In this document: piece after piece, positions 1 to 64,000 of the stretch
Numbering within the stretch: the first letter of the stretch is position 1
Layout of the letters: every line of letters begins with the position of its first letter
Assembly: GCA_019113245.1 (NCBI GenBank)
Contig: DXHU01000023.1
Coordinates: forward strand, 1 to 64,000
Length of the DNA stretch: 64,000 bases
From: Candidatus Ornithospirochaeta avicola
GTDB taxonomy: Bacteria > Spirochaetota > Spirochaetia > Sphaerochaetales > Sphaerochaetaceae
Direction of reading: 5' to 3'
Made by a program: the position numbers and the translations under genes
Notes under the pieces: model-generated
Databases searched by the model: none
Told to the model about the DNA's origin: nothing
What the model saw: only the letters and a program-made list of their open reading frames with translations

Positions 1-25
1 AAAATATTTTCAATATTTTTCTTAG

Positions 26-89
26 AAGGTACTACAAATGACAGGTATTTCTAACCGGGAATAATTCCTGTAAATATTTGTAGTACCTT
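26..89. repeat. Inverted repeat / hairpin, possible terminator of a gene left of the window
   Basis: Arms AAGGTACTACAAAT (26-39) and ATTTGTAGTACCTT (76-89) are perfectly complementary. A second inner pairing, ACAGG (41-45) with CCTGT (67-71), extends the structure. The plus-strand side is followed by a T-rich run (88-96), so it could end a plus-strand transcript entering from the left. It could equally be a mobile repeat or a regulatory hairpin. Nothing else is recognisable in 1-164, which is very AT-rich and repeats the word AATATTT. Confidence 0.45.
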
Positions 90-164
90 ATTTTATCTCA
101 ATATTTGCGAATATTTGCTTCGGAAAAAGGGCTAACTTATTCAAAAAAAAGCGTCAAGTACATT

Positions 165-1193
165 TTAAATTAAATATACAGATTTTTCCTCTGCTTCCTT
201 TCTCACCTCTTCAGGCCAGACAGATGCCTGAACCTCTCCTATATGGCATTTCTTCAAAAGGAACATGCACAGTCTTGACTGCCCTATTCCTCCCCCTATT
301 GTCTCAGGATAATCCCCAGCCAGGAGCCTCTTATGCCAGTAAAGAGATGCCCGCTCTTCATTTCCGCTGAGCTTAAGCTGCCTTAAAAGCGCATCCCTGT
401 CCACACGGATACCCATGCTTGAAAGCTCAAGAGAATCCTCCCTGACTGTATCCCATACGATTATATCCCCATTAAGGCCTTTATGCATGTCGTCTGTTTT
501 TGTGCTCCAGTCATCATAGTCAGGGGCTCTGAGCGAATGGGGTCTGCCATCTTTCAAAACACTGCCTATTCCTATGATGAAAACCGCACCGTATTCCTTT
601 GCAACCCTCTTCTCCCTTTCTTCCGGCAATAGATCAGGATACATCTCAAGAAGGTCCTCAGAGTGTATGAACGTTATATCTTCAGGAAGAGTGTCCTTGA
701 TCTGAGGATAGAATTCCTCAAGGAGAAATGCTGTCCTCTTGATTGCAAAGAATATCTCGCGCACTGTCTTTTTCAGATAATCAAGATTCCTCTCATCCTT
801 TCTAATCGCCTTCTCCCAGTCCCACTGGTCGACATAGACAGAATGGATTTCATCAACCTTGTCATCAGGACGAAGAGCATTCATATCAGTATAAATGCCG
901 CGTCCGAGAGGAAAGCTGTAATCAGCAAGAGCCATCCTCTTCCACTTTGCCAGGCTCTGGACAATTTCCATTCTCTTTCCGCCCAGAGCGGAGACAGAAA
1001 AGCTTACAGGCTTTTCGACCCCGGAAAGGTCATCGTTTATTCCACTGTTCTCCTCAACAAAGAGGGGGCTTGTGAGACGGGAGAGCTTTAAAGATCCAGA
1101 AAGCTCTTTTTCGAATATGTCTTTTGCAGACTTTATCGCCTTTTCAGTATCGTGCGGAGAGAGAATAGATTTATATCCGTTTTTTATTTGCAT
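165..1193 (-). CDS. asnA: Aspartate--ammonia ligase (asparagine synthetase A)
   Basis: Makes asparagine from aspartate, ammonia and ATP in the cytoplasm. The 342-residue product matches the usual AsnA length (about 330) and has the class II tRNA-synthetase-like layout of the family. Supporting motifs are SVSALGGKRMEIVQSLAKWKRMAL near residue 70-90, the segment DYDDWST and the C-terminal glycine-rich ETIGGGIGQSRLCM motif. It starts at an ATG behind a weak AAAGG. It is transcribed away from mscL, and the 76-base gap carries a 10-bp inverted repeat that may be its operator. AsnA is ammonia-dependent, unlike the glutamine-using AsnB. Identification is firm. Confidence 0.95.
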   Translation of the reverse strand: MQIKNGYKSILSPHDTEKAIKSAKDIFEKELSGSLKLSRLTSPLFVEENSGINDDLSGVEKPVSFSVSALGGKRMEIVQSLAKWKRMALADYSFPLGRGIYTDMNALRPDDKVDEIHSVYVDQWDWEKAIRKDERNLDYLKKTVREIFFAIKRTAFLLEEFYPQIKDTLPEDITFIHSEDLLEMYPDLLPEEREKRVAKEYGAVFIIGIGSVLKDGRPHSLRAPDYDDWSTKTDDMHKGLNGDIIVWDTVREDSLELSSMGIRVDRDALLRQLKLSGNEERASLYWHKRLLAGDYPETIGGGIGQSRLCMFLLKKCHIGEVQASVWPEEVRKEAEEKSVYLI

Positions 1194-1217
1194 ATATATT
1201 TACCTTTTTTTTTAAAT

Positions 1218-1251
1218 ATGTTATGAACATATAGCAAATTATTCATAACAT
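1218..1251. promoter_or_regulatory. Palindrome between asnA and mscL
   Basis: ATGTTATGAA (1218-1227) is perfectly inverted as TTCATAACAT (1242-1251), with 14 bases between. It lies in the short gap between two divergent genes, where both promoters must be. It therefore looks like an operator serving one or both. No regulator gene adjoins, so the binding protein is unknown. Confidence 0.5.
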
Positions 1252-1269
1252 GTAAAGGAATAAACAATA

Positions 1270-1683
1270 ATGAAAAGCAAATTTTTAAATGAATTTAAGA
1301 CATTCATCGCAAAAGGAAATGCTATCGATCTTGCTATCGGTGTCATCATGGGCTCTGCTTTCACAGCAATCACAAACAGCCTTGTAAATGACATCCTCAT
1401 GCCCTGTATTTCCGCACTCTTCGGAGGAAGCGACTATTCAGGACTCAAGCTTGTTCTTCGTGAGGCAACAGAGACAAGCGAAGCTATCGTACTCAATTAC
1501 GGCATGCTTATCAACGCTATCTTCAACTTCCTCATCATCGCTCTCTTCCTCTTCTTCGTTGTCAAGGTTCTTAACAAGATGAGAGCAAAGAAGGAAGAGC
1601 CAGCACCAGCTCCAGCAGCACCTGTTAAAAGCAATCAGGAAATCCTGCTTGAGGAAATCAGGGATCTTCTCAAGAAGAACTAA
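1270..1683 (+). CDS. mscL: Large-conductance mechanosensitive channel MscL
   Basis: An inner-membrane emergency valve that opens under hypo-osmotic shock. The 137-residue product has the family architecture. The N-terminal amphipathic helix and first membrane helix contain the signature NAIDLAIGVIMGSAF (about 18-32). A periplasmic loop (about 45-70) and a second membrane helix (about 77-100, rich in Leu/Phe) follow. The tail has an Ala/Pro-rich linker (EEPAPAPAAPVK) and a charged terminal helix. The start ATG lies 9 bases after AAAGGA. It is a single-gene unit ended by a strong terminator. Confidence 0.96.
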   Translation: MKSKFLNEFKTFIAKGNAIDLAIGVIMGSAFTAITNSLVNDILMPCISALFGGSDYSGLKLVLREATETSEAIVLNYGMLINAIFNFLIIALFLFFVVKVLNKMRAKKEEPAPAPAAPVKSNQEILLEEIRDLLKKN

Positions 1684-1704
1684 TCATTATCCTCACTTTT
1701 TCAG

Positions 1705-1731
1705 ATCCACCTTGCAAGAGGTGGATTTTTT
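1705..1731 (+). terminator. Rho-independent terminator of mscL
   Basis: ATCCACCT (1705-1712) pairs with AGGTGGAT (1719-1726) around a 6-base loop, followed by a run of Ts. It lies 22 bases after the mscL stop codon. Confidence 0.9.
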
Positions 1732-1838
1732 ATGCTTCAATTTCTAAAAATATCTCATTTTTATTTTAACTAATTTCTTTTATTCAAAATAGTTATAAAA
1801 AGTTTCTTAAAATTTTAATATTATTTTCAAGGATTTTA

Positions 1839-1867
1839 TTGACACATTTTCACTTTTTGAATATATT
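1839..1867 (+). promoter_or_regulatory. Sigma-70-type promoter for the gene at 1910
   Basis: TTGACA (1839-1844), a 17-base spacer and TATATT (1862-1867) form a near-consensus promoter. The predicted start, about 1874, gives a leader of roughly 35 bases containing the GAGG ribosome site at 1901-1904. The rest of 1732-1838 is AT-rich with no other signal seen. Confidence 0.8.
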
Positions 1868-1909
1868 CAGGCTGACAAAAGGAAATTCTGTATTTGGTTT
1901 GAGGTGTTT

Positions 1910-2212
1910 ATGAACAGATTCAGGCTTTATCAGATAGCCAGAAAGACTGAGGGTCTTTTCAGGAAAGAAGAACTTCCTTCAGTCCATGCACTTGTCGATG
2001 CATACCGCAGGTTTCAGAGAAATGAATACTCAAGGAATCTGAGTTTTTCAAGGGCTCTTGATGAATTCATCGAGTGTGTTTTCCTTCCTGTATGTGCAGA
2101 AATAAAAAAAGAAGGCACTGATGATTTCTACAGCGCCTTCATGAACAAGTCTTTCTCAGTCGTTAAGAGAGACACAAATCTTGAAAAGGGACTTAAAGCC
2201 GCTCTAGCCTAA
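1910..2212 (+). CDS. Small uncharacterised protein
   Basis: A 100-residue soluble, mostly helical and strongly basic protein that I do not recognise. It is rich in Arg/Lys and aromatics (MNRFRLYQIARKT at the start, VDAYRRFQRNEYSRN near 45-60). There is no signal peptide, membrane helix or Cys cluster. The ATG at 1910 is preferred over an in-frame GTG six bases upstream because GAGG (1901-1904) is then correctly spaced. It has its own strong promoter and its stop overlaps the stop of the convergent DJ-1 gene by four bases. The good promoter and ribosome site argue that it is real. Confidence 0.75.
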   Translation: MNRFRLYQIARKTEGLFRKEELPSVHALVDAYRRFQRNEYSRNLSFSRALDEFIECVFLPVCAEIKKEGTDDFYSAFMNKSFSVVKRDTNLEKGLKAALA

Positions 2213-2757
2213 ATCAGGTAATAGACGGCTTTTCTTGTTTCTTCTGCCTTTTCTTTTCCAAGGGCAAGCTCAACTATTTTCAAAGCAAACTCAAATGCCC
2301 AGCCAGCACTCTTAGCTGTGACGATATTTCCGTCTGCAACCACACCATCAGAAAGGAAATCTTTTTTATCGCTCAAGCTCTCACAGCCAGGATAGCATGT
2401 GGCCTTCTTTCCATCTAAAAGGCCAAGAGGAGCAAGAACAGCAGAAGGAGATGCACATATTGCACTTATTATTTTGTTCTCATTGCACATTTTTATAAGG
2501 CGCTGACATACAAGCCAGCTCTGCTGGAGATTGATTGCACCAGGCATTCCTCCAGGAAGAAATACTATATCATAGTCATCTGAAATCTCAGAAGCAGTCT
2601 TGTCTGCAACAACCGTAAGCTGATGAGAAGATCTTATGCTCCTGTTCTCGTCAATTGAAACAACATCCGTCTCAATTCCCGCTCTTTTGAAGATATCATA
2701 TGGAATGGTGAATTCCGCCTCCTCAAATCCTGTTGCAAGAAATATAAGTGCTTTCAT
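2209..2757 (-). CDS. DJ-1/PfpI family protein (YajL-like)
   Basis: The 182-residue DJ-1/ThiJ/PfpI fold covers the whole protein. The nucleophile elbow ICASPSAVLAPLGLL (about 100-114) carries the conserved Cys. An acidic residue near the start (GFEEAEF) fits the glutamate that tunes that Cys, and the loop FLPGGMPGA is typical. Family members act as glyoxalases/deglycases or redox-sensitive chaperones; the exact role cannot be read from sequence. An AAAGGAG site precedes the ATG. It lies 11 bases after the DAHP synthase gene in the same direction and is probably co-transcribed with it. Confidence 0.88.
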   Translation of the reverse strand: MKALIFLATGFEEAEFTIPYDIFKRAGIETDVVSIDENRSIRSSHQLTVVADKTASEISDDYDIVFLPGGMPGAINLQQSWLVCQRLIKMCNENKIISAICASPSAVLAPLGLLDGKKATCYPGCESLSDKKDFLSDGVVADGNIVTAKSAGWAFEFALKIVELALGKEKAEETRKAVYYLI

Positions 2758-2768
2758 TTTAGTCTCCT

Positions 2769-3833
2769 TTAGAAAATGAACTTCTCCCTGTTTTTGAGCA
2801 TCATCCTGCTGCTTTTCAATATTCTTTCTGTCTCTTCAAAGGATATGCAGGCATCAGTTACAGAAACACCGTATTTAAGATCGCTGATGTTCTCTGTTAT
2901 GTCCTGGCGGCCTTCAAATATATTTGACTCGAGCATGAAGCCCTTGATTGACGAATGTCCATAAATTACTTCTTCAACAACCTGTCGGAGGACTCTTTTC
3001 TGCTTTCTGTAGTCCTTCTTGCTGTTGCCGTGCGAGCAGTCGATTATTATGGCATCCAGAAGATTGCTCTGCTTAATCTGCTTTGCTGCCTCTTCCACCT
3101 CATCCTCATAATAATTCGGACCGCTTGTGCCTCCTCTTAAAATAAGATGAGCCTCCTTGTTTCCTTTTGTACGAAATACGCTGGATTTTCCATCCTTGCT
3201 TATTCCGATAAAGGATGAGGGACTGTTGGCGCTTTTAATTGCATTGATTGCAGAAGAGACATCCCCCGAGGTGCTGTTCTTAAAACCAACAGCTACAGAA
3301 AGTCCGCTTGCAAGGTTCCTGTGAGTCTGGCTCTCTGTGGTGCGTGCCCCGATGCTTGACCAGCTCATTATCTCATCTATGTACTGCGGGATGATTGGGT
3401 CAAGAACCTCACAGCCGACAGGAAGGCCGAGTTCCGTTATTCTTAAAAGAAGCGAACGTGCTGTTATAAGACCTTTCTGTATATTGTAGCTCTCGTTCAT
3501 ATCAGGATCCATGATCAGGCCCTTCCATCCGATATTCGTCCTAGGCTTTTCAAAGTAAGTGCGCATTATGACAAAGAATGTATCTGATATCTCATCCGAA
3601 AGCTTCTTCAGCATTTTTGCATATTCAAATGCAGCTTCCTGATCATGAATGCTGCATGGCCCGACCACAGCAATGAGCCTGCTGTCCTTGCCTGAAAGAA
3701 TATCTGAGACAGTTTTCCTGTAGCCACGGATTCTTTTTTGCATCTCTTCTGTAAGCGGGTATATCTTTGAAATCTCAGAAGGCGTTATCAGAGCAAATGT
3801 GTTATCAATTCTTATGTCATAGTCATTGAACAT
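2769..3833 (-). CDS. 3-deoxy-7-phosphoheptulonate (DAHP) synthase, class I
   Basis: First enzyme of the shikimate pathway, condensing phosphoenolpyruvate with erythrose 4-phosphate. The 354-residue product is the size of E. coli AroF/AroG/AroH and belongs to that type. It shows VVGPCSIHD (about 60), the active-site stretch RTYFEKPRTNIGWKG (about 95-110), GARTTESQTHR (about 162-172) and IIDCSHGNSKKDYRKQ (about 265). The N-terminal extension used for feedback inhibition is present, but which aromatic amino acid it senses is not evident. A strong AAGGAG precedes the ATG. It is five bases downstream of the acyl-CoA synthetase stop, so likely in the same transcript. Confidence 0.94.
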   Translation of the reverse strand: MFNDYDIRIDNTFALITPSEISKIYPLTEEMQKRIRGYRKTVSDILSGKDSRLIAVVGPCSIHDQEAAFEYAKMLKKLSDEISDTFFVIMRTYFEKPRTNIGWKGLIMDPDMNESYNIQKGLITARSLLLRITELGLPVGCEVLDPIIPQYIDEIMSWSSIGARTTESQTHRNLASGLSVAVGFKNSTSGDVSSAINAIKSANSPSSFIGISKDGKSSVFRTKGNKEAHLILRGGTSGPNYYEDEVEEAAKQIKQSNLLDAIIIDCSHGNSKKDYRKQKRVLRQVVEEVIYGHSSIKGFMLESNIFEGRQDITENISDLKYGVSVTDACISFEETERILKSSRMMLKNREKFIF

Positions 3834-3838
3834 GGCGC

Positions 3839-5647
3839 TTACTCCTTTTTTTCAGTTTTGTCTTCACTGTTCTTCTTTTTCTTCGGATAAAGGAATCTCT
3901 TTATCTTCTGTGTCGGCGTCCTGTCAAAAGGCTCCTCCTGAAGTTCAGCCTCACTTATTCTTGAATAGCTGTTAAGCTGCTCGTTCACAGTCTTTCTCAG
4001 CTTCTTTACATATTTCTGAGCCTCGCTCTTAGCCTCATCAATGCTTATTGAGAGTTTCTTGCTCATAAGCTCGACATCTATCTTTATCAGAGCCAGAAGC
4101 CCTCCGTTTTCAGAGACCACAAGGCTTTCCTCAACAAATTCCTGACTGTTTATGAGGTTCTCAATCAGCTCAGGATAAATGTTCTCGCCAGCAGGCCCAA
4201 GTATCATTGTCTTGACTCTGCCGCGGATTGAAAGAAAGCCGTGCCTGTCAATGTACCCAAGATCCCCAGTACGGAAATACCCGTCAAGGGTGAATGCTTC
4301 CTCATTAAGATCATCCCTCTTGTAATAGCCGCTCATGACATTGACGCCCTTTACAAGGATCTCTCCGATTCCTTCCTCGTTCTTGTTATCGAGAACAACC
4401 TCATCATCCAAAACTACTTTTCCGACAAAGCCGGGCTTATGCATGCTTTTTTTCGGGCCGCATCCAGCAATAAGCGGACTGGTTTCAGTAAGTCCGTATC
4501 CTATTGCATAAGGGAATTTTGCCTTGTAAAGGAAGGCCTCAACCTCCGGGTCCAGCGGCGCCCCTCCTATTCCGAAGAATTTCAGGCGGTGACCAAATGT
4601 TGATAAAAGCTTCTTTCTTATCACGCTGTAAATAAATGCGCTTGTGATTGGATTCTTTATGAGCTTTGCTATCTTCTTGTTGTCCCTGATTGTCGGAAGA
4701 ACTGCAGCACGGTAGACCTTCTCAATTAAAAGAGGCACAGAAAGCATGACTTCAGGTCTGATTTCGCTGAGAGCAGGAAGAAGAATGGAGACAGCAGGAG
4801 CCTTTCCAAGGAATGTTATGTGCGCTCCTTGCAAAGTAGTAAGAAGCTGTCCGATTGTAAACTCATATACATGACTCATCGGAAGAATTGAAAGCACACG
4901 CACACCCGGCTTCACCTTGATATATACATCAGTGCTAAGATCCGCACATCGGAGAAGATTGAGGTGCGTCAGCACTACAGCCTTGCTGCTCCCTGTTGTT
5001 CCGCTTGTATAGATTATTGACGCTGTATCCTTTTCTTCAACATCTATCTTTGCTATCTCTTTGTCATTTATCTTGAAATCCTTCAGGCTCACTCCAGGCT
5101 GAAGATGGTAGTTGCGGCTTTCAGGGTATCCAAGCTCTTTTGGAAGATAAGAAAGGTCCTCAAGACGGAAAAGGTCTATCTTTCTCTCAACAAGGCTGTT
5201 GTATACCTTCTGGTAGCATTTTTCTGAGACTGCAACAGCAACTGCCTCGCTATGCTTCAAAATAGCATCAGCCTCGAGGGGAGAGAAATCTGGAAGAAGA
5301 GGAACAGCAATAAGCCCTATGTAAGTAAGAGCACAGTAGAAAATCATCCAGGAGGGGCTGCTTTCAGCCATTATTGCAATCTTGTCTCCTTTCTTGTATC
5401 CGTTGAGGATAAAGAAAGAAGATGCGGCCCTTACGGCTTTCCTGAATACCATATATGATATCTCGCTTCCCTCCGGGGCACGGAAGACAGAATACATTGT
5501 CCTTGATTTGAAACGGGATGAGACAGTGTCCACGTATGAACGGAATGTATAGGATGGAAGGAATTTCATGACAAGACCGTCATCTCTTCTTATTTTCCTG
5601 AATGCCTTATAATCGATCTTCTTATCTTTTTCTTTTTTCTCCTTCAT
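3839..5647 (-). CDS. AMP-dependent long-chain acyl-CoA synthetase / acyl-activating enzyme
   Basis: Activates a carboxylic acid, probably a fatty acid, as an acyl-adenylate and then a CoA (or carrier) thioester. The 602-residue protein has the ANL-superfamily motifs: the P-loop-like YTSGTTGSSKAVVLTH (about 210-225), IGYGLTETSPLIAG (about 385) and GYFRTGDLGYIDRHGFLSIRGR (about 455-475). The C-terminal domain contains the hinge and the lysine-rich tail. The start is the ATG whose ATGA overlaps the stop of the metallo-hydrolase gene upstream; a TTG six codons earlier is not needed. The tail (PKKKKNSEDKTEKKE) is unusually charged. A second paralogue lies at 11023-12744. Confidence 0.88.
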   Translation of the reverse strand: MKEKKEKDKKIDYKAFRKIRRDDGLVMKFLPSYTFRSYVDTVSSRFKSRTMYSVFRAPEGSEISYMVFRKAVRAASSFFILNGYKKGDKIAIMAESSPSWMIFYCALTYIGLIAVPLLPDFSPLEADAILKHSEAVAVAVSEKCYQKVYNSLVERKIDLFRLEDLSYLPKELGYPESRNYHLQPGVSLKDFKINDKEIAKIDVEEKDTASIIYTSGTTGSSKAVVLTHLNLLRCADLSTDVYIKVKPGVRVLSILPMSHVYEFTIGQLLTTLQGAHITFLGKAPAVSILLPALSEIRPEVMLSVPLLIEKVYRAAVLPTIRDNKKIAKLIKNPITSAFIYSVIRKKLLSTFGHRLKFFGIGGAPLDPEVEAFLYKAKFPYAIGYGLTETSPLIAGCGPKKSMHKPGFVGKVVLDDEVVLDNKNEEGIGEILVKGVNVMSGYYKRDDLNEEAFTLDGYFRTGDLGYIDRHGFLSIRGRVKTMILGPAGENIYPELIENLINSQEFVEESLVVSENGGLLALIKIDVELMSKKLSISIDEAKSEAQKYVKKLRKTVNEQLNSYSRISEAELQEEPFDRTPTQKIKRFLYPKKKKNSEDKTEKKE

Positions 5648-6420
5648 CACTCGATTTCTCCGCAATATGACTGGCCACGCTCACATACTGTCACAAATAT
5701 GCCGCTTTCTATTTCCTCTCTGGCCAGACTTTGTATTATTTTAACATCATTATTGTTTTCTGAAACATGAATAAAATATACATGAGACTTTCTTTTTGCA
5801 TTCTTTTTTGCAAAAAGAACACCTTCTTCGTTTGATAAGTGCCCGAATCCCCCTGTAATCCTTGACTGAAGCTTCTTGCTGTATGGACCGCACTTGAGCA
5901 TATTCAAATCATAATTGGTCTCTATGAAAAGCAGATCGGATGCTGAGGCAAACTGAGAGGCAGCAACAGGTATCTGCCCTGTATCTGTCATCAAGAAAAT
6001 GCCTTTAGATCCGTTTTCAATATAGAAACCAGCACTTCCGGCACTGTCATGATAAGTCCTGAATGCTGTTATTGTAAAATCATCAATCTGGATGCTCTCA
6101 TTCATTTTAAATGTATTGATGCGCAAGCTATCGATACCCATCTTCTTTATGAGATCGCTGTTGCACTCTTTTGAGATATCAGAAATGTAAAGAGGAGCAC
6201 TCTCAGCTCTCAAAAACGGCTTTATTCCCTTTGCATGGTCTGGATGAAGGTGGGTAACAAAAAGCGCCTTCACGCTTTCTGTGGGTATCTCATGCGCTTC
6301 CATCCTCTTTATGTAACCGCTTCTTGTGAGTCCCATATCAACAAGGATTGTGCTTCTGCCGTCATAAAAAGCATATGAATTGCCGCAGCTTCCTGATGAC
6401 AGTATCAGATACTTAAGCAT
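5647..6420 (-). CDS. Metallo-beta-lactamase-fold hydrolase, WalJ/YycJ-like
   Basis: The 257-residue protein opens with the typical LSSGSCGNSYAF of the YycJ/WalJ group. It then carries the metal-binding motif THLHPDHAKG (about 56-65), a later TYHDSAGS and the acidic ligand in LMTDTGQIP. The C-terminal part has GFGHLSNEEG. WalJ-type enzymes are single-strand DNA exonuclease-like or nucleic-acid processing hydrolases; that role is inferred from family likeness. It overlaps the ArsC-like gene by 8 bases at its start and the acyl-CoA synthetase start at its stop, showing tight translational coupling. Confidence 0.85.
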   Translation of the reverse strand: MLKYLILSSGSCGNSYAFYDGRSTILVDMGLTRSGYIKRMEAHEIPTESVKALFVTHLHPDHAKGIKPFLRAESAPLYISDISKECNSDLIKKMGIDSLRINTFKMNESIQIDDFTITAFRTYHDSAGSAGFYIENGSKGIFLMTDTGQIPVAASQFASASDLLFIETNYDLNMLKCGPYSKKLQSRITGGFGHLSNEEGVLFAKKNAKRKSHVYFIHVSENNNDVKIIQSLAREEIESGIFVTVCERGQSYCGEIE

Positions 6421-6751
6421 CAGAATTCTCCTTTATGAAAGATTCATCAAGAGAGAAAACACATTTGCCTTTACATCTCAAGACCGGGGTCTTCAAGAGT
6501 TCAGGATGCTCAAGAAGCTCCTCTTTTAAAGAGAATTCTCTCCACTGGTATCCGTTTTTCCTGTAAAACGCAGAAGAAGTATCTATTATCTCATCATCAC
6601 AGCTGGAAGATGCTATGATGCTGTCTATTTCCTTTGGCGAGAGTTTCTTTTCAGAGACATTCAGCACCTGGAAGGCAATCCTTCTTTCTTTGAAGTATCT
6701 TACAGCCTTGTCGCTTTCTCTGTCCCCTTTCTTTATTATCAGCTGGATCAT
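6413..6751 (-). CDS. ArsC/Spx-fold small protein lacking the N-terminal Cys
   Basis: A 112-residue thioredoxin-fold protein. The second half has the ArsC/Spx family hallmark LLEHPELLKTPVLRCKGKCVF (about 80-100), and FYRKNGYQW fits the middle of the fold. The N-terminus, where arsenate reductases and Spx carry a reactive Cys after the first strand, reads LIIKKGDRESDKAV. The redox Cys is therefore absent and reductase activity is unlikely. It starts an operon with the WalJ-like and acyl-CoA synthetase genes. There is no Shine-Dalgarno sequence: a perfect TATAAT lies six bases before the ATG, so the mRNA is predicted to be leaderless. Confidence 0.75.
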   Translation of the reverse strand: MIQLIIKKGDRESDKAVRYFKERRIAFQVLNVSEKKLSPKEIDSIIASSSCDDEIIDTSSAFYRKNGYQWREFSLKEELLEHPELLKTPVLRCKGKCVFSLDESFIKENSDA

Positions 6752-6757
6752 GCTCTG

Positions 6758-6763
6758 ATTATA
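6758..6763 (-). promoter_or_regulatory. -10 element placing transcription start at the ATG (ArsC-like gene)
   Basis: TATAAT on the minus strand, with exactly six bases between it and the ATG at 6751, predicts +1 at the A of the start codon. No clear -35 box was found. Confidence 0.55.
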
Positions 6764-6918
6764 ATAATTAAAAACGCAAAGCGATAATAGATAAATCTCT
6801 CTTTTTCTTCAATTTGCTCTTTTCCTGCGGTAGTTAGAATATACTAGATTCCTATTTTGGGCTTTCTCAATTGATTAAAAATCATCTTTTGTACATAATC
6901 GCAGAAGGGAGATTAATT

Positions 6919-8304
6919 ATGGAAAAGAGAATCAAGGATTTACTTAACCTTGCACCATCTGATGAATGCATCAAGGCAGAGGGATGGGTAAGGACAAAGA
7001 GGGACAGCAAGAGTGTCTGTTTTCTCGAGCTCAACGACGGCTCATGCCTGAAAGGGCTTCAGCTTGTTATCGATAAAGAGACCTTCTCCAATAATAATCT
7101 CCTTGATGAAATCTCAACAGGATGCTCTGTTGAAGCAGAGGGCAGGATTGTAAAGAGCCAGGGAGGAGCCCAGAGTGTAGAGCTCCTTGTAAGCTCGCTT
7201 TCAATCATAGGAGAATGTCCTGCAGACTACCCTCTTCAGAAAAAGAGGCACACTGTCGAGTTTCTTAGAGAAAAAGCACACCTGAGGGCAAGGACAAACC
7301 TCTTTGGGGCTGTTGCAAGGGTCAGGAACACAATGGCCTACGCCATTCATTCTTTCTTCCAGGAGAACGGATTTGTATATGTCAACACTCCTCTTATTAC
7401 AGCCTCAGACTGCGAAGGGGCTGGAGAGCAGTTCCAGGTGACAACTCTTGACCTTGACAACATCCCGAAAACAGAGGACGGGAAAGTGGATTATTCAAAG
7501 GATTTCTTTGGCAAGAGTGCAAAACTCACTGTTTCAGGACAGCTGAACGGAGAGACCTATGCAATGGCACTGAAGAACATCTACACATTTGGCCCCACAT
7601 TCCGTGCAGAGAACAGCAACACTACAAGGCATCTTGCCGAGTTCTGGATGGTTGAGCCGGAGATGGCCTTCTGCGATTTGAATCTTGACATGGAAGTTGC
7701 AGAAAGCTTCCTGAAATACATATTCAAAGCTGTTCTTGACAAAAGGCAGGAGGACATGGACTTCTTTGACTCATTTGTTCTAAAGGGAGTTAAGGAAACT
7801 CTTGAGCATGTGATCACATCGCCTTTTGAACATATGACATATACCGATGCAATCAAGATTCTTGAGAAGAACAATGACAAATTCGAGTTCCCTGTCAGCT
7901 GGGGTTCTGACATACAGAGCGAGCATGAGAGGTACCTTACTGAGGTTGTTGCAAAACGCCCTGTGATCCTTACTGATTACCCGAAGGAAATCAAGGCTTT
8001 CTATATGAAGCTAAATGATGATGGAAAGACTGTAAGGGCAATGGATGTGCTTGCTCCGCGCCTTGGAGAAATCATAGGAGGAAGCGAGAGAGAGTACCGC
8101 TTGGATGTCCTTAAAGCAAGGATGAAGGAGCTGGGACTCAAAGAAGAGGATTACTGGTGGTATCTTGAGCTTAGGAAGTACGGCTCGGTTCCTCATGCAG
8201 GATTCGGACTTGGCTTTGAGCGCGCAGTCCAGTATGTCACAGGAGTTCAGAACATCCGTGACGTCATCCCGTTCCCTCGCTATGTAAAGAGCGCTGAATT
8301 CTGA
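6919..8304 (+). CDS. asnS: Asparaginyl-tRNA synthetase
   Basis: Charges tRNA-Asn with asparagine. The 461-residue product matches bacterial AsnRS (about 465). An N-terminal OB-fold anticodon-binding domain is seen ([22 protein letters not shown], about 20-42). Class II motif 2 appears in [25 protein letters not shown] (about 225-250) and motif 3 in [16 protein letters not shown] (about 430-445). The ATG at 6919 is preferred because GGGAG sits 8 bases upstream; an in-frame ATG 16 codons earlier has no ribosome site. It is monocistronic with a terminator after the stop. Direct tRNA-Asn charging by AsnS fits the presence of asnA in the same window. Confidence 0.96.
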
Positions 8305-8310
8305 TTTTGA

Positions 8311-8333
8311 GGCTGCTTTCGAGCAGTCTTTTT
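8311..8333 (+). terminator. Rho-independent terminator of asnS
   Basis: GGCTGCT and AGCAGTC (one G-T pair) form a stem around a TTCG tetraloop, followed by five Ts. It lies between asnS and the convergent yaiI gene and touches the yaiI stop. Confidence 0.85.
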
Positions 8334-8866
8334 CATTTGCTGAAACAGAGGAGAGCCTTGTCAAGCGCGTTTGCAAAGTTTTCCACAGTCTTGCTGTCAA
8401 AGCCCTTGGCCTTTTCAGCCTGTATCCCCCATTCTCTCATCTCCATCATTGCATTTCTGAGCGAAAGACGTTCTTTTATGTTGCTCTTGTCGTAGACTCC
8501 TCCCCTGTCATCAAGCACCAGAACACCCTTTTCTATAAGTCTTGATGCAAGAGGAATGTCATGGGTTATGGCAATGTCTTCACTCTCAGCAAGACTTACA
8601 AGCACATCATCAGCACTTCCCTCTCCGACAGCTACATGGATAAATCTCATCGTGCTCCTGATTTTCCTTATCTGGCTTTCATCGCAAATATTCTTTCTTG
8701 CCTCAGTTCTAAGTGCGTGCGTATGCTTTTCTATTGCAATATCTATATCCTTGATCCGTCTGTCAGCTGCAAAGACTGCACAAATATTATCCTTTATTAT
8801 TCTCCTTATAAGTATTTCTCTTTGCCTTAAAGGAAGTGAATCCGCATCTACAAGTATCTTTGCCAT
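8333..8866 (-). CDS. yaiI: YaiI/YqxD family protein (UPF0178, DUF188)
   Basis: A 177-residue PIN-like-fold family protein of unknown biochemical role. Family signatures are visible: KILVDADSLP at the start, FAADR near 33, VGEGSADDVLVSLAE (about 78-92), THDIPLASRLIEKG (about 100-113) and LDDRGGVYDKSNI. The acidic residues in the first and third motifs are those expected to bind metal in a PIN-like nuclease, but activity is unproven. No Shine-Dalgarno sequence is present. TAGAAT lies exactly six bases before the ATG, so the message is predicted to start at the start codon. Confidence 0.88.
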   Translation of the reverse strand: MAKILVDADSLPLRQREILIRRIIKDNICAVFAADRRIKDIDIAIEKHTHALRTEARKNICDESQIRKIRSTMRFIHVAVGEGSADDVLVSLAESEDIAITHDIPLASRLIEKGVLVLDDRGGVYDKSNIKERLSLRNAMMEMREWGIQAEKAKGFDSKTVENFANALDKALLCFSK

Positions 8867-8872
8867 AGCCAG

Positions 8873-8878
8873 ATTCTA
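8873..8878 (-). promoter_or_regulatory. -10 element at yaiI start (leaderless arrangement)
   Basis: Minus-strand TAGAAT with six bases before the ATG at 8866 predicts +1 at 8866. The hexamer is part of the palindrome ATTCTAGAAT. The -35 match is poor (TGTTCA). Confidence 0.5.
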
Positions 8879-8894
8879 GAATATTTTGCTTATG

Positions 8895-8923
8895 TTGAAC
8901 AGAATGCCTGTTTAATATAGAAT
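8895..8923 (+). promoter_or_regulatory. Promoter of the PPi-phosphofructokinase gene
   Basis: TTGAAC (8895-8900), a 17-base spacer and TAGAAT (8918-8923). An AAGGAG ribosome site follows at about 8930 before the ATG at 8942. Confidence 0.75.
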
Positions 8924-8941
8924 TTAATCAAGGAGATTTTC

Positions 8942-10597
8942 ATGGAATTATCACCATTACAGAAAGAACGCTACAACTATGCTCCCAAACTTCCTGAGAT
9001 GCTCAAACATCAGATTGCAGAGATTGAGGCAGTTGAGGGAAAGGCTACTGAGAGCGTAAGCGATCAGGAAGAAATCAAGGCTCTTTTTCCTAATACCTAC
9101 GGTATGAAGGAAGTGACTTTTAAGAAAGGAAAAAGCAGTGCAAAGAACAGCACTCTACGTGTCGGAGTAATCCTTTCAGGCGGCCAGGCTCCTGGAGGAC
9201 ACAATGTCATCACAGGGCTTTATGATGCTCTTAAGAAAACCAATAAGGACAACGAGCTCTTTGGCTTTAAGAACGGTCCGAGCGGACTATTGGACGATGA
9301 CTATCTTGTATTCACAGATGAATACATCGACAGCTACAGAAATACAGGTGGATTTGACATCATCGGAAGCGGAAGAACAAAGCTTGAGACTGAAGAACAG
9401 TTTGCAATTGCTGAAAAGGTATGTCAGAAGCATTCAATCAATGCCATTGTAATCATCGGCGGAGATGACTCAAATACAAATGCGGCAGTTCTTGCTGAGT
9501 ATTTTGCAGCACACAAATGCGGCATTCAGGTCATCGGATGTCCGAAAACAATCGACGGCGACCTTAAAAACGATGTAATTGAGACTTCTTTCGGTTTCGA
9601 TACTGCAACAAAGACTTATTCAGAGCTTATTGGAAACATCGAAAGAGATGCAAACTCTGCTAAAAAATACTGGCATTTTGTAAAGGTCATGGGAAGATCA
9701 GCAAGCCATATCGCGCTTGAGTGTGCACTTGAGACACAGCCAAATGTATGCCTTATAAGCGAAGAAGTTGAGTCAAAGCAGATGAGCCTTTCAGACATTG
9801 CTGACCAGGTTGCATCAAGTGTTGTCAAGAGAAGCGAGAAAGGAGATAATTTCGGAGTTGTCATTATTCCGGAAGGATTAATTGAGTTTGTACCTGAAGT
9901 AAAGAGCCTCATATCTGAGCTCAATGACCTTATGGCAATCAAGGAAAAGGAATTTACTGCGCTCAACACTCTTGATGAGAAGAAAGCATTCCTTAATGCA
10001 AATCTGACAAGCGAGAGCTATGAGACATACTCATTCCTTCCTCTTGACATCCAGGCTCAGCTTCTTATGGACAGAGATCCGCATGGAAATGTGCAGGTAA
10101 GCCGCATTGAGACAGAAAAACTCATAATCTCACTTGTGGACAGCAAGCTGAAGAGACTTAAAAAAGATGGGAAGTACAGCGGAAAGTTCAGTGCACTCAA
10201 TCACTTCTTCGGCTATGAAGGACGATGTGCTTTCCCTTCCAACTTCGATGCTGACTACTGCTACAGCCTGGGCTACAATGCATTCATGCTCATATTGAAC
10301 GGATACACCGGATATCTTTCAACAATAAAGAACCTCTCAAAGAGCAGTGACAACTGGGTTGCTGGCGGTATCCCTATTACAAAGATGATGAATCTTGAGC
10401 AGCGCCATGGAAAGAAGAAACCTGTCATCCGAAAGGCTCTTGTGGAGCTTGATGGAAAGCCGTTCAGATATTTTGCCCAGCACAGGGATGAATGGAGCGA
10501 GAACACAAGGTATCTCTATCCGGGAGCAATCCAGTACTATGGGCCATCTTCAGTCTGTGACATTACAACAAGGACGCTTGAACTCGAGCAGAACTGA
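8942..10597 (+). CDS. pfp: Diphosphate--fructose-6-phosphate 1-phosphotransferase (long PPi-type)
   Basis: Reversible phosphorylation of fructose 6-phosphate using pyrophosphate instead of ATP, giving an energy-saving glycolysis. The 551-residue length is that of the long PFP clade found in spirochaetes and plants. Diagnostic residues are visible: GGQAPGGHN (80-88), GGDDS (173-177, Asp in place of the Gly that ATP enzymes use), PKTIDGD (201-207, Lys typical of PPi enzymes) and [11 protein letters not shown] (about 250). It has its own promoter, an AAGGAG site and a terminator, so it is monocistronic. A second phosphofructokinase of another clade lies at 51946-53034. Confidence 0.95.
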
Positions 10598-10618
10598 AAA
10601 TTTAAAGCGAATAAAAAT

Positions 10619-10653
10619 ATCCGCATTTCCTTATGGATCTGCGGATTTTTTTT
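10619..10653 (+). terminator. Rho-independent terminator of pfp
   Basis: ATCCGCA (10619-10625) pairs with TGCGGAT (10640-10646), followed by eight Ts. Confidence 0.85.
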
Positions 10654-10689
10654 CAAGCTAAAATCTCCCGAATAATACGGAAGATAGAA

Positions 10690-10983
10690 TCAGATTTTAT
10701 AGATTCTTTCAGGGTCCTTTGGATCCTGGCGGAAAAATACTGCAGTAAAGCCGACTGTAGTGACAAGCGTGCTTGCTGTTTTCTTCTCAAGCTCTCTGGA
10801 AAGAGCTGAAGTATCATCCTTATGGGAGTGAAATCTGACTTTAACAAGCTCATGATGAAAAAGCGCTTCATCAAGGGCGTTCACAACGCCCTCTGTAAGT
10901 CCTTCTTTTCCAACATATACAACTGGGTCTAAAAGCTGTGCCTGGGAGCGCAGGAACGCCCTCTGATAACTCTTCAATTCCAT
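10690..10983 (-). CDS. yhbY: YhbY/CRM-domain RNA-binding protein
   Basis: A 97-residue single CRM (CRS1-YhbY) domain protein that associates with pre-50S ribosomal particles in other bacteria. The fold-specific signatures are LKSYQRAFLRSQAQLLDPVVYVGKEGLTEGVV, which includes the GKEGLT loop of the family, and HELVKVRFHSH. The central GxxG is present. Two ATGs compete. The promoter TTGACA-17-TATTTT (11016-11021, 10993-10998) predicts transcription from about 10986, which lies inside the first ATG codon pair, so the second ATG (10983) with a three-base leader is preferred. No Shine-Dalgarno sequence exists. It lies directly after the acyl-CoA synthetase stop but has this separate promoter. Confidence 0.9.
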   Translation of the reverse strand: MELKSYQRAFLRSQAQLLDPVVYVGKEGLTEGVVNALDEALFHHELVKVRFHSHKDDTSALSRELEKKTASTLVTTVGFTAVFFRQDPKDPERIYKI

Positions 10984-10992
10984 AGCCATCTA

Positions 10993-11021
10993 AAAATACT
11001 GGAATAAGTGCGCTTTGTCAA
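10993..11021 (-). promoter_or_regulatory. Consensus promoter overlapping the yhbY start
   Basis: Minus-strand TTGACA (11021-11016), a 17-base spacer and TATTTT (10998-10993). The predicted start, about 10986, lies between the two candidate ATGs and implies an almost leaderless transcript. Confidence 0.7.
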
Positions 11022-11022
11022 A

Positions 11023-12744
11023 TTAATTGTAAAGCCTGATTACCTCATTCCTCTTTATTTTCTTTGTGCTTGTCATCGGAAGCTCGTCATCAGAAATCGT
11101 GACCTTTGTAATCTTCTTATAGCTCTGAAGCTCAATGTTCACCTGCTTGATAATCTCATCCATGCGGGCAGAAAGCTCTTCTTTTGTAGCATATTTCTTC
11201 TTTGCATCAGCACTTGGATGGATTATTGCCCTTATTCCCTCAGCTTTTGTCTGCTCGTTCGTGATGTATCCGATTATGCAAATCTGATCAATCTCATTAT
11301 AAAGCTGGAAATGGTCCTCAATCTCTTCAGGGAATACATTCTTGCCGCCGTCTGTCACGATGATGCTCTTTGCTCTGCCTGTAAGGTACAGATAGTGGTT
11401 TGCATCCTCATGTCCGACATCTCCTGTATTGAGCCATCCGTCTGATGAAAGCACCTCTTTTGTAGCCTCTTCATTCTTGTAGTACCCCTTCATGACAACA
11501 GGGCCCTTGATGTATATGACGCCGTTGCCGTCAGCATCAGGATCGACAATCTTCACTTCAAGCTCAGGAATCACCTTTCCCACACTGCTTTCAATATATG
11601 CATCAGTAGGATTGAGGTGCGTAATCGGGCTTGTCTCAGTAAGTCCGTATCCCTGGACAAAATCGATTCCAAGCTCATTGAACATTTTGAAAGTGCTTGC
11701 AGGCAGCGGACCGCCTCCGCAGATGCATATTCTGTTGTTCTCAAGTGAGAGCTGGGAAAGAATCATATTCTTGAAAATCTTCTTTCCGATGTTCACATGG
11801 AAGGCCTTTTTGACAAAACCTGAAAATCCCATGAGGAATCTTACAAGGCCATATACAACTGGACCTTTCTTCCTGACGCCTGCCATCAGGGCGGCAATCA
11901 TCTTATTGAAGAGCATCGGAACTGCAAGGAACATCGTGACCTTTCCTTCCTTAAGCTCCTTCAGAAGCTGCTTTATGACAAGCTTCTTTCCAAATACTGT
12001 ACATGCACCACATGAGAATGACTCAAAGAAAACAGCAAGCATTGTGTATGCATGGTGTATCGGGAGAATTGCATAAAAGACATCCGTATCATAGAGTCTC
12101 ATGTTTCCCTGTGCAAGATAGCAGTCGCTGATTAGGTTCTCGTTTGTAAGCATTACGCCCTTCGGAGTTCCTGTTGTTCCGCTTGTAAAGAGGATTGCCT
12201 GCACATCCTGGCTTTCAAGGCGCGGAGCCTCGATGCTCAGATCACCCTCAAGATCAAGGACATATTTATGCTTCTCATCACCCTTTTCAAGGGAAATCTT
12301 TTCCTTGAGCATTGTGTTGTCCTTGTCAATGTTGTTGATTCTCTCCTTGTCAATAAAGAGCCTTGTGACATCGCCAAAGGAAATGAGCTTCTCCATCTCA
12401 TTGTCCTTCAAAAGGTAATCAAGAGGAACAACAGTGCATCCAGCATAGACAATGCCGAGATAAGCAAGAGCCCACTCCGGACTGTTCTTTCCTGAAACAG
12501 CAATCTTCTCGCCCTTCTCTACTCCTGCAGAAAGAAGATATGCTGCAATCTCCTTTATCTTCTTCTCTGCCTCACTGTATGTGAGACACATATACTCTGG
12601 AGTGAAAACCTTGAAACACTCGTTATCAGGGAATCTAAGTGCAGAAATATGGAAAGCCTCTTTTACTGTAGGCCATTTACCTTCAAATTCCTTTCCCCTG
12701 AACTCATCAAGAAAAGCCCATGGGATATATTTTTCCTTTGCCAT
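11023..12744 (-). CDS. AMP-dependent acyl-CoA synthetase, second copy
   Basis: A 573-residue ANL-superfamily enzyme expected to activate fatty or other organic acids. Motifs are AILFTSGTTGTPKGVMLTN (about 182-200), VQGYGLTETSPITHLNP (about 360), GWLNTGDVGHED (about 422) and a C-terminal ITKVTISDDELPMTSTKKIKR carrying the catalytic Lys region. The ATG at 12744 has GGAG six bases upstream; a TTG four codons earlier is rejected. It resembles the gene at 3839-5647 in layout but the two are clearly diverged. A palindrome just upstream could bind a lipid-responsive regulator. The exact substrate is unknown. Confidence 0.88.
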   Translation of the reverse strand: MAKEKYIPWAFLDEFRGKEFEGKWPTVKEAFHISALRFPDNECFKVFTPEYMCLTYSEAEKKIKEIAAYLLSAGVEKGEKIAVSGKNSPEWALAYLGIVYAGCTVVPLDYLLKDNEMEKLISFGDVTRLFIDKERINNIDKDNTMLKEKISLEKGDEKHKYVLDLEGDLSIEAPRLESQDVQAILFTSGTTGTPKGVMLTNENLISDCYLAQGNMRLYDTDVFYAILPIHHAYTMLAVFFESFSCGACTVFGKKLVIKQLLKELKEGKVTMFLAVPMLFNKMIAALMAGVRKKGPVVYGLVRFLMGFSGFVKKAFHVNIGKKIFKNMILSQLSLENNRICICGGGPLPASTFKMFNELGIDFVQGYGLTETSPITHLNPTDAYIESSVGKVIPELEVKIVDPDADGNGVIYIKGPVVMKGYYKNEEATKEVLSSDGWLNTGDVGHEDANHYLYLTGRAKSIIVTDGGKNVFPEEIEDHFQLYNEIDQICIIGYITNEQTKAEGIRAIIHPSADAKKKYATKEELSARMDEIIKQVNIELQSYKKITKVTISDDELPMTSTKKIKRNEVIRLYN

Positions 12745-12766
12745 AACATCCTCCAAAACTATCTTT

Positions 12767-12785
12767 ACGCATTATGACATTGCGT
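12767..12785. promoter_or_regulatory. Imperfect palindrome upstream of the acyl-CoA synthetase
   Basis: ACGCA (12767-12771) and TGCGT (12781-12785) flank a partly symmetric core (ATTATGACATT with arms), about 25 bases upstream of the start codon. It resembles a FadR/TetR-type operator in position, but no regulator is identified. The remainder of 12786-12850 is AT-rich with no further signal. Confidence 0.35.
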
Positions 12786-12852
12786 CAGAAAAAAAGAAAG
12801 AAGATAATCATAGTAATTAATATCTATTTTTTGACTAATTGGGCTGAATAAT

Positions 12853-12876
12853 AGGAAAATGGGCCTCATGGCCCAT
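12853..12876 (-). terminator. Terminator of the pst-pho operon
   Basis: On the minus strand ATGGGCC pairs with GGCCCAT around a 4-base loop, followed by TTTTCC. It lies just after the phoR stop. Confidence 0.75.
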
Positions 12877-12881
12877 CTCTC

Positions 12882-14477
12882 CTATGGAAAAAGAACAGTT
12901 ACTGTAGTTCCTTCCTGCAGTGTGCTGTCTAACAGCACCTTGGCTCCGTGCATCTCGCAAATCGATTTTACAATTGCAAGACCTAGCCCAGTGCCTCCTG
13001 TCTTTCTGCTCCTTGATTTATCTGCCCTGTAAAAGCGGTCAAATACATGCTCTCGGTCCAAGGAGGACATTCCTATTCCCCTGTCTTTTACAGAGAAATA
13101 GCTGTCGGAGATTGTAAGGGTTATCTCATTGTTGTCCTTGTTGTATTTGATGGCGTTGTCTAAAAGGTTATACACCACCTCATAAAGCAGGCTTCTGTTT
13201 CCCTTGACACAAAGCACTCCGTCCTCTTCAATTTTAATGTTGCCCACATGAAATGAAGAGACTGCTTCTTTTGCAATATCATTGAATGTGAGTCTTTCAA
13301 AATCCTCTTTTTTTATTCCATCCAGACGCGAAAGAGAGAGAATATCTTCAATTAAGGAATAAAGCCTTTTTGCATCCTGATTGATGATTGCAGAGAACTC
13401 TCTCACCTTATTTTCATCAGTCTTTCCGCTCATTAAAAGCTCGCTGTAGCCTGAGATTGTAGTAAGCGGAGTCTTAAGCTCATGAGAGACATTCTGTATA
13501 AATTCCTTTTCCTTCTTCTCAAGCTCCTCTTTCTTGGAAATATCAAAGAGCATGATAAGAGATCCCACCTCATCCACTTTTGCAGAACGGACATCCACAA
13601 TGCGCTCATTGACCATTATCTTGGCCTCTTCATTTTCCTTTTTCTCAAGGATACGGAAGAATATGCTTTCCCTGCTCAGCTCAATGATGTTCTCAAATTC
13701 CTGATTCTCAGCTTTGCCAAGGAGGCGTTTTGCAGCATCGTTTATCATCATGATATCCCCGCTTTCACGGATAATAATGATTCCGTCATTCATGTTCTCA
13801 ATAAGAAGAGAAAATTCTTTCTGATCTCTTTTTATCCTTTTCAGATTCCTCTCGATCTCCTTGTTCTGCTCATCAAGACGCTTGATAAGAGGAGAAAGCT
13901 CTTCATATATATTGTTCTGGTTCACCGGATCATCAAGATCAAGATTATTGACCGGCTCAACAATTTTCTTTGCAATGAGCGAAGAAACATACGATGAGAT
14001 TATTATCACAAGAATGATTATCAGGATAATGGACGGGAGCATGTCGATTATGAAAGAGAATATGCTGTCAGTGTTCATGCTCAGCCTTATGACATATCCG
14101 TTGTCATCAAGAATCGCAACATATATCTGATTTAAAAGCAGTGTGTTGCTTGTCCTGCTTGATACCCCGTAGCCGTAATTGATTGCATCCTGAATTTCAC
14201 GGCGCATAAGATGGTTCTCCATCTCATTGCTGTCCGTTACGCTGTCAAATATTACACTTCCGTTTTTATCAATTACAGTAAGTCTTCTGTCTGTGACATT
14301 TAATGAAGAATATTCATCTTCTGAGCTTTTTATCAGCTCAAGCTCGCTTTTCAGATTGCCCTCTATCCTGTCCTCATACACGTTATAGACAGAAAAAAGA
14401 GAAAGGGAAAGTGCGATGAAGAGAGAGACAATGACTGCCAGAGAGACAGAAAGAAATATGTTTTTACTTAGTCGCAT
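12882..14477 (-). CDS. phoR: Phosphate-sensing histidine kinase PhoR
   Basis: A membrane sensor kinase of 531 residues. Two membrane helices (about 7-30 and 147-168) bracket a periplasmic domain of about 115 residues. A HAMP-like linker and a PAS domain (about 222-310) follow, then HisKA with the phospho-acceptor in SHELKTPLTT (His332). The HATPase motifs are NLLDNAIKYN, VKDRGIGM and a G2 box GGTGLGLAI. The large periplasmic domain resembles Gram-positive and spirochaetal PhoR rather than the short E. coli form. The start overlaps the phoB stop by 14 bases. As the last gene of the pst operon it should phosphorylate the adjacent PhoB when phosphate is scarce. Confidence 0.93.
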   Translation of the reverse strand: MRLSKNIFLSVSLAVIVSLFIALSLSLFSVYNVYEDRIEGNLKSELELIKSSEDEYSSLNVTDRRLTVIDKNGSVIFDSVTDSNEMENHLMRREIQDAINYGYGVSSRTSNTLLLNQIYVAILDDNGYVIRLSMNTDSIFSFIIDMLPSIILIIILVIIISSYVSSLIAKKIVEPVNNLDLDDPVNQNNIYEELSPLIKRLDEQNKEIERNLKRIKRDQKEFSLLIENMNDGIIIIRESGDIMMINDAAKRLLGKAENQEFENIIELSRESIFFRILEKKENEEAKIMVNERIVDVRSAKVDEVGSLIMLFDISKKEELEKKEKEFIQNVSHELKTPLTTISGYSELLMSGKTDENKVREFSAIINQDAKRLYSLIEDILSLSRLDGIKKEDFERLTFNDIAKEAVSSFHVGNIKIEEDGVLCVKGNRSLLYEVVYNLLDNAIKYNKDNNEITLTISDSYFSVKDRGIGMSSLDREHVFDRFYRADKSRSRKTGGTGLGLAIVKSICEMHGAKVLLDSTLQEGTTVTVLFP

Positions 14478-15132
14478 CGAATTTGTACCCCACTCCAGAA
14501 ATTGTATGAATCAGCTTTCCTTCATTTTTAAGTTTTTCCCTGATCCGTCTTATATGGACATCAACTGTCCTGTTCTCTCCATCAAATGAATATCCCCAGA
14601 CTGTCGAGAGAATCTTCTCCCGGCTCATGCATATTCCCTCATTTTCCATCAGGAATTTAAGTGTCTCATATTCCTTCAAGGTAAGGCTGACCGGACTGCC
14701 GTTCACAGTAACAAGATGCGCCTTGTCGTCAATTGTAACAGCACCGGATGAAAGAAGGCTTGTTCTGTTTTCCTTTCTTCTCAGCGCACTTTTGACCCTT
14801 GCAAGAAGCTCCATCATGCCAAATGGCTTTGTGATATAGTCATCAGCTCCCTCATCAAGTGCCTTTACTATGTCATACTCAGCACTCTTTGCTGTAAGCA
14901 TTATGATCCTAACATCATCAAAAGAACGCTTTTTCCTTATCGTTTTGAGCACATCAACACCGTTCATTTCGGGAAGCATAATATCCAGAAGCACTAGATC
15001 AGGCTTCTTTTCTTCAACGCGGGATAAGAATAGTGATGGAAGAGCAAAGCCTTCGCACTCATAGCCAGAAGATGAGAGTGTATATTTCAGCAGATTGAGG
15101 ATGGACTCATCGTCTTCAAGAACGTAAATCAT
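14464..15132 (-). CDS. phoB: Phosphate response regulator, OmpR/PhoB family
   Basis: A 222-residue two-domain regulator. The receiver has the acidic pair in VLEDDE, the phospho-Asp in LVLLDIMLPEMNG (about 52), Thr in MLTAKS and Lys in ITKPFG. The C-terminal winged helix carries LTLKEYETLKFLMENEG and the recognition helix region RTVDVHIRRIREKL. It overlaps phoU by ATGA and phoR by 14 bases, so the two-component pair is translationally coupled with the transporter genes. It is the natural candidate to bind the four-repeat Pho box upstream of pstS. Confidence 0.95.
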   Translation of the reverse strand: MIYVLEDDESILNLLKYTLSSSGYECEGFALPSLFLSRVEEKKPDLVLLDIMLPEMNGVDVLKTIRKKRSFDDVRIIMLTAKSAEYDIVKALDEGADDYITKPFGMMELLARVKSALRRKENRTSLLSSGAVTIDDKAHLVTVNGSPVSLTLKEYETLKFLMENEGICMSREKILSTVWGYSFDGENRTVDVHIRRIREKLKNEGKLIHTISGVGYKFDATK

Positions 15133-15770
15133 TTGTCAGTATTCTCTCCTATTGACCATATAAGCTGTCTTGACATATAGACAGTATGATCTCCCATGCG
15201 CTCCAGGTACTTTGCAGCAAGAAGTACATCCGGGACATCCTCAGATCCTTCCTCTGAAAGCCTGATTATATTAACTAAAGCCTCTTTTGCCTTTATGAAA
15301 GCAAGATCAAGCTCATCATCGCTTTTTATGACTTCCTCGGCAAGAGCCTTGTCTGCGTTGACAAAAGCATCAACGCTCTTGGTGAGCATGTTGAGAACGA
15401 GGTTTATCATCAGAACGATATCAGCCTTCATTATAACAGAAGAATGCTCGACATAGGAAATCACCTCAGCCAGGTCATAGCTGTTGTTTCCAATCCTCTC
15501 TAGATCATTTACAATCTTTAAAGCAGCAGAAACGCTCCTTAAATCCTTTGCAACAGGATGACGGCGAAGAAGTATCATAATCGATGCCTGACTTATCTCC
15601 TTTCCCTGATGCTCTATTTCTTCTGTAATCGCTTCCAACTCAGCCTTTACATCCCTTTTTTCTGTAATGTAGTTTCTTACAGTCTTTATTGACTTCTCGC
15701 ATAGAGAACCGAGCTTGATTATCTCCATATTCAGATTTGCTATCTGCTCGTATGTATTGTGTGCAATCAT
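15129..15770 (-). CDS. phoU: Phosphate signalling protein PhoU
   Basis: A 213-residue all-helical protein with two repeated three-helix bundles, linking the Pst transporter to the PhoR kinase and repressing the regulon when phosphate is plentiful. Family metal-binding motifs are seen as NDLERIGNNSYDLAE (about 86-100) and AAKYLERMGDHTVYMS (about 187-202). It lies one base after pstB and overlaps phoB by ATGA. Confidence 0.95.
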   Translation of the reverse strand: MIAHNTYEQIANLNMEIIKLGSLCEKSIKTVRNYITEKRDVKAELEAITEEIEHQGKEISQASIMILLRRHPVAKDLRSVSAALKIVNDLERIGNNSYDLAEVISYVEHSSVIMKADIVLMINLVLNMLTKSVDAFVNADKALAEEVIKSDDELDLAFIKAKEALVNIIRLSEEGSEDVPDVLLAAKYLERMGDHTVYMSRQLIWSIGENTDK

Positions 15771-15771
15771 A

Positions 15772-16524
15772 TCAGCCGAACCTTCCTGTTATATAGTCTT
15801 CTGTCTTTTTTTCAACCGGATTTGAGAAAATCTGGTCAGTATTACCGCTTTCAATCAGCTCTCCAAGCAGAAAGAATGCTGTCTTGTCGCTTATGCGCAG
15901 AGCCTGCTGCATGTTGTGTGTAACAATCACTATCGTATAGTCCTTCTTGAGCTCAAGCGCAAGGTCTTCTATCTTGCTCGTGCTGATAGGATCGAGGGCA
16001 CTTGTAGGCTCATCCATCAACAATACCTTCGGCTTGACAGCAAGAGCTCTTGCAATGCAAAGTCTCTGCTGCTGGCCCCCCGAAAGCCCGAGTGCGTTCT
16101 TCTTAAGCCTGTCTTTTACTTCATCCCAGATTGCCGCACTCTTGAGTGATGATTCGACTATCTCATCAAGCTTTGCCTTGTTCCTTATTCCATTTGTCCT
16201 TGGGCCGTATGCAATATTATCATATATGCTCATCATGAACGGGTTCGGTTTCTGGAACACCATTCCGATATCACGTCTAAGCGAATTGACATCTATCCTA
16301 TTTGAATATATATCCTGTCCTTCATAGAGTATGTCTCCTGTGATTTTCACACCGTCAATGAGATCATTCATCCTATTAAGGCTCTTCAGGTATGTGCTCT
16401 TTCCGCATCCTGAGGGGCCGATTAGGGCTGTAATCGCCTTTTCCTCTATATCCAGATTTATGTTCTTAAGCGCATGCATCTGGCCATACCACAGATTCAT
16501 GTTTTTCGTTTCTATTATGTTCAT
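15772..16524 (-). CDS. pstB: Phosphate ABC transporter ATP-binding protein
   Basis: The 250-residue ATPase energises phosphate uptake. Walker A is [12 protein letters not shown] (about 36-47), the signature [15 protein letters not shown] (about 147-161), Walker [14 protein letters not shown] and the switch His is in IVTHNM. The sequence [15 protein letters not shown] at the start is typical of PstB. The start overlaps the pstA stop by ATGA. All domains are intact. Confidence 0.97.
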
Positions 16525-17381
16525 TTCTCTCCGTTTCTCCTCTCAACCAGTCTGGCAAGTCTGCCTGTAATGAGATTTATGATGATTGTAAGAACTATAA
16601 GGATTGCGGCAATGGCATATGCAACCTCAAAGTTTCCGCGCTCTGATGCATAGACATAAAGAGCAACAGTAAGGGTTGCACCGCTCTTTCCCATCGCCTC
16701 GAAAAAGGATGAGACATTGTGTGCAAGTCCTGCGGTGAATAATAGAGCCGCAGACTCACCCAGTATCCTTCCGATTGTAAGGATACATCCTGTCACTATT
16801 CCATTTATGCAGCTAGGAAGGACCACAGTGCGTATTACTCTCCATTTTCCGGCCCCGAGGGCAAATGCACCTTCCCTGTAGCTCTGGGGAACTGTCTTCA
16901 GACTTTCCTGTGTAGTTCTCATTATTGTCGGTAGATTCATTATGACAAGAGTAAGGGATCCTGCCAAAAGGCTTGTTCCCAGCGAGCAGAACTGCACAAA
17001 CACAAGCATTCCCACAAGTCCATATATAATTGACGGAATTCCCGACAATGTCTCGGATGCGAACTCGATAATGCTTACAATCTTCTTGTTCTTCGCGTAT
17101 TCAGTAAGGTATATTGCAGAACCTACCCCGATAGGAAGAACAATCAGAAGCGTGGATATTACGATGTAGATCGTGTTCAGGATATCTGGAAATATTCCGT
17201 CTATCTTGCGCCTTACTGACGGACTGTCAATGAGAAGACGCGGATTTCTGACAAGCTCAGGCAGTCCTTTTGCTATGACATAGAAAATCATGAAGAAAGT
17301 AAGGAGAATTACAATTGCCATTGAAATGAGGCAAAGGGTCCTCATTATATGCGCATAGGCCTTTCTTTTTCCTGAAATCAT
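16521..17381 (-). CDS. pstA: Phosphate ABC transporter permease PstA
   Basis: An inner-membrane permease of 286 residues with about six membrane helices. The family EAA-type loop reads [25 protein letters not shown] (about 175-198), and [16 protein letters not shown] (about 112-127) is shared with PstC. It pairs with PstC to form the phosphate channel on PstB. The start overlaps the pstC stop by four bases. Confidence 0.95.
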
Positions 17382-18274
17382 ATTCTCTCACTCCTCTTTT
17401 TTATCACATTGAGTGTAGCGTTTATCAGCATAATGAAGAAAAAGAGAACAAGCGCTATTGAGAAAAGCGCCTGGCGCTGCAGTCCTGATGAATAGCTCAT
17501 CTCGGATGCTACTGCTGTTGTAAGAAATCTTACTGACTTGAAGAGTCCCGGCATGTTAGCAACATTTCCTGCAACCATCATTATTGCCATGGCCTCTCCG
17601 ATTGCCCTTCCGATTCCAAGAACAATGGATGTGAATATTCCGCTTTTCGCAGCAGGAACCGTGACGCGGAAATATGTCTCTGTCTCTGTTGCACCGAGTG
17701 CAAGGGAAGCCATCTCATACTCTTCCGGGACCGCGTCCAGGGATGAAAGGGATACCTTTATTACAGAAGGAAGGATCATAACAGAAAGCACTATTATTGC
17801 CGCAAGAAGGCTTGCCCCGTCTGGAACATCGAATATGACTCTTATTGCAGGAACAATCACCGTCATGCCGACAAGGCCATAGATGACTGAGGGTATTCCG
17901 GAAAGGACTCCTATAAAGAGCTCCATAGTCTTTCTCAGCTTCTTTCCTGCCATTTTTGAAAGATATACTGCGACAAAGAAGCCTACAGGAACACCTATTA
18001 TTATTGCTCCAGCTGTTCCATATATGCTTGTCAGAATAAATGGAAGAATTCCAAAGCTGGGATCCTTTGCAGTACTTGCCCACCTTGTTCCAAAGAGGAA
18101 ATCTACAATCCCGATTTCCTTTATTGCAGGAAGTCCTGAAATCACAAGATATACAGTTATTACCAGAACAGAAAGAACCGCAATCAGGCCAAGAAACAGG
18201 AAGATGCCGTGAATGACATCTTCCATAAGGCGTTTAGGGTTGTTTCTGATTTTCTCAAGATAAGCGCTTGCCAT
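17378..18274 (-). CDS. pstC: Phosphate ABC transporter permease PstC
   Basis: A 298-residue membrane permease. It has an N-terminal membrane helix (about 18-45), the domain-typical VLSGIPSVIYGLVGMTV (about 126-142) and an EAA loop ALGATETETYFRVTVPAAKSGI (about 190-211), with GIGRAIGEAMA following. One base separates its start from pstS. The order pstS-pstC-pstA-pstB-phoU is the canonical bacterial arrangement. Confidence 0.95.
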   Translation of the reverse strand: MASAYLEKIRNNPKRLMEDVIHGIFLFLGLIAVLSVLVITVYLVISGLPAIKEIGIVDFLFGTRWASTAKDPSFGILPFILTSIYGTAGAIIIGVPVGFFVAVYLSKMAGKKLRKTMELFIGVLSGIPSVIYGLVGMTVIVPAIRVIFDVPDGASLLAAIIVLSVMILPSVIKVSLSSLDAVPEEYEMASLALGATETETYFRVTVPAAKSGIFTSIVLGIGRAIGEAMAIMMVAGNVANMPGLFKSVRFLTTAVASEMSYSSGLQRQALFSIALVLFFFIMLINATLNVIKKRSERI

Positions 18275-18275
18275 A

Positions 18276-19082
18276 TCACTCTGCTACAGGAACTGCACCT
18301 GCATCTGCGATGATCTCGTTTGCCTCACTGCTTGTTGCCCAGTTGAAGAAGTCCTGAGCCTCATCACTGAGTTTCTCGCCTGTCTTTGTCACAAGCACGA
18401 ACGGGCGCTGTACTACATACTCGCCAGAAAGCACTGTCTCCTCACTTGCCACAACACCGCCTACAGTGAGTGCCTTGACCTGATCGCTGACAGAAGAAAG
18501 GGATGCATATCCGATTGCATTCGGGTTGCTTGCAACTGCAGAAATCACTGCACCTGTGCTTGTAAGCTCCTGTGAATAGAGGCAGAGATCCTCTGTTTCT
18601 GTAATAGACTCAAAGCCGTCCCTTGTTCCGCTTCCAGCTTCTCTTCCAATTAGCACTACAGGCTGGTCATTTCCTCCAACTTCCTTCCAAGAAGTGATTT
18701 CTCCTGTATATAAAGCTGCAATCTGCTCTACAGAAAGATCGCTTACCGGGTTACTGTTGTTAACTATGATGGCAATTCCGTCAAGTGCAAGTGTTGTTCC
18801 TGTAAGCCCACCAGCTGTTTCTTCTGCCTTCAAAGCCCTGCTGGATAGCCCGATATCAGCTCTGCCTTCTTCAACGGCTGTGATACCGCTTCCGCTTCCA
18901 GTCGGATTATATGTAACAGGAATTCCTGTGTTTTCCTCGTATACCTCAGCAAGTGAGAGGATGACGCTTTCCATTGATGTGGATCCGTCTGTGCTGACGC
19001 TTGCAGTGCTCTCATTTGCACCACCTGCAAATACTGTTGCTGCTGTTAAAAGAGCAAGCACGAATACTAAAATCTTTTTCAT
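18276..19082 (-). CDS. pstS: Periplasmic phosphate-binding protein PstS
   Basis: The 268-residue receptor captures phosphate for PstCAB. A signal peptide (residues 1-19) ends VFA-GG. No lipobox Cys is visible, so it is predicted to be a free periplasmic protein rather than a lipoprotein. Phosphate-binding motifs are STSMESV (about 34-40), TGSGSGITAVEEGRADIG (about 61-78) and GREAGSGTRDGFE (about 146-158). It is compact, near the short end of the family. GGAG precedes the ATG. It is the first gene of the operon, directly behind the Pho box. Confidence 0.95.
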   Translation of the reverse strand: MKKILVFVLALLTAATVFAGGANESTASVSTDGSTSMESVILSLAEVYEENTGIPVTYNPTGSGSGITAVEEGRADIGLSSRALKAEETAGGLTGTTLALDGIAIIVNNSNPVSDLSVEQIAALYTGEITSWKEVGGNDQPVVLIGREAGSGTRDGFESITETEDLCLYSQELTSTGAVISAVASNPNAIGYASLSSVSDQVKALTVGGVVASEETVLSGEYVVQRPFVLVTKTGEKLSDEAQDFFNWATSSEANEIIADAGAVPVAE

Positions 19083-19102
19083 TTTTTTCTCCTACAGCCA
19101 GA

Positions 19103-19156
19103 AATATAGGAGCAGAAAGTTAAATTAGAATTCTGTTGTTGTTAAATTTTTGTTAA
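19103..19156 (-). promoter_or_regulatory. Pho box of four 11-bp repeats plus -10 element, upstream of pstS
   Basis: Read on the minus strand, the hexamers TTAACA (19156-19151), TTAACA (19145-19140), AGAATT (19134-19129, degenerate) and TTAACT (19123-19118) recur every 11 bases. This is the same layout as the TTAACA repeats bound by PhoP of Bacillus. Nine bases further, TATATT (19108-19103) is a plausible -10, and GGAG precedes the pstS ATG. The array implies activation by the PhoB encoded in the same operon. Confidence 0.8.
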
Positions 19157-19200
19157 ATCGTAACTTTTTCCAATTCATTCTATTTTTTCTCTCTTTACTG

Positions 19201-19206
19201 TATTAT
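19201..19206 (+). promoter_or_regulatory. -10 element at the folC start (leaderless arrangement)
   Basis: TATTAT with six bases before the GTG at 19213 predicts +1 at the G of the start codon. No Shine-Dalgarno sequence and no good -35 box are visible. Confidence 0.45.
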
Positions 19207-19212
19207 CTAGAT

Positions 19213-20484
19213 GTGATTAACAGCATTGAAGATCTTGATTCATTCTTTCTCTCTTATATGCCCTCTGGCGGAAGAAGCGGAGAAATCAGGGAAAACAGAT
19301 TAAAAAGGATGGCTGAGCTTCTAAAAGCACTTGGCAATCCTGAAAAAGACTTTAAGAGCATACATGTTGCCGGAAGCAAGGGAAAAGGAAGCACTTCAAG
19401 CATAATTGCCTTCCTTCTTGAGAAAAGCGGACACAGTACAGGCGTGTTCCTTTCTCCCCATGTCTATTCTCTTCTTGAGCGCTTCAAGAAGGGAGATGGA
19501 TATTTTCCTCTCTCCTCTTATTTCTCCTCTGCAGAAGTGCTGGAAGAAAAAGTGAGAAACCTTTCTTTTATCCCTACTACATTTGAACTTTATACTGCAT
19601 ACTCATATCTTCTTTTCTCAAGGGAGAAAGTCGAGTATGCTGTTATAGAAACGGGGCTTGGAGGAAGGATTGACAGCACGAACACGATTTCCTCTTTTGC
19701 AGAAGTGTTGCTGACAATTGAGCTTGAGCATACTGAGATTCTCGGCTCGACAATAAAAGAAATAGCAACAGAGAAAAGCAAGATTATAAAGGAAAACACT
19801 GATGTCTTTCTTTCTGAGAACAGCTTGGAGGCACTTGATGTGTTCATAAAGGAGAGTCAAGAGAAGAACTGTCGCATCCACTCTTTTTCCTCCATTGTCA
19901 GAGACTTTGAATACGATGAGAAAAAGGACGCGGGATTTCTTTCTTTCTCAATTGACGGAGAGAAATATGAAATAAGAAGCGCGCTGAGAACACTCAAGAT
20001 GATGAAGAACATAGCCCTTTCTGTTCTTACACTCAAAAGGCTCTCTCTGCTTGACAGGAAAAGTCTTGATTATCTCTCATTTTTTACAATTCCAGGGCGC
20101 TTTGAGGAAAGAAAAAGAGGAGAAAAGACAATCGTTCTTGATGTTGCGCATACAGAAGAAAGCATACTTAACTGTGCATGTACATTCTCTTCTCTCTATA
20201 AAAGAAGAAGATGCGTCATCTTCTCTGCAATAAAGGGAAAGAACTATAAAGCCATGATAGACATCCTTGCACTCTTTTTTGACACCATGATCTTCACAAA
20301 AACAATAGAATTCAAGAAAAGCGACCCAGAAGAAATCATGAGCTATGCATCAAGTGCATACCCTGAGAAAAAGCTTTATGTAATTTATGATGCAAAAGAT
20401 GCGCTAGAAAAGGCAAAAGAAAATGCAGATGACATCCTGATTGCAGGATCGTTCTATCTTATAACGGAGTATAAGGATGCTTAA
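19213..20484 (+). CDS. folC: Folylpolyglutamate synthase / dihydrofolate synthase
   Basis: Adds glutamate residues to folates, and glutamate to dihydropteroate in bifunctional forms. The 423-residue protein carries the Mur-ligase-type P-loop VAGSKGKGSTSS (about 50-61), the folate-binding FLSPHVYSLLERFKKGDG, ETGLGGRIDSTN (about 150) and a C-terminal domain with VLDVAHTEES. GTG at 19213 is chosen. A TTG 21 codons upstream would add a hydrophobic segment, foreign to the family, and would overlap the Pho box. Transcription is divergent from pstS. It overlaps rqcH by eight bases. Confidence 0.9.
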   Translation: MINSIEDLDSFFLSYMPSGGRSGEIRENRLKRMAELLKALGNPEKDFKSIHVAGSKGKGSTSSIIAFLLEKSGHSTGVFLSPHVYSLLERFKKGDGYFPLSSYFSSAEVLEEKVRNLSFIPTTFELYTAYSYLLFSREKVEYAVIETGLGGRIDSTNTISSFAEVLLTIELEHTEILGSTIKEIATEKSKIIKENTDVFLSENSLEALDVFIKESQEKNCRIHSFSSIVRDFEYDEKKDAGFLSFSIDGEKYEIRSALRTLKMMKNIALSVLTLKRLSLLDRKSLDYLSFFTIPGRFEERKRGEKTIVLDVAHTEESILNCACTFSSLYKRRRCVIFSAIKGKNYKAMIDILALFFDTMIFTKTIEFKKSDPEEIMSYASSAYPEKKLYVIYDAKDALEKAKENADDILIAGSFYLITEYKDA

Positions 20485-21886
20485 TTATCTTGAACTGGAA
20501 CGCCTGGTGGCGGAAACACCTTTCATCAATTCCTATATTCAGAAAATAACGGAGCATTCGTTTCACAGCTTCACCATCTCTTTCTTCAACAAGGAGGAGA
20601 AAGCTTTTGATGTCTATTTTGAAATAGCTACAAGCACTTCCTATTTTGCAAGAACAGAGAAAAAGAGAGCAAAGAGCAGTAAAAGCCAGCGATTCTGCCA
20701 GTATATGAAGGCAAATATTACAGGGTACAGAGTAAAAGATGTGAGAATGCTGAAATTCGACAGGGCATTCATGCTCTATCTTGTGAATGCAGAGAAAAAT
20801 GAGAAGAAAATGCTTTTCCGTTTCTATTCAGGAAGCGGAGCCAATGTGATAATCCTCTCAGAAGATGATATTATCCTTGAGCTTCTCTTCCGCCGCCCCA
20901 AGAGAAATGAGATGAGCGGAGAAAAGCTTGCAATCACAGAAAGAACAGAAAGCCCTGTAAAGGATCTGAAAATAAGAGAATATGACCATGCGCTCTATCC
21001 TTCATTCTCATCTTTCATAGACTCTTTCTATTTTGAAAAGGAAAAACATGAAAATGAGAATGCGCTCCTTTCCCTTCTTGAGAACAAGAGAAACGAGGAG
21101 AAGAAGAAAAGCGAAAAGCTTATCTTATCATTGAAAGAAAAAATAAGAAAGAATGCATATTATGAGGAAGAGAACAAGAAGGCTCTTCTCCTCTCCTCTT
21201 CTTTATATCTGGTAAAGAAAGGAGATCAGAGCGTGAGTCTGACAGACTGGGAAAACGGAGAAGAAATAACTGTAATGCTCGATCCCCTTCTTTCTCCAAA
21301 CGAGAATCTTGAGAAACTTTTCAGCAGTGCAAAAAAAAGCAAGGCAATCTACAAGAAGGCAAAAGAGGACCTTGAAAGAGAAGAAAAACACTATCAGGAA
21401 ATTGACAGGCACTATGATGAGATCATTGCCTCAAAGGACATAAAAAGAATAAGGAAAGAGACTGAGAAAAGAAGTGAAAGCGCAAATGAAAAGGACTATC
21501 CAGGGCTACGTTTCACATCCTCTTCTTTCCTCATCATGGTCGGAAGGACAAGTGATGAAAACGATAGGATATTGAGAAGCTACACAAGGGGAAGCGACAT
21601 GTGGCTCCATGTAAGGGACTACAGCGGAAGCTATGTGATAATAAAGAGCCAGAAGGATAAGGAGATTCCGCAAAGCGTGCTCCTTGATGCTGCGACCCTT
21701 GCAGTCTACTACTCAAAGGCACGTTCAGAGCGCGTTGTGGACCTCTATTATACCCAGGTGAAGAACTTAAGACGTGCAAAAGGAGCAAAAAAAGGAACAG
21801 TTCTGCCTTTTAATGAGAAAAACCTCGCCTTGAGCTTTGATAAATCGCGTCTGGATGCTATTTTAAACAGTAAGGGACAAAACTGA
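20477..21886 (+). CDS. rqcH: NFACT-family ribosome quality control protein RqcH
   Basis: RqcH binds stalled 50S-peptidyl-tRNA complexes and directs C-terminal alanine tailing. The 469-residue protein has an N-terminal NFACT-N region (1 to about 175), a highly charged coiled-coil segment (about 190-330) and a C-terminal NFACT-R domain. NFACT-R is recognised from RGSDMWLHVRDYSGSYVIIKS (about 372-392) and the tail YYTQVKNLRRAKGAKKGTV. It is about 100 residues shorter than Bacillus RqcH, mainly in the middle. Such proteins are often mislabelled fibronectin-binding. It overlaps folC by eight bases and the next gene by one. Confidence 0.87.
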   Translation: MLNYLELERLVAETPFINSYIQKITEHSFHSFTISFFNKEEKAFDVYFEIATSTSYFARTEKKRAKSSKSQRFCQYMKANITGYRVKDVRMLKFDRAFMLYLVNAEKNEKKMLFRFYSGSGANVIILSEDDIILELLFRRPKRNEMSGEKLAITERTESPVKDLKIREYDHALYPSFSSFIDSFYFEKEKHENENALLSLLENKRNEEKKKSEKLILSLKEKIRKNAYYEEENKKALLLSSSLYLVKKGDQSVSLTDWENGEEITVMLDPLLSPNENLEKLFSSAKKSKAIYKKAKEDLEREEKHYQEIDRHYDEIIASKDIKRIRKETEKRSESANEKDYPGLRFTSSSFLIMVGRTSDENDRILRSYTRGSDMWLHVRDYSGSYVIIKSQKDKEIPQSVLLDAATLAVYYSKARSERVVDLYYTQVKNLRRAKGAKKGTVLPFNEKNLALSFDKSRLDAILNSKGQN

Positions 21887-23340
21887 TGTTCAGCAAAGAT
21901 GATATAAGAAAAATTGAGATAAACGGAAAAATGCATACAGCTCTCCTTATTGGAAAAAAGAGCGAGGACCTTCCCCGCCATATCTTCCAGGGTGAGAGAA
22001 AGTGCGGAAAGATAATAAAAAACGGGGAAATAACTCCATTTTACTGGCTCGGAGTGCATTATATTGATGATGAGAGGTATGTGTACTTTGATGACATTGA
22101 CCTTCTGCCCCTTTCTGAGCTCTTTCTTTCAAAGCGCTCAAATGCTCTTGATATTGTCCGCAATCTCGCAAAGGGGCTTGAAGAATCTGATGAGGAATTT
22201 CTTAATCTTGAGACATCCATATTCCCCCTTTACCGCATTTTCTTGACAGCTGACAATGCTGTTGTGCTCCTTCCTCCCGATATCGGAGATGTTATCGGAA
22301 TACTCAGAAGCGAGGAAGAAAGAATCAGTGAAGTCAATGTCCTTATAAGACGTGAAAGCGAATACAATTTTGCTCTTGTCATGGAGATGGCTGAGCTTCT
22401 TTACTATGCAGCAGTAGGATTTCTGCCTTATCAGGTTGAGGATGTCAGATATTACAAATACATCGAGTATCCTCTTGAAAAGGCTTTGTCTGCATTCTCT
22501 GAGTCCCTTGACGAAAAAACACAGGGCTTCATAAACTTCATACTCCACGCAAAGCAGAGCCGGATGAGGGACATAATGGGTAACAGAGGACCATCGTGTG
22601 CTCTTTCCTGGTTTCTTGATAAATCAGAAGACCTTAGATGGAACCTGAAAAATCTTGAAAGCCCGGATGCTGCAAACATAATCAAAGACACAGAGGACTA
22701 CAAGGAATTTGCAAAAAAGAGCACAAGCGGTGCAAAAAGAAGGACATTCTTCAGAAAGAAAGGAACTGTAATAACAATCTCGGCAATCCTTATAATCCTC
22801 CTTCTTGCCCTGACAGTTGACATAGTGCGCGCTGTGCGCCGTCCTCCGGAGACAAAGGATCTTGATCAGGAAGGAATTTTATATTCTTTCTTTGAGGCCC
22901 AGAATGATTTGAATCCGGATATGCTGATTACTGCTGTAAAAGGGAAGAATCCTGAGCAGTATGCTGAGATTGTCAATTTCTACATTTCCGACCGTGTGAC
23001 TACAGCATATGAGTCAAACAGCCCCATTCTCCGTGCAGATGACTGGCTCTCCTCAGGATGCCCTGATGTTGAAAGCGGTGATATCGTATATGGAGTTACT
23101 GATGTCAGCTTAGAGAGAATTGATGAATGCACAATTGATGCAAGCTACCTCTACTACACTCCATATGCTGAAAACGAAGAGGATAAAGGAGAAGAGAGTG
23201 CTGATATACTGATTACATATGTCTACTATGTGAAGCAGCGTTTCAGCTTTGAATACAACAAGAGAGGCTGGTGGAACATAAGTGCAAGCGAGGTTGTTGA
23301 AAAGGAACTAGAGAAGACAATCACAGTCGACTGTTACTGA
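21886..23340 (+). CDS. Unknown single-pass membrane protein
   Basis: A 484-residue protein I cannot assign. Residues 1 to about 270 form a soluble domain with alternating strands and helices, loosely reminiscent of a degenerate protein-kinase lobe (SELFLSKRSNALDIVRNLAKG, YYAAVGFLPYQ). No catalytic HRD or DFG motif is present. A basic stretch (AKRRTFFRKKG) precedes one membrane helix (about 294-314). The last 170 residues would be extracytoplasmic, with many acidic and aromatic residues and a terminal Cys-Tyr. The start overlaps the rqcH stop by one base (TGATG), so it belongs to the folC-rqcH operon. It may be a spirochaete-specific signalling or cell-envelope protein. Confidence 0.75.
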   Translation: MFSKDDIRKIEINGKMHTALLIGKKSEDLPRHIFQGERKCGKIIKNGEITPFYWLGVHYIDDERYVYFDDIDLLPLSELFLSKRSNALDIVRNLAKGLEESDEEFLNLETSIFPLYRIFLTADNAVVLLPPDIGDVIGILRSEEERISEVNVLIRRESEYNFALVMEMAELLYYAAVGFLPYQVEDVRYYKYIEYPLEKALSAFSESLDEKTQGFINFILHAKQSRMRDIMGNRGPSCALSWFLDKSEDLRWNLKNLESPDAANIIKDTEDYKEFAKKSTSGAKRRTFFRKKGTVITISAILIILLLALTVDIVRAVRRPPETKDLDQEGILYSFFEAQNDLNPDMLITAVKGKNPEQYAEIVNFYISDRVTTAYESNSPILRADDWLSSGCPDVESGDIVYGVTDVSLERIDECTIDASYLYYTPYAENEEDKGEESADILITYVYYVKQRFSFEYNKRGWWNISASEVVEKELEKTITVDCY

Positions 23341-24239
23341 GCTTTTGAAAGAAAGCTTTCAACTGTTTTGCTTATCTGATTTATATCATCAGCATCAAGC
23401 CAGATGGCATCTTTAAAGGAGCGGAAGAATGTCATCTGGCGCTTTGCATACTGCCTTGTAGCAATTATTATCTTCTCCCTGATTGTCTTTAAATCATCAT
23501 AGAGGAAGAATTCCTTGTATCCGATTGAATTCATGGCAGGCCAAGAAAGGTCTGCTCCCATGCTCTTGAGGCGCTCTATTTCATCCGTAAGGCCTGAAGA
23601 AAACATTTCATCCACTCTTGCCTCAATTCGTTTGATAAGCTCGCTTCTCTCTCTTTTGAGTGCAATTATGAGGATGTCATAATCACTGCGCAGAGTAGAT
23701 GAGATTTTGTAGGAAGAAAGCTTTTTACCGCTTGTCAGATAAACCTCGACTGCACGGGATATTCTGTAAACATCATTTTTGTTGATTCTCCTGGCAGAAG
23801 ATGGATCAATCTCCTCTAAATAGGAGTAAAGCCAGTCCTTTCCCTTTTCTTCAAGAAGCTCATTGACTTTAGCCCTTACCTCCTCATCTGCCTTCGGTGT
23901 GCTTGCTGCCCCGTAAAGAAGCTGGCGGAAATAATATGCAGTTCCTCCTGTGATGAGAGGAATGTTTCCTCTTGCGGTGATTTTCTTCATCTCCTCTTCT
24001 GCCATCGTGCAGAAGGTTCCTGAATTGAACTGCTGATATGGTTCCAGTATGTTGACGAGATGATGTGGAATCTTCTCCATTATTTTCTCATCAGGTTTGG
24101 CTGAAGCAATATCCAGGCCTTTATAAACCTGGACACTGTCTGTGTTTATTATTTCAAATCCGGTTGAAAAAAGCTCTTCAGTAAGCCTTGTCTTTCCGCT
24201 GGCTGTAGGTCCGAAGAGCGCAATGAGCTTATCACTCAC
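23334..24239 (-). CDS. miaA: tRNA dimethylallyltransferase MiaA
   Basis: Adds a dimethylallyl group to A37 of tRNAs that read U-starting codons. The product has the P-loop IALFGPTASGKTRL (about 6-19), NTDSVQVYKGLDIASAKP, HHLVNILEP, TGGTAYYFRQLLYG and the C-terminal IGYKEF and ATRQYAKRQMTFFR motifs. GTG at 24239, overlapping the end of rpoZ, gives 301 residues with the P-loop correctly near the N-terminus. A TTG nine codons upstream is possible but adds residues not typical of the family. It shares its last seven bases with the convergent unknown membrane-protein gene. Confidence 0.92.
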   Translation of the reverse strand: MSDKLIALFGPTASGKTRLTEELFSTGFEIINTDSVQVYKGLDIASAKPDEKIMEKIPHHLVNILEPYQQFNSGTFCTMAEEEMKKITARGNIPLITGGTAYYFRQLLYGAASTPKADEEVRAKVNELLEEKGKDWLYSYLEEIDPSSARRINKNDVYRISRAVEVYLTSGKKLSSYKISSTLRSDYDILIIALKRERSELIKRIEARVDEMFSSGLTDEIERLKSMGADLSWPAMNSIGYKEFFLYDDLKTIREKIIIATRQYAKRQMTFFRSFKDAIWLDADDINQISKTVESFLSKAQ

Positions 24240-24426
24240 CTTCTGTGTATTTGATCTCCCCTTCAAGGGCCTTGTCGAGTACTACAGAGACAATCTTGTC
24301 GCCGTTCTTTTCAACTTCATCCTTAAGGTCTGTTGAAAGATAGACATCTGCCTCCTTGATGGCAACACATGTAAGCTCGTATACATTCTTTTCCGTATCA
24401 ATGAGATTGTTTAGATTAATCGGCAT
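24232..24426 (-). CDS. rpoZ: RNA polymerase omega subunit (short spirochaetal form)
   Basis: A 64-residue protein aligning with the omega core: PINLNNLIDTEKNVYELTCVAIKEA resembles the conserved first helices, and GDKIVSVVLDKALEGEI the later part. Omega helps assemble and stabilise RNA polymerase. It is at the short end of the family. A GAGGAG site precedes the ATG. miaA overlaps its end by eight bases, so the two are co-transcribed. Confidence 0.8.
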   Translation of the reverse strand: MPINLNNLIDTEKNVYELTCVAIKEADVYLSTDLKDEVEKNGDKIVSVVLDKALEGEIKYTEGE

Positions 24427-24463
24427 ATATACTCCTCAAGCCATATTAATTTAATTGAATATC

Positions 24464-24994
24464 TTACTTTTTGCAAGATATCTGTCTGACTTCATCACAA
24501 ATGATGCGGACAATCTCGTCAACGCTCTTGTTGTCTGTATCGATTATGATGTCTGCAACGCTCTCAGGACGGTTGTTGTCAATGCCGTAGATGCGCATGT
24601 ATCTTGCACTGTCCCTCTTGTCGCGCTCTTCTGTTTCCCTGAATTTGTCCTCAAAGGATCCGCCTTCCCTCTTCTGGATTCTCATGGCCCTTGTCTTGCT
24701 CTGCGCCCTGAGATATACCTTCAAATCAGCATTTTTCAGCATCCAGATTGCAAGACGAGATCCGAGCACACAGTTTTCCTCACTCTCTGCCATCTTGACC
24801 TGACGCGAGTCAAGCTCGATGTCTATATTGTCATCACCTTCAGCAAGGGCACAGAAAGAAACAAAGTCCATGTTCCTCTCCTCTGCCATCTGACGGAAGG
24901 TGAAGTTTATCATCTTGTATCCAAGCTGGCTACTTAAAGCTTTAGTCACTGATGTATTTCCGCATCCGCTTTTAGAAGAAATCGCAATTCTCAT
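24464..24994 (-). CDS. Cytidylate-kinase-like protein with altered Walker A
   Basis: A 176-residue P-loop kinase fold similar to archaeal-type CMP kinases (COG1102-like). Evidence is RIAISSKSGCGNTSVTKALSSQLGY at the start, GSRLAIWML (about 78-86), the lid region RAQSKTRAMRIQKREGG and YGIDNNRPESVADIIIDTDNKSVDEI near the end. The P-loop has Asn where Lys normally contacts phosphate (GCGNTS), so catalysis may be altered; similar spirochaetal relatives may share this. There is no Shine-Dalgarno sequence. An extended -10 (TGC-TAAGAT) sits exactly six bases before the ATG, suggesting a leaderless message. Confidence 0.75.
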   Translation of the reverse strand: MRIAISSKSGCGNTSVTKALSSQLGYKMINFTFRQMAEERNMDFVSFCALAEGDDNIDIELDSRQVKMAESEENCVLGSRLAIWMLKNADLKVYLRAQSKTRAMRIQKREGGSFEDKFRETEERDKRDSARYMRIYGIDNNRPESVADIIIDTDNKSVDEIVRIICDEVRQISCKK

Positions 24995-25000
24995 GAGGAA

Positions 25001-25009
25001 ATCTTAGCA
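25001..25009 (-). promoter_or_regulatory. Extended -10 at the Cmk-like gene start
   Basis: Minus-strand TGC-TAAGAT with a six-base gap to the ATG at 24994 predicts +1 at the A of the start codon. Confidence 0.6.
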
Positions 25010-25029
25010 CAAAAATAAATTATTTTGTA

Positions 25030-25893
25030 CTATTCAATATTCCTTATCTGCTCCCTGATGTTTTCAAGGCTGTCCTTCATTCTGACAACAATCAGATTTA
25101 TTTCCGCCATCTGACTCTTTGATGCAATCGTATTGGTCTCTCTGTTCATTTCCTGACAAAGGAAGTCCATTCTCTTTGAAACAGGTTCATCTTTTTCAAT
25201 GAGGGATCTGAACTCTTTTATATGTGAGCAAAGACGCTTTATTTCCTCGTTTATGGAATATTTGACAAGAAGGATGGCCATTTCCTCTTCAAGACGCTTT
25301 TCATCAAGATTGACATCGCCTTTGATTTCTTCATAGCGGCGGAGAAACAGGGATCTGAAATACTCCTCCATTTTCAAGGAAAGTGCTTCAATCTCATTCT
25401 TTCCATCCTCGAATTCTGAAAGAAGCCTCACTATATCCTTCTTTGTCTCTTCACCTTCCCTCTCCTTTTCCCTGACAATGGAATCAAGAGCAGCAGAAAG
25501 TGTGTCAACAAGCTCTTTTTTGTATGCGCCTTCGCTTTCAGATGAATCAACAGAAAGAAGCCCTGATATACCTATATAGTCATTAAGCGCAGCCTTTGCT
25601 CCTGTTTTCTTCTCAATCTCATCAAATGCGCTCTTATAGCTTTCAAGCAGACCCTCATCAAAGATTATCCTGCTCTCGCTTTTCTTGACGGCAAGACGCA
25701 CAAGAATCTCGACATGTCCTCTGCTGAGAGCTTTTTTCACCATCTCATCAATAAGCATCTCATAGGAAGAAAGACGTGATGGTATGTTCTTTACAATCTC
25801 AAGAAAACGTGAGTTGTAACTTTTAATTTGTACTTCAATCTGCAGGCTGTCATCAGAGTATGCAGCTCTGCCATAACCGGTCATGCTTCTCAA
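25030..25893 (-). CDS. yicC: YicC family endoribonuclease
   Basis: The 287-residue protein starts with the family hallmark MRSMTGYGRA, followed by IEVQIKSYNSRFLEIVKNIP (about 19-38). It ends with the C-terminal DUF1732 region: KRMDFLCQEMNRETNTIASKS then EINLIVVRMKDSLENIREQIRNIE. YicC proteins are RNA-degrading enzymes that influence small-RNA turnover in E. coli. The start overlaps the unknown upstream gene by four bases. Charged residues dominate the middle (about 140-220), predicted coiled coil. Confidence 0.93.
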   Translation of the reverse strand: MRSMTGYGRAAYSDDSLQIEVQIKSYNSRFLEIVKNIPSRLSSYEMLIDEMVKKALSRGHVEILVRLAVKKSESRIIFDEGLLESYKSAFDEIEKKTGAKAALNDYIGISGLLSVDSSESEGAYKKELVDTLSAALDSIVREKEREGEETKKDIVRLLSEFEDGKNEIEALSLKMEEYFRSLFLRRYEEIKGDVNLDEKRLEEEMAILLVKYSINEEIKRLCSHIKEFRSLIEKDEPVSKRMDFLCQEMNRETNTIASKSQMAEINLIVVRMKDSLENIREQIRNIE

Positions 25894-26576
25894 TTCTTTT
25901 CCTCCAGATCAATTAAGATTACTTTATCAAGCGGAGATATGAAAGACAAGGGAGTGGCAAAATCATCAACCTCGACAACTGACGAAAGACGGGAGATAAG
26001 AGGAGAAAAGATTATGGAATCCAGAGCGCATCTGAAACGTTTATACTCCTTTGTATCCTCTTTTTTCAGCACAATATAATCAGCGTTCCTGAATGCAGAA
26101 GCAAGGCGCGAAGGATCTTTGTAGGAGGTTGAATGAAAATACACCCATACTTTTGAGGAATAAGATAATGATGACAAAAATGCCTTGATTTCATCAATGC
26201 TCTGTGCTTTCAGTTCCCTCTGCTCATCAAAATCGATGTTTTGAAGAGAAGACAGGGGAAAAGAGAAAAAGCTCATAAGAGCATATGCAAGCTCTGCAGT
26301 ATCCCTATCCGGATAACTGAATGCGACAGAAGGGTTCAAGCGTAGAAAATACGTATTGTCATCAGAAGCAGAAAGAGTTCCTCCATACTCATGTATGTTC
26401 TCTTTTTTGATCTTTGATCTGGGGAGGAAAATCTGACCGCAAAAAGGCTCATCAACAAGTCTTTTCACATCCTCTTCATTGAAAGGCTCAGAAAAGACTG
26501 CGACCTCATCCAGTTTTAGGGTATCAAGTATCTTCTGTATCCTGTTTCTGTATCTTGCTGAGAAAATCCTATTCAT
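25890..26576 (-). CDS. Uncharacterised protein upstream of yicC
   Basis: A 228-residue soluble protein without recognised motifs. It has no signal peptide or membrane helix and mixes strands and helices with many Ser, Phe and Asp residues. The gene is coupled to yicC by a four-base overlap. The ATG at 26576 immediately follows the T-run of a strong terminator, with no room for a Shine-Dalgarno sequence or an obvious -10. Either a start further in is used (none is convincing) or translation depends on read-through transcripts. Confidence 0.6.
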   Translation of the reverse strand: MNRIFSARYRNRIQKILDTLKLDEVAVFSEPFNEEDVKRLVDEPFCGQIFLPRSKIKKENIHEYGGTLSASDDNTYFLRLNPSVAFSYPDRDTAELAYALMSFFSFPLSSLQNIDFDEQRELKAQSIDEIKAFLSSLSYSSKVWVYFHSTSYKDPSRLASAFRNADYIVLKKEDTKEYKRFRCALDSIIFSPLISRLSSVVEVDDFATPLSFISPLDKVILIDLEEKN

Positions 26577-26600
26577 AAAAAAAACAGCCCCTCGGGGCTG
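26577..26600 (-). terminator. Terminator abutting the next start codon
   Basis: On the minus strand CAGCCCC (26600-26594) pairs with GGGGCTG (26591-26585) around a two-base loop, followed by eight Ts. The T-run runs directly into the ATG of the gene at 26576. It ends the transcript of the small zinc-ribbon gene. Confidence 0.88.
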
Positions 26601-26607
26601 CTCCTCT

Positions 26608-26772
26608 TTACTTTGAAAGCTTAGAATTGCACTGCTTGCAAACCTTTACCTTTGCTCCATCGATTTCTCTTTCATAGAGACACTTGATAGCGCTTCTCTT
26701 GCATACAGGGCATACATCTCTGCCGTTGTTGAACTGGTCTCTGATTCCTGTTCCTCTATGTGCCTTTGACAT
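26608..26772 (-). CDS. Zinc-ribbon microprotein (54 residues)
   Basis: Translating the minus strand gives a 54-residue basic protein. It has two Cys pairs, CPVC (about 21-24) and CKQC (about 45-48), plus a lone Cys at 31, the pattern of a small zinc ribbon. The start MSKAHRGTGIRD and end KLSK are basic, so nucleic-acid or ribosome binding is plausible. It is not ribosomal protein L31 or L33 by sequence. An AAGGAG site at about 26781 is well spaced from the ATG, and a strong terminator follows the stop, so it is an intact independent gene. Confidence 0.8.
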   Translation of the reverse strand: MSKAHRGTGIRDQFNNGRDVCPVCKRSAIKCLYEREIDGAKVKVCKQCNSKLSK

Positions 26773-26839
26773 GTTTATCGCTCCTTATTTAAGTCCAGAT
26801 AAGGATAACAGAAAAGAAAGAGAAAGGTCAATAATGCTT

Positions 26840-27220
26840 TTATTCCTGGCTTTTTGTCTCAGATTCTGCGTCTTCCTCTTTTTTATCTTCCTCCTGCTCC
26901 TTCTTCTTGGGAATCTGAACATTTTCTTCAGCCTTTCCATCTTTCTCTTTTTTAAACACAGAGCTTTCAAGAGAAGAGAGGATGAAAGATGTTGAAAGGA
27001 AAATTACTCCAAAAATCATCATGACTGCTGAGCTAATAAGCTTGACACCAACTGTGGGGGAAGAAACAATTCTTATGCTCCTGTAGCTGTATATAAATCC
27101 TCCGATTTTGTATGAATAGCTTTCTGGAGCGATATTTATTGCACTTACTGCAAAAAGAGCTGCTCCTGCCACAATGAATATGATTGCAATAATTAAAAAT
27201 ACTAAAGACCTGTTTTTCAT
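26840..27220 (-). CDS. Small membrane protein with acidic/lysine tail
   Basis: A 126-residue protein with two membrane helices (about 7-28 and 59-81). They are joined by a loop of about 30 residues rich in Tyr and Ser. The C-terminal 40 residues are almost entirely Lys and Glu, presumably cytoplasmic and disordered. AGGAG precedes the ATG. No family is recognised. It is upstream of the zinc-ribbon gene in the same direction, 67 bases away. Confidence 0.65.
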   Translation of the reverse strand: MKNRSLVFLIIAIIFIVAGAALFAVSAINIAPESYSYKIGGFIYSYRSIRIVSSPTVGVKLISSAVMMIFGVIFLSTSFILSSLESSVFKKEKDGKAEENVQIPKKKEQEEDKKEEDAESETKSQE

Positions 27221-27293
27221 TTTCTACTCCTAACAACAAATTTAGCACAGAAAATGATAAAGAAAAGAAAGTTCATCCAAATGACAAAATTCT

Positions 27294-27851
27294 TCATTTT
27301 TTCGTAAAAATCGCCGTGACAACCTTCTCTTTTCCCATTTCATCCTCTTCAATTGAAGAAAGAGAAAGCCCAAGTGTGGAGAAAGCAAGAGTGACATCTT
27401 CAGCTGTATAGCGCTTGATTTTCATTTCCTCATCCTCGTCCCAGAATGCTCTCATCTTCATCTCATCAAGCTCAATCTTCGAGCTCTTGAAAAAGGATGT
27501 GTAGAAATAGCCGTTCTTCTTCAAATTCATTGAAAGATTATACAAAAGAGGAATGAGTGCTTCCTTTTGTGTAAGAGAGATGATAAACGGAGCAAACACT
27601 AAATCGTATTTTCTCTCATCAAGGGATGATGAGATACAATCTGCCCCCATCAGGGATGCTATCTCGCTGTCAGCATCATCAGAAATGACAGCGCTGATGG
27701 AGATGGATGGAAACAGATTCTTGAAAAACGCAGTGAGCGGAACAGCAAATGAACCGAATAAAAGTGCAGAATAAAGCCTCTTGTCTTTAAGCTCCTCCCC
27801 CGCATGGCGAAAAAGATATGCGTTTTTTCTAATCCACAAAGCCTTTTTCAT
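27294..27851 (-). CDS. Methyltransferase-like protein
   Basis: A 185-residue protein that resembles a trimmed class I SAM methyltransferase: LLFGSFAVPLTAFFKNLFPSISISAVISDD near the cofactor site (about 30-60), YDLVFAPFIISL (about 82-93) and a middle segment NLKKNGYFYTSFFK (about 110-123). The usual GxGxG is degraded (FGSFAVP), so activity is uncertain. The start overlaps the heparinase-family stop by ATGA, tying it to that operon. Confidence 0.6.
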   Translation of the reverse strand: MKKALWIRKNAYLFRHAGEELKDKRLYSALLFGSFAVPLTAFFKNLFPSISISAVISDDADSEIASLMGADCISSSLDERKYDLVFAPFIISLTQKEALIPLLYNLSMNLKKNGYFYTSFFKSSKIELDEMKMRAFWDEDEEMKIKRYTAEDVTLAFSTLGLSLSSIEEDEMGKEKVVTAIFTKK

Positions 27852-29758
27852 CAGTAAAGAACCCTCACGATTTCCTCATCATTCTTTTTGAAGAAGATAC
27901 GGGCATATGAAGAGATGCCTCCTGCGCTTATTATCGATCCATCATCCATTGTCTCACGGTTTTCAACAACAAGAGTATATACATTCCCATTTGTCGTTAT
28001 CCTGTAAGAATTGGCAATTGAAGAAGATACTCTGTTGCCGCTTAAAGGCTTGAATGCATCGATTTTCTCAACCATTCCATCTCCTGATGGGAATATGACA
28101 GTAGCATGGCTTCTAATTCCGCTTGCATTATCAAGGCGGACAATCGTCTTTGATGATGAGATTTCGTTGTAGGTATCTGAGAACATGTAGTCCTCAATTC
28201 TCACATTCGCATTCTCATCGTATACAATAAGCACCTTGTCCTTCTTTGCATATAGCTCTGCCCTATTCTTATCAAGTGAGACATCAACACCCTTTTCCGT
28301 ATGCCAGAAAGAAGAAATCTTAACAAGCTTGTCAGATGTGATCTCATCAAGCACAACAACTACATCTGATGAGAATGTCAGAATCCTTCTTCTTATGAAT
28401 GCTCCCTCTTTCAGATAAGCCATGTTTATTGCCTCAGTAAAGCTCCATTCATCTTTTATGATGCACCTTGTGATATAGCTTTCTGCAGCGACATCAAGGC
28501 CCCAGGAACCGGAGAGACTGGCCATGTCCTTGTCATTTATTGCTATAGTATTATGTCCGAATGTGTTTTTGAGCGCAAAGCGCGGCTCACTGGCTACATA
28601 TGTTGCTCTTCCTGTATCAGAGAGAAAGCATACGCCTTTTTTGTAGAAATCAAGATGAAGCTGATCAAGATGCCCATGCCCGGAGCCGTAAGGGCCTGCA
28701 TGGAAGCGCACCTCCTCGTCCTTTTTAAGAGAGATGATGAGATTGCCGCTTTCAGCAAAATACCTGCTCTTTTCCTCTTTCTGCATCTTTACAAGTCTTG
28801 TTTTCGCGCTGAAGTTCCAGTAAAAATCAGCAAATTTCTTATCTTTTGAATAATATGAGAGGACTGGGTCTGAAAACAGGATGGAAGCAATCTGTATTAT
28901 ATCCCTCATAAAGATTCTGTCGCTATCCCCGAAAAGATAAGTCTGTCCATCCGGGCGCAGTGTACGAGCAAGAGAAAGAGCCATTTTATGGACATTTTCA
29001 TACATTCTTTTCGGAATAGATATGCCGTTGCGCTTTGCAACCAGAATTGTATCAAGGCCGCAGTGAAGGACTTCTGCCTGATACATGCTGCTCTGCTCCC
29101 AGTGCATACCGTCAGCAAGTGTCTGCAGGTCAAATTCCTCATCAAGACGTCTTATGGCTTTTTCTGCTTTCTCATTATCGCCAAGAAATAGGGATGCAAG
29201 GAAAAGTCCATGATCTTGAAGTATTCCCCAGTTTGACAGAACAAGCTTATAGTCTGTATTGTCTTTCAGATAATCGATGTGAAGAGAAAGAGCCTTTGAA
29301 AAAAGAGCTTCAAAGTCTGAATCAAAAGACTTGATGAGAGAAAAGATTTCATAGCTTCGCAGGTAGTTCTCAACCCTTATACCTGCCTCAAGGCTACGCC
29401 ATGAAAGACCCTTGTTCTTTTCATTTATTCTGCTGTTGTTGCTGTAATAATCTGTAAAAAGACGGATGAATGATGAGCGGTATATCTCATTTTCTGAAAG
29501 CGCATAGGCCTTAGCAAGATGAAGAAGGAATGAATGCCTGTTGAATGCAAAATTCCATTCAGGATCTCCAAAAGGCACATAATCCCAGTCTATTTTCTCA
29601 AAAACAACCGGCGTTTTGCACTTCTCCATCTCATATGTATCAGTGAATATGAATGTATTGTTCACTGCAAGGTCTGCAATTTTATATTCATTCCTCTCAT
29701 ATCCTTTGATTCTCTTTACTTCGCTTAAAAAATCAAGATTGTTTATCCAGTAGTACAT
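27851..29758 (-). CDS. Heparinase II/III family protein
   Basis: A 635-residue polysaccharide-lyase-like protein. An N-terminal alpha/alpha toroid (about 60-330, with DWDYVPFGDPEWNFAFNRHSFLLHLA) precedes the heparinase II/III beta domain. That domain is recognised from FHAGPYGSGHGHLDQLHLDFYKKG (about 365-388) and FGHNTIAINDKDMASLSGSW (about 415-434). No signal peptide is visible, so it may act on internalised oligosaccharides or on cell-envelope glycan. A GGAGG site precedes the ATG two bases after the phosphorylase gene. The substrate cannot be deduced; uronic-acid polymers are usual for the family. Confidence 0.82.
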   Translation of the reverse strand: MYYWINNLDFLSEVKRIKGYERNEYKIADLAVNNTFIFTDTYEMEKCKTPVVFEKIDWDYVPFGDPEWNFAFNRHSFLLHLAKAYALSENEIYRSSFIRLFTDYYSNNSRINEKNKGLSWRSLEAGIRVENYLRSYEIFSLIKSFDSDFEALFSKALSLHIDYLKDNTDYKLVLSNWGILQDHGLFLASLFLGDNEKAEKAIRRLDEEFDLQTLADGMHWEQSSMYQAEVLHCGLDTILVAKRNGISIPKRMYENVHKMALSLARTLRPDGQTYLFGDSDRIFMRDIIQIASILFSDPVLSYYSKDKKFADFYWNFSAKTRLVKMQKEEKSRYFAESGNLIISLKKDEEVRFHAGPYGSGHGHLDQLHLDFYKKGVCFLSDTGRATYVASEPRFALKNTFGHNTIAINDKDMASLSGSWGLDVAAESYITRCIIKDEWSFTEAINMAYLKEGAFIRRRILTFSSDVVVVLDEITSDKLVKISSFWHTEKGVDVSLDKNRAELYAKKDKVLIVYDENANVRIEDYMFSDTYNEISSSKTIVRLDNASGIRSHATVIFPSGDGMVEKIDAFKPLSGNRVSSSIANSYRITTNGNVYTLVVENRETMDDGSIISAGGISSYARIFFKKNDEEIVRVLY

Positions 29759-29760
29759 AT

Positions 29761-30471
29761 TCAGTCCTCCAGTACATTTTCAGCAATTTCAAGAACATCA
29801 GCACATATCTTGACCATGCTCTCGTGTTCCACAAAAGAAAGTCCTTCCTCATCAAGTCCTGCTGCCCAGTTTATTGAAAAACAGAGAGACAGAACAGGTA
29901 TCTCAAGCTCCTTTATAAGAGGAATTTCCGGAGAAAGGGTCATTCCCACCACATCAGAGCCCAGGCGAGATAAAGCCTTGATTTCAGCCTTTGTCTCAAA
30001 ACGCGGTCCGTTTGTGACTGCGTAAACAAGATTAGGTGTAAGAGTTATATTGAGTCTGGATGCACTTTCAAGGGCTTTCATGCTCATGTTGAAATCAAAA
30101 ATATCAGTCATGTCAACATGGCGCATCAGGCTTTTATCTTCATCAAAGAAAGTATAATCCCTTGCCATGAATGAAAAGTCAATGAAATCCCCGACCAGGC
30201 CTATATGCGTAGGCAGAAGCTTTTCTGATACAGATCCTACTGCATAGGTGGTTACAACTTTTGAAACACCCAGCTCCTTCAGCTCATAGACATTGGCCTT
30301 GTAATTGACCTGGTGTGGAAGCTCTGCATGCCCCTTTTTATGCCGGAAGATATAATACGTGTCCCCTCTCTTTGCCATCTCGACAGAGCCGTATCTATTT
30401 TCAGCAACAATCTTTTCATCGCCAGCAAAAAGATCCTCAACTGCACTACCCAGTATTATTGCCTTACTCAT
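29761..30471 (-). CDS. Methylthioadenosine / purine nucleoside phosphorylase
   Basis: A 236-residue member of the MTA-phosphorylase branch of the PNP family. It would cleave 5'-methylthioadenosine (or a purine nucleoside) to the base and sugar 1-phosphate. Motifs are HKKGHAELPHQVNYKANVYELKELGV (about 43-68, phosphate site), VYAVTNGPRFETKAEIKAL (about 146-164) and GSDVVGMTLSPEIPLIKELEIPVLSLC. It overlaps the adjacent MtnA-like gene by eight bases, consistent with a salvage pathway for the by-product of polyamine and SAM chemistry. Confidence 0.86.
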   Translation of the reverse strand: MSKAIILGSAVEDLFAGDEKIVAENRYGSVEMAKRGDTYYIFRHKKGHAELPHQVNYKANVYELKELGVSKVVTTYAVGSVSEKLLPTHIGLVGDFIDFSFMARDYTFFDEDKSLMRHVDMTDIFDFNMSMKALESASRLNITLTPNLVYAVTNGPRFETKAEIKALSRLGSDVVGMTLSPEIPLIKELEIPVLSLCFSINWAAGLDEEGLSFVEHESMVKICADVLEIAENVLED

Positions 30472-31399
30472 TTATTCCCTCCGGTGTGATTACAGCGCTT
30501 ATAAGAGTTCTGTCAACAAAATCGAATGCAGGATAAAGTGCTTCACAGCTTTCAGGGGCAATCCGGACTCCTGCAATTTGCTTGACTTCCTCTCCTCTTC
30601 TGTATTCCATCTCATAATCATCATTGCTGCTTCTTTTCAATGCGAAAGCATAATATGGTATATTGAAATAAGAAGCGCATATGGCATCAGCAAGCGTTCC
30701 TGTCTTGTTAATTATGCTCCCATTTTTTAAGTATCTGTCACTTGCTGTCATATAGAGAGTAATCTTCTTCTCATTCATCAGATTCGCCATCATTGCATCA
30801 GTTATCAAATACGCTCCGATGCCCATCTCCGTGAGGCTGGATATGGTAAGTCTGGCACCCTGAAGGTACGGCCTTGTCTCAGGAACATACACTTTTACAT
30901 CCTTTCCTGACAGCACAGCTTTTTTAACGCTCAGAAGAAAAGAATGCTCTGCAAAGCACCTTGTAAGGATTCCATCTCCGTCCTTGATTAAAGATGCTCC
31001 AAAGCTGCTCATTCTGTCATAGCATTCATCATAGTATGAAAAAAGCGATGAAACAGCTTTCTCTGCATCCTCCCCTTTTCTGACACAATCAAGAAGATGA
31101 TAAAGACTTTCCTTCATCGTGGTGTTGGTCTTTCTACTTGAAGAGAGAGTCTTCACAACATCATCTAAGTTGCTGTTCCTCCTTGATTCAAGAAGAAATG
31201 TATTGAGAGCAACTTCAAGAGGACCTCCGCCCTGGGTGACCATATCGCTTATTGCCTTGGCTGCCTCTTTATAATCCTTGCACACGATATATTTCCTCTC
31301 AAAAGGAAGCTTCCTTCTGTCAAGAATGTAAAGTGCATCGTCCTTAATATAGGAAATTCCCTCATGAGTGAGAATGAATGGAAGAAGGTCCTTCATCAT
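30464..31399 (-). CDS. Methylthioribose-1-phosphate isomerase-like (MtnA/eIF2B family)
   Basis: A 311-residue protein of the MtnA/eIF2B-alpha family. The expected catalytic Cys is present in GDGILTRCFAEH (Cys148) and the Asp in TASDRYLKNGSIINKTGT (Asp221). VYVPETRPYLQGARLT and GGGPLEVALNTFL support the fold. MtnA isomerises methylthioribose 1-phosphate to the ribulose form. It is shorter and more diverged than Bacillus MtnA, so a related sugar phosphate is possible. The start ATG overlaps the deaminase stop (ATGA). Confidence 0.8.
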   Translation of the reverse strand: MMKDLLPFILTHEGISYIKDDALYILDRRKLPFERKYIVCKDYKEAAKAISDMVTQGGGPLEVALNTFLLESRRNSNLDDVVKTLSSSRKTNTTMKESLYHLLDCVRKGEDAEKAVSSLFSYYDECYDRMSSFGASLIKDGDGILTRCFAEHSFLLSVKKAVLSGKDVKVYVPETRPYLQGARLTISSLTEMGIGAYLITDAMMANLMNEKKITLYMTASDRYLKNGSIINKTGTLADAICASYFNIPYYAFALKRSSNDDYEMEYRRGEEVKQIAGVRIAPESCEALYPAFDFVDRTLISAVITPEGINE

Positions 31400-31878
31400 G
31401 ACCAGAATCCGTCATGGGAAGAAAGGACTCTCTTGAGAATCTCTTCATCTTCCACCGGTCCCTCAACAACAATATCTTTCTGACCGCGGGAGATGACTTC
31501 ACGGCTTGAGAGATTGAATGTCGGATTCTCATCATTATCTTTAGTATATGAGAGAAGATCCTTCTCGCTTGCCCCGTATACAATGCGTCCTATATTCGCC
31601 CAGTATATTGCACCTGTGCACATGCAGCATGGCTCGAAATTTGAATACAGCGTGCATGTTTTCAATTTCTCAGGGCTGTAAAGCCGCGCAGCCTTAAGTG
31701 TAAGCAGAGTCTCTGCATGATATGCAGATCCACCTGTCTTGAACTCGTTTTTCTGTTCAAGAAGAATATTTCCATCCTCATCTGCAAGAAGAGCCGCAAA
31801 AGGATGATTGCCCTCTTTTCTAGACTCCTCAGCAAGAACACAAGTTCTTAAAATAAGTTTTTTATCAAGATCCGTCAT
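31396..31878 (-). CDS. Nucleoside/base deaminase (CMP-dCMP deaminase fold)
   Basis: A 160-residue zinc-dependent deaminase with AYHAETLLTL (HAE catalytic motif, about 52) and EPCCMCTGAIYW (PCxxC zinc ligands, about 81). The latter resembles guanine and tRNA-adenosine deaminases. The C-terminal region lacks the basic tail of TadA, so a free base or nucleoside substrate is more likely. The ATG at 31878 is chosen over a GTG 12 codons upstream. It has no Shine-Dalgarno sequence; TGC-TACAAT is eight bases upstream, predicting a two-base leader. It heads the salvage operon. Confidence 0.8.
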   Translation of the reverse strand: MTDLDKKLILRTCVLAEESRKEGNHPFAALLADEDGNILLEQKNEFKTGGSAYHAETLLTLKAARLYSPEKLKTCTLYSNFEPCCMCTGAIYWANIGRIVYGASEKDLLSYTKDNDENPTFNLSSREVISRGQKDIVVEGPVEDEEILKRVLSSHDGFWS

Positions 31879-31886
31879 ATTTAATG

Positions 31887-31895
31887 ATTGTAGCA
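31887..31895 (-). promoter_or_regulatory. Extended -10 at the deaminase start
   Basis: Minus-strand TGC-TACAAT, eight bases before the ATG at 31878, predicts transcription from about 31880. Confidence 0.5.
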
Positions 31896-31934
31896 AAAAC
31901 CATGAGAAAAACACAGAGAAAACATCAGCCGGAT

Positions 31935-31963
31935 TTGACGATGGATAATAAAAAGACTAGATT
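31935..31963 (+). promoter_or_regulatory. Promoter of the FKBP gene
   Basis: TTGACG (31935-31940), a 17-base spacer and TAGATT (31958-31963), with AAGGAA before the ATG at 31991. Confidence 0.65.
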
Positions 31964-31990
31964 ACTAGAAAAAGGAAATAAGGAATTTTT

Positions 31991-33211
31991 ATGAAGAAAA
32001 AAATGTTTGTTCTGCTTGTCCTTCTTCTGTCCATTGGAGCTTTTCTTTTTGCTGATGGAACTTATGTAAAAGTGACAGGCGTAAGTGAAACTGATTTCGG
32101 TCATGATATTGAGGCGATCAAGACTGACGGCTCATCTGTCATCTATCATATAAGTGATGAGACAGAGATGGTCACAGATCTTGAGGACATAAAAGAAGGG
32201 GATGTGCTTCTTGTTGAGGATACCGGCATTGCAACAATGAGCATTCCTCCTCAGATGAGCGCAACGAAAGTTGAAATGGCAGAGAATGCTGACCAGATTG
32301 AATTTTCTGATCCTGTCTCTTATCCGGGCACATATGATGCTGACAAAATCCTGTCAGATTTCAGCTACAGCTACGGCTATCAGATGATGGAGAGCCTAAA
32401 AGGGCAGAATCTTGATGTAAAAGGTGCTTATTTTGAGCGCGGAATCTATGATGCCCTCACTCTTTCTGCTGACCTTCTTCTCACATTTGACGAGATGAGC
32501 GATGCAGGAAACGAGTATCTGACTACTGTGTATGTAGATGGAACATCAACAGGATGCGGCGACCGTCTTTCTCTTGATGAGATAAAAGCTCTTTCAAAGC
32601 CTGAGGGTCTTGAAGAGATGTTTGCATACTCATATGGCTTCCTGCTTTCCTATCAGATGATGCTTGAAGGAATCAACCTTGTTGCTGAGCCGTTTATAAG
32701 CGGAGTTGAGGCATCAATATATTCTCTTGCACCGGATATGACAGAAGAAGAGATGAACACTGCAATAAATGAGTATGCAAATTATATTTCTTATCTGATT
32801 GAAGCCTATCTTGAGCAGCTCAAGACAGAAAACCTTGCTGAGGCTGAGAGTTTCTTTGCTTCAAACAAGAATGAAAAAGGCGTCACTGTTATTGATGAGT
32901 ATCTGCAGATGAAGAAGACCGTCGAGAATAAAAACGGAAAGTCACCTCTTGAGACAGACAAGGTCAAAGTCGATTATATCCTCACAGACCTTGAAGGATC
33001 CCTCCTTGATGAGGCAAGCGGCGCTGTATTCTCTCTTTCTTCAGTAATCGACGGTTTCAAGAAGGGAATAATGAACATGAAGAGCGGAGAGGAAGCAACA
33101 CTATATGTGCATCCTTTCTACGGCTATGGAGAAAGCGGCACAACTACAATCGAGCCGAACAAGCTTCTTGTTTTTAACGTAAAGCTTCTTGAAATCAATC
33201 CTCAAGAGTAA
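31991..33211 (+). CDS. Exported FKBP-type peptidyl-prolyl isomerase with two N-terminal repeats
   Basis: A 406-residue periplasmic folding catalyst. The signal peptide MKKKMFVLLVLLLSIGAFLFA is cleaved before DGTYV. Residues 25-95 form an extra strand-rich domain. Two copies of the FKBP_N dimerisation module then follow: YSYGYQMMESLKGQNL (about 125-140, followed by a GIYDAL segment) and YSYGFLLSYQMMLEGINL (about 214-231, followed by a SGVEAS segment). The C-terminal FKBP domain (about 315-404) has VDYILTDLEGSLLD and HPFYGYGES. Duplication of the N-module is unusual compared with single-module FkpA. The gene is monocistronic and overlaps the convergent YhcH gene by 17 bases. Confidence 0.85.
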   Translation: MKKKMFVLLVLLLSIGAFLFADGTYVKVTGVSETDFGHDIEAIKTDGSSVIYHISDETEMVTDLEDIKEGDVLLVEDTGIATMSIPPQMSATKVEMAENADQIEFSDPVSYPGTYDADKILSDFSYSYGYQMMESLKGQNLDVKGAYFERGIYDALTLSADLLLTFDEMSDAGNEYLTTVYVDGTSTGCGDRLSLDEIKALSKPEGLEEMFAYSYGFLLSYQMMLEGINLVAEPFISGVEASIYSLAPDMTEEEMNTAINEYANYISYLIEAYLEQLKTENLAEAESFFASNKNEKGVTVIDEYLQMKKTVENKNGKSPLETDKVKVDYILTDLEGSLLDEASGAVFSLSSVIDGFKKGIMNMKSGEEATLYVHPFYGYGESGTTTIEPNKLLVFNVKLLEINPQE

Positions 33212-33581
33212 ACAGCACGCTTTTTACTGAGTACGGGAGTGTTTCGAGCACTCCCTTTTTCATCACCTCATCAGAAGAGAAAATAAGGAAGCGCCCGTTC
33301 AGCATCCTGAAAACACTTCTTTCATCAAATGAGCATATCTCCTGCCCTTCCAGGATGATATAAACACCCAAGGATGCTGATGAGAGTGCCTCTATCTTTC
33401 CCCCGTTGCTTGTAAGATATGCATCTATTTTATATTTTACTTTCCCATTCTCTTTCACGCTGTAGCTTCCAGGACTCTGGTCATATGGAAGATGGCGGTC
33501 CATTGTGTCAATGACTGCCTGGAAATTACTGCTGATTGAGCAGTAGAGCTCAAGATTCTCAAGTGTGTCAAAGATTATCAT
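33195..33581 (-). CDS. YhcH/YjgK/YiaL family protein
   Basis: A 128-residue cupin-like protein. The family signatures are MIIFDTLENLELY, GSYSVKENGKVKYKIDAYLTS (about 38-58) and YIILEGQEI (about 73). The usual C-terminal beta-barrel residues that bind metal are only partly evident, and it is shorter than typical members (about 150). Relatives are often linked to sialic-acid and other sugar pathways, with an anomerase-like function suspected. It overlaps the kinase-like gene by four bases. Confidence 0.65.
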   Translation of the reverse strand: MIIFDTLENLELYCSISSNFQAVIDTMDRHLPYDQSPGSYSVKENGKVKYKIDAYLTSNGGKIEALSSASLGVYIILEGQEICSFDERSVFRMLNGRFLIFSSDEVMKKGVLETLPYSVKSVLFTLED

Positions 33582-34231
33582 CCGATTCTGATTCCTAGTT
33601 TCTCCAGATGATTATCATAGATTTTCGAGTATTTTACAATTATATCGACACAGCCCTCGATTCCAAGCTTTGATGAGTCAAGCGAAAGATCATATGTCCT
33701 GCACATTCCCCATTTCTGATCTGAATAGTAATTGTAGAAGCTTGCTCTTGTCTTATCGCTTTTCAGGCATACATCCTCTGCCTTGTCTTCATCAATTTCG
33801 TAAGTATGGATTGCCCTGTAGACACGGGCATCAAGAGGTGCATGTATGAATGCTGAAACAAGATGCGGATAATCGCGGAGCACATAATCTGCGCATCGCC
33901 CGATTATTACGCATGAGCCTTCACTGGCAATCTTCTTTATTGTCTTGCTCTGAATCAGGAAAAGCTGGTCATTGAGAGGCATCTCGTTAAATCCGACAGA
34001 GCCGCTGTTCATCGGGTATGCACCCATTGCAATTGAATACAAAAGAGAAGATGACGGCTTTTCATCTGCATTCTTGAACAGGTTTTCGCTCAGTCCGCTA
34101 TCCTTTGCTGCTATTGTCAGCAGTTCCTTATCATAAAAAGGTATTCCAAGACGCTCTGAGAGCATTTTGCCGACCTTTCTTCCTCCGCTTCCAAACTGTC
34201 TTCCGATTGTGAAAATAGTCTTGCTGCTCAT
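33578..34231 (-). CDS. Cytidylate-kinase-like family protein (PF13189 type)
   Basis: A 217-residue protein with FTIGRQFGSGGRKVGKMLSERLGIPFYDKELL (about 7-38), the hallmark of the cytidylate-kinase-2-like family. It also has VIIGRCADYVLRDY (about 107-120) and the C-terminal DLSLDSSKLGIEGCVDIIVKY. The family P-loop has GSGG instead of GKT, as here. The substrate is unknown. AGGGGA precedes the ATG, and it overlaps the YhcH-like gene, forming a two-gene operon. Confidence 0.85.
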   Translation of the reverse strand: MSSKTIFTIGRQFGSGGRKVGKMLSERLGIPFYDKELLTIAAKDSGLSENLFKNADEKPSSSLLYSIAMGAYPMNSGSVGFNEMPLNDQLFLIQSKTIKKIASEGSCVIIGRCADYVLRDYPHLVSAFIHAPLDARVYRAIHTYEIDEDKAEDVCLKSDKTRASFYNYYSDQKWGMCRTYDLSLDSSKLGIEGCVDIIVKYSKIYDNHLEKLGIRIG

Positions 34232-34279
34232 ATTATTCCCCTTTTTTATTGATTATAAAGCAGTGGATTCAATAAGAAA

Positions 34280-34306
34280 AGAAAAAACGGCAGGAAATCC
34301 TGCCGT
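34280..34306 (-). terminator. Terminator of the flavodiiron gene
   Basis: On the minus strand ACGGCAGGA (34306-34298) pairs with TCCTGCCGT (34295-34287), followed by TTTTTTC. The stem is nine perfect pairs. Confidence 0.9.
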
Positions 34307-34328
34307 GTGAAAAATGGGTGCAGTCTAA

Positions 34329-35519
34329 TCAGACAAGGCTCTTAGCAAGGCTCAGCAGTGCATCAAGCTGATCCTCTTTCAATGAGGATTTCAGAGTAAG
34401 GACAGGAGAGACAATCTCCACATCCTTCATCTGGGAAAGAATCTCACTCATCTTCTTTCCGCTGGATATTGCCCAGCTTCCGTTTTCTATCAGTGCAACT
34501 TTCTTCTTCTGATAAAGATGCGCCTTCAGATCAAGCAGCAGGCTCTCCATCTTCGGGAAGATCTCTGCATTGTATGTTGAGGATGCGAACACTGCCTTAG
34601 AATATCTGAAGAGCTCTGAGACAAGATAGGATGAGTTTGTCTTGCTTGCATCATACATTTTTATGTTTCTCACCCCAAGGTCTGCAAGCATTGATGAGAG
34701 AACTGCGCAAGCATTCTCTGTATTGCCGTAAATTGATGAATAGACAATCACAACCCCGTCATCCTCAGCTTCATACTTTGACCATATGTCATATTTGCTG
34801 ATGAAATAAAGCAGATCCTTTCTCCAGATTGGACCATGAAGAGGACAGATCATAGCTATATCAATATCTGATGCTTTTTTAAGAACATTCTGCACCATCA
34901 TGCCGTACTTGCCGACAATGTTGATGTAATATCTTCTTGCATCATCCAGCCACTCACGGTCAAAATCATATTCATCTGCAAAAAGATTTCCGCTAAGTGC
35001 ACCGAATGTTCCAAATGCATCTGCTGAGAATAGAGTCTTTGTAAAGCTGTCGTATGTGACCATGACTTCAGGCCAGTGAACCATTGGAGCAAATACAAAT
35101 GTGAATGTATGCTTTCCTGTTGAGATGCTCTCTCCTTCCTTGACAACACATGCATTCTCATCTGCATTGAATGTGAAGAACTGCTTGATCATCTGGATTG
35201 TCTTTGCATTTCCCACAATCTTCACATCCGGGTAAAGCCTGACAACAAGATCAAGAGTTGCAAGGTGATCCGGCTCGACATGGTTGATAATCACATAATC
35301 AAGCTTTCTTTCTCCAAGCACATGCTCGAGATTCTCAATGAACTGGCGTGAGACGCTGTGATCTACTGTATCAAGAAGAACAGTCTTCTCATCTATTACA
35401 ACATATGAGTTATAGCTTACTCCCCTATCAATCGGATAGATGTTTTCAAAGAGCGCAAGCCTTCTGTCGGATGAACCGACATAATAAGTGTCATCAGTAA
35501 TAAGTTTTGTATTGTACAT
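34329..35519 (-). CDS. Flavodiiron protein (A-type flavoprotein, O2/NO reductase)
   Basis: A 396-residue anaerobe protein that reduces oxygen to water, or nitric oxide to nitrous oxide. An N-terminal metallo-beta-lactamase-like diiron domain has the ligand set HVEPDHLAT (about 77-85), with HWPE (about 145) and the later Asp/His in ICPLHGPIW (about 220). The C-terminal flavodoxin domain starts at VVIVYSSIYGNTENA (about 250-264) and continues to residue 396. No rubredoxin domain is fused. The ATG at 35519 follows GGAG; an upstream TTG is rejected. It is monocistronic with its own terminator, consistent with oxygen defence in an anaerobe. Confidence 0.94.
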   Translation of the reverse strand: MYNTKLITDDTYYVGSSDRRLALFENIYPIDRGVSYNSYVVIDEKTVLLDTVDHSVSRQFIENLEHVLGERKLDYVIINHVEPDHLATLDLVVRLYPDVKIVGNAKTIQMIKQFFTFNADENACVVKEGESISTGKHTFTFVFAPMVHWPEVMVTYDSFTKTLFSADAFGTFGALSGNLFADEYDFDREWLDDARRYYINIVGKYGMMVQNVLKKASDIDIAMICPLHGPIWRKDLLYFISKYDIWSKYEAEDDGVVIVYSSIYGNTENACAVLSSMLADLGVRNIKMYDASKTNSSYLVSELFRYSKAVFASSTYNAEIFPKMESLLLDLKAHLYQKKKVALIENGSWAISSGKKMSEILSQMKDVEIVSPVLTLKSSLKEDQLDALLSLAKSLV

Positions 35520-35601
35520 ATAATTCTCCAAAAAATTATTGTATCATATCCGGCAACTTTCTTCCACTCTGTAGTTTAAAGATCTTATACATGATTTAAT
35601 A

Positions 35602-35649
35602 AACTTATAAATTCTATATTCTGATTTCGGAATATTAATTTAATAAGTT
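35602..35649. repeat. AT-rich two-tier inverted repeat between divergent genes
   Basis: AACTTAT (35602-35608) pairs with ATAAGTT (35643-35649), and inside this ATATTC (35616-35621) pairs with GAATAT (35630-35635). It lies in the 250-base gap between the flavodiiron gene and the diaminobutyrate operon. It may be an operator region or an mRNA hairpin. No convincing sigma-70 promoter was found in 35520-35769; the gap is otherwise AT-rich. Confidence 0.4.
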
Positions 35650-35769
35650 ATTCTTAATACAACATTTTTAACATGATTTATCAAAATAAGGCTAAAATAT
35701 GCATGGAAGTATTACTTCTTTAGTTTTTATCTGTTAATGTGAATCTGTTTTCTAGTAGGAGAAAATTTG

Positions 35770-37122
35770 ATGGACAACAAGAACAATGCTTACTATCTGG
35801 CTCATCAGGATGACTTTGAGTCTTCTGCACGAAGCTATCCGAGAAAATTCCCCTTTGCCCTGAAAAAGGCAAACGGAATCACACTTGAGGATGTTGAAGG
35901 AAACAAATATCTTGATTTTCTATGCGGTGCTGGAACTCTGGCGCTTGGGCATAACAACAAAGAAATCAACAAAGCCATGACTGATCTGATCAACAGCGGA
36001 GCGCCTCTTCACACTCTTGATCTGACAACGCCGCTGAAAGACAGCTTTGCAGAAAAGATAATCTCAATTCTTCCCTCTCCACTGAAGGAAAATGCAAAAA
36101 TACAGTTCTGCTCTCCAAGCGGCACAGATGCAACGGATGCCGCAATAAAGCTATGCAAGACAGCAACAGGACGAAGCACAGTTATTGCTTTTTCCGGAGG
36201 ATACCACGGTATGGGACACGGGGCACTTGCACTTACAGGCAATCTCAATGCCAAGAACCATGTTGCAAACCTGATGCCAGGTGTTCAGTTCATGCCCTAT
36301 CCTAATTCATACCGATGTCCGTTTGCACTTGGAGGAAAGGAAGGAGAAAGGGCCATTTCAGCCTATTTTGAAAATCTTTTAAAGGATCCTGAGAGCGGAA
36401 TAACAAAACCTGCCTGCGTGATAATAGAGCCTATACAGGGAGAAGGAGGAGTTGTTCCTGCTCCTGTTGAATTCTTAAGGACAGTCAGAAGAGTCACAAA
36501 GGAACTTGATATCCCCCTTATCTGCGACGAGATTCAGTGTGGACTTGGAAGGAGCGGAAAAATCTTTGCATTCGAATATGCAGATATATGCCCTGATGTT
36601 ATTCTTATTTCAAAAGCTTTGGGCGGAAGCCAGCCCATGAGTGTTGTAGTTTACAGCAAGGAGCTTGACAAATGGACAAGCGGAGCCCATGCAGGAACGT
36701 TCAGGGGCAACCAGATTGCAATGGCAGCAGGATCTGTCGTTCTTGATAAAATCAGGGATCCTGAGTTCCTTATAAAAGTGACCAGAAAAGGTGAAAAGCT
36801 GAAAGATGCTCTTTTGAAGCTCAAAGATGAAGTAACTATCATAGGAGATGTCAGAGGAAAGGGCCTGATGCTTGGAATTGAGTTTGTCAATCCAGATGGC
36901 AAGAAGGACCTGATGGGTCATCCTGAGGCAAGCGGAGAGATTTCTGCACTTGTTCAGAAAAAATGTTTTGAAAAGGGGCTTATCATGGAAAAAGGTGGCA
37001 GATACGGCTCTGTAATGCGCTGTCTTGTCGCACTCAATGTGACAGATTGTGAAATTGACCAGATGATAGAAATATTCTCATCTGCTGTAAAAGAGGTTGA
37101 AACTTGCAGGAAGAATTCTTGA
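35770..37122 (+). CDS. dat: Diaminobutyrate--2-oxoglutarate aminotransferase
   Basis: Converts aspartate semialdehyde to L-2,4-diaminobutyrate using glutamate as amino donor. The 450-residue class III (fold I, PLP) aminotransferase has FLCGAGTLALGHNN (about 49-62), FSGGYHGMGHGAL (about 138-150), IIEPIQGEGGVVPAP (about 218-232), CDEIQCGLGRSG and the PLP lysine in LISKALGGSQPMS. AGGAG at 35757-35761 sets the ATG at 35770. It is followed, with overlapping stop and start, by a diaminobutyrate decarboxylase. Together they make 1,3-diaminopropane, a polyamine precursor. Confidence 0.9.
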   Translation: MDNKNNAYYLAHQDDFESSARSYPRKFPFALKKANGITLEDVEGNKYLDFLCGAGTLALGHNNKEINKAMTDLINSGAPLHTLDLTTPLKDSFAEKIISILPSPLKENAKIQFCSPSGTDATDAAIKLCKTATGRSTVIAFSGGYHGMGHGALALTGNLNAKNHVANLMPGVQFMPYPNSYRCPFALGGKEGERAISAYFENLLKDPESGITKPACVIIEPIQGEGGVVPAPVEFLRTVRRVTKELDIPLICDEIQCGLGRSGKIFAFEYADICPDVILISKALGGSQPMSVVVYSKELDKWTSGAHAGTFRGNQIAMAAGSVVLDKIRDPEFLIKVTRKGEKLKDALLKLKDEVTIIGDVRGKGLMLGIEFVNPDGKKDLMGHPEASGEISALVQKKCFEKGLIMEKGGRYGSVMRCLVALNVTDCEIDQMIEIFSSAVKEVETCRKNS

Positions 37123-38534
37123 TCCTGAGCAGAAACACAAAGGAAGTTTTTAAGAAAATAATCGATGATGCTGTTTCAGCAATTACAAGCACCATCGACT
37201 CTGCCAATGCATTCAGCGGTATAAATCCCTATGCACTTCGCTCTATAATCAGCAAGAAGGAAATTCTGCCTGCCTGCGGTGTTGGCTGGCGCTCTGTGAT
37301 GGAAGATATAAACCATGATGTACTTCCTCACATGCTCAGAAGCTGGGATCCATCCTACATGCCGCATCTTCACAGTCCTGCACTCATTGAAAGCATTGCA
37401 AGCGAGCTTATTATTGCAAGCTTCAACAACTCAATGGATTCATGGGACCAGAGCCCGGTGCAGACAGAGATTGAGGAAAAGGTAATAAAAACACTTACTT
37501 CTCTTTTCGGCTATGATGATAATGGTGATGGAACATTTACAAGCGGAGGCAGTCAGTCAAATCTGGCTGCCATAACTGCACACCGCGACAGCTTCCTTAT
37601 GAAGGGGGGATGGGATGTAAAGAAAAACGGACTTCCTCCATACTTTGACAAACTTAGGATATATACTTCAGAGATTTCTCATTTCTCGATGGAAAAGAGT
37701 GCCCATCTGCTGGGCTTAGGGTATAAGAGCGTTGTAAAGCTTCCTGTTGACGGAAAATGCTCGATTGATATTATTAAGGCAGAAGAGATAATCAAGAGCG
37801 ATGTTGATAAAGGCCTGATTCCTTTCCTCTTTGTTGCAACAATCGGAACAACTGACTTTGGAAGCATAGATGATATTGAAAAGATAAGAAAGATATGCAA
37901 CAGGTACAAAATGTTCCTGCATTCAGATGCCGCATACGGCTCCGGAGCCATAATGAGCAGCAGGTATTCTGACCGCCTAGGTCCGCTTTATCTTTCTGAC
38001 AGCATAACAATAGATTTTCATAAGATGTTCCTTCTTCCAATCTCATGCTCGGCGGTTATATTCAAGGATAAAAAAGAGCTTGAATGCTTTGCTCTTCACG
38101 CCGATTACCTAAACAGGGAAGAAGATGAAGAGGACGGATATATAAATCTGGTGTCAAAAAGCATCCAGACTACAAGAAGAAGTGATGCATTCAAGGTATA
38201 CCTTTCATTCATGATGAGGGGCAAAAACGGTTTTGCAAGCATAATTGACCATGACATTGAGATTGCTTCTTATTTCTACAACAAGATTTCCTCAGATCCT
38301 CTATTTTTAGCTCCTGTTTCCCCACGACTGAGCAGTGTCGTATTTAAAGTTAACAAGAGCGATAATGTAAACAAGAGGATAAGAAGAGCTCTTCTTGAAA
38401 AAGGAATAATAATAGGCCAGACGGTCTATAATGGTTCAGTAATGCTCAAGTTCACGCTTCTGAATCCAGAGATAAATGAAGAGAAGATTGATTTCCTCAT
38501 AGAAGAAATAAAGAAGCTTTCAGAAAAGTTTTGA
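37119..38534 (+). CDS. ddc: L-2,4-diaminobutyrate decarboxylase
   Basis: A PLP-dependent group II decarboxylase that turns diaminobutyrate into 1,3-diaminopropane. The 471-residue protein has FTSGGSQSNLAAITAHRDSF (about 143-162), LFVATIGTTDFGSIDDIEKI (about 225-244), LHSDAAYGSGA (about 266-276) and the PLP lysine in SITIDFHKMFLLPISC. TTG at 37119 is chosen. It overlaps the dat stop as TTGA and has AGGAAG five bases upstream. A TTG five codons earlier is in frame but has no ribosome site. The fold and neighbouring dat gene make the assignment good; glutamate or tyrosine decarboxylation is less likely. Confidence 0.87.
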   Translation: MILSRNTKEVFKKIIDDAVSAITSTIDSANAFSGINPYALRSIISKKEILPACGVGWRSVMEDINHDVLPHMLRSWDPSYMPHLHSPALIESIASELIIASFNNSMDSWDQSPVQTEIEEKVIKTLTSLFGYDDNGDGTFTSGGSQSNLAAITAHRDSFLMKGGWDVKKNGLPPYFDKLRIYTSEISHFSMEKSAHLLGLGYKSVVKLPVDGKCSIDIIKAEEIIKSDVDKGLIPFLFVATIGTTDFGSIDDIEKIRKICNRYKMFLHSDAAYGSGAIMSSRYSDRLGPLYLSDSITIDFHKMFLLPISCSAVIFKDKKELECFALHADYLNREEDEEDGYINLVSKSIQTTRRSDAFKVYLSFMMRGKNGFASIIDHDIEIASYFYNKISSDPLFLAPVSPRLSSVVFKVNKSDNVNKRIRRALLEKGIIIGQTVYNGSVMLKFTLLNPEINEEKIDFLIEEIKKLSEKF

Positions 38535-38561
38535 AAAATGCCACAGTGCAGAACTGTGGCA
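38534..38561 (-). terminator. Terminator of the Na+-decarboxylase genes
   Basis: TGCCACAGT (38539-38547) and ACTGTGGCA (38553-38561) form a perfect nine-pair stem. On the minus strand it is followed by TTTTTC. The plus side lacks a T-run, so it mainly ends minus-strand transcripts. Confidence 0.8.
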
Positions 38562-38583
38562 GTTGAAAAATCATCAAGCTTTC

Positions 38584-38712
38584 TTATTTATTTTTCTTCT
38601 TTGTAAGAGCATTGAGCACAAGAAGCACTACAAAGAGAATTCCAAGTCCGAGGGCCAACAGTCCCCAGCTTCTAAGTCCAATAAATATCACATCAAGAAT
38701 TCCTACTTCCAT
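38584..38712 (-). CDS. OadG-like gamma subunit of a Na+-pumping decarboxylase (42 residues)
   Basis: Translating the minus strand gives a 42-residue protein. It has one membrane helix (about 16-35, rich in Leu and Gly) and a basic tail ending TKKKNK. It lies ten bases downstream of the beta-subunit gene in the same direction, the usual place for gamma. Gamma subunits are small single-pass proteins that hold the complex together. The sequence itself is weakly conserved in the family, so assignment rests on size, topology and context. Confidence 0.7.
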   Translation of the reverse strand: MEVGILDVIFIGLRSWGLLALGLGILFVVLLVLNALTKKKNK

Positions 38713-38722
38713 AGTTTTCTCC

Positions 38723-39817
38723 TTATACTAATGGCATGACCATGCTTAAAAGCAGTCCGCCGGCAAGAACAGAACCTATCTGACCAGAAACATTTGCACC
38801 GAGGGCAAACGGAAGAAGATGATTCTGCTTGTTTGCTTCAATTCCAACCTTCTGTACAACACGGGAAGACATCGGGAATGCAGATATTCCTGCTCCTCCG
38901 ATAAGAGGATTAATCTTCTTGTCTTTCTTCAAGAACAGGTTTGCTATCTTGCAGAAGAATACTCCACATGCTGTATCGAATACAAATGCGACAAGACCGA
39001 ATCCCATGATCATTATGGTCTCGACCTGAAGAAGCTTCTCACCTGACATCTGAGGAGCAATAGCAAGTCCAAGAAGCAGTGTGATAAGCGGAGAAAGAGT
39101 GTTCTGAGCAGCAAGTGAAAGACTGTCAAGAACTCCGCATTCTCTTAAAAGGTTGCCAAACATCAGCATTCCTACAAGAGCTGCTGAATCCGGTGCGATT
39201 ATTCCGCACACTATTGTTGTGATGATTGGGAAAAGGATTCTTGTTGTCTTGCTTACAGCCTTTGCTGAATAGTGCATCTGGATTGCTCTTTCATGCTTTG
39301 TAGTAGTCGCCTTTAAAACTGCAGGCTGAATAATCGGTACCAATGCCATATAGCAGTATGCGACAACAAGGATTGCAGGCACATAATTGCTCATCAGGCG
39401 CTGGGAAACAAGAATTGCAGTTGGTCCGTCTGCAGCTCCGATGATTCCAATTGAAGCTGCATCATTGATTGAAAATCCGAGTGCGGATGCAATCACCATT
39501 GAGATGAAGATACCGCCCTGACCTGCTGCCCCGATGAAGATAAGCCATGGCTTACTGAGAACAGGTCCGAAATCAATCATTGCTCCGATTCCGATAAACA
39601 ACAAGAGAGGGAAAACCTCACTGTCTGCGATACCGAACTGGAAAAGCCAGTTGAGTATGCCGTGTTCAGATGCAATTACAGAGCCTGGAAGATTTACCAG
39701 AATTGCACCAAATCCCATTGGAAGAAGAAGTGTCGGCTCCATCTCTTTCTTGATTGCAAGGAAGATGAGAAGCAAACCCACTCCTATCATAATAATCTGT
39801 CTAATCAACTCGTCCAT
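38723..39817 (-). CDS. Na+-transporting carboxylic-acid decarboxylase beta subunit
   Basis: A 364-residue membrane protein with about nine to eleven helices. It is the Na+-translocating subunit of the oxaloacetate/glutaconyl-CoA/methylmalonyl-CoA decarboxylase family. Signatures are PLLLFIGIGAMIDFGPVLSKPW (about 46-67), the Na+-site region SIGIIGAADGPTAILVS (about 121-137) and a C-terminal GISAFPMSSRVVQK. No alpha (carboxyltransferase) or biotin-carrier gene is in the window, so which acid is decarboxylated is unknown. The ATG has no Shine-Dalgarno sequence; an extended -10 (TGC-TACACT) lies exactly six bases upstream. The maltodextrin promoter and operator lie beyond it. Confidence 0.92.
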   Translation of the reverse strand: MDELIRQIIMIGVGLLLIFLAIKKEMEPTLLLPMGFGAILVNLPGSVIASEHGILNWLFQFGIADSEVFPLLLFIGIGAMIDFGPVLSKPWLIFIGAAGQGGIFISMVIASALGFSINDAASIGIIGAADGPTAILVSQRLMSNYVPAILVVAYCYMALVPIIQPAVLKATTTKHERAIQMHYSAKAVSKTTRILFPIITTIVCGIIAPDSAALVGMLMFGNLLRECGVLDSLSLAAQNTLSPLITLLLGLAIAPQMSGEKLLQVETIMIMGFGLVAFVFDTACGVFFCKIANLFLKKDKKINPLIGGAGISAFPMSSRVVQKVGIEANKQNHLLPFALGANVSGQIGSVLAGGLLLSMVMPLV

Positions 39818-39823
39818 GTCTCA

Positions 39824-39832
39824 AGTGTAGCA
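39824..39832 (-). promoter_or_regulatory. Extended -10 at the decarboxylase beta-subunit start
   Basis: Minus-strand TGC-TACACT, six bases before the ATG at 39817, predicts +1 at the start codon. A TGGAAA box 17 bases upstream is a fair -35 match. Confidence 0.5.
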
Positions 39833-39910
39833 GTTAATATAAAAGATTTCCATGAGAAAGGGCAGTTTGAAGATATAAATTATCGAGTTTAAAATAAATG
39901 AAAAATTTTC

Positions 39911-39939
39911 TTGTCAACTCTACTAAACCGGTTTAGAAT
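39911..39939 (+). promoter_or_regulatory. Maltodextrin operon promoter with embedded LacI-type operator
   Basis: TTGTCA (39911-39916), a 17-base spacer and TAGAAT (39934-39939). The perfect palindrome CTAAACCGGTTTAG (39923-39936), with the central CG of LacI-family operators, fills the spacer and overlaps the -10. Repressor binding would block RNA polymerase directly. The LacI-family gene at 43145 in the same operon is the obvious ligand. TTGACA also reads on the minus strand at 39912-39917. Confidence 0.85.
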
Positions 39940-39996
39940 CAAATTGTAAACTAATGGAGACTATCGGGGATGACCCCCGAAAAAAAGGAGAAACAA

Positions 39997-41385
39997 ATGA
40001 AAAAACTTCTAGCAGTCTTACTTGCTCTACTTGTTGTTTTCTCATTCGCATCCTGCTCAAAGGACGAAGGAACAGCAGCAGAGACAACTACAAGCACAAC
40101 AAGTTCCACCAGCAGCACAACAACAGCTGCAAAAGAGCCTGTTGAGATATACTTCCTGAACTTCAAGCCGGAAATCGCTGATGTTTATACAAATGAGGTC
40201 AAGCCTGCATTTGAGGCAGAGAACCCGGGTTACTCACTCAAGATCATAACAGCTGCTTCAAACCAGTACCAGCAGACACTCAAGTCTGAGATTGCAAAGA
40301 GCAATCCTCCTGTCATCTTCCAGGTAAATGGACCTACTGGTGTTCAGGAGAACATAGACAATGTCGCACCGATGCAGGACATGGATTTCTATAATCTCCT
40401 TGCAGACAAGAGCATGGCACAGATGCTCGGCTCTGATGTTGTTGCTGTTCCATATGCTGTTGAAGGCTTTGGAATCATCTACAACAATGCAATCATGGAG
40501 AAATACTTTGCACTTTCTGACAAGGCAGTATCCATCTCATCAGCTGAAGAGATCACAGACTTTGCAACACTCAAGGCTGTTGTCGAGGACATGACAGCTC
40601 ATAAAGATGAGCTTGGAATCCAGGGCGTGTTCGCATCAACAAGCTTTGCTCCAGGAAGTGAGTGGAGATGGACAACTCACCTTGTAAACCCTGTTCTTCA
40701 GGCAGAATTCGGGGACAGAGGATCAGTTGTTGCTTCCTCTGAGTTCAGCTTTGCTTACAACGAGAACTTCAAGCAGCTTCTTGACCTCTATCTTGACAAT
40801 TCAGTCACACCGCGCGGCTTGGTCGGATCAAAGGCAGATGCAGATTCAATGGCAGAGTTTGCTCTTGGAATGTGTGCAATGGTACAGAACGGAAACTGGG
40901 CTGCAGCACAGATTCTCGGACAGCAGGGCGTTGTCGTTGAAGAAGATGATATCAAATTCCTCCCGCTCTACATGGGTCTTGACGACGAAAGCGCAAAGGG
41001 TCTGAATGTCGGAACAGAGAACTATCTTGCTATCAACAAGAATGCAAGTGAAGAGGCTAAGGAAGGAGCTGATGTATTCCTTACATGGCTCTTCAGTAGC
41101 GAGACAGGAAAGAAGCTTGTTTCTGACAAGCTCATGTTCATCACTCCGTTCAGCTCATTCAGCGCAGACGAAGTTCCAAACGATCCTCTTGCAAGAGAAG
41201 TCAACAAGTGGATGAATAGCGGCAAGCCGAGTGTAGACTGGGTATTCCAGGGAATCCCATCAGAGCAGTGGAAGGCAGACTTCGGTCAGGCAATGCTCTC
41301 ATACATCAACGGCGGCAGCTGGGATGACGTTGTAAAGACAGCCCAGGATGCATGGGCAAGAGAAGCTGAGATTATCGGAAGATAA
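39997..41385 (+). CDS. Maltodextrin-type ABC solute-binding lipoprotein
   Basis: A 462-residue extracellular sugar-binding lipoprotein (family 1, MalE-like). The N-terminus MKKLLAVLLALLVVFSFASC has a lipobox FASC, so the mature protein starts at the Cys. A low-complexity Thr/Ser/Ala linker (about 30-50) links to the two-lobed binding domain, with MQNGNWAAAQILG-like and PLYMGLDDESAKG segments. The ATG at 39997 follows AAGGAG; a longer in-frame start nine codons upstream is rejected. Neighbours malQ, LacI and two permeases point to maltodextrin. The stop is followed by a strong hairpin before the permease genes. Confidence 0.88.
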   Translation: MKKLLAVLLALLVVFSFASCSKDEGTAAETTTSTTSSTSSTTTAAKEPVEIYFLNFKPEIADVYTNEVKPAFEAENPGYSLKIITAASNQYQQTLKSEIAKSNPPVIFQVNGPTGVQENIDNVAPMQDMDFYNLLADKSMAQMLGSDVVAVPYAVEGFGIIYNNAIMEKYFALSDKAVSISSAEEITDFATLKAVVEDMTAHKDELGIQGVFASTSFAPGSEWRWTTHLVNPVLQAEFGDRGSVVASSEFSFAYNENFKQLLDLYLDNSVTPRGLVGSKADADSMAEFALGMCAMVQNGNWAAAQILGQQGVVVEEDDIKFLPLYMGLDDESAKGLNVGTENYLAINKNASEEAKEGADVFLTWLFSSETGKKLVSDKLMFITPFSSFSADEVPNDPLAREVNKWMNSGKPSVDWVFQGIPSEQWKADFGQAMLSYINGGSWDDVVKTAQDAWAREAEIIGR

Positions 41386-41397
41386 AGCAGTCTTCAG

Positions 41398-41440
41398 AAA
41401 GCCGTCAGATTGATAAAAAGATTTGACGGCTTTTGTTTTT
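41398..41440 (+). terminator. Intra-operon hairpin between binding protein and permeases
   Basis: AAAGCCGTCA (41398-41407) pairs with TGACGGCTTT (41424-41433), followed by TGTTTTTT. It is terminator-like but lies between genes of the same operon. Partial read-through would give more binding protein than permease. Confidence 0.8.
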
Positions 41441-41453
41441 TAGAGAGGTTAAT

Positions 41454-42299
41454 ATGGAAAAAGCAATCAAAAAGTACTTTGCTCTGTTTGCTCTGCCGGC
41501 ACTCATCTGTTTCTGCATTGCATTCTTAATTCCGATGATCTGGGGCTTTGTACTTTCATTCTGTGAATTCACCAACATCACGAATGCTACCTTCGTTGGA
41601 TTTAAGAACTACATTAGGGCATTCACAATTGACAACTACTTCACTTCCGCATTTTGGTTCACTCTCGGCTTTGCAGTAGTGACTGTAATTTCAATCAATA
41701 TCCTCGCTTTCGCTCTTGCTCTCATTCTAACAAAGAATGTGCCCGGAACGAATGCATACAGAACTATATTCTTCATGCCTAACCTGATTGGAGGCATAGT
41801 GCTTGGATGGATATGGCAGGTCATCATAAACGGAGTGCTCGCTTATTATGAGAAGACACTGCTTTCCTCCGCTTCCTATGGATTCTGGGGACTTGTCGTG
41901 CTGATGAACTGGCAGAATGTTGGATATATGATGGTAATTTACATTGCGGCAATCCAGAATGTCTCGCAAGACATGCTGGAAGCGGCTGCAATTGACGGAG
42001 CAAATGGAAGAACAACCCTTTTCAGGATAATAATTCCTGCAGTAATGCCGAGCATCACAATCTGTCTCTTCCTGACCACAACAAATGGATTCAAGCTCTA
42101 TGACCAGAACCTTGCACTTACAAACGGAGCTCCGAACCATGCCACAGAGATGCTTGCTCTCAATATATTCAACACGTTCTATTCACGTGTCGGCTTTGAA
42201 GGAGTGGGACAGGCAAAGGCTGTAATATTCACGATACTTGTTGCAGCAATTGCTCTTGCTCAGCTGTATTTTACAAGAAACAAGGAGGTTGAGAACTGA
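41454..42299 (+). CDS. Sugar ABC transporter permease (MalF-like)
   Basis: A 281-residue inner-membrane permease with about six helices. The EAA loop of the BPD-transport family is seen in EAAAIDGANGRTTLFRIIIPAVMPSI (about 181-206), and N-terminal FALPALICFCIAFLIPMIWG is the first helix. The ATG at 41454 follows GAGAGG; an ATG seven codons earlier lacks a site. It lacks the long periplasmic loop of E. coli MalF, as usual outside enterics. It overlaps the next permease by one base. Confidence 0.88.
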   Translation: MEKAIKKYFALFALPALICFCIAFLIPMIWGFVLSFCEFTNITNATFVGFKNYIRAFTIDNYFTSAFWFTLGFAVVTVISINILAFALALILTKNVPGTNAYRTIFFMPNLIGGIVLGWIWQVIINGVLAYYEKTLLSSASYGFWGLVVLMNWQNVGYMMVIYIAAIQNVSQDMLEAAAIDGANGRTTLFRIIIPAVMPSITICLFLTTTNGFKLYDQNLALTNGAPNHATEMLALNIFNTFYSRVGFEGVGQAKAVIFTILVAAIALAQLYFTRNKEVEN

Positions 42300-43141
42300 T
42301 GGCACAGGTTGGAAGAAAAAGCACAAGATGGATTCTCTTTGCAATTTTATTTGTAGTTGCACTCCTTGTCATTGCACCGATACTGGTTGTCGTGATGAAT
42401 TCCTTCAAGGGTAACATATTCATTTCATCCACAGGAGCATTCAAACTACCTAACAAGCAGAGTTTTGTCGGAGGGTCGAACTATGCAAACGGAATAAGCA
42501 AGATAAGCTTCTTCTCTGCTTTCGGATACTCACTCTGGATCACAATCGCTTCTGTGATATTCATACTCCTCTTAACCAGCATGCTTGCATGGTATATAAC
42601 AAGGGTCAAGAACAAGGTAACAAGCATAATATACTTCCTGCTCGTTTTCTCCATGATTGTACCTTTCCAGATGGTCATGTTCACGATGAGCAAGTTTGCA
42701 AACATGATACATCTCGATAACCCGATTGGAATCATAGTCCTTTATGTCGGGTTCGGATGCGGAATGAGCACCTTCATGTTCTCCGGTTTCATCAAGAGCA
42801 TCCCGATTGCACTTGAAGAGGCTGCCATGATTGACGGAGCAAACCCAGTCAGGACATTCTTCTCTGTCGTGCTTCCGATGCTCAAAAGCACTGCAGTCAC
42901 AATTGCAATCCTTGAGACAATGTGGGTCTGGAATGACTATCTCATGCCTTATCTGGTAATCGGCACAGAATACAGAACGATTCCTGTTGCTATCCAGTAC
43001 CTGCGTGGAGGATATGGCTCAGTAGATATGGGTGCAATGATGGCAATGCTTGTTCTTGCGATGATTCCGGTAATCGTATTCTATCTGCTTTGTCAGAAGC
43101 ATATCATACGCGGAGTTCTTGCAGGAGCAGTAAAGGGCTAA
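42299..43141 (+). CDS. Sugar ABC transporter permease (MalG-like)
   Basis: A 280-residue partner permease with about six membrane helices. The EAA motif reads EEAAMIDGANPVRTFFSVVLPMLKSTA (about 178-204), the C-terminal conserved MLVLAMIPVIVFYLLCQKHIIRG. Start and stop overlap the neighbours as TGATG. No ABC ATPase is encoded here, so a shared MsiK/UgpC-type ATPase elsewhere must energise the transporter. Confidence 0.9.
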   Translation: MAQVGRKSTRWILFAILFVVALLVIAPILVVVMNSFKGNIFISSTGAFKLPNKQSFVGGSNYANGISKISFFSAFGYSLWITIASVIFILLLTSMLAWYITRVKNKVTSIIYFLLVFSMIVPFQMVMFTMSKFANMIHLDNPIGIIVLYVGFGCGMSTFMFSGFIKSIPIALEEAAMIDGANPVRTFFSVVLPMLKSTAVTIAILETMWVWNDYLMPYLVIGTEYRTIPVAIQYLRGGYGSVDMGAMMAMLVLAMIPVIVFYLLCQKHIIRGVLAGAVKG

Positions 43142-43144
43142 TTT

Positions 43145-44173
43145 ATGGCAAGAAAAGCGACGATGGCAGATCTTGCGAGAGCAAGCGGATACAGCAAAAC
43201 AGCTATCTCTTTTGCATTCAACCAGCCTGAAAAAATAAGCGCTGAAGCTTATTCAAGGATTATGGAAGAAGCAAAAAAGCTTGACTATGTACCAGATCCT
43301 ATGGCACGCAACCTATCACTTGGACGACACATGTCAATAGGCTTTCTGCTTCCTCAGAAGATTGAGCACTCGCTTTCAAATCCATACCTTTTTGACGTGA
43401 TCAAGGGAATAGGAAAAGTATGTGAGAGTGCAGGATACACTCTCACTATAATTCCTCCGCTCCATTCATCTTTCTCCAAAGCCGTCAGAAACGCAATGGT
43501 TGACGGAATAATAACAATGGGAATTTCTATCGACCCCGGGCTTGATGACGCGCTCAGGAAAAGAAGAATCCCGATTGTCTCAATTGACGGAAGGACGGAC
43601 GGAAGCATAAGCACAGTGAACATCGATGACAGAAAAGCCTGCTATGAGATAATGAAAAGAGCACTTGATCTCGGGCACAGGAGCTTTGCTTTCATTGCTC
43701 TCATGAGGGATGCATATGAGAACGAGAAATCATCATCGACTGTCCAGAAAAGGCTTGATGGCTACAAAATGGCGCTTGAAGAATATGGACTTGATATAAA
43801 TGAAATGATCCAGGTAAATGCAGATGCGACATATGATGATGGCATGCGTGTTGCTGAAGATCTTCTGAAAAAAAGAAATGATTTTTCATGCGTGGTATCA
43901 ATGGCGGACATCACTGCATTCGGCTTTATTGACAAAGCAGAAGAAGAAGGAGTACATATTCCCGAGGATCTTTCTCTCATATCCTTTGATGGACTGAAGA
44001 ACTATGGGAGGGTGAAACTTACAACCGTGAATCAGCCAGCAAACGACAAAGGAAAGCTTGCTGCAGAGCATCTTATCAAGCTGATAGGGAGAAAAGAAGA
44101 AAAAGCAGAAGCTCTTTTTGTACCTTTTTCCCTTGCTGACGGCAATACACTGAGGAGAAGGAATGAATACTGA
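43145..44173 (+). CDS. LacI/GalR family repressor
   Basis: A 342-residue regulator. The N-terminal HTH ATMADLARASGYSKTAISFAFNQPEKISAEAY (about 4-36) is followed by the hinge helix with PMARNLSLGRH and a periplasmic-binding-like effector domain (about 60-340). Its operator is most likely the palindrome at 39923-39936 in front of its own operon, which would make it an autoregulated maltose/maltodextrin repressor. It starts four bases after the permease stop and overlaps malQ by 11 bases. Confidence 0.92.
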   Translation: MARKATMADLARASGYSKTAISFAFNQPEKISAEAYSRIMEEAKKLDYVPDPMARNLSLGRHMSIGFLLPQKIEHSLSNPYLFDVIKGIGKVCESAGYTLTIIPPLHSSFSKAVRNAMVDGIITMGISIDPGLDDALRKRRIPIVSIDGRTDGSISTVNIDDRKACYEIMKRALDLGHRSFAFIALMRDAYENEKSSSTVQKRLDGYKMALEEYGLDINEMIQVNADATYDDGMRVAEDLLKKRNDFSCVVSMADITAFGFIDKAEEEGVHIPEDLSLISFDGLKNYGRVKLTTVNQPANDKGKLAAEHLIKLIGRKEEKAEALFVPFSLADGNTLRRRNEY

Positions 44174-45719
44174 TTATCCTAGATACGCAGGAATACTGAT
44201 GCATATTACAAGCCTTCCTTCCAGATTCGGAATTGGAGATATCGGGAAGGAAGCCTATGATTTTGTCGACAATCTGAAAAAGACGGGAGCAACGCTGTGG
44301 CAGATTCTTCCGCTTGGCCCTACAGGATATGGAAACAGTCCCTACTCTCCCCGTTCAAGCTTTGCCTCAAATGAGTTGCTCATAAGCCTTGAAAAGCTTT
44401 ATGAGGATGGCTGGATAAAGGAAGAAGAGCTTGATAACTATCCTGCCCTTTCATCTGACAAGGTACTCTTTGACAAGGTGATCGAAGCAAAGCTTCCATT
44501 GCTTAAGAAGGCAGCTGAACGCTTTCTTGAAAAGAATGAAAATGACAGGAAATACGCAGAGTACAAGAAAAGACAGAAATACTGGATTGAAGACTATGCT
44601 GTTTTCATGATTCTCTATGAAAAATATGCTGATGCACGCTGGTATCAAATGTGGAGTTTAAAGGAAGCAAAAAGGGATAAAGATACAATAGAGAGAATAA
44701 AGAGAATTTCCCACGATGAAATGGAAATCTGGATTGCCATGCAGTATTTCTTTGACATGCAGTGGGCAGAACTTAAAAGCTATGCGAACAGAAGAGGAAT
44801 AAGGATTATTGGAGACACTCCGATATTCGTAGGAGCAGACAGCGCCGACACATGGAGTCATATAGAGCTCTTCAAGACAGATAAAACTGGTGCATTCTCA
44901 TCAGTAAGCGGAGTCCCACCAGATAACTTTTCTTCTGATGGCCAGCGCTGGGGCAATCCTGTGTATGATTGGAAGAAGCATGAAGAGACAGACTTTTCAT
45001 GGTGGAAGGAAAGATTCAAAAGAGAAAGCGAGCGTGTGGATATCCTCAGAATAGACCACTTCAGAGGCTTTGATGCTTATTATGACATAAAAGCAAGCGA
45101 GAAGACTGCAAGAAACGGAAAATGGATTAAAGCACCTGGAAGAAAGCTTTTTTCCTCCCTGAAAAAGGAAAATGAGTGCTTGAACATCATCGCAGAGGAC
45201 CTTGGATTCATCACTGATAGTGTGGAAAAGCTAAGAAAGGACTTTTCTTTCCCTGGAATGAAGATAAGCCAGTTCGGCTTTACCTTCCTTCCTGACGGAG
45301 AGCTGAACACATACGATACATTCCTTCCCCATAACTATGAGAGGGACTTTGTCGCATACACCGGAACTCATGACAACGATACGACAAGAGGATGGTTTTC
45401 CAGCCTCTCTGATATTGAACGACATCATGTAAGGGAATATCTTGCAAGCGATGACAATGAAATTGTCTGGGCTCTTATTAGGGCAATCATGCTCTCGGCT
45501 GCCGATTATACTGTAATTCCGATGCAGGACATCCTGGAGCTCTCAGCAGAGGCAAGGATGAACTATCCAAGCTCATGCAATGACAGAAACTGGAGCTGGA
45601 GAATGAAAGAAGGCGCATTTGATGAGTACAGGGTAAACAGGATGCGTCACCTTGTAAGAATTTCAGGCAGGAACGGCATGACTGCAGAAGAAATGCTTTC
45701 TAAAGCGCAAGATAAATAA
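44163..45719 (+). CDS. malQ: 4-alpha-glucanotransferase (amylomaltase)
   Basis: Transfers alpha-1,4-glucan segments, degrading short maltodextrins into larger ones and glucose. The 518-residue GH77 enzyme shows GILMHITSLPSRFGIGDIG (about 9-27), LWQILPLGPTGYGNSPYSPRSSFASN (about 45-70), the nucleophile Asp in LRIDHFRG (about 297) and the acid/base Glu in IAEDLGFIT (about 345), plus VAYTGTHDNDTTRGW (about 397). The size matches the compact bacterial form. It ends the operon, with the convergent ccdA overlapping by 20 bases. Confidence 0.95.
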   Translation: MNTDYPRYAGILMHITSLPSRFGIGDIGKEAYDFVDNLKKTGATLWQILPLGPTGYGNSPYSPRSSFASNELLISLEKLYEDGWIKEEELDNYPALSSDKVLFDKVIEAKLPLLKKAAERFLEKNENDRKYAEYKKRQKYWIEDYAVFMILYEKYADARWYQMWSLKEAKRDKDTIERIKRISHDEMEIWIAMQYFFDMQWAELKSYANRRGIRIIGDTPIFVGADSADTWSHIELFKTDKTGAFSSVSGVPPDNFSSDGQRWGNPVYDWKKHEETDFSWWKERFKRESERVDILRIDHFRGFDAYYDIKASEKTARNGKWIKAPGRKLFSSLKKENECLNIIAEDLGFITDSVEKLRKDFSFPGMKISQFGFTFLPDGELNTYDTFLPHNYERDFVAYTGTHDNDTTRGWFSSLSDIERHHVREYLASDDNEIVWALIRAIMLSAADYTVIPMQDILELSAEARMNYPSSCNDRNWSWRMKEGAFDEYRVNRMRHLVRISGRNGMTAEEMLSKAQDK

Positions 45720-46389
45720 AATAAAGCCCGAGTGACAGAATAGAAAGAGACAGGGCAATCTTAAGTATCCAGGAAAGGAGAATGTACTTGCTGTTTCTGG
45801 ATACTTTCTTTATCCATGAAACAGAGAGTGCGGTACATATTGAAAGGATTCCATAGCCAAGGGAGTAAAAGAGAAGCAGAATGAAGGAGAACATATAATC
45901 TGCTTTGACTGATGAAATTGAAAGAAGCGCAACAAGGACGGGTGTTGAACACGGTGATGAGAAAAGAGATGAGAGCATGCCGGATATAAATGCTCCTGCA
46001 TAGCCTTTTCTTCTGTTTTTTGAAACAAGATGAGAAGATGGAATGAAGGTGAAAAGCTCAGATATCTGCAATGCCATCAGGATCATGAGTATTCCTAAAA
46101 AGAAATACCATAATGGTCTTTCCTTTCCAATCATGATTGATAAAAACGATGCAGCCAAAGCAAGGGCTATGAACACGAGTGCAGAGCCTAAAGCATAGAA
46201 GAGAGCTGTCAGGAATGTGTTTTTCATGCTCCTTTCTCTTCCCGCCGTGTATGTGATTATCAAGGGAAGGGATGAAAGTGAGCAAGGAAGCACTGATGTT
46301 ATCATGCCGGCTAAAAATGCAAAAAGGGGCGCAAGCAGAGCATAGCGTTCAATCAGAGCGGCAAGAGAAGAAAGAGCGTCATTAATCAA
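45700..46389 (-). CDS. ccdA: CcdA/DsbD-type thiol-redox membrane protein
   Basis: A 229-residue membrane protein with about six helices that carries electrons from cytoplasmic thioredoxin to periplasmic thiols. The two expected membrane cysteines are present: VLPCSLSSLP (Cys36) and SSPCSTPV (Cys147), in symmetric positions of the duplicated fold. It overlaps the thioredoxin-like gene by eight bases, its probable partner. Cytochrome c assembly genes are not nearby, so a periplasmic reductant role is as likely. Confidence 0.88.
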   Translation of the reverse strand: MINDALSSLAALIERYALLAPLFAFLAGMITSVLPCSLSSLPLIITYTAGRERSMKNTFLTALFYALGSALVFIALALAASFLSIMIGKERPLWYFFLGILMILMALQISELFTFIPSSHLVSKNRRKGYAGAFISGMLSSLFSSPCSTPVLVALLSISSVKADYMFSFILLLFYSLGYGILSICTALSVSWIKKVSRNSKYILLSWILKIALSLSILSLGLYFIYLAL

Positions 46390-46957
46390 GATTCACCCCC
46401 ATTTCCTCTGCAATGATGACAGCCTCATCATAAAAAAGAGCTCCCATGTGGACTGTGTACACAACCTCCCCTGTTTCTTTGTCTGTGTAGTAGGCAAATC
46501 CAGAAATTTGCTCAACAAGGCTCTCAGAAGGTATGAAAGGTGTCATATCTGCATTGAAGAAGAACTGAGTCGGAACAACCTGGAGAGGGAAATAATAATT
46601 AATCTCAGGATGTTTCCATGCATCAAATCCCTTTATAGTGATGAAATCAGAATAATGGGCAAAGAATTTCTCAAAATCCTCCTCCATAAGTTCGCAGGCA
46701 TAGCAGTCCTCTCCATAAAAATCAATAATCAGAGGTTTATCAAAAGAAGAATACAGCTCAAAATCAAGAGTTTCAGTATAAAGGGATGAATAATCAAGAG
46801 CCACGCTTTCGTCTTGCGTAGTCTCAGCATTATGATTGTCTGCTGTTAAGACAGCACTTTCCTGCTCTTTATCATTGTTCTTGATGAAATACATGGAGAT
46901 TATTATCAGAATTATGATTGCTGGAACGATTATCTGCAGTATTTTCTTTGCCTTCAT
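46382..46957 (-). CDS. Membrane-anchored thioredoxin-like protein
   Basis: A 191-residue protein. An N-terminal membrane helix (about 8-25) is followed by a Ser/Thr/Glu-rich linker (about 27-62), then a thioredoxin domain with the active site DFYGEDCYACELMEEDF (CYAC, Cys85/Cys88) and the cis-Pro region QVVPTQFFF (about 127). It is expected to act on the outer face as the partner of CcdA. No Shine-Dalgarno sequence is seen. TGC-TAGAGT lies eight bases before the ATG. Confidence 0.85.
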   Translation of the reverse strand: MKAKKILQIIVPAIIILIIISMYFIKNNDKEQESAVLTADNHNAETTQDESVALDYSSLYTETLDFELYSSFDKPLIIDFYGEDCYACELMEEDFEKFFAHYSDFITIKGFDAWKHPEINYYFPLQVVPTQFFFNADMTPFIPSESLVEQISGFAYYTDKETGEVVYTVHMGALFYDEAVIIAEEMGVNLD

Positions 46958-46965
46958 GATTAATC

Positions 46966-46974
46966 ACTCTAGCA
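46966..46974 (-). promoter_or_regulatory. Extended -10 at the thioredoxin-like gene start
   Basis: Minus-strand TGC-TAGAGT, eight bases from the ATG at 46957, predicts a start at about 46959 and a two-base leader. Confidence 0.45.
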
Positions 46975-46987
46975 GAATTTGCATCAA

Positions 46988-47016
46988 TTGACAGCAAAAA
47001 GTTTTCGGTTCACAAT
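46988..47016 (+). promoter_or_regulatory. Promoter of the DMT transporter gene
   Basis: TTGACA (46988-46993), a 17-base spacer and CACAAT (47011-47016), with GAGGTG at 47021-47026 before the ATG at 47032. Confidence 0.65.
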
Positions 47017-47031
47017 GCCTGAGGTGATTAT

Positions 47032-47982
47032 ATGGATAAAAACATTATTCTGACAAAAAAGGCGGTTGTCTTCTTTCTTGCAATGCTCTGCTGCTTTTTA
47101 TGGGGAAGCGCAACTCCGGCAATCAAGACTGGCTATGAGCTTTTCAGGATAGACAGCACGGACAGCCTTTCGATAATTCTCTTTGCAGGAATAAGATTCT
47201 TTCTTGCAGGAATACTGGTGATACTTTTCCAGTCTATTATGGACAGGAAATTTCTGAAAATGGAAAAGAAAGCGCTCCCATCTGTTTTAAAGCTTTCTCT
47301 TGCTCAGACAATACTGCAGTATTTCTGCTATTACATAGGACTGGCACATGTAAGCGGAGTAACAGGAACGATACTATCAGGAACCAGCGGATTTTTCTCT
47401 ATTATAATAGTCTGCCTGATAATCAGGACCGAAAAGCTGACTGCAAACAAGATAATAGGATGCATTATGGGGCTGCTTGGAATAATAATAATGAACATCA
47501 CGCTCACAGAAAGACTTTCTTTCCATTTTGCACTCAATGGAGAGTTCCTTGTTCTCATGTCGACAATATGTCTTGCTGTTTCAGGAATCCTCATCAAGAA
47601 ATATTCAGAGAATTTCAATGTCGTGATGCTCTCAGGATACCAGTTTGCAATCGGCGGACTCATAATGATAATAATCTCAATCCTGCTGGGAGGAAGAATT
47701 TATTTTGACTTCAGCCTAAAAGCCATTTTCCTGATGCTATATCTGGCTATGATTTCTGCTGTTGCCTATACAATCTGGGGAATACTGATGAAGTACAATC
47801 CGGTAAGCAGTGTGTCGATATTTGTTTTCATGACACCTATTTTCGGTGTAATTCTCTCAGCAATTTTCCTAAATGAAATCAAGCAGGCCCTTATGCTCAA
47901 CAAGATAATTGCGCTTGTTCTTGTCACTCTTGGAATATATATCATGAACTACCCCCGCTTAAGAAGCGGCGGTTTCGGATAA
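47032..47982 (+). CDS. EamA/DMT-family transporter with C-terminus replaced by element sequence
   Basis: A 316-residue ten-helix permease of the drug/metabolite transporter superfamily. Two EamA repeats are recognisable (FFLAMLCCFLWGSATPAIKTGY near residue 13-34, and a second repeat from about residue 160 with LMSTICLAVSGILIKKY). The substrate is unknown. The last residues (PRLRSGGFG) are encoded by the end of the inserted TnpB element. The likely original end, reading GLLVNRKEEAKVQKK and a stop, survives at 49346-49393 beyond the element. The helices are complete, so the protein may still work. Confidence 0.88.
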   Translation: MDKNIILTKKAVVFFLAMLCCFLWGSATPAIKTGYELFRIDSTDSLSIILFAGIRFFLAGILVILFQSIMDRKFLKMEKKALPSVLKLSLAQTILQYFCYYIGLAHVSGVTGTILSGTSGFFSIIIVCLIIRTEKLTANKIIGCIMGLLGIIIMNITLTERLSFHFALNGEFLVLMSTICLAVSGILIKKYSENFNVVMLSGYQFAIGGLIMIIISILLGGRIYFDFSLKAIFLMLYLAMISAVAYTIWGILMKYNPVSSVSIFVFMTPIFGVILSAIFLNEIKQALMLNKIIALVLVTLGIYIMNYPRLRSGGFG

Positions 47983-49263
47983 TCTTCGCTTCATCAGGCG
48001 ATCTTGTCCTTTGCGATAGCGCTCCAGCACTCCGCCGAGGATAGAGGAATCACCCTCCACGCAGGGCTCGTCCAGCCACTGGGCCCTTATAGCCGAGCCA
48101 AGCTTTTTTATCGTTTCCGCAGCATGGACATCCCTGTCGCCTTCCTCGCTTTCGCAATAGGCACAATAGAATTCTCTCTGGAAACGCCCGATGCTGTTCA
48201 CCTCGCCGCATGTGCAGCAGAGCTTCGTCGTCGGAAACCCGCGCTGTATGCAGAATGCGCGTTTCCCGTTCGTTCCGCTGAATATGCCCATCAGAAGCGC
48301 CTTCACCGCCCCGACGAACGAATGCTGCACGCGGCCTGAATAGGAAGGGGATGCGTGCCATGAGGCTATCATCTCGTCCTGGAAGTATACGGTATCGTAT
48401 CTCTCCATCAGATCCACGATGACCTTCTTCGCCGCATCCTTCTTCCGGTTGTATGCCTTCTCGCGTTCCACCCTAATCTGCATGAGGCATCGCTTATATC
48501 GGGTCGAGCCTTTCTTCTTCCTTGAGAGCTTCCGCTCCAGGAATCTGAGACGCTCCGTTTCCTCCTCGTAATAAGCGAACACCTCGCCATCTGACGTGGT
48601 TATCTTCGAAGGCCCGAAATCGAGCCCGACGGCCTTCCCCGTCTTCGCTCTCTTCGGCATATCGTCCTTATCTATGCAGACCGTAATCGCCACGTAATAG
48701 CCGGAAGGCTTCCTTATGAGCTTGCCGTCCGCAAACTCACATGAATCCCCGTACCGCTTAAGCTGTCCGAGGCCGTATACCCTGAGCTTCGGAAAGCCCG
48801 GAATGGATATCATCTCGGAGCCTTTTATCTTAACGAACCCGGTCTTGATGTCTATGGAATCGACGCTCTTCACGAAATGGAGCTTTCCGACCTCGATGCC
48901 CTTGGCCTTCGCCTTTGCGAGGTTGGATATATCGCGGAAAACCGCATCCACAACGCCTCTATGATAGACGGACGGCATGGTGATATCATCGGTTATCGCG
49001 TTCTTGTCCTTATCGTAATGGACGACCTTCTTATGCTCGTCGTACTTATATGAATGCGCGTCGTCGAGTGCGACGATACTGTTGCGGACCCATTTCGCTT
49101 CGGCGAATATCCTGCCGAGGCGGTCGGAATCAGAGGCGGAAAGCGTTGACTTGTTTACCTTCAGGAGCACGACGCGCTTCTCCTGATGCATCCGCTTCTC
49201 GCGGGTGGCTTTCAGGCTGGCGCTTATCCTGTTTCTGGTGGCTTCCGAACGCTTCGATTCCAT
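47959..49263 (-). CDS. tnpB: TnpB RNA-guided nuclease (OrfB, IS605 family)
   Basis: A 434-residue relative of Cas12. The split RuvC nuclease is intact: Asp215 in VGLDFGPSK, Glu297 in YFQDEMIAS and the third acidic motif EGDRDVHAAE (Asp376/378). The usual Asn of DxNAA is His here. Two Cys pairs (CCTC about 349-352, CAYC about 367-370) form the zinc finger. The first 24 residues (SEATRNRISASLKATREKR) are an extra basic segment resembling a NUMOD3-type DNA-binding motif. A later ATG at 49191 could be the real start. TGC-TATAAT lies six bases before ATG 49263. High GC and foreign codon use mark recent transfer. Confidence 0.93.
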   Translation of the reverse strand: MESKRSEATRNRISASLKATREKRMHQEKRVVLLKVNKSTLSASDSDRLGRIFAEAKWVRNSIVALDDAHSYKYDEHKKVVHYDKDKNAITDDITMPSVYHRGVVDAVFRDISNLAKAKAKGIEVGKLHFVKSVDSIDIKTGFVKIKGSEMISIPGFPKLRVYGLGQLKRYGDSCEFADGKLIRKPSGYYVAITVCIDKDDMPKRAKTGKAVGLDFGPSKITTSDGEVFAYYEEETERLRFLERKLSRKKKGSTRYKRCLMQIRVEREKAYNRKKDAAKKVIVDLMERYDTVYFQDEMIASWHASPSYSGRVQHSFVGAVKALLMGIFSGTNGKRAFCIQRGFPTTKLCCTCGEVNSIGRFQREFYCAYCESEEGDRDVHAAETIKKLGSAIRAQWLDEPCVEGDSSILGGVLERYRKGQDRLMKRRLSETAAS

Positions 49264-49269
49264 ATGATG

Positions 49270-49278
49270 ATTATAGCA
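49270..49278 (-). promoter_or_regulatory. Extended -10 inside the TnpB element
   Basis: Minus-strand TGC-TATAAT with TTCCAT 17 bases upstream. The six-base gap puts +1 at the tnpB ATG 49263. Confidence 0.55.
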
Positions 49279-49345
49279 GATAACAGAAGATGATGGAATT
49301 GGTATCCGCTAACTCCCGCTTAAGAAGCCGGGAGCTTGCGCGGAT

Positions 49346-49393
49346 GGATTATTGGTCAACAGAAAAGAAGAAGCCAAAGTACAAAAGAAATGA
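49346..49393 (+). pseudogene. Displaced original 3' end of the DMT transporter gene
   Basis: Reading from GGA at 49346 gives GLLVNRKEEAKVQKK and then TGA (49391-49393). This is a hydrophilic Lys/Glu-rich tail typical of DMT transporters, in the frame that would continue MNY at 47944-47952 if the element were removed. It is now cut off and untranslated. The base composition matches the host, not the element. Confidence 0.65.
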
Positions 49394-49412
49394 TTTTTTT
49401 TTGAAAAGCATA

Positions 49413-49448
49413 TTGTCAAAAGACATAATTTCGTGTAAGTTATGTCTT
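49413..49448 (+). promoter_or_regulatory. tRNA-Val promoter region with inverted repeat
   Basis: TTGTCA (49413-49418) and TAAGTT (49436-49441) are 17 bases apart. The perfect inverted repeat AAGACATAA (49420-49428) / TTATGTCTT (49440-49448) overlaps them and ends eight bases before the tRNA. It may be a regulatory site or the old terminator of the interrupted gene. Confidence 0.45.
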
Positions 49449-49455
49449 GCTTGAC

Positions 49456-49527
49456 GGGCGATTAACTCAGCGGGAGAGTGCCACCTTGACGTGGTGGAAG
49501 TCATAGGTTCAAACCCTATATCGCCCA
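49456..49527 (+). tRNA. tRNA-Val (anticodon GAC)
   Basis: The cloverleaf folds fully. Acceptor GGGCGAT pairs with ATCGCCC, the D arm is ACTC/GAGT, and the anticodon stem CCACC/GGTGG holds loop TTGACGT (anticodon GAC). The T arm is ATAGG-TTCAAAC-CCTAT, with discriminator A. The CCA end is not encoded. It reads GUC and GUU codons. It is followed by a strong terminator and is a single tRNA transcription unit. Confidence 0.95.
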
Positions 49528-49533
49528 TAGCTG

Positions 49534-49564
49534 ACCCTTGCAGATTGTATGCAAGGGTTTTTTT
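49534..49564 (+). terminator. Terminator of tRNA-Val
   Basis: ACCCTTGC (49534-49541) pairs with GCAAGGGT (49551-49558), followed by a T-run to 49564. The sequence from 49565 to 49660 shows nothing further. Confidence 0.9.
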
Positions 49565-49660
49565 CTGTCTTTTTCATGCATAAAGCTTAATCTGGCATTT
49601 TAAACATTTCTGACTTGCCCGTTTCTTCCTGTTGTCAGGCTTATCAGGGATTGTACGACT

Positions 49661-50146
49661 CTACGCAGTACAAATAAAAAGTCTCGATCTCTTCATGTAC
49701 AAAAGAGGATAAGGTCTGCCCTGGTCATCAACATCAGTACGCTTATAGGTTTTAAATCCCATGTGCTCATAAAAGCCTTTTGCCTCTGGATTCTGTTCAT
49801 TTACAGAAACCCTTTCCACTCCATATTTCTCAACAGCATATAAAAGGAGAGCCTTTCCAATTCCTTTGTTCCTTTCCTCTGCTGCAACAAAGAGCATTTC
49901 AATTGACTTTTTTTCGATTCCGATAAAAGCAAGGGGTCTAAGAGATTCATCGAAAGAAACTATAAGAGAGCTGACAGTCTTTAGAGCCGGCGGTACATAT
50001 TTCTGTATCTCTTCTATTTCATCATCAGAGAGAAACAGATGTGTGGCTCTCACAGATTCCTTCCAGAGATTCACTAACTCATGGATTAAAAGCGATGTCC
50101 TGTTTTCACTTTCGATTATCTTCATAATATTGGAGTACATAATCAT
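49661..50146 (-). CDS. GNAT family N-acetyltransferase
   Basis: A 161-residue acyl-CoA-dependent acetyltransferase. The acetyl-CoA-binding motif A is IEMLFVAAEERNKGIGKALLLYAVEKYG (about 82-109) with the RNKGIG core, and motif B is VNEQNPEAKGFYEHMGFKTYKRT (about 115-137). It resembles the small-molecule/antibiotic YjaB/YiaC-like group. AAGGA precedes the ATG at 50146. The substrate is unknown. Confidence 0.88.
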   Translation of the reverse strand: MIMYSNIMKIIESENRTSLLIHELVNLWKESVRATHLFLSDDEIEEIQKYVPPALKTVSSLIVSFDESLRPLAFIGIEKKSIEMLFVAAEERNKGIGKALLLYAVEKYGVERVSVNEQNPEAKGFYEHMGFKTYKRTDVDDQGRPYPLLYMKRSRLFICTA

Positions 50147-50173
50147 TATATCCTTTTAGGAGAGAAAATCATA

Positions 50174-50202
50174 TTGAGTAGTTCTACCCTTTTTGCTAAA
50201 TT
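50174..50202 (+). promoter_or_regulatory. Promoter of the HAD gene, start at the ATG
   Basis: TTGAGT (50174-50179), a 17-base spacer, then TGC-TAAATT (hexamer 50197-50202) with six bases to the ATG at 50209, predicting +1 at its A. Confidence 0.6.
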
Positions 50203-50208
50203 TGAATT

Positions 50209-50982
50209 ATGAAGCTTGATGCTGCATTCTTTGATCTTGACGGGACTATAATCATTCATCCAGAAAAGATAATCCTTGACTCTACTGTAGAGTCTATAAG
50301 GAAGCTGAAAGAAAAAGGCGTGAAAATCATATGCTCTACTGGACGCGGCATTACGGAAATAAGAAGACTTGAGCTGGAGAATATCCCTTTTGATTACTTC
50401 ATCACACTCAACGGACAGCTCATCCTGGATAAATACGAAAAGACTATCTGGGAAAATCCATTTCCTGATAGACACAAGGAAATAATAAAGAACATCTTTG
50501 AGAAAAAGAATCTTCCTGTGATGCTTGTTGAGAAAGAAAGAATGTACATAAACTACATTGATGATATCGTGAAGACTGTTCACTACAATATATCGACACC
50601 GCTTCCAGAAATCGGGGAATATGATGGTGCTACGTTATATCAGGTGATTGCATATGGAGAGAAAGAGGATGTGGATGCACTGGCTGCTCTGGTCCCGGAC
50701 AGCAAGGCTGTATATTGGACAAGTCTCGGCATTGATTTAATCCCTTCAAACGGCGGAAAGGAAACAGGAATCAAGGCTCTTCTGGATATCCTTTCAATAG
50801 ACAGAAAGAACACCATCTCTTTTGGAGACGGAGATAATGACAGGAGCATGCTTGAATACACTCAAATCGGAGTTGCCATGGCTAATGCAAGCGATGAAGT
50901 CAAGAAAAGCGCTGACTATGTGACGCTATCATGCAAGGAAGATGGAATTACTGCCGCTCTCAGACATTTTCAGCTTATCTGA
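50209..50982 (+). CDS. HAD-superfamily Cof-type sugar phosphatase
   Basis: A 257-residue Cof/YbiV-like phosphatase. Motif I with the nucleophile is FFDLDGTII (about 7-15), motif II ICSTGRG (about 42), the Lys near 190 (GGKETGIKALLDIL) and motif III/IV FGDGDNDRSMLEY (about 204-216). The C2-type cap lies between (about 85-180). Substrates are usually phosphosugars or flavin mononucleotide. There is no Shine-Dalgarno sequence before the ATG; see the promoter entry. It converges with the DMT transporter gene with a 13-base overlap. Confidence 0.9.
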   Translation: MKLDAAFFDLDGTIIIHPEKIILDSTVESIRKLKEKGVKIICSTGRGITEIRRLELENIPFDYFITLNGQLILDKYEKTIWENPFPDRHKEIIKNIFEKKNLPVMLVEKERMYINYIDDIVKTVHYNISTPLPEIGEYDGATLYQVIAYGEKEDVDALAALVPDSKAVYWTSLGIDLIPSNGGKETGIKALLDILSIDRKNTISFGDGDNDRSMLEYTQIGVAMANASDEVKKSADYVTLSCKEDGITAALRHFQLI

Positions 50983-51827
50983 ATCCTGATCTGGGAAATG
51001 ATTACTGCAAGAAATACAAGTGCTGCTCCCGCTATTTCCCTTGCGCTCATATACTGACCAAGAATCAGAGCTCCCCCAATAGCGGAGAAAACACTTTCCA
51101 AAGACAATATCAATGTTGCTCTTGTGCTTTTTACATACTTCTGACTGACTGCTTGGAGCGTATAGGCAATGCCGCATGAGAATGCACCGGCATATATGAT
51201 TGAAACAGATGCCTTCTTGATGCTTTCCGCGTCAACGGACTCAAAGAAAGGAAAGAGGAAAAGAAGAATGGCAGATGAGAACAGAAACTGGAAGAAACTC
51301 ATCTCCACTGCACCTGTATCCTTTGTATAATTTTCCAGTGCAATAATATGGAATGCAAAGAAAACGGAGCAAAGCAGAAGATAAATATCTCCCTTGCCTA
51401 TTGAAAAGCCGCTTTTTATGCATAAGAGGTACATTCCTAAAAGCGCTATTGCAGCAGAGACCCATGTCTTCTTCTCAATCTTCACTTTCCTCAAAACAAG
51501 AATGAAGGGGACGATTACTACATATAAACTTGTTATGAAACCGCCTTTTCCTGCTGTTGAATAAGATATTCCAATCTGCTGAAGCATGCTTGCCAAAGAA
51601 AGAAGAAATGCAAGTACAATGCCTTTTCTCATGCATTTTTTTCTGTATTCCTTATCCTTCAGGCTGTTTTTGACAAAAGGTAGAAGGACCAGCGAGCCTA
51701 AGAGCATTCTGCTGCCGTTGAAGAAAAAAGGTCCTACGAGATCTGAGGAGACACTCTGGGCAACAAAGCTCATTCCCCAGATGAATGCGGTAAGGAAAAG
51801 TAATATGCTTGCTCTATTTTCGCTCAT
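50970..51827 (-). CDS. EamA/DMT-family transporter
   Basis: A 285-residue permease with two five-helix EamA repeats: ILLFLTAFIWGMSFVAQSV near residue 8-26 and a second repeat (about 145-280) with SIIYAGAFSCGIAYTLQAVSQKYVKSTRAT. The substrate is unknown. It is distinct from the copy at 47032. The start has no Shine-Dalgarno sequence; TATAAT lies seven bases before the ATG, so the message is predicted to be leaderless. Confidence 0.9.
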   Translation of the reverse strand: MSENRASILLFLTAFIWGMSFVAQSVSSDLVGPFFFNGSRMLLGSLVLLPFVKNSLKDKEYRKKCMRKGIVLAFLLSLASMLQQIGISYSTAGKGGFITSLYVVIVPFILVLRKVKIEKKTWVSAAIALLGMYLLCIKSGFSIGKGDIYLLLCSVFFAFHIIALENYTKDTGAVEMSFFQFLFSSAILLFLFPFFESVDAESIKKASVSIIYAGAFSCGIAYTLQAVSQKYVKSTRATLILSLESVFSAIGGALILGQYMSAREIAGAALVFLAVIISQIRIQIS

Positions 51828-51834
51828 GAAAGGT

Positions 51835-51840
51835 ATTATA
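51835..51840 (-). promoter_or_regulatory. -10 element at the DMT transporter start
   Basis: Minus-strand TATAAT, seven bases from the ATG at 51827, predicts +1 at about 51828. Confidence 0.5.
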
Positions 51841-51912
51841 AAGATTTAGAATTATTTTTTCCTCACTTTCTTCCCTTCTGTTAACGAAAAGTTTCCCATT
51901 TCTTCATTTTTC

Positions 51913-51932
51913 TTTGATATAATGATATCAAA
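51913..51932 (+). promoter_or_regulatory. Palindrome over the -10 of the phosphofructokinase operon
   Basis: TTTGATATAATGATATCAAA is a perfect 8+8 inverted repeat with a four-base centre. It contains the -10 TATAAT (51918-51923). A GGAGG site follows at about 51935-51939, before the ATG at 51946. It looks like an operator occluding the promoter of pfkA-ppx-ppk. No -35 consensus is evident. Confidence 0.65.
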
Positions 51933-51945
51933 ATGGAGGTAACTT

Positions 51946-53034
51946 ATGCGTATTGGTATTCTTACTAGCGGCGGCGACTGCCCGGGACTCAACGCAGTCA
52001 TCAGAGGATTTGCAAAATATGTCTACAACAATATTCCAAGAGTTGAGATGATAGGTATTTCCGACGGCTATGGAGGACTGATTACAGGAGAGGCAAAGAA
52101 CCTGAAAGAATCTGATTTCTCCGGCATTCTAAATACAGGCGGAACAATCCTTGGAACTTCCCGTCAGCCATTCAAAATGATGACTGTCGAGGATCAGAAC
52201 GGACAGAGCAAGCTTGAGATGATGAAAGCAAACTACAAAAAGCTTGACCTTGATCTTCTTGTGACTTTAGGAGGAGCTGGTACCCATAAGACTGCAGGAC
52301 TCCTTTCAGCCAACGGACTGAATGTTATAGGACTTCCAAAGACCATTGACAATGATATCTACGGCACCGATGTGACTTTCGGCTTCCACTCTGCAGTTGA
52401 GATTGCTACAGAATGCATAGACAGAATACATACAACAGCAGCAAGCCATGGCAGAACAATGTTAATTGAGATCATGGGCAACAAAGTCGGCTGGCTGACT
52501 CTCTACTCGGGTATCGCAGGAGGCGCAGACATTGTGCTTCTTCCCGAAATCCCATATGACAAGGATGAGGTTTGCCGCATGGTAAGAAGCAGATACAACA
52601 GCGGCAAGGACTTCACAATCATTGCAATTGCAGAAGGTGCGATGAGCCGAGAAGAGGCCAAGATGAAGAAGAATGAAAGAATCGAAGCATGGGGCGGAAG
52701 GCATACAGCAACAGAGAGCCTTGCTGCATACATTCAGGAGCACGCAGAAGTCGAGACAAGAGTCGTTGTCCCTGGACATCTTCAGCGCGGCGGAGCTCCA
52801 AGCCCTTATGACCGTCTTCTTTCTACGGAAATGGGAAGCTTTGCAGGAAAGCTTGTACAGGAAGAATGCTTTGGAACAACAGTAGCTGTAAAAAACAACC
52901 AGATATCTTATAACAAGCTTGCTGACATTGCCGGCAAGACAAAGTATGTTCCAGAGGATGACCAGATGATAGAGGTCGCAAGATCAATTGGAATCTCATT
53001 TGGTGATGGAAAGAAATTCAAAGGACTTAAATGA
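51946..53034 (+). CDS. pfkA: 6-phosphofructokinase (group III, mixed-type active site)
   Basis: Phosphorylates fructose 6-phosphate in glycolysis. The 362-residue protein has ILTSGGDCPGLNAVIRG (about 5-21), NTGGTILGTSRQPF, GGAGT (109-113) and PKTIDND (131-137), with MGNKVGWL and HLQRGG later. The donor-site residues are mixed: Gly in the position that favours ATP, but Lys before TIDND as in PPi enzymes. The metal-binding Asp of the GGDG motif is Ala here. Donor specificity is therefore open. It leads an operon with ppx and ppk, coupled by ATGA. Confidence 0.9.
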   Translation: MRIGILTSGGDCPGLNAVIRGFAKYVYNNIPRVEMIGISDGYGGLITGEAKNLKESDFSGILNTGGTILGTSRQPFKMMTVEDQNGQSKLEMMKANYKKLDLDLLVTLGGAGTHKTAGLLSANGLNVIGLPKTIDNDIYGTDVTFGFHSAVEIATECIDRIHTTAASHGRTMLIEIMGNKVGWLTLYSGIAGGADIVLLPEIPYDKDEVCRMVRSRYNSGKDFTIIAIAEGAMSREEAKMKKNERIEAWGGRHTATESLAAYIQEHAEVETRVVVPGHLQRGGAPSPYDRLLSTEMGSFAGKLVQEECFGTTVAVKNNQISYNKLADIAGKTKYVPEDDQMIEVARSIGISFGDGKKFKGLK

Positions 53035-53975
53035 TGAGAGTCGCAGTTATCGATTTTTCAAAGAGCAGTCTTTCTCTTCTTGTTGCAGAAGTAAATGAGA
53101 ACAGGAGCATCGAGTCCCTTTTCTCAACCTATACTCCATTGCAGCTTGGAGAGTACATCAAGGATAAAAAGCTTTCCCAGAGGGGAATTGACAAAGTGAT
53201 TGAATGTGCAAGAAAGCTTATCGACACTTCTGCATATTTCAAGGCAGAAAGGCTTTATGCGCTCAGCACCACGCTTCTGAGAAAAGTTGACAACAAAGAC
53301 AAAATCAAAAAGGAAATAAAGAACAAGATTTCCTTAACTTTGATTAATCTTGATGAGAGGAAGGAGGCACTTGCTCTTTTCAGTGCTAACGAGAAGTACT
53401 GCATACTTCCCTCCTCTCTTCTGATCAGCATCGGAGGAAACTCCACAGAGCTCTGCAATCTGCAGGATAAAAACGGAGAGAACATGCACTCTCTTCCATT
53501 CGGGTCTGCAATGCTCTCAAGAGAATATGTAAAAGATGTCTACCCGGACAAGAAAGAAGAGAAGAAAATTTCTTCTCTTGTGAGGAAACAGATTAAGGAC
53601 ATACCTCTTGCTTTTGAAAATGCTGTTCTTTCCGGGGACAATCTTTATTCAATCTATAAGATATACGCAGATTATTACCAGCTTCTTCCTCAATCCGAAA
53701 TGATGATGCAGATGTCAAAGCTTGAGAAGCTTGACCAGGTGCTTTCTGACAAGAAAAAAAGAAGTCCGATGATAATCCGCAATGCTCCAGACCGCATGCA
53801 CATGGTGATTCCTACCTATATTGCGCTTATGGAGATTTTGAAAAAAGCCGGTGTGACCACAATGATAATCAGCACCAGCGGCGTCAAGGAAGGATTTTTA
53901 AAGGAGATTATATCATCCGGACTTGATGCAAAATACCTTGCCCTGAAGGATATGAAAAATGAAGGAAAACGATAA
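53031..53975 (+). CDS. Ppx/GppA phosphatase family protein
   Basis: A 314-residue ASKHA-fold protein related to exopolyphosphatase/guanosine-pentaphosphatase. Phosphate loop 1 is [16 protein letters not shown] (about 6-21; the usual DxGSNS is DFSKSS), and SIGGNSTELCNL (about 137-148) with PFGSAML is phosphate loop 2. It is about the length of the catalytic core alone. The degenerate first loop suggests weak or altered catalysis. It sits between phosphofructokinase and polyphosphate kinase, implicating it in polyphosphate turnover. Confidence 0.82.
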   Translation: MMRVAVIDFSKSSLSLLVAEVNENRSIESLFSTYTPLQLGEYIKDKKLSQRGIDKVIECARKLIDTSAYFKAERLYALSTTLLRKVDNKDKIKKEIKNKISLTLINLDERKEALALFSANEKYCILPSSLLISIGGNSTELCNLQDKNGENMHSLPFGSAMLSREYVKDVYPDKKEEKKISSLVRKQIKDIPLAFENAVLSGDNLYSIYKIYADYYQLLPQSEMMMQMSKLEKLDQVLSDKKKRSPMIIRNAPDRMHMVIPTYIALMEILKKAGVTTMIISTSGVKEGFLKEIISSGLDAKYLALKDMKNEGKR

Positions 53976-56028
53976 GACCATAGCCCGGCTGATAAGAGCC
54001 CCTTATATAAACAGAGAGTATTCTTGGCTCAATTTCAATCTCCGTGTTCTTGATCAGGCCATGGATCTGACAAACCCGCTTTTAGAGCGTGCGAAATTCC
54101 TCTCCATATTTAAGTCAAATCTTGATGAGTTTACAATGGTGCGCCTTGGCTCTCTTGAAAACAGCAATATAAATGAACCGGATGAGAGAGAGAACAAGAC
54201 AGAGCTTACTGCATCAGAGCAGATAGAAAGCCTGTTAATGCTTTATCCTGAGCTCTACAGAAAAGCAGACCATGTATTCAATTTTCTCAATACTGAGCTT
54301 TATCATAAAGGAATAAACATAATAAAGGGCAAGGACCTTTCTGTAAAGCAGAGAGAAAAATGCCTTGAATATTTCAACTCATACATGCTTGCCCGTATTT
54401 CCCCTCTTGTTCTGGATCAGAAACATCCTTTAATACGATTTTGGAATCTAAGAACATATATGGTCCTTCTTCTTGAGAGAAACGGCAGAGAGATGTTCGG
54501 CGTTGTCTCTCTTTCTCCTTCCATAGAGAGGATTTATCAAATTCCGGGAGGAAAGAAAAAGCATCTTATCCTTGCGGAGGAGCTTCTCTATACATTCGGA
54601 GATCTCGCATTTCCTGGCTATAAAGTCAAAAGCAAGGCTTTGATGAGAGTCACAAGGAATGCGGACTTTGAGGCTAACATGGAAGAAGCTGATATCGATT
54701 ACAACTTCGACTTCTCGAAGTTCATAAAGACGAAAGTCGAAGAAAGGACAAATCTCTCCCCTGTCCGTGTTGAGATAAACAGCTCTGAGAGCACGATAAT
54801 AAACTATATTGCCAAGCAGATCAAAATAAAGAAAAACCATATCTTCACAAGCGAAAGCTATTTTGATTTCAAATTCCTCTTCCTCTTGAAGGATTTCCTT
54901 GAAAAAGAGAAGGCTGAAGAACTTTTATACAAAAACTTTACTCCATACTTTGATCCAGCCTTAAAAGAAAACAGCATATGTGAATATGTCAAGAAGAAGG
55001 ACATATTCCTTTCTTATCCATATGACAGCATGGATGTGCTTATCAAGCTTTTAAATGAGGCGGCAGAGGCAAAGGATGTTGTGAGTATAAAGATCACTAT
55101 CTACCGTCTTACAGACCATTCACGCGTGATCGAGCCTCTTTTGAAAGCAGCTGAAAATGGAAAGGATGTAACTGCTTTAATGGAACTCTGCGCACGGTTT
55201 GATGAAGAGAACAACCTCTATTATGCAAACAGGCTCAGAGATGCGGGCTGCACTGTGTTCTATGGTCTTGGAGATTATAAGGTACACTCGAAGATAGTCT
55301 CAATAACGAAGGTGAATGGAAGGAAGATAAGCTATATAACCCATATCGGGACAGGAAACTACAATGAAAGCACAAGCCGCCAGTATACTGATTTGAACAT
55401 AATCACGGCAAATCAGGAAATCGGTGAAGATGGTGCTAGATTCTTCCGCAACCTTGCAATCCAGAACCTTGAAAATGACTACAAGAGGCTTCTTGTCGCT
55501 CCAAAAGGACTCAAGAGCGCACTGATAGCAGAAATTGAAAAAGAAACAGAAAAAAAGGAAGAAGGGCTTATTAGGGCAAAATTCAACAGCCTTACTGATA
55601 AGGACATGATTGACAAGCTCATAGAGGCAAGCAAAGCTGGAGTCAAGATTGAGCTTGTAATCAGAGGAATATGCTGTCTGCTTCCCAAAATCGAATCTGT
55701 TACAGAAAACATCAGTGTGACAAGTATCGTAGGACGGTTTCTTGAGCATTCAAGAATTTATTCATTTGGCCGAGGAGAGGATCAGAGGCTTTATATCTCA
55801 AGTGCCGATTTGATGACAAGAAACACAAGCCGCCGCATAGAAATAGCATGCCCTATCCTTGATCAGGAAGTGAAGGAAAAGATAAACAGCCTTCTCAGCC
55901 TGATTTTAAGCGATAATGTAAAGGCACGCCGTCTTTCTTCGGATGGAAAGTATTATAAGATTGAGAACATCACAGAAAGCATCGACAGTCAGGACAGATG
56001 TCTCAAGGAAAAAAGGAGCAATATCTGA
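53959..56028 (+). CDS. ppk: Polyphosphate kinase 1
   Basis: Makes inorganic polyphosphate from ATP. The 689-residue protein has the N-terminal domain opening YINREYSWLNFNLRVLDQAMD (about 12-32) and FLSIFKSNLDEFTMVRLG. The catalytic PLD-like halves follow, including the autophosphorylated His in GLGDYKVHSKIVSI (about 435-448), THIGTGNYNESTSRQYTDLN and FGRGEDQRLYISSADLMTRN (about 595-614). The size is normal. The start overlaps ppx by 17 bases. A phosphate-uptake operon elsewhere in the window supplies substrate. Confidence 0.95.
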   Translation: MKENDKTIARLIRAPYINREYSWLNFNLRVLDQAMDLTNPLLERAKFLSIFKSNLDEFTMVRLGSLENSNINEPDERENKTELTASEQIESLLMLYPELYRKADHVFNFLNTELYHKGINIIKGKDLSVKQREKCLEYFNSYMLARISPLVLDQKHPLIRFWNLRTYMVLLLERNGREMFGVVSLSPSIERIYQIPGGKKKHLILAEELLYTFGDLAFPGYKVKSKALMRVTRNADFEANMEEADIDYNFDFSKFIKTKVEERTNLSPVRVEINSSESTIINYIAKQIKIKKNHIFTSESYFDFKFLFLLKDFLEKEKAEELLYKNFTPYFDPALKENSICEYVKKKDIFLSYPYDSMDVLIKLLNEAAEAKDVVSIKITIYRLTDHSRVIEPLLKAAENGKDVTALMELCARFDEENNLYYANRLRDAGCTVFYGLGDYKVHSKIVSITKVNGRKISYITHIGTGNYNESTSRQYTDLNIITANQEIGEDGARFFRNLAIQNLENDYKRLLVAPKGLKSALIAEIEKETEKKEEGLIRAKFNSLTDKDMIDKLIEASKAGVKIELVIRGICCLLPKIESVTENISVTSIVGRFLEHSRIYSFGRGEDQRLYISSADLMTRNTSRRIEIACPILDQEVKEKINSLLSLILSDNVKARRLSSDGKYYKIENITESIDSQDRCLKEKRSNI

Positions 56029-56549
56029 AAAGCGTACTAATTGTTGTAGACTGGCAGAATGATTTCATTACAGGATCACTTGGTTTCAAAGGAGCCGAAA
56101 CTCTTGATGCTGTGATTGCCGCAAAAATCAGAAAGTACAGAAAAGATGGAGCGGACATAATCTTCACCTTCGATACACATCAAGATGATTACCTGAGCAC
56201 AAGAGAAGGAAAAGATTTACCGCTTCCCCACTGCATAAAAGGCACTGTTGGGCATGAGCTTTACGGAAGAGTCAGAGATGAAAAAGAAGATGAAGACATA
56301 GTGCTTGAAAAGCCCACATTCGGTTCTCTTGAACTTGCTTCTGTTCTTCAGAAAATGAAATATGAAAAGATAGAGCTTTGCGGACTTGTATCCAATATAT
56401 GTGTACTCTCAAATGCTGTAATTGCAAAGGCAGCCCTGCCGGAGGCGGAGATAATCATTGATAAAAAAGCAACATCATCAGCAGACAATAAGCTTAACGA
56501 TGCTGCTTTAAATGTCCTAGCGGGGCTTTTTATCAAAATAATCTCTTAG
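56025..56549 (+). CDS. Nicotinamidase/isochorismatase family protein, CTG start
   Basis: A 174-residue cysteine hydrolase, probably nicotinamide to nicotinic acid for NAD salvage. It has the Asp in VVDWQNDF (about 7-14), a Lys in EKPTFGS (about 91-97), HCIKGT with a cis-peptide-like turn, and the nucleophile Cys in CGLVSNICVLSNAV. CTG at 56025 overlaps the ppk stop as CTGA and has AAGGAG six bases upstream, and it begins exactly where the family fold does. An in-frame ATG at 55998 is the alternative, but its AGGA is only three bases away. Confidence 0.83.
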   Translation: MKSVLIVVDWQNDFITGSLGFKGAETLDAVIAAKIRKYRKDGADIIFTFDTHQDDYLSTREGKDLPLPHCIKGTVGHELYGRVRDEKEDEDIVLEKPTFGSLELASVLQKMKYEKIELCGLVSNICVLSNAVIAKAALPEAEIIIDKKATSSADNKLNDAALNVLAGLFIKIIS

Positions 56550-57619
56550 TACTCATCCCAGTGCTCATCCATCTTCTTCATCAGCTGAATCTGGTTTCTT
56601 GCTCTCACAATGTTATGCTCAGGATACGCAATGTGGTAGTAAACATCTCCGTTCAGATAGTCTGTGAGGAATCTGACTGCCATAATCTGCGTAATTGTCC
56701 TTCCGCTCTCTTTTATGAGGCTTTTTTCAATATCCTCAAGATAATCTGCCTTTTCAAGATATCCTTTGAAGATTGACTTGTAGAAAGACACAGAGAAATC
56801 GATTTTAGACAGATCCTTCTCATCTTCTGTGACAGTTGAGCAGCTAACCCTGATCATATCTCCTGTATCAAAGAGAATTGTTCCGGGCATTATTGTATCA
56901 AGATCAATTACACAGATTCCTTCACCTGTCTTTTTTGAAAACAGCACATTATTGAGCTTCGTATCATTGTGAGTAACTCTGCTTGGTATGCTGCCGTCAG
57001 CAAAGCCATTCCAGATTCTGCATCCTCTTTCCTTGTTTGCATAAAGGAATTCAAGCTCAGCAGAAACAAGAGAAAGCCTACCTGCCTTATTGTTTCTTAC
57101 AGCCTCATCAAGCTGCTCATAACGCCAGTTCATGTTATGGAAGTCCTTGATAGTCGTATAGAGCTTGCTTGAATCAAAATCAGAAAGCTGACTCTGGAAA
57201 TTTCCTATTGCACGACCAAGCTCGTATGCAATCTTGTCACTGTCCATCTTGTCAAAAGTATCCACATCATCAATGAAGTGATATGTTCTCCAGTACTCTC
57301 CATCGCTGTCGATATAATACGGCTTTCCATCCCTGGACAACACAACAGAAAGACAGCGGGATTCAGCTTCATCCATTCTTCTGACCTTGTTCTGTATATG
57401 TTCTGTCACCAGCATTATATTTGACATGACCTCATCAGGATGAGTAAAGACACTCTTGTTTATCATCTGATGAGTGTATTTCCTGACTTTTCCGTTTTCT
57501 GTGAATGTCGAGATAAATGTGGAATTGATATGCCCCTGAGTATTTATCTTAATCTTCTCAAGCTCTCCATCAATTCTAAAATTCCCTATTATGCTTTTTG
57601 CTTTCTCAAGGTTGTCCAT
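56546..57619 (-). CDS. N-acetylhexosamine 1-kinase-like (NahK/APH family)
   Basis: A 357-residue aminoglycoside-phosphotransferase-fold kinase similar in length and motifs to bifidobacterial N-acetylhexosamine 1-kinase: RVTHNDTKLNNVLF (about 215-228, catalytic loop) and CVIDLDTIMPGTILFDTGDMIR (about 238-259, metal site). It would phosphorylate GlcNAc/GalNAc at C1. The ATG at 57619 has GGAGG five bases upstream; an ATG four codons earlier is rejected. It is divergent from a PocR/AraC regulator that probably controls it and the downstream PTS. Its stop overlaps the nicotinamidase stop by four bases. Confidence 0.83.
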   Translation of the reverse strand: MDNLEKAKSIIGNFRIDGELEKIKINTQGHINSTFISTFTENGKVRKYTHQMINKSVFTHPDEVMSNIMLVTEHIQNKVRRMDEAESRCLSVVLSRDGKPYYIDSDGEYWRTYHFIDDVDTFDKMDSDKIAYELGRAIGNFQSQLSDFDSSKLYTTIKDFHNMNWRYEQLDEAVRNNKAGRLSLVSAELEFLYANKERGCRIWNGFADGSIPSRVTHNDTKLNNVLFSKKTGEGICVIDLDTIMPGTILFDTGDMIRVSCSTVTEDEKDLSKIDFSVSFYKSIFKGYLEKADYLEDIEKSLIKESGRTITQIMAVRFLTDYLNGDVYYHIAYPEHNIVRARNQIQLMKKMDEHWDEY

Positions 57620-57685
57620 GTTTGCCTCCATTTTTAATTCTAAAACAGCTAATTGATAAGAAAATAGTGCTTACTGCTTTCTATA

Positions 57686-57713
57686 TGGACAAATCTGCAA
57701 AGAAAAATATAAT
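57686..57713 (+). promoter_or_regulatory. Promoter of the AraC-type regulator, start next to the ATG
   Basis: TGGACA (57686-57691), a 16-base spacer, then TATAAT (57708-57713) and seven bases to the ATG at 57721, predicting transcription from about 57720. Confidence 0.6.
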
Positions 57714-57720
57714 GAAAAAT

Positions 57721-58599
57721 ATGGATTCAGGTCATTTTTATTTCTCACCGAAGATTAAACCCATTATTGACAGCTTTTCATCCCTTTTGAATGTGAAAAT
57801 CACATTCTATTCATCAAGCATGGATGAATGGCTTACAGGTTACCACACTGGAAAATCAGATTTCTGCACCATGCTTCAAAAAGAGCTTTCATCCCGTGTC
57901 AGATGCATGCAGCAGGATGACCAAATGTGCAGAAAGTGCAAGCTCAACAAAAAAAGCTATGTATATAACTGCTACGCGGGGCTGACAGAGATTGTCATAC
58001 CTGTATTCGTGGATGAGGATAATCTTCTGTATGCTTTTGTCGGACAGTTCAGGACAAAAGAGAATCTGAATGAGAAAATAAAGGAGGAGATTAGAAAAAA
58101 GAACCTGGATGTTGATGATTTTGAGAAAGCTTTCCTTGACCGTCCTTATTTTTCTCAAAAGCAGGTTGATGATATGCTCCTTATTTTCCAGCGTTTCTGC
58201 GAGTATATTATAAAGACAGAGGATCTGAAAGTAAAAGCATCCTCCCTTTGCGAGAGCATCATGCTCTACATAAAAGATAATCTTTCAAAGCCTGTAAGCA
58301 TTTCTGATGTAGCATCATTTATAAGCAAGAGCGAATCTACTATCACCCATGTGCTGAAAAAAGAGACCGGCCTTTCTTTTAAAGAATATCTAATTGAATG
58401 CAGAATCAATGAATTTGAAAAAATTGTAATCAATAATCCTGATATAGCAATAAACGAAGCTTCACGGCTTGTCGGATATGACGAGAGCCTTTATTTCTCA
58501 AGACTTTATAAAAAGAAAAGAGGCAATCCTCCTTCTACATTTGTCCGCTACGCAAAAGAGATATACAAAAAAAGCGGAGCTCTGCACTACTCCATCTGA
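57721..58599 (+). CDS. PocR-domain AraC-family regulator
   Basis: A 292-residue activator. An N-terminal PocR ligand-binding domain (about 8-170) has a Cys-rich part CMQQDDQMCRKCKLNKK (about 62-78) typical of that sensor, with YNCYAGLTEIVIPVF. It is followed by a C-terminal double HTH (about 195-285: SISDVASFISKSESTITHVLKKETG and INEASRLVGYDESLYFSRLYKKKRG). ATG 57721 is preferred because TATAAT lies seven bases upstream; earlier ATGs at 57685 and 57712 lie in or before the promoter. The neighbouring kinase and PTS genes suggest a hexosamine-related ligand. Confidence 0.85.
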   Translation: MDSGHFYFSPKIKPIIDSFSSLLNVKITFYSSSMDEWLTGYHTGKSDFCTMLQKELSSRVRCMQQDDQMCRKCKLNKKSYVYNCYAGLTEIVIPVFVDEDNLLYAFVGQFRTKENLNEKIKEEIRKKNLDVDDFEKAFLDRPYFSQKQVDDMLLIFQRFCEYIIKTEDLKVKASSLCESIMLYIKDNLSKPVSISDVASFISKSESTITHVLKKETGLSFKEYLIECRINEFEKIVINNPDIAINEASRLVGYDESLYFSRLYKKKRGNPPSTFVRYAKEIYKKSGALHYSI

Positions 58600-58633
58600 C
58601 AAAATTTACATTTTAATATTTGAAGGAATATAG

Positions 58634-58663
58634 AAAAAGGGACACGCAACGGTGTCCCTTTTT
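58634..58663. terminator. Bidirectional terminator
   Basis: AAAAAGGGACAC (58634-58645) is perfectly complementary to GTGTCCCTTTTT (58652-58663) around a six-base loop. It gives a T-run on both strands and ends both the regulator and the convergent PTS operon. Confidence 0.92.
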
Positions 58664-58681
58664 AGACTACTAGAAAGTCAA

Positions 58682-60127
58682 TTACTTGATGAGGTTTTTG
58701 AACTCATCAGCAACAAACTGTACCTTTGGTCCGATGATGACCTGAACGCCGTTCTTGCTCGGGCGGAGAACACCGCGAACACCTGCGCTCTTGATCTTCT
58801 TCTCATCGACAAGGAGGCGATCCTTAACCTCAAGGCGGAGTCTTGTGATACAGTTGTCAACGCTTGCTACGTTGCCCTTACCACCGATACCCTCAAGGAT
58901 AATTGATGCAACCATTGTGTAGTCACTGTTCTCAAGCTCTGCGCTCATCTCATCAGCCTGGTCATCTTCTCTTCCCGGTGTCTTGAGATCGAACTTCTTG
59001 ATGACGAAGTAGAATACGAAGAAGTAGATTACTGCGACAACAAGTCCGATTGGGATGATAAGAAGAGGATTCTGAGCTGTCGGAACCTGGAATGAAAGAA
59101 TCCAGTCAACAAATCCAGCTGAGAAGTTGAATCCTGCTCTTACTGGGAGAACTGCACATACTGCAACTGAAATTGCTGTAAGGAGAGCATGGCAGACATA
59201 AAGTGCCGGTGCGAGGAACATGAATGAGAACTCGAGTGGCTCTGTAACACCTGTGAAGAATGAGGAAAGAGCTGCTGCGAGAAGGATACCTGCTGCGTTC
59301 TTCTTGTTCTGATCCTTTGCTGTGAAATACATAGCAAGAGCACCAGCTGGAAGACCGAACATCATGACTGGGAAGAATCCTGTCATGTAGATTCCTGTTA
59401 CCTGATAGTCACCCTGCATGATAGGTGTGTTGCCCCAGAAGTTAGCAATGTCGTTGATTCCAGCAACATCGAACCAGAATACGCTGTTGAGAGCGTGGTG
59501 CAGTCCAACAGGAATGAGGAGTCTGTTGAAGAATGCATAGATACCTGCTCCAACTGCGCCAAGTGAAATCATTGCTTCACCGAACTTGACAAGCAGTCCA
59601 TAAACAAGAGGCCATACAAAGAGCATCGGAACACAGATGATGAGTGTTGATACAGCTGTCATGATAGCAACACTTCTTCTACCTGCGAAGAATCCGAGGA
59701 ACTCAGGAAGCTCTGTCTTGTGGAATCTGTTGTAGCAGAGAGCACCGATTATACCAGAAAGGATACCGATGAACTGGTTGTTGACCTTTGCAAATGCTGC
59801 AACATCGAGCCAGGAAATGTTTCCTGCAACCATTGGTCCTACGTTTGCAAGGATGTTCTGGAAAACAAGCCAGGATACAAGACCTGCAAGTCCTGATGTA
59901 CCTTCCTGATCCTTGGACATACCGACAGCAACACCAACGGCGAACAGAATTGCCATGTTATCTATAAGAGCACCGCCGGCCTTAAGGAGAATCATTGCAA
60001 CAACATTGTTTGCACCCCAGCCAGATGGGTCGATCCAGTAACCGACACCCATGAGAATTCCAGCAACAGGAAGACATGCTACTGGAAGCATAAGAGACTT
60101 ACCGAGTCTCTGTAAGGTTTTCAACAT
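58682..60127 (-). CDS. PTS glucose/N-acetylglucosamine-type EIICB transporter
   Basis: A 481-residue sugar permease and phosphoryl carrier. The EIIC domain (about 1-390) has some ten membrane helices, with PVGLHHALNSVFWFDVAG (about 225-242) and GVTEPLEFSFMFLAP (about 300-314). A linker precedes EIIB (about 405-481) with the phospho-Cys in VASVDNCITRLRLEV (Cys426). No EIIA is fused; the separate crr product supplies it. The HHALN motif and the NahK neighbour favour GlcNAc, but glucose or maltose is possible. The ATG at 60127 follows GGAGGG; the ATG 15 codons upstream is rejected. Confidence 0.9.
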   Translation of the reverse strand: MLKTLQRLGKSLMLPVACLPVAGILMGVGYWIDPSGWGANNVVAMILLKAGGALIDNMAILFAVGVAVGMSKDQEGTSGLAGLVSWLVFQNILANVGPMVAGNISWLDVAAFAKVNNQFIGILSGIIGALCYNRFHKTELPEFLGFFAGRRSVAIMTAVSTLIICVPMLFVWPLVYGLLVKFGEAMISLGAVGAGIYAFFNRLLIPVGLHHALNSVFWFDVAGINDIANFWGNTPIMQGDYQVTGIYMTGFFPVMMFGLPAGALAMYFTAKDQNKKNAAGILLAAALSSFFTGVTEPLEFSFMFLAPALYVCHALLTAISVAVCAVLPVRAGFNFSAGFVDWILSFQVPTAQNPLLIIPIGLVVAVIYFFVFYFVIKKFDLKTPGREDDQADEMSAELENSDYTMVASIILEGIGGKGNVASVDNCITRLRLEVKDRLLVDEKKIKSAGVRGVLRPSKNGVQVIIGPKVQFVADEFKNLIK

Positions 60128-60168
60128 AGAAATACCCTCCATTTTATTTAAAACACCACTGTGTTTTT

Positions 60169-60426
60169 TCAAAGATTGGTCTTGAAGAACTCCTCAAGCT
60201 CAAGTGCGGCCTTCTCTTCATCCTCTCCTTCACACTTTACAGTGACAGAATCATTCTGCTTTACAGAGAGCTTCATCAAAGCCATTATTCTTTTTAAATC
60301 TGCCATACCCTTAGGAGCAGTGATTGTAATATTGCTTTTAAACTGAGATGCTTTCTTCACAAGCTGTCCTGCAGGGCGTGCATGAATACCAAGTTCATCC
60401 TTTACCTGATAAGTAAATTCCTTCAT
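60169..60426 (-). CDS. ptsH: Phosphocarrier protein HPr without Ser46
   Basis: An 85-residue HPr with the phospho-His15 in LGIHARPAG (12-20). In Gram-positive HPr the regulatory Ser46 lies in the motif LKSIM; here it is LKRIM (Arg46), so HPr kinase control by Ser46 phosphorylation is not possible. It carries phosphate from Enzyme I to the EIIA protein. It ends three bases before ptsI ends upstream and 41 bases before the EIICB start, in an operon. Confidence 0.96.
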   Translation of the reverse strand: MKEFTYQVKDELGIHARPAGQLVKKASQFKSNITITAPKGMADLKRIMALMKLSVKQNDSVTVKCEGEDEEKAALELEEFFKTNL

Positions 60427-60429
60427 CCT

Positions 60430-62046
60430 TTATACCTCACTATTTATAACGTTCTTCTTTACGGAGAGAACTTTTGCCGGTGATACGCTGAGCTCTGTAT
60501 ACCCCATCTTTATGAACCTGTCGGTTAGAGTCAGATCAGAGCCGAGCTCACCGCAGATTCCTGCCCAGATATTGTTCTTCACAGCCTCTCTTGCCACATT
60601 CTCCATAAGGCGCAAAATAGCTTCATGGTGAGCATTGAAGAAGTAATCAAGCTTCTCATTCTGCCTGTCTATGGCAAGTGTGTACTGGCTGAGATCATTT
60701 GTTCCTACAGAGAAGAAATCAACAAGAGGTGCAAGCTCGTCTGCAATGACTGCAGCTGCCGGGGTTTCAATCATGATACCCTTCTCAATATTCTTGTCAA
60801 AAGCAATACCATCATCTTCAAGCTCTTTTTCAACAACAGTAAGGAAATCCTTTATCTCAAGAACCTCTTCCTTTGAGATTATCATCGGGAACATGATAGC
60901 TACCTTTCCGTATGCGCTTGCTCTGTATATTGCCCTGAGCTGCGTGCGGAATATGTCCTTCTGCCTGATGCAGATTCTTATGCCCCTGTATCCGAGTGCA
61001 GGATTCTCTTCCTCTTCAAGATTGAAATAGTCGACCTTCTTGTCTGCTCCGATATCAAGAGTTCTTATGACGCAGAGCCTTCCTTCAAGAGCTTCAACAG
61101 CTTTTCTGTACTGCTCGAAAAGCTCGTCCTCTGTCGGGAAGCTGTCACGGCCGAGGTAAAGGAACTCACTTCTCATGAGTCCGACACCGTCCGCATCATT
61201 CTTTACAGCAAGAAGAGCGTCATCACTTGATCCGATGTTGGCAAACACTCTTATCTTCTTACCGCTCTTTGTGACTGCGCTCTTTCCGCGGTACTGCTCG
61301 AGTTCCCTCTTGTTTCTCTCTTCGTCCTCTTTCTTCTTTTCTGCCTTTTTTATCTCGCTTTCATCCGGATCGATTACATAGGTTGAGTCAAAACCGTCAA
61401 CTATCATCATCTTTCCGCTCAGAGTGCAGGTAATATCTATATCTGCCTGTACAAGGGCTGGAATTCCCATTGCCCGTGCAAGTATGGCAGTATGTGAATT
61501 GCTTGAACCGTTTTTGATTACAATTGCAAGTATCTTTGATTTATCCAGACTTATTGTCTCACTTGGAGTAAGGTCATCAGATACAAGGATTGAAGGCTCT
61601 TCAATCTGATTGCCCTTATCCGCACCAAGAAGAGTCCTTACAAGGCGGTCAGAAATATCTCTGACATCAAGAGCTCTTGCCTTCATGTAGTCATCATCAA
61701 GGGATGCAAAGCTCTCAGCCATTTCATCACCGACTTTTTTTACAGCAGCAGGTGCGCTGAGCCCGCTATTTATCTCTGCTTCGATTCCTTCTGTGAAATC
61801 AGGATCTTCAAGGAACATTGACTGCACATCGATTATGTCAGCCTGCTCCTGACCAAGTTCTTTCAGAGTCTTTTCATAAAGTGCTGAAAGGTCAGCTCTT
61901 GCCTTATCTATCGCAGCATTGAGTTTCTCAAGCTCATTTTCAGAACACTCGCCTTCAAGCGAGTATGAAAGGTCAGCCTTCTCAAAAACAAAAATCTTAC
62001 CGATTGCTATTGATGAGAAAACACTCTTTCCTTTTCCCTTTATCAT
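60430..62046 (-). CDS. ptsI: PTS Enzyme I
   Basis: The 538-residue phosphoenolpyruvate-protein phosphotransferase starts the PTS relay. The phospho-His is in NGSSNSHTAILARAMGIPA (His185). PEP-binding motifs are FANIGSSDDALLA (about 262), DGVGLMRSEFLYLGRDSFP (about 280-298), TLDIGADKKVDYF and the catalytic Cys in WAGICGELGSD. It is about 35 residues shorter than E. coli EI. It sits directly after crr with no gap and before ptsH. Confidence 0.96.
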   Translation of the reverse strand: MIKGKGKSVFSSIAIGKIFVFEKADLSYSLEGECSENELEKLNAAIDKARADLSALYEKTLKELGQEQADIIDVQSMFLEDPDFTEGIEAEINSGLSAPAAVKKVGDEMAESFASLDDDYMKARALDVRDISDRLVRTLLGADKGNQIEEPSILVSDDLTPSETISLDKSKILAIVIKNGSSNSHTAILARAMGIPALVQADIDITCTLSGKMMIVDGFDSTYVIDPDESEIKKAEKKKEDEERNKRELEQYRGKSAVTKSGKKIRVFANIGSSDDALLAVKNDADGVGLMRSEFLYLGRDSFPTEDELFEQYRKAVEALEGRLCVIRTLDIGADKKVDYFNLEEEENPALGYRGIRICIRQKDIFRTQLRAIYRASAYGKVAIMFPMIISKEEVLEIKDFLTVVEKELEDDGIAFDKNIEKGIMIETPAAAVIADELAPLVDFFSVGTNDLSQYTLAIDRQNEKLDYFFNAHHEAILRLMENVAREAVKNNIWAGICGELGSDLTLTDRFIKMGYTELSVSPAKVLSVKKNVINSEV

Positions 62047-62532
62047 TTATTTGATGACCTCCAAAACCTTGTCTCCAGCCTTGACGCTTTCTGAAGTGAA
62101 TACCTTCACATCTTTAAAATCATCACTGTTGCAGATGACCATCGGAGTTATTGTCTCAAAACCCTTGCTCTTGAGAAAATCAAGATCGAATTTGATAAGT
62201 TCATCCCCTTTCTTGACACTGTCTCCTGTCTGCTTGAGAACTGTAAAGCCCTCGCCTTTGAGACTGATTGTCTCCAAACCCACATGGATGAGGATTTCAA
62301 GTCCTGAATCTGTTATGAGATTTACAGCATGACCTGTGTCAAACATAAGATCTATCTTTGCATCAATAGGAGCACGGAGGACGCCTTCAGAAGGCTCGAT
62401 TGCAACTCCCTTACCCATAAGACCGTCACTGAATGTAGGATCTGGAACCTTTGTTATATCTACAGCTTTACCGCCAACTGGTGCACCCAGAACAATGCCT
62501 TCCTTTTTCTTGAGGAAATCAAAAACTCCCAT
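62047..62532 (-). CDS. crr: PTS glucose-type EIIA (Crr)
   Basis: A 161-residue soluble EIIA. The phospho-His is in LIHVGLETI (His83) and the conserved auxiliary His in FDTGHAVN (His68). The N-terminus FDFLKKKEG and GEGF loop are typical. It passes phosphate from HPr to the EIICB. It is the first gene of the operon: AGGAGG precedes the ATG and a TATACT -10 lies about 40 bases upstream. Confidence 0.95.
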   Translation of the reverse strand: MGVFDFLKKKEGIVLGAPVGGKAVDITKVPDPTFSDGLMGKGVAIEPSEGVLRAPIDAKIDLMFDTGHAVNLITDSGLEILIHVGLETISLKGEGFTVLKQTGDSVKKGDELIKFDLDFLKSKGFETITPMVICNSDDFKDVKVFTSESVKAGDKVLEVIK

Positions 62533-62569
62533 AGCTTAGCCTCCTAGTACGCATACATACGCTTGTTTA

Positions 62570-62575
62570 AGTATA
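62570..62575 (-). promoter_or_regulatory. -10 of the PTS operon
   Basis: Minus-strand TATACT, with the start predicted at about 62563. The -35 is weak (TATATG-like). AGGAGG at 62541-62546 serves crr. The rest of 62576-62678 is AT-rich with no other signal. Confidence 0.5.
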
Positions 62576-62678
62576 ACATTAAAAAATCAGTTTCATATAA
62601 CAAAAAATGCAACTAATATAACTTTTTCTGTAAAAATCATAGGAAAATCATGTAAAAATATTATTATAAACGATTATT

Positions 62679-63227
62679 TCAGTTCTCTATGACTAAACAG
62701 TCGGAAAAATCAAATGCAGAAAAGTACATATCCTCAAGGGGTATGTACAGACTTATGTACTGCTCAAAAATCTGTGGGGAAGTGCGTTTTTCTATCCTTT
62801 CCAGTCTTTTTCCAACATCTGACTTCAAAATGTATTTCAAATTATATGCATGTCTGAATTCAGGATTGAGTGCATATACGCCTTCAACTATCCTGATTCT
62901 GCTTTTTATCAGCTTCTTTTCTTTAATGCACTGGCTTCTGCAATCAAATACAGAATATTCAAACGATGGAAGATTAATCTGGCTTACAACCTCAGAGAGA
63001 AATCTCTTCTTGTCAAGGAAATTTCCAGCAACTGTAAAATTTTCCGCCTTTCTCTCTTTTATGGGAATGAAGAAATCATCCATATGGATTATGTCAGCGC
63101 TCAAAATATCTTCTAGTTTCTTTGCCAGTGTTGTCTTGCCGCATCCGCTCTTTCCGTCAATTGCAGCAACAGCCATCCCCTTTCTTTCAAGAAGAGAGGA
63201 GACAGCGTTTATTATTTCTTCAATCAC
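62679..63227 (-). CDS. Uridine-kinase-like P-loop protein
   Basis: A 182-residue nucleoside/pantothenate-kinase-like protein. The P-loop AAIDGKSGCGKTTLAKKL (about 21-38), HMDDFFIP (about 48-55) and VEGVYALNPE (about 115-124) define the uridine-kinase family. The later lid and C-terminal half are shorter than in Udk (about 210), so the true substrate is unsure. It follows the acetolactate synthase gene with a four-base overlap. Confidence 0.82.
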   Translation of the reverse strand: MIEEIINAVSSLLERKGMAVAAIDGKSGCGKTTLAKKLEDILSADIIHMDDFFIPIKERKAENFTVAGNFLDKKRFLSEVVSQINLPSFEYSVFDCRSQCIKEKKLIKSRIRIVEGVYALNPEFRHAYNLKYILKSDVGKRLERIEKRTSPQIFEQYISLYIPLEDMYFSAFDFSDCLVIEN

Positions 63228-64000
63228 GAGAAATCCTCATTGTCAATAAAGCCAATCATGTCATTTATTGATGCACCGGGAGCGACCATTGGAAGAACCT
63301 TGTCATCAAGAGGAATCTCAACATCGACAACACATGCCTTGCCCATGGCAATGACCTCTTCAAGCACCGCCCCAGGATCATCGCTCAGGCTGAGACGCCT
63401 TCCCTCAATTGAGAATGCGGATGCAAGCTTGATCCAGTCAACAGGGGTTGAAAGCGTTGTCTCACTATAGCGTCCATCATAGAAAAGAGTCTGCCACTGG
63501 CGAACCATTCCAAGTGCGTGATTGTTCATAATCAGAATAACTACAGGAAGATTATAGCGTGAGATTGTTGCAAGCTCGTTCATGTTCATCCTGAATGAGC
63601 CATCGCCTGCTATGTTCACGACACGGGCATCAGGACGTGCCATCTGGGCCCCGATTGCCGCTCCTGTGCCAAAGCCCATGGTGCCAAGACCTCCGCTTGT
63701 TAAAAACCTTCGTGCCCTTATGGTCTTTAAAAACTGTGCAGCCCACATCTGATGCTGCCCGACTTCTGTTGTTATCACATTGTTCTCAGGAAGGATCTTC
63801 TCAAGAGCCTTCAATACCTCACGGCTTCTCCTGCTTTCTGTAGTGACCTTCATAGGATAGCGTTCTCTGAGTCTCTGGATATTCTCAATCCATTCATGGT
63901 GGTCAAGAGGATTTGAATCAAAATGAGAGATAAGACGGGAAAGAATCTCCTTAATATCCCCTATCACATGATGTGATGTGTAGATGTTCTTGTCTATTTC
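63224..64000 (-). CDS. ilvB: Acetolactate synthase large subunit, 3' part (runs off the window)
   Basis: The visible part encodes the C-terminal 258 residues, open to the window edge; the codons upstream of position 63967 (EIDKNIYTSHH) continue the family sequence. The thiamine-diphosphate-binding domain has TVETHQMWAAQFL-like VGQHQMWAAQFLKT, FLTSGGLGTMGFGTGAAIGAQ and the GDG...N motif GDGSFRMNMNELATISRYNL with NNHALGMVRQWQ. It catalyses the first step of branched-chain amino acid synthesis, or acetoin formation. The small subunit is not seen here. Confidence 0.9.
   Translation of the reverse strand, partial: EIDKNIYTSHHVIGDIKEILSRLISHFDSNPLDHHEWIENIQRLRERYPMKVTTESRRSREVLKALEKILPENNVITTEVGQHQMWAAQFLKTIRARRFLTSGGLGTMGFGTGAAIGAQMARPDARVVNIAGDGSFRMNMNELATISRYNLPVVILIMNNHALGMVRQWQTLFYDGRYSETTLSTPVDWIKLASAFSIEGRRLSLSDDPGAVLEEVIAMGKACVVDVEIPLDDKVLPMVAPGASINDMIGFIDNEDFS

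Follow-up and report, generated by a model that had tools for sequence, protein, structure and literature searches.

The stretch of DNA analysed here (the window) spans the initial 64 kb of a contig that is 290 kb long and belongs to an assembly of 23 contigs totalling 1.5 Mb. The host is an uncultured gut spirochete, and the best named homologues of a decarboxylase beta subunit encoded in the window come from uncultured Spirochaetales and Candidatus Ornithospirochaeta, at 83-91% identity. Twelve genes in the window have a TANNNT hexamer, a candidate −10 element, just 5' of the start codon; we refer to the number of bases between hexamer and start codon as the gap. On the minus strand, an ArsC-like gene (6413-6751), whose Pfam ArsC match is weak and under the cut-off, has TATAAT at 6758..6763, with a gap of 6 to ATG 6751, and yaiI (8333-8866; DUF188) has TAGAAT at 8873..8878, with the same gap to ATG 8866. 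The hexamer of yhbY (10690-10983; CRS1_YhbY) is TATTTT at 10993..10998, with TTGACA 17 bases upstream and a gap of 9 to ATG 10983; this start is ambiguous, and the alternative ATG 10989 gives a gap of 3 in place of 9. A cmk-like gene (24464-24994) has an extended −10, TGC-TAAGAT, with its hexamer at 25001..25006 and a gap of 6 to ATG 24994, in the short spacer that follows a yicC-like gene (25030-25884). Extended −10 elements also precede, on the same strand, a deaminase gene (31396-31878; TGC-TACAAT, 31887..31892, gap 8 to ATG 31878), the decarboxylase beta subunit gene oadB (38723-39817, OAD_beta; TGC-TACACT, 39824..39829, gap 6 to ATG 39817), a thioredoxin-like gene (46382-46957; TGC-TAGAGT, 46966..46971, gap 8 to ATG 46957) and a tnpB-like gene (47959-49263; TGC-TATAAT, 49270..49275, gap 6 to ATG 49263). 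The tnpB-like gene is a weaker case, the coding-score caller described below favouring a start at 49191. A DMT transporter gene (50970-51827, minus) has TATAAT at 51835..51840, 7 bases from ATG 51827.

The plus-strand genes are folC-like (19213-20484; Mur ligase domains), with TATTAT at 19201..19206 and a gap of 6 to GTG 19213, a HAD hydrolase gene (50209-50982), with an extended TGC-TAAATT whose hexamer occupies 50197..50202, 6 bases from ATG 50209, and a gene for a PocR/AraC regulator with PocR and HTH_18 domains (57721-58599). The last has TATAAT at 57708..57713, with TGGACA 16 bases upstream and a gap of 7 to ATG 57721, and is also a weaker case, as the caller favours the in-frame ATG 57685. 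The initial annotation had read these twelve genes as leaderless, lacking a Shine-Dalgarno (SD) site and having a −10 hexamer 6–8 bases before the start codon. All twelve hexamers are present, 6–9 bases 5' of the start codon; the proposed spacing of 6–8 holds for 11 of the genes and fails for yhbY only. The gap is 6 in seven genes, in agreement with the seven to eight for which +1 had been placed on the initial base of the codon; in the others it is 7 (two genes), 8 (two) and 9 (one). TGC precedes six of the 12 hexamers, as had been noted. Eleven of the genes have no SD-like match of at least 4, and in the thioredoxin-like gene the match is limited to 4 bases, while the neighbours named as SD-led (asnS, pstS, pfkA, dat and pfp) do have SD-like sites.

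The initial annotation had also proposed a genome-wide scan of this spacing. Ours covered 1.02 Mb, ~68% of the genome, with 850 called genes, and over this sample the spacing is far commoner than chance. Gene starts were set by a purpose-written caller from coding score and start-codon type, with neither −10 nor SD used. A gene was taken as unit-leading if the sequence upstream of it was free over at least 50 bases (n=406), and 206 of these genes, without an SD-like match of at least 4, as SD-less. A 16S gene was not found in the assembly, and SD use was judged from upstream motifs. Among the 206 SD-less unit-leading genes, a strict hexamer stood at gap 6 in 29 cases and at gap 7 in 19, with ~2 at other positions. 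A looser hexamer at gap 6–7 was present in 73 of them, compared with 9.1 (sd 3.0) in dinucleotide shuffles (300 rounds, maximum 17). Unit-leading genes with an SD match of at least 5 had the strict hexamer 0 times at gap 6 and twice at gap 7, their hexamers being spread over 15–26, and the gap 6–7 peak was not seen in 373 operon-internal genes. Start-adjacent −10 genes thus stand beside SD genes, and the two initiation modes that had been suggested do appear to coexist.

An unsupervised EM mixture fit, in which gaps 0–28 were equally allowed, gave 38% to gap 6, 33% to gap 7 and 9% to gap 8, and put 112 of the 406 unit-leading genes (27.6%) in a start-adjacent −10 class. The same fit on operon-internal genes and on all genes did not find the TATAAT class, as expected if the signal is limited to unit-leading genes. 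A simple background-subtracted count gave ~77/406. From these values we estimate that putative leaderless genes make up 19–28% of unit-leading genes and ~9–13% of all called genes. By chance, a hexamer falls at gap 5–9 in roughly 10% of SD-less genes, so some single leaderless calls are false. A further ~108 unit-leading genes of the 406 lack an SD match as well as a −10 next to the start codon, possibly reflecting incorrect starts, weak signals or a third initiation mode.

A common bacterial initiator pattern is a pyrimidine at −1 and a purine at +1. Although the base at −1 plays no role in candidate selection, it is a pyrimidine in 88 of 98 candidates (90%) versus 78 of 130 SD genes (60%, p=4e-7); operon-internal genes have a pyrimidine there in 42% of cases. 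By gap, the counts are 42/44 at gap 6, 26/29 at gap 7 and 11/11 at gap 8. The bias is repeated in four genus relatives (30/32 candidates vs. 36/69, p=3e-5). Since this pyrimidine is followed by the purine of the start codon, transcription most likely begins on the initial base of that codon, also where the gap is 7 or 8, although we infer this exact position from the base pattern. The candidates begin with ATG (91) or GTG (7) and never with TTG (0). Matches of at least 4/6 to a −35-like element were found in 33 of 73 candidates versus ~11 expected, and a TGn extension in 23 of 73 versus a ~6% background.

A comparison with relatives, which the initial annotation had suggested as well, found the hexamer mostly retained in the yaiI, deaminase and oadB orthologues. 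For yaiI a near-start hexamer was present in 25 of 30 related genomes (background 5), and for the deaminase it was present at the aligned ATG in 22 of 30 (background 1.2). In oadB the hexamer was at gap 5–9 in 10 of 14 genomes (background 0.5); SD was absent in 14/14, and the remaining four have a hexamer at gap 9–10 of an in-frame start. Some oadB and deaminase orthologues (L061-L063, L069, L300, L303-L305) likely start leaderless at an in-frame ATG some codons upstream of the aligned ATG, or have a gap of 10. When this genome was compared with four others of the genus, the orthologue was leaderless for 7 of 15 leaderless genes and for 5 of 43 SD genes (Fisher p=0.008). Together, the sequence statistics and this conservation show both the position of the putative promoters and the absence of SD. 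The calls for the ArsC-like, folC, thioredoxin-like, tnpB, HAD, DMT and PocR genes, which are without orthologue support, are individually less certain.

These comparisons bear on the possibility that the start codons were misplaced, each hexamer being the −10 of a normal promoter and the true start an in-frame codon further downstream, served by an SD and a normal leader of its own. The alternative in-frame starts that the caller favours for tnpB and PocR, two of the twelve genes, would fit such an explanation. However, protein similarity among orthologues reaches the first residues (in most genomes the cmk and deaminase alignments begin at residue 1), the hexamer position follows the conserved start, and misplaced starts would account neither for a spacing peak as narrow as two bases nor for the pyrimidine at −1. 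We therefore consider misplacement very improbable.

The cmk locus offers a natural before/after pair of an SD-coupled and a leaderless start. Across 30 genomes (L250-L279), cmk has an SD-led start in 28, and in most of these the start overlaps the stop of the upstream gene (ATGA), which we take to be yicC-like from its N-terminus. The start appears leaderless in two of the 30, this genome and G020, a near relative, both of which have a ~36-base yicC/cmk spacer containing an extended −10 at gap 6. In G023, G003 and G034 the spacer is ~55 bases long and has a strong SD.

For the spread of the signal, SD-less unit-leading genes were counted in sampled stretches of ~50–115 genes per genome. Within the genus, hexamers at gap 5–9 numbered 11 against a background of 2.5 in G020, 9 against 1.5 in G034, 13 against 1.2 in G032, 7 against 3 in G014 and 3 against 2 in G023. 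Outside the genus, counts in eight genomes of the class and in one of the phylum were mostly near background (e.g. 2 vs. 1.0, 2 vs. 1.2 and 2 vs. 1.7), with slight excesses in G058 (6 vs. 2.7), G048 (6 vs. 3) and G054 (3 vs. 0.3). The candidate leaderless signal is thus strong in most sampled genus genomes and weak in most sampled class relatives, a contrast that is clear when the genus is taken together and not for each genome. That the hexamers are chance matches in leaders of high AT content, or an AU-rich enhancer bound by S1 and not a promoter, is an explanation that suits the AT-rich upstream regions (67%) and the full-length S1 protein encoded in the genome, but it is refuted in the main and scarcely credible given the excess over dinucleotide shuffles (73 vs. 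9), the persistence of the signal in genus members of 50–53% GC (G034 and G032), the fixed spacing, the extended −10 and the −35-like matches.

Divergent gene pairs in which both genes appear leaderless are separated by a median of 59 bases, compared with 143 when both are SD-led (p=6e-5); leaders and SD sites need space. A surplus of such leaderless/leaderless pairs was considered and dropped, as 17 were observed and ~16 are expected from class frequencies. Outside the window, divergent leaderless pairs ~50–65 bases apart are found in this genome at G000 contig C23:108328-110380, C23:111335-112539 and C23:208505-209510, and further pairs with this separation occur elsewhere in the genome. At ~50–65 bases, back-to-back promoters would have to share or overlap their −35 regions.

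Both the twelve-gene pattern and the genome-wide class are, with high probability, leaderless genes with a start-adjacent promoter of the sigma-70 type. The gap peak, the EM fit, the pyrimidine at −1 and the conservation among orthologues all support the leaderless reading of the initial annotation. Under this model, a sigma-70-type promoter, composed of a TANNNT −10 that is often TGn-extended and a partial −35, would lie 6–8 bases 5' of the start codon. RNA polymerase would take the initial A (or G) of this codon as +1, so that the mRNA starts with 5'-AUG. Such an mRNA would have no space for an SD, and we infer that the ribosome must initiate on the 5'-terminal AUG, as in leaderless mRNAs elsewhere. 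In the same cell, operon-internal genes and many other unit-leading genes would be initiated in the usual way through an SD.

For the genus, a broader proposal has perhaps an even chance of being right: leaderless starts would be a major mode, conserved gene by gene and well above most of the class, with cmk-type genes having recently exchanged an SD-coupled start for a leaderless one or the reverse, and the short promoter regions of divergent leaderless pairs (median 59 bp) would suggest that leaderlessness may accompany genome compaction. A leaderless-rich lineage among leaderless-poor sampled relatives would make it possible to trace, per gene, how initiation modes are gained, lost or switched. 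For annotation, gene-finding programs built around an SD may overlook start codons in such genomes or put them in the wrong place.

Among the papers searched, those naming the genus do not, by title or abstract, deal with transcription starts, and none that links leaderless genes to Treponema and Spirochaetes is on point. In Deinococcus-Thermus, a TANNNT a few bases upstream of SD-less ORFs has been shown experimentally to be the −10 of leaderless genes (PMC12340547). The spirochete signal is similarly ORF-adjacent and SD-less, its role being assigned from sequence; unlike in Deinococcus-Thermus, it occurs in another phylum, with −35-like matches enriched and an SD in most operon-internal genes. 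In Leptospira interrogans, a spirochete too, dRNA-seq mapped ~440 mRNAs whose leaders are <10 nt long, and <2 nt in half of them (PMC5243855). It is distant, however, and the genes described here are predicted, with a hexamer next to the ORF and conservation among orthologues. A survey of 953 genomes found a TA-led signal ~10 bp upstream of the start, in Spirochaetes in 6 of 18 genomes and 1.8–6.9% of genes (PMC3160421); the signal is the same, and the ~9–13% of genes estimated here comes from another method and is not strictly comparable. In Mycobacterium, a large minority of transcripts start at the start codon, alongside SD genes (PMC3898074). Leaderless and SD genes appear to coexist here in the same way, whereas Mycobacterium belongs to the Actinobacteria and ATG dominates in our candidates (91 ATG, 7 GTG, 0 TTG). 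The leaderless mechanism is already known; what is new, and well supported, is the host group, its higher share of such genes and their gene-level conservation, with which a sizeable group of uncultured gut bacteria would join the leaderless-rich bacteria.

What the first reader, a model, noticed from the sequence alone, without database searches (positions are those of the whole stretch)
47953..49393. TnpB element inserted in a transporter; original C-terminus recoverable on the far side
The DMT transporter reads into the element end, finishing PRLRSGGFG. Directly beyond the element, codons at 49346-49390 read GLLVNRKEEAKVQKK then stop, in the frame that continues the MNY just before the left end. 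This reveals the ancestral end and fixes the element near 47953-49345. The element is GC-rich, carries only tnpB, and both ends share GCTTCTTAAGCGGG, which can form hairpins as in IS200/IS605 ends. The transporter keeps all its membrane helices, so the element may be near-neutral here.
Basis: partly seen in the sequence, partly recalled or inferred. Interest (0 to 1): 0.6.

Follow-up and report, generated by a model that had tools for sequence, protein, structure and literature searches.

The report
RNA-guided jumping gene inside a transporter
A small mobile DNA element carrying only an RNA-guided nuclease gene (tnpB) has inserted into the last codons of a membrane transporter gene in an uncultured spirochaete, and the uninterrupted version in a sister species fixes its exact ends; it is an ordinary kind of element with an unusually clear before-and-after picture.

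Summary
Sister genome G020 carries the uninterrupted site (...GGAATATATATC|GTCAACAGAAAAG...). The element is therefore 47944-49354 (1411 bp, no target duplication), not 47953-49345. VNR or VNK stands at this place in all 27 orthologues. One 12-residue tail was replaced by another (MNYPRLRSGGFG).

It is a tnpB-only IS200/IS605-type element: hairpins at both ends, TTGAC at the left end, right end closing GTAGTTCAT, tnpB stop codon inside the right-end hairpin. Copies in G009, G014 and G003 share both ends at other loci. A second uninterrupted site, for the G009 copy, follows the same rule. TTGAC plus the predicted guide matches exactly only the sister's empty site.

No Y1 transposase was found in this 97%-complete genome, although most genus relatives have one. 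The protein folds like TnpB, but the canonical catalytic Glu is Gln, with an acidic residue two positions on, as in all 25 related TnpBs checked. Nuclease activity, guide RNA and movement in trans are inferred. New member of a known kind; modest interest.

The parts
47944..49354 (-). whole element, 1411 bp, tnpB-only IS200/IS605-type; no target-site duplication
   Evidence: uninterrupted site in sister genome G020; conservation of related copies stops exactly at position 1411
47959..49263 (-). tnpB, 434 aa, RuvC D215, Q295-D296-E297, D378, zinc-finger cysteines C349/C352/C367/C370
   Evidence: Pfam OrfB_IS605 above cut-off; closest solved structures ISFba1 and ISDra2 TnpB; motif alignment
47944..47976 (-). 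right end (RE): hairpin CCGCTTCTTAAGCGG holding the tnpB stop codon TAA, then GGGTAGTTCAT
   Evidence: sequence; DNA fold z = -3.7; same end in G009, G014, G020, G003 and similar ends in more distant elements
49304..49354 (-). left end (LE): CAATAATCCATCCGCGCAAG then hairpin CTCCCGGCTTCTTAAGCGGGAG with outer stem ATCCGC/GCGGAT
   Evidence: sequence; DNA fold z = -3.7; conserved in four other copies
49355..49359 (-). target/TAM pentanucleotide TTGAC abutting the left end
   Evidence: TTGAC before the LE in the window, G009 and G014, TTGAT in G003; TTGAC present in the uninterrupted sites of two insertions
47928..47943 (-). predicted guide segment (GATATATATTCCAAGA) just outside the right end, antisense to the transporter
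   Evidence: position by analogy with ISDra2 reRNA (PMC8612924); TTGAC plus its first 12 nt matches exactly only the sister's empty site
47944..48132 (-). inferred omega RNA scaffold (3' end of tnpB plus RE)
   Evidence: reduced synonymous change at codons 378-406 in two of three pairs; solo 188-nt remnant of this stretch in G035 and 98-nt retention in G003
49270..49275 (-). TATAAT six bases before the tnpB ATG (predicted leaderless mRNA)
   Evidence: conserved in all four close copies
47032..47982 (+). EamA/DMT transporter as it reads now; residues after GIYI (47944-47979) are element-encoded
   Evidence: ORF, Pfam EamA, comparison with orthologues
49355..49393 (+). stranded ancestral 3' end of the transporter: VNRKEEAKVQKK and stop
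   Evidence: in frame with GIYI once 47944-49354 is left out; identical apart from the last residue in G020

Best explanation
47944-49354 is a tnpB-only (IS1341-like) member of the IS200/IS605 kind that was acquired horizontally and inserted 3' of a TTGAC on the minus strand, inside the VNR codons of an EamA transporter, without duplicating the target (shown by the uninterrupted sister site). A Y1 transposase supplied in trans most likely moved it by single-strand peel-and-paste (inferred: TTGAY site, end hairpins, no duplication, Y1 genes in relatives but none found in this genome). The tnpB transcript most likely yields an omega RNA from its 3' end and RE, whose guide is the transporter sequence just outside the RE. 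The TnpB-RNA complex would then cut the restored empty site (TTGAC-GATATATATTCC), so that repair from an occupied copy keeps the element in place (inferred from ISDra2).
For: Uninterrupted site in the sister genome with collinear flanks at 92.6-93.5% identity on both sides. Copies in G009, G014 and G003 at other loci keep both ends and TTGAC or TTGAT at the left; the G020 copy keeps the right end. A second uninterrupted site, for the G009 copy, seen in three orthologues, again shows TTGAC at the join with no gap there. Horizontal transfer: the element is 93% nt (94% aa) identical to that of G009, whose transporter is only 70% aa identical, while the sister species' element copy is more divergent, dS 0.44 against 0.27. 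tnpB dN/dS is about 0.1 among copies. TnpB fold: best hits ISFba1 TnpB E = 7e-16 and ISDra2 TnpB E = 1e-14. TTGAC plus guide has one exact target in the two genomes, the sister's empty site. ISDra2 precedent for TTGAT, reRNA from the RE and donor-joint cutting: PMC8612924; TnpA acting when expressed in trans: PMC2806898.
Against: No Y1 transposase was detected in this genome, so present mobility is unshown; the assembly is 97% complete in 23 contigs, so one could be missing. The canonical RuvC-II Glu is Gln, so nuclease activity is not assured. The omega RNA structure is not established: the 189-nt fold has z of only -1.6, and the synonymous-constraint signal is not significant in the closest pair, p = 0.15. 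The G020 copy has no TTGAY at its left end.
Confidence: 0.9

Rival explanations
1. One reading: the element is 47953-49345 and the transporter once ended MNY-GLLVNRKEEAKVQKK.
For: The frame is open across both joins.
Against: The sister's uninterrupted gene reads GIYI-VNRKEEAKVQKI with no extra codons, and all 27 orthologues put VNR or VNK directly after the GIYx-type motif. The right-end conservation of other copies runs nine bases further out, to GTAGTTCAT.
Confidence: 0.01
2. A fossil: the same element, but now immobile and inactive because no transposase remains and the nuclease has lost its catalytic Glu.
For: No PF01797 match in the genome; Gln at the canonical Glu position; decayed relatives in G003, G020 and G035.
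Against: The reading frame is intact with dN/dS about 0.1 between copies. Q-D-E/D is shared by all 25 related TnpBs examined, including those of other phyla and a phage, so it is not a private loss. The ends are intact.
Confidence: 0.25
3. A domesticated TnpB-like RNA-guided repressor (TldR-like) controlling the transporter.
For: The predicted guide is antisense to the transporter; the catalytic Glu is altered.
Against: D215 and D378 are kept. Copies sit at unrelated loci with transposon ends. The TTGAC-guide target at this locus is split by the insertion itself.
Confidence: 0.03
4. An IS607-type element moved by a serine recombinase.
For: TnpB also occurs in IS607; NCBIfam IS607_TnpB is the second-best model.
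Against: Subterminal hairpins, a TTGAY site at the LE in four of five copies, best model IS200_TnpB, and genus elements with Y1 tnpA and the same GGTAGTTCA right end. A serine recombinase was not searched for.
Confidence: 0.03

Closest known systems
ISDra2 (Deinococcus radiodurans), IS200/IS605 family
   Same: Insertion 3' of TTGAT (here TTGAC) with no target duplication, subterminal hairpins, TnpB fold, tnpB 3' end reaching into the RE
   Different: No tnpA in the element; canonical Glu (E278 in ISDra2) is Gln with Glu two residues on; TnpB only weakly similar in sequence
ISFba1 TnpB (PDB 8iaz)
   Same: Best structural match of the predicted TnpB model
   Different: 16% identity; canonical Glu present (IEDLN) in ISFba1
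tnpA/tnpB elements of the same spirochaete genus (G020 contig 14, G003 contig 35, G017 contig 7)
   Same: RE ending GGTAGTTCA after a hairpin (seen for G003 and G017), Q-D-E motif, conserved DRDVHAA
   Different: tnpB 37-40% identical; a divergent Y1 tnpA next to tnpB
Bifidobacterium longum plasmid tnpA/tnpB element (NZ_CP084013.1)
   Same: Q-D-E motif; right side ...GGTAGTTCAT
   Different: 33% identity; carries its own tnpA

Membership tests
IS200/IS605 family element | insertion 3' of a short fixed sequence without target duplication | tested here: met
   two uninterrupted sites, both TTGAC, no duplication
IS200/IS605 family element | subterminal hairpins at both ends | tested here: met
   ssDNA folds, z = -3.7 each
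IS200/IS605 family element | Y1 HUH transposase TnpA (may be absent in tnpB-only members) | tested here: not met
   none in the element or the genome; present in most genus relatives. PMC8612924 notes members carrying an isolated tnpB, so this does not exclude membership
IS200/IS605 family element | transposition as a single-stranded circle | not testable with these tools
   needs experiment
TnpB | TnpB fold and OrfB_IS605/zinc-finger domains | tested here: met
   NCBIfam TnpB models match but below their curated cut-offs
TnpB | RuvC Asp I and Asp III | tested here: met
   D215 and D378 align with ISDra2 D191 and D361 and are invariant in 21 sequences
TnpB | canonical RuvC-II Glu (ISDra2 E278) | tested here: not met
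   Gln295 at that place; Glu at 297
TnpB | omega RNA from tnpB 3' end and RE | tested here: inconclusive
   synonymous constraint and solo remnants suggest it; fold alone weak; no Rfam match
TnpB | RNA-guided TAM-dependent cleavage | not testable with these tools
   needs experiment
TldR (nuclease-dead regulator) | loss of RuvC catalytic residues and of transposon ends | tested here: not met
   Asp I, Asp III and both ends retained

The most novel reading that the evidence does not exclude
This TnpB belongs to a broad branch in which the RuvC-II glutamate has moved two residues along the chain (Q-D-E/D instead of E-D-L), giving a working nuclease with a rearranged active site unlike the Fanzor-type rearrangement, and whose tnpB is transcribed as a leaderless mRNA.
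Probability: 0.3. Interest if true: 0.45.

Novelty: new member of a known kind. Interest (0 to 1): 0.3.

Why it matters
It gives an exact before-and-after pair for a tnpB-only element in an uncultured spirochaete lineage, with a perfect predicted guide target surviving in a sister species. That makes the retention idea (TnpB cuts the emptied site) testable with natural sequences. It also shows how such an element can swap a protein's tail for an element-encoded one of the same length.

Tried and rejected
Relatives of the tnpB in viral contigs, plasmids and phages: only distant ones (at most 41% identity), so no recent vector was found. Rfam scan of the locus: only the tRNA reached its cut-off. 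Folding the 189-nt RNA alone: not clearly more stable than shuffles, z = -1.6. A guide-like sequence preceded by TCCAT on contig 4 was looked at and is not an element end. The paper on TnpB active-site rearrangements (Altae-Tran 2023) is not held, so whether Q-D-E is already described could not be checked. Paper searches for leaderless tnpB and for IS605 in Spirochaetales gave nothing relevant. A covariance model of the guide RNA was not built; the close copies vary too little and the distant ones align poorly.

Full report
What was checked. The window lies in a 1.5-Mb genome of 23 contigs. Its closest named relatives carrying the same element are uncultured Spirochaetales metagenome bins. The finding concerns an EamA/DMT transporter at 47032-47982 that reads into an element carrying tnpB on the other strand.

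The uninterrupted site. Sister genome G020 (97% identical transporter; flanking DNA collinear at 92.6-93.5% identity on both sides) has no element at this place. Its gene reads GGA ATA TAT ATC GTC AAC AGA AAA GAA, that is GIYI-VNRKEEAKVQKI. Comparison with the window puts the element at exactly 47944-49354, 1411 bp, with no target duplication and no ambiguity at either end. The three codons it read as the end of the transporter (MNY) and the three it read as the start of the recovered tail (GLL) are element DNA. In all 27 orthologues (55-97% identity) VNR or VNK follows directly after the last helix and none carries the insertion; two distant homologues (L030, L031, about 35%) end differently. 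No transporter examined, other than the window's, ends in PRLRSGGFG. The old 12-residue tail was replaced by a 12-residue tail, so the protein keeps its length of 316 aa.

Ends and target. In tnpB orientation the left side reads ...TGTTGAC|CAATAATCCATCCGCGC... and the right side ...CCGCTTCTTAAGCGGGGGTAGTTCAT|GATATATATTCC.... Both ends form hairpins as single-stranded DNA with z = -3.7. The tnpB stop codon is inside the right hairpin. Related copies sit at other loci: G009 (93% nt identity), G014 (84%), G020 (89-91%, interrupted), G003 (internally deleted) and a 188-nt 3' remnant in G035. Conservation ends at exactly the same base on the right in all of them. The left side is preceded by TTGAC in G009 and G014 and by TTGAT in G003; the G020 copy lacks it. 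For the G009 copy the joined flanks align, with no gap at the join, with three orthologous ATPase-like genes, each with TTGAC at that point. Two independent insertions therefore follow the same rule.

Origin. The element's divergence does not follow the host's. It is 93% nt identical to the copy in G009, whose transporter is only 70% identical in protein, while the sister species' element copy is more divergent. Together with GC of 53.8% against 42.3% for the window this indicates horizontal acquisition. No Y1 transposase was found in this genome, while 20 of 23 same-genus genomes searched have a match, 26 of 40 relatives overall. In the same genus, more distant elements carry tnpB beside a divergent Y1 tnpA and end in GGTAGTTCA. 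Movement by a transposase acting in trans is the likeliest route; it is inferred, not shown.

The nuclease. The predicted structure (mean pLDDT 80) matches ISFba1 TnpB (E = 7e-16) and ISDra2 TnpB (E = 1e-14) best. Asp I and Asp III are present and invariant in 21 aligned TnpBs. The canonical RuvC-II Glu is Gln295, followed by Asp296 and Glu297; Q-D and then an acidic residue are shared by all 25 related TnpBs examined, including Bifidobacterium, Thermovirga and Thermus-phage homologues. It is not the Fanzor-type rearrangement, where the Glu lies just before the zinc finger (PMC10711439); the residue at that place here is Gly342. Active-site rearrangements in several TnpB branches have been described (Altae-Tran et al. 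2023, from memory; not held).

Guide RNA. Codons 378-406 of tnpB show fewer synonymous changes than the rest in the two wider comparisons (26 of 28 and 27 of 27 codons identical; Fisher p = 0.001 and 5e-5) but not significantly in the closest pair (p = 0.15). That stretch was picked after viewing the profile, and the two wider comparisons share a sequence, so the p-values are optimistic. The G035 remnant begins at the same place, and G003 keeps the last 98 nt at 87% identity while its 5' part has diverged to 68%. Together these suggest an RNA function, on top of the end function, for the last 190 nt or so. The fold by itself is not convincing (z = -1.6). By analogy with ISDra2 (PMC8612924) the guide would be GATATATATTCCAAGA. 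TTGAC plus its first 12 nt has one exact match in this and the sister genome: the sister's empty site. This fits the published retention model, though it follows automatically from where the element sits.

Effect on the host gene. All membrane helices are kept and only the tail is exchanged. Transporter dN/dS against the sister is about 0.06, but this may reflect mostly the time before the insertion. Near-neutrality is plausible and untested.

Verdict. A well-delimited, tnpB-only IS200/IS605-type insertion: known kind, new member, with corrected boundaries.

Noticed in passing
49270-49275 and the 22 tnpB loci: TATAAT (or a 5/6 match) ends 5-6 bases before the tnpB ATG in 16 of 22 related tnpB genes, against 3 of 59 window ORFs of 180 codons or more (one of the three appears to be this tnpB itself), predicting leaderless tnpB mRNAs across the lineage. 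The spacer range was chosen after seeing the close copies.
   Followed up: partly
L062:1579-5033 (G020 contig 2): The sister species' tnpB copy is interrupted by a 3.4-kb element with three consecutive tyrosine-recombinase-like genes and inverted ends, resembling a recombinase-in-trio (RIT) element.
   Followed up: partly
47962-49263, residues 295-297: Canonical RuvC-II Glu replaced by Gln with an acidic residue two positions later (Q-D-E/D), shared by all 25 related TnpBs examined.
   Followed up: partly
L065:1999-2548 and L066:2222-2394: Internally deleted and 3'-only remnants of the element in G003 and G035, keeping mainly the right-end region.
   Followed up: partly
G000 contigs 10, 13 and 21: Four further, more distant tnpB genes (about 33-35% identity, one a fragment) in a genome with no detectable Y1 transposase; two lie at contig ends.
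   Followed up: partly
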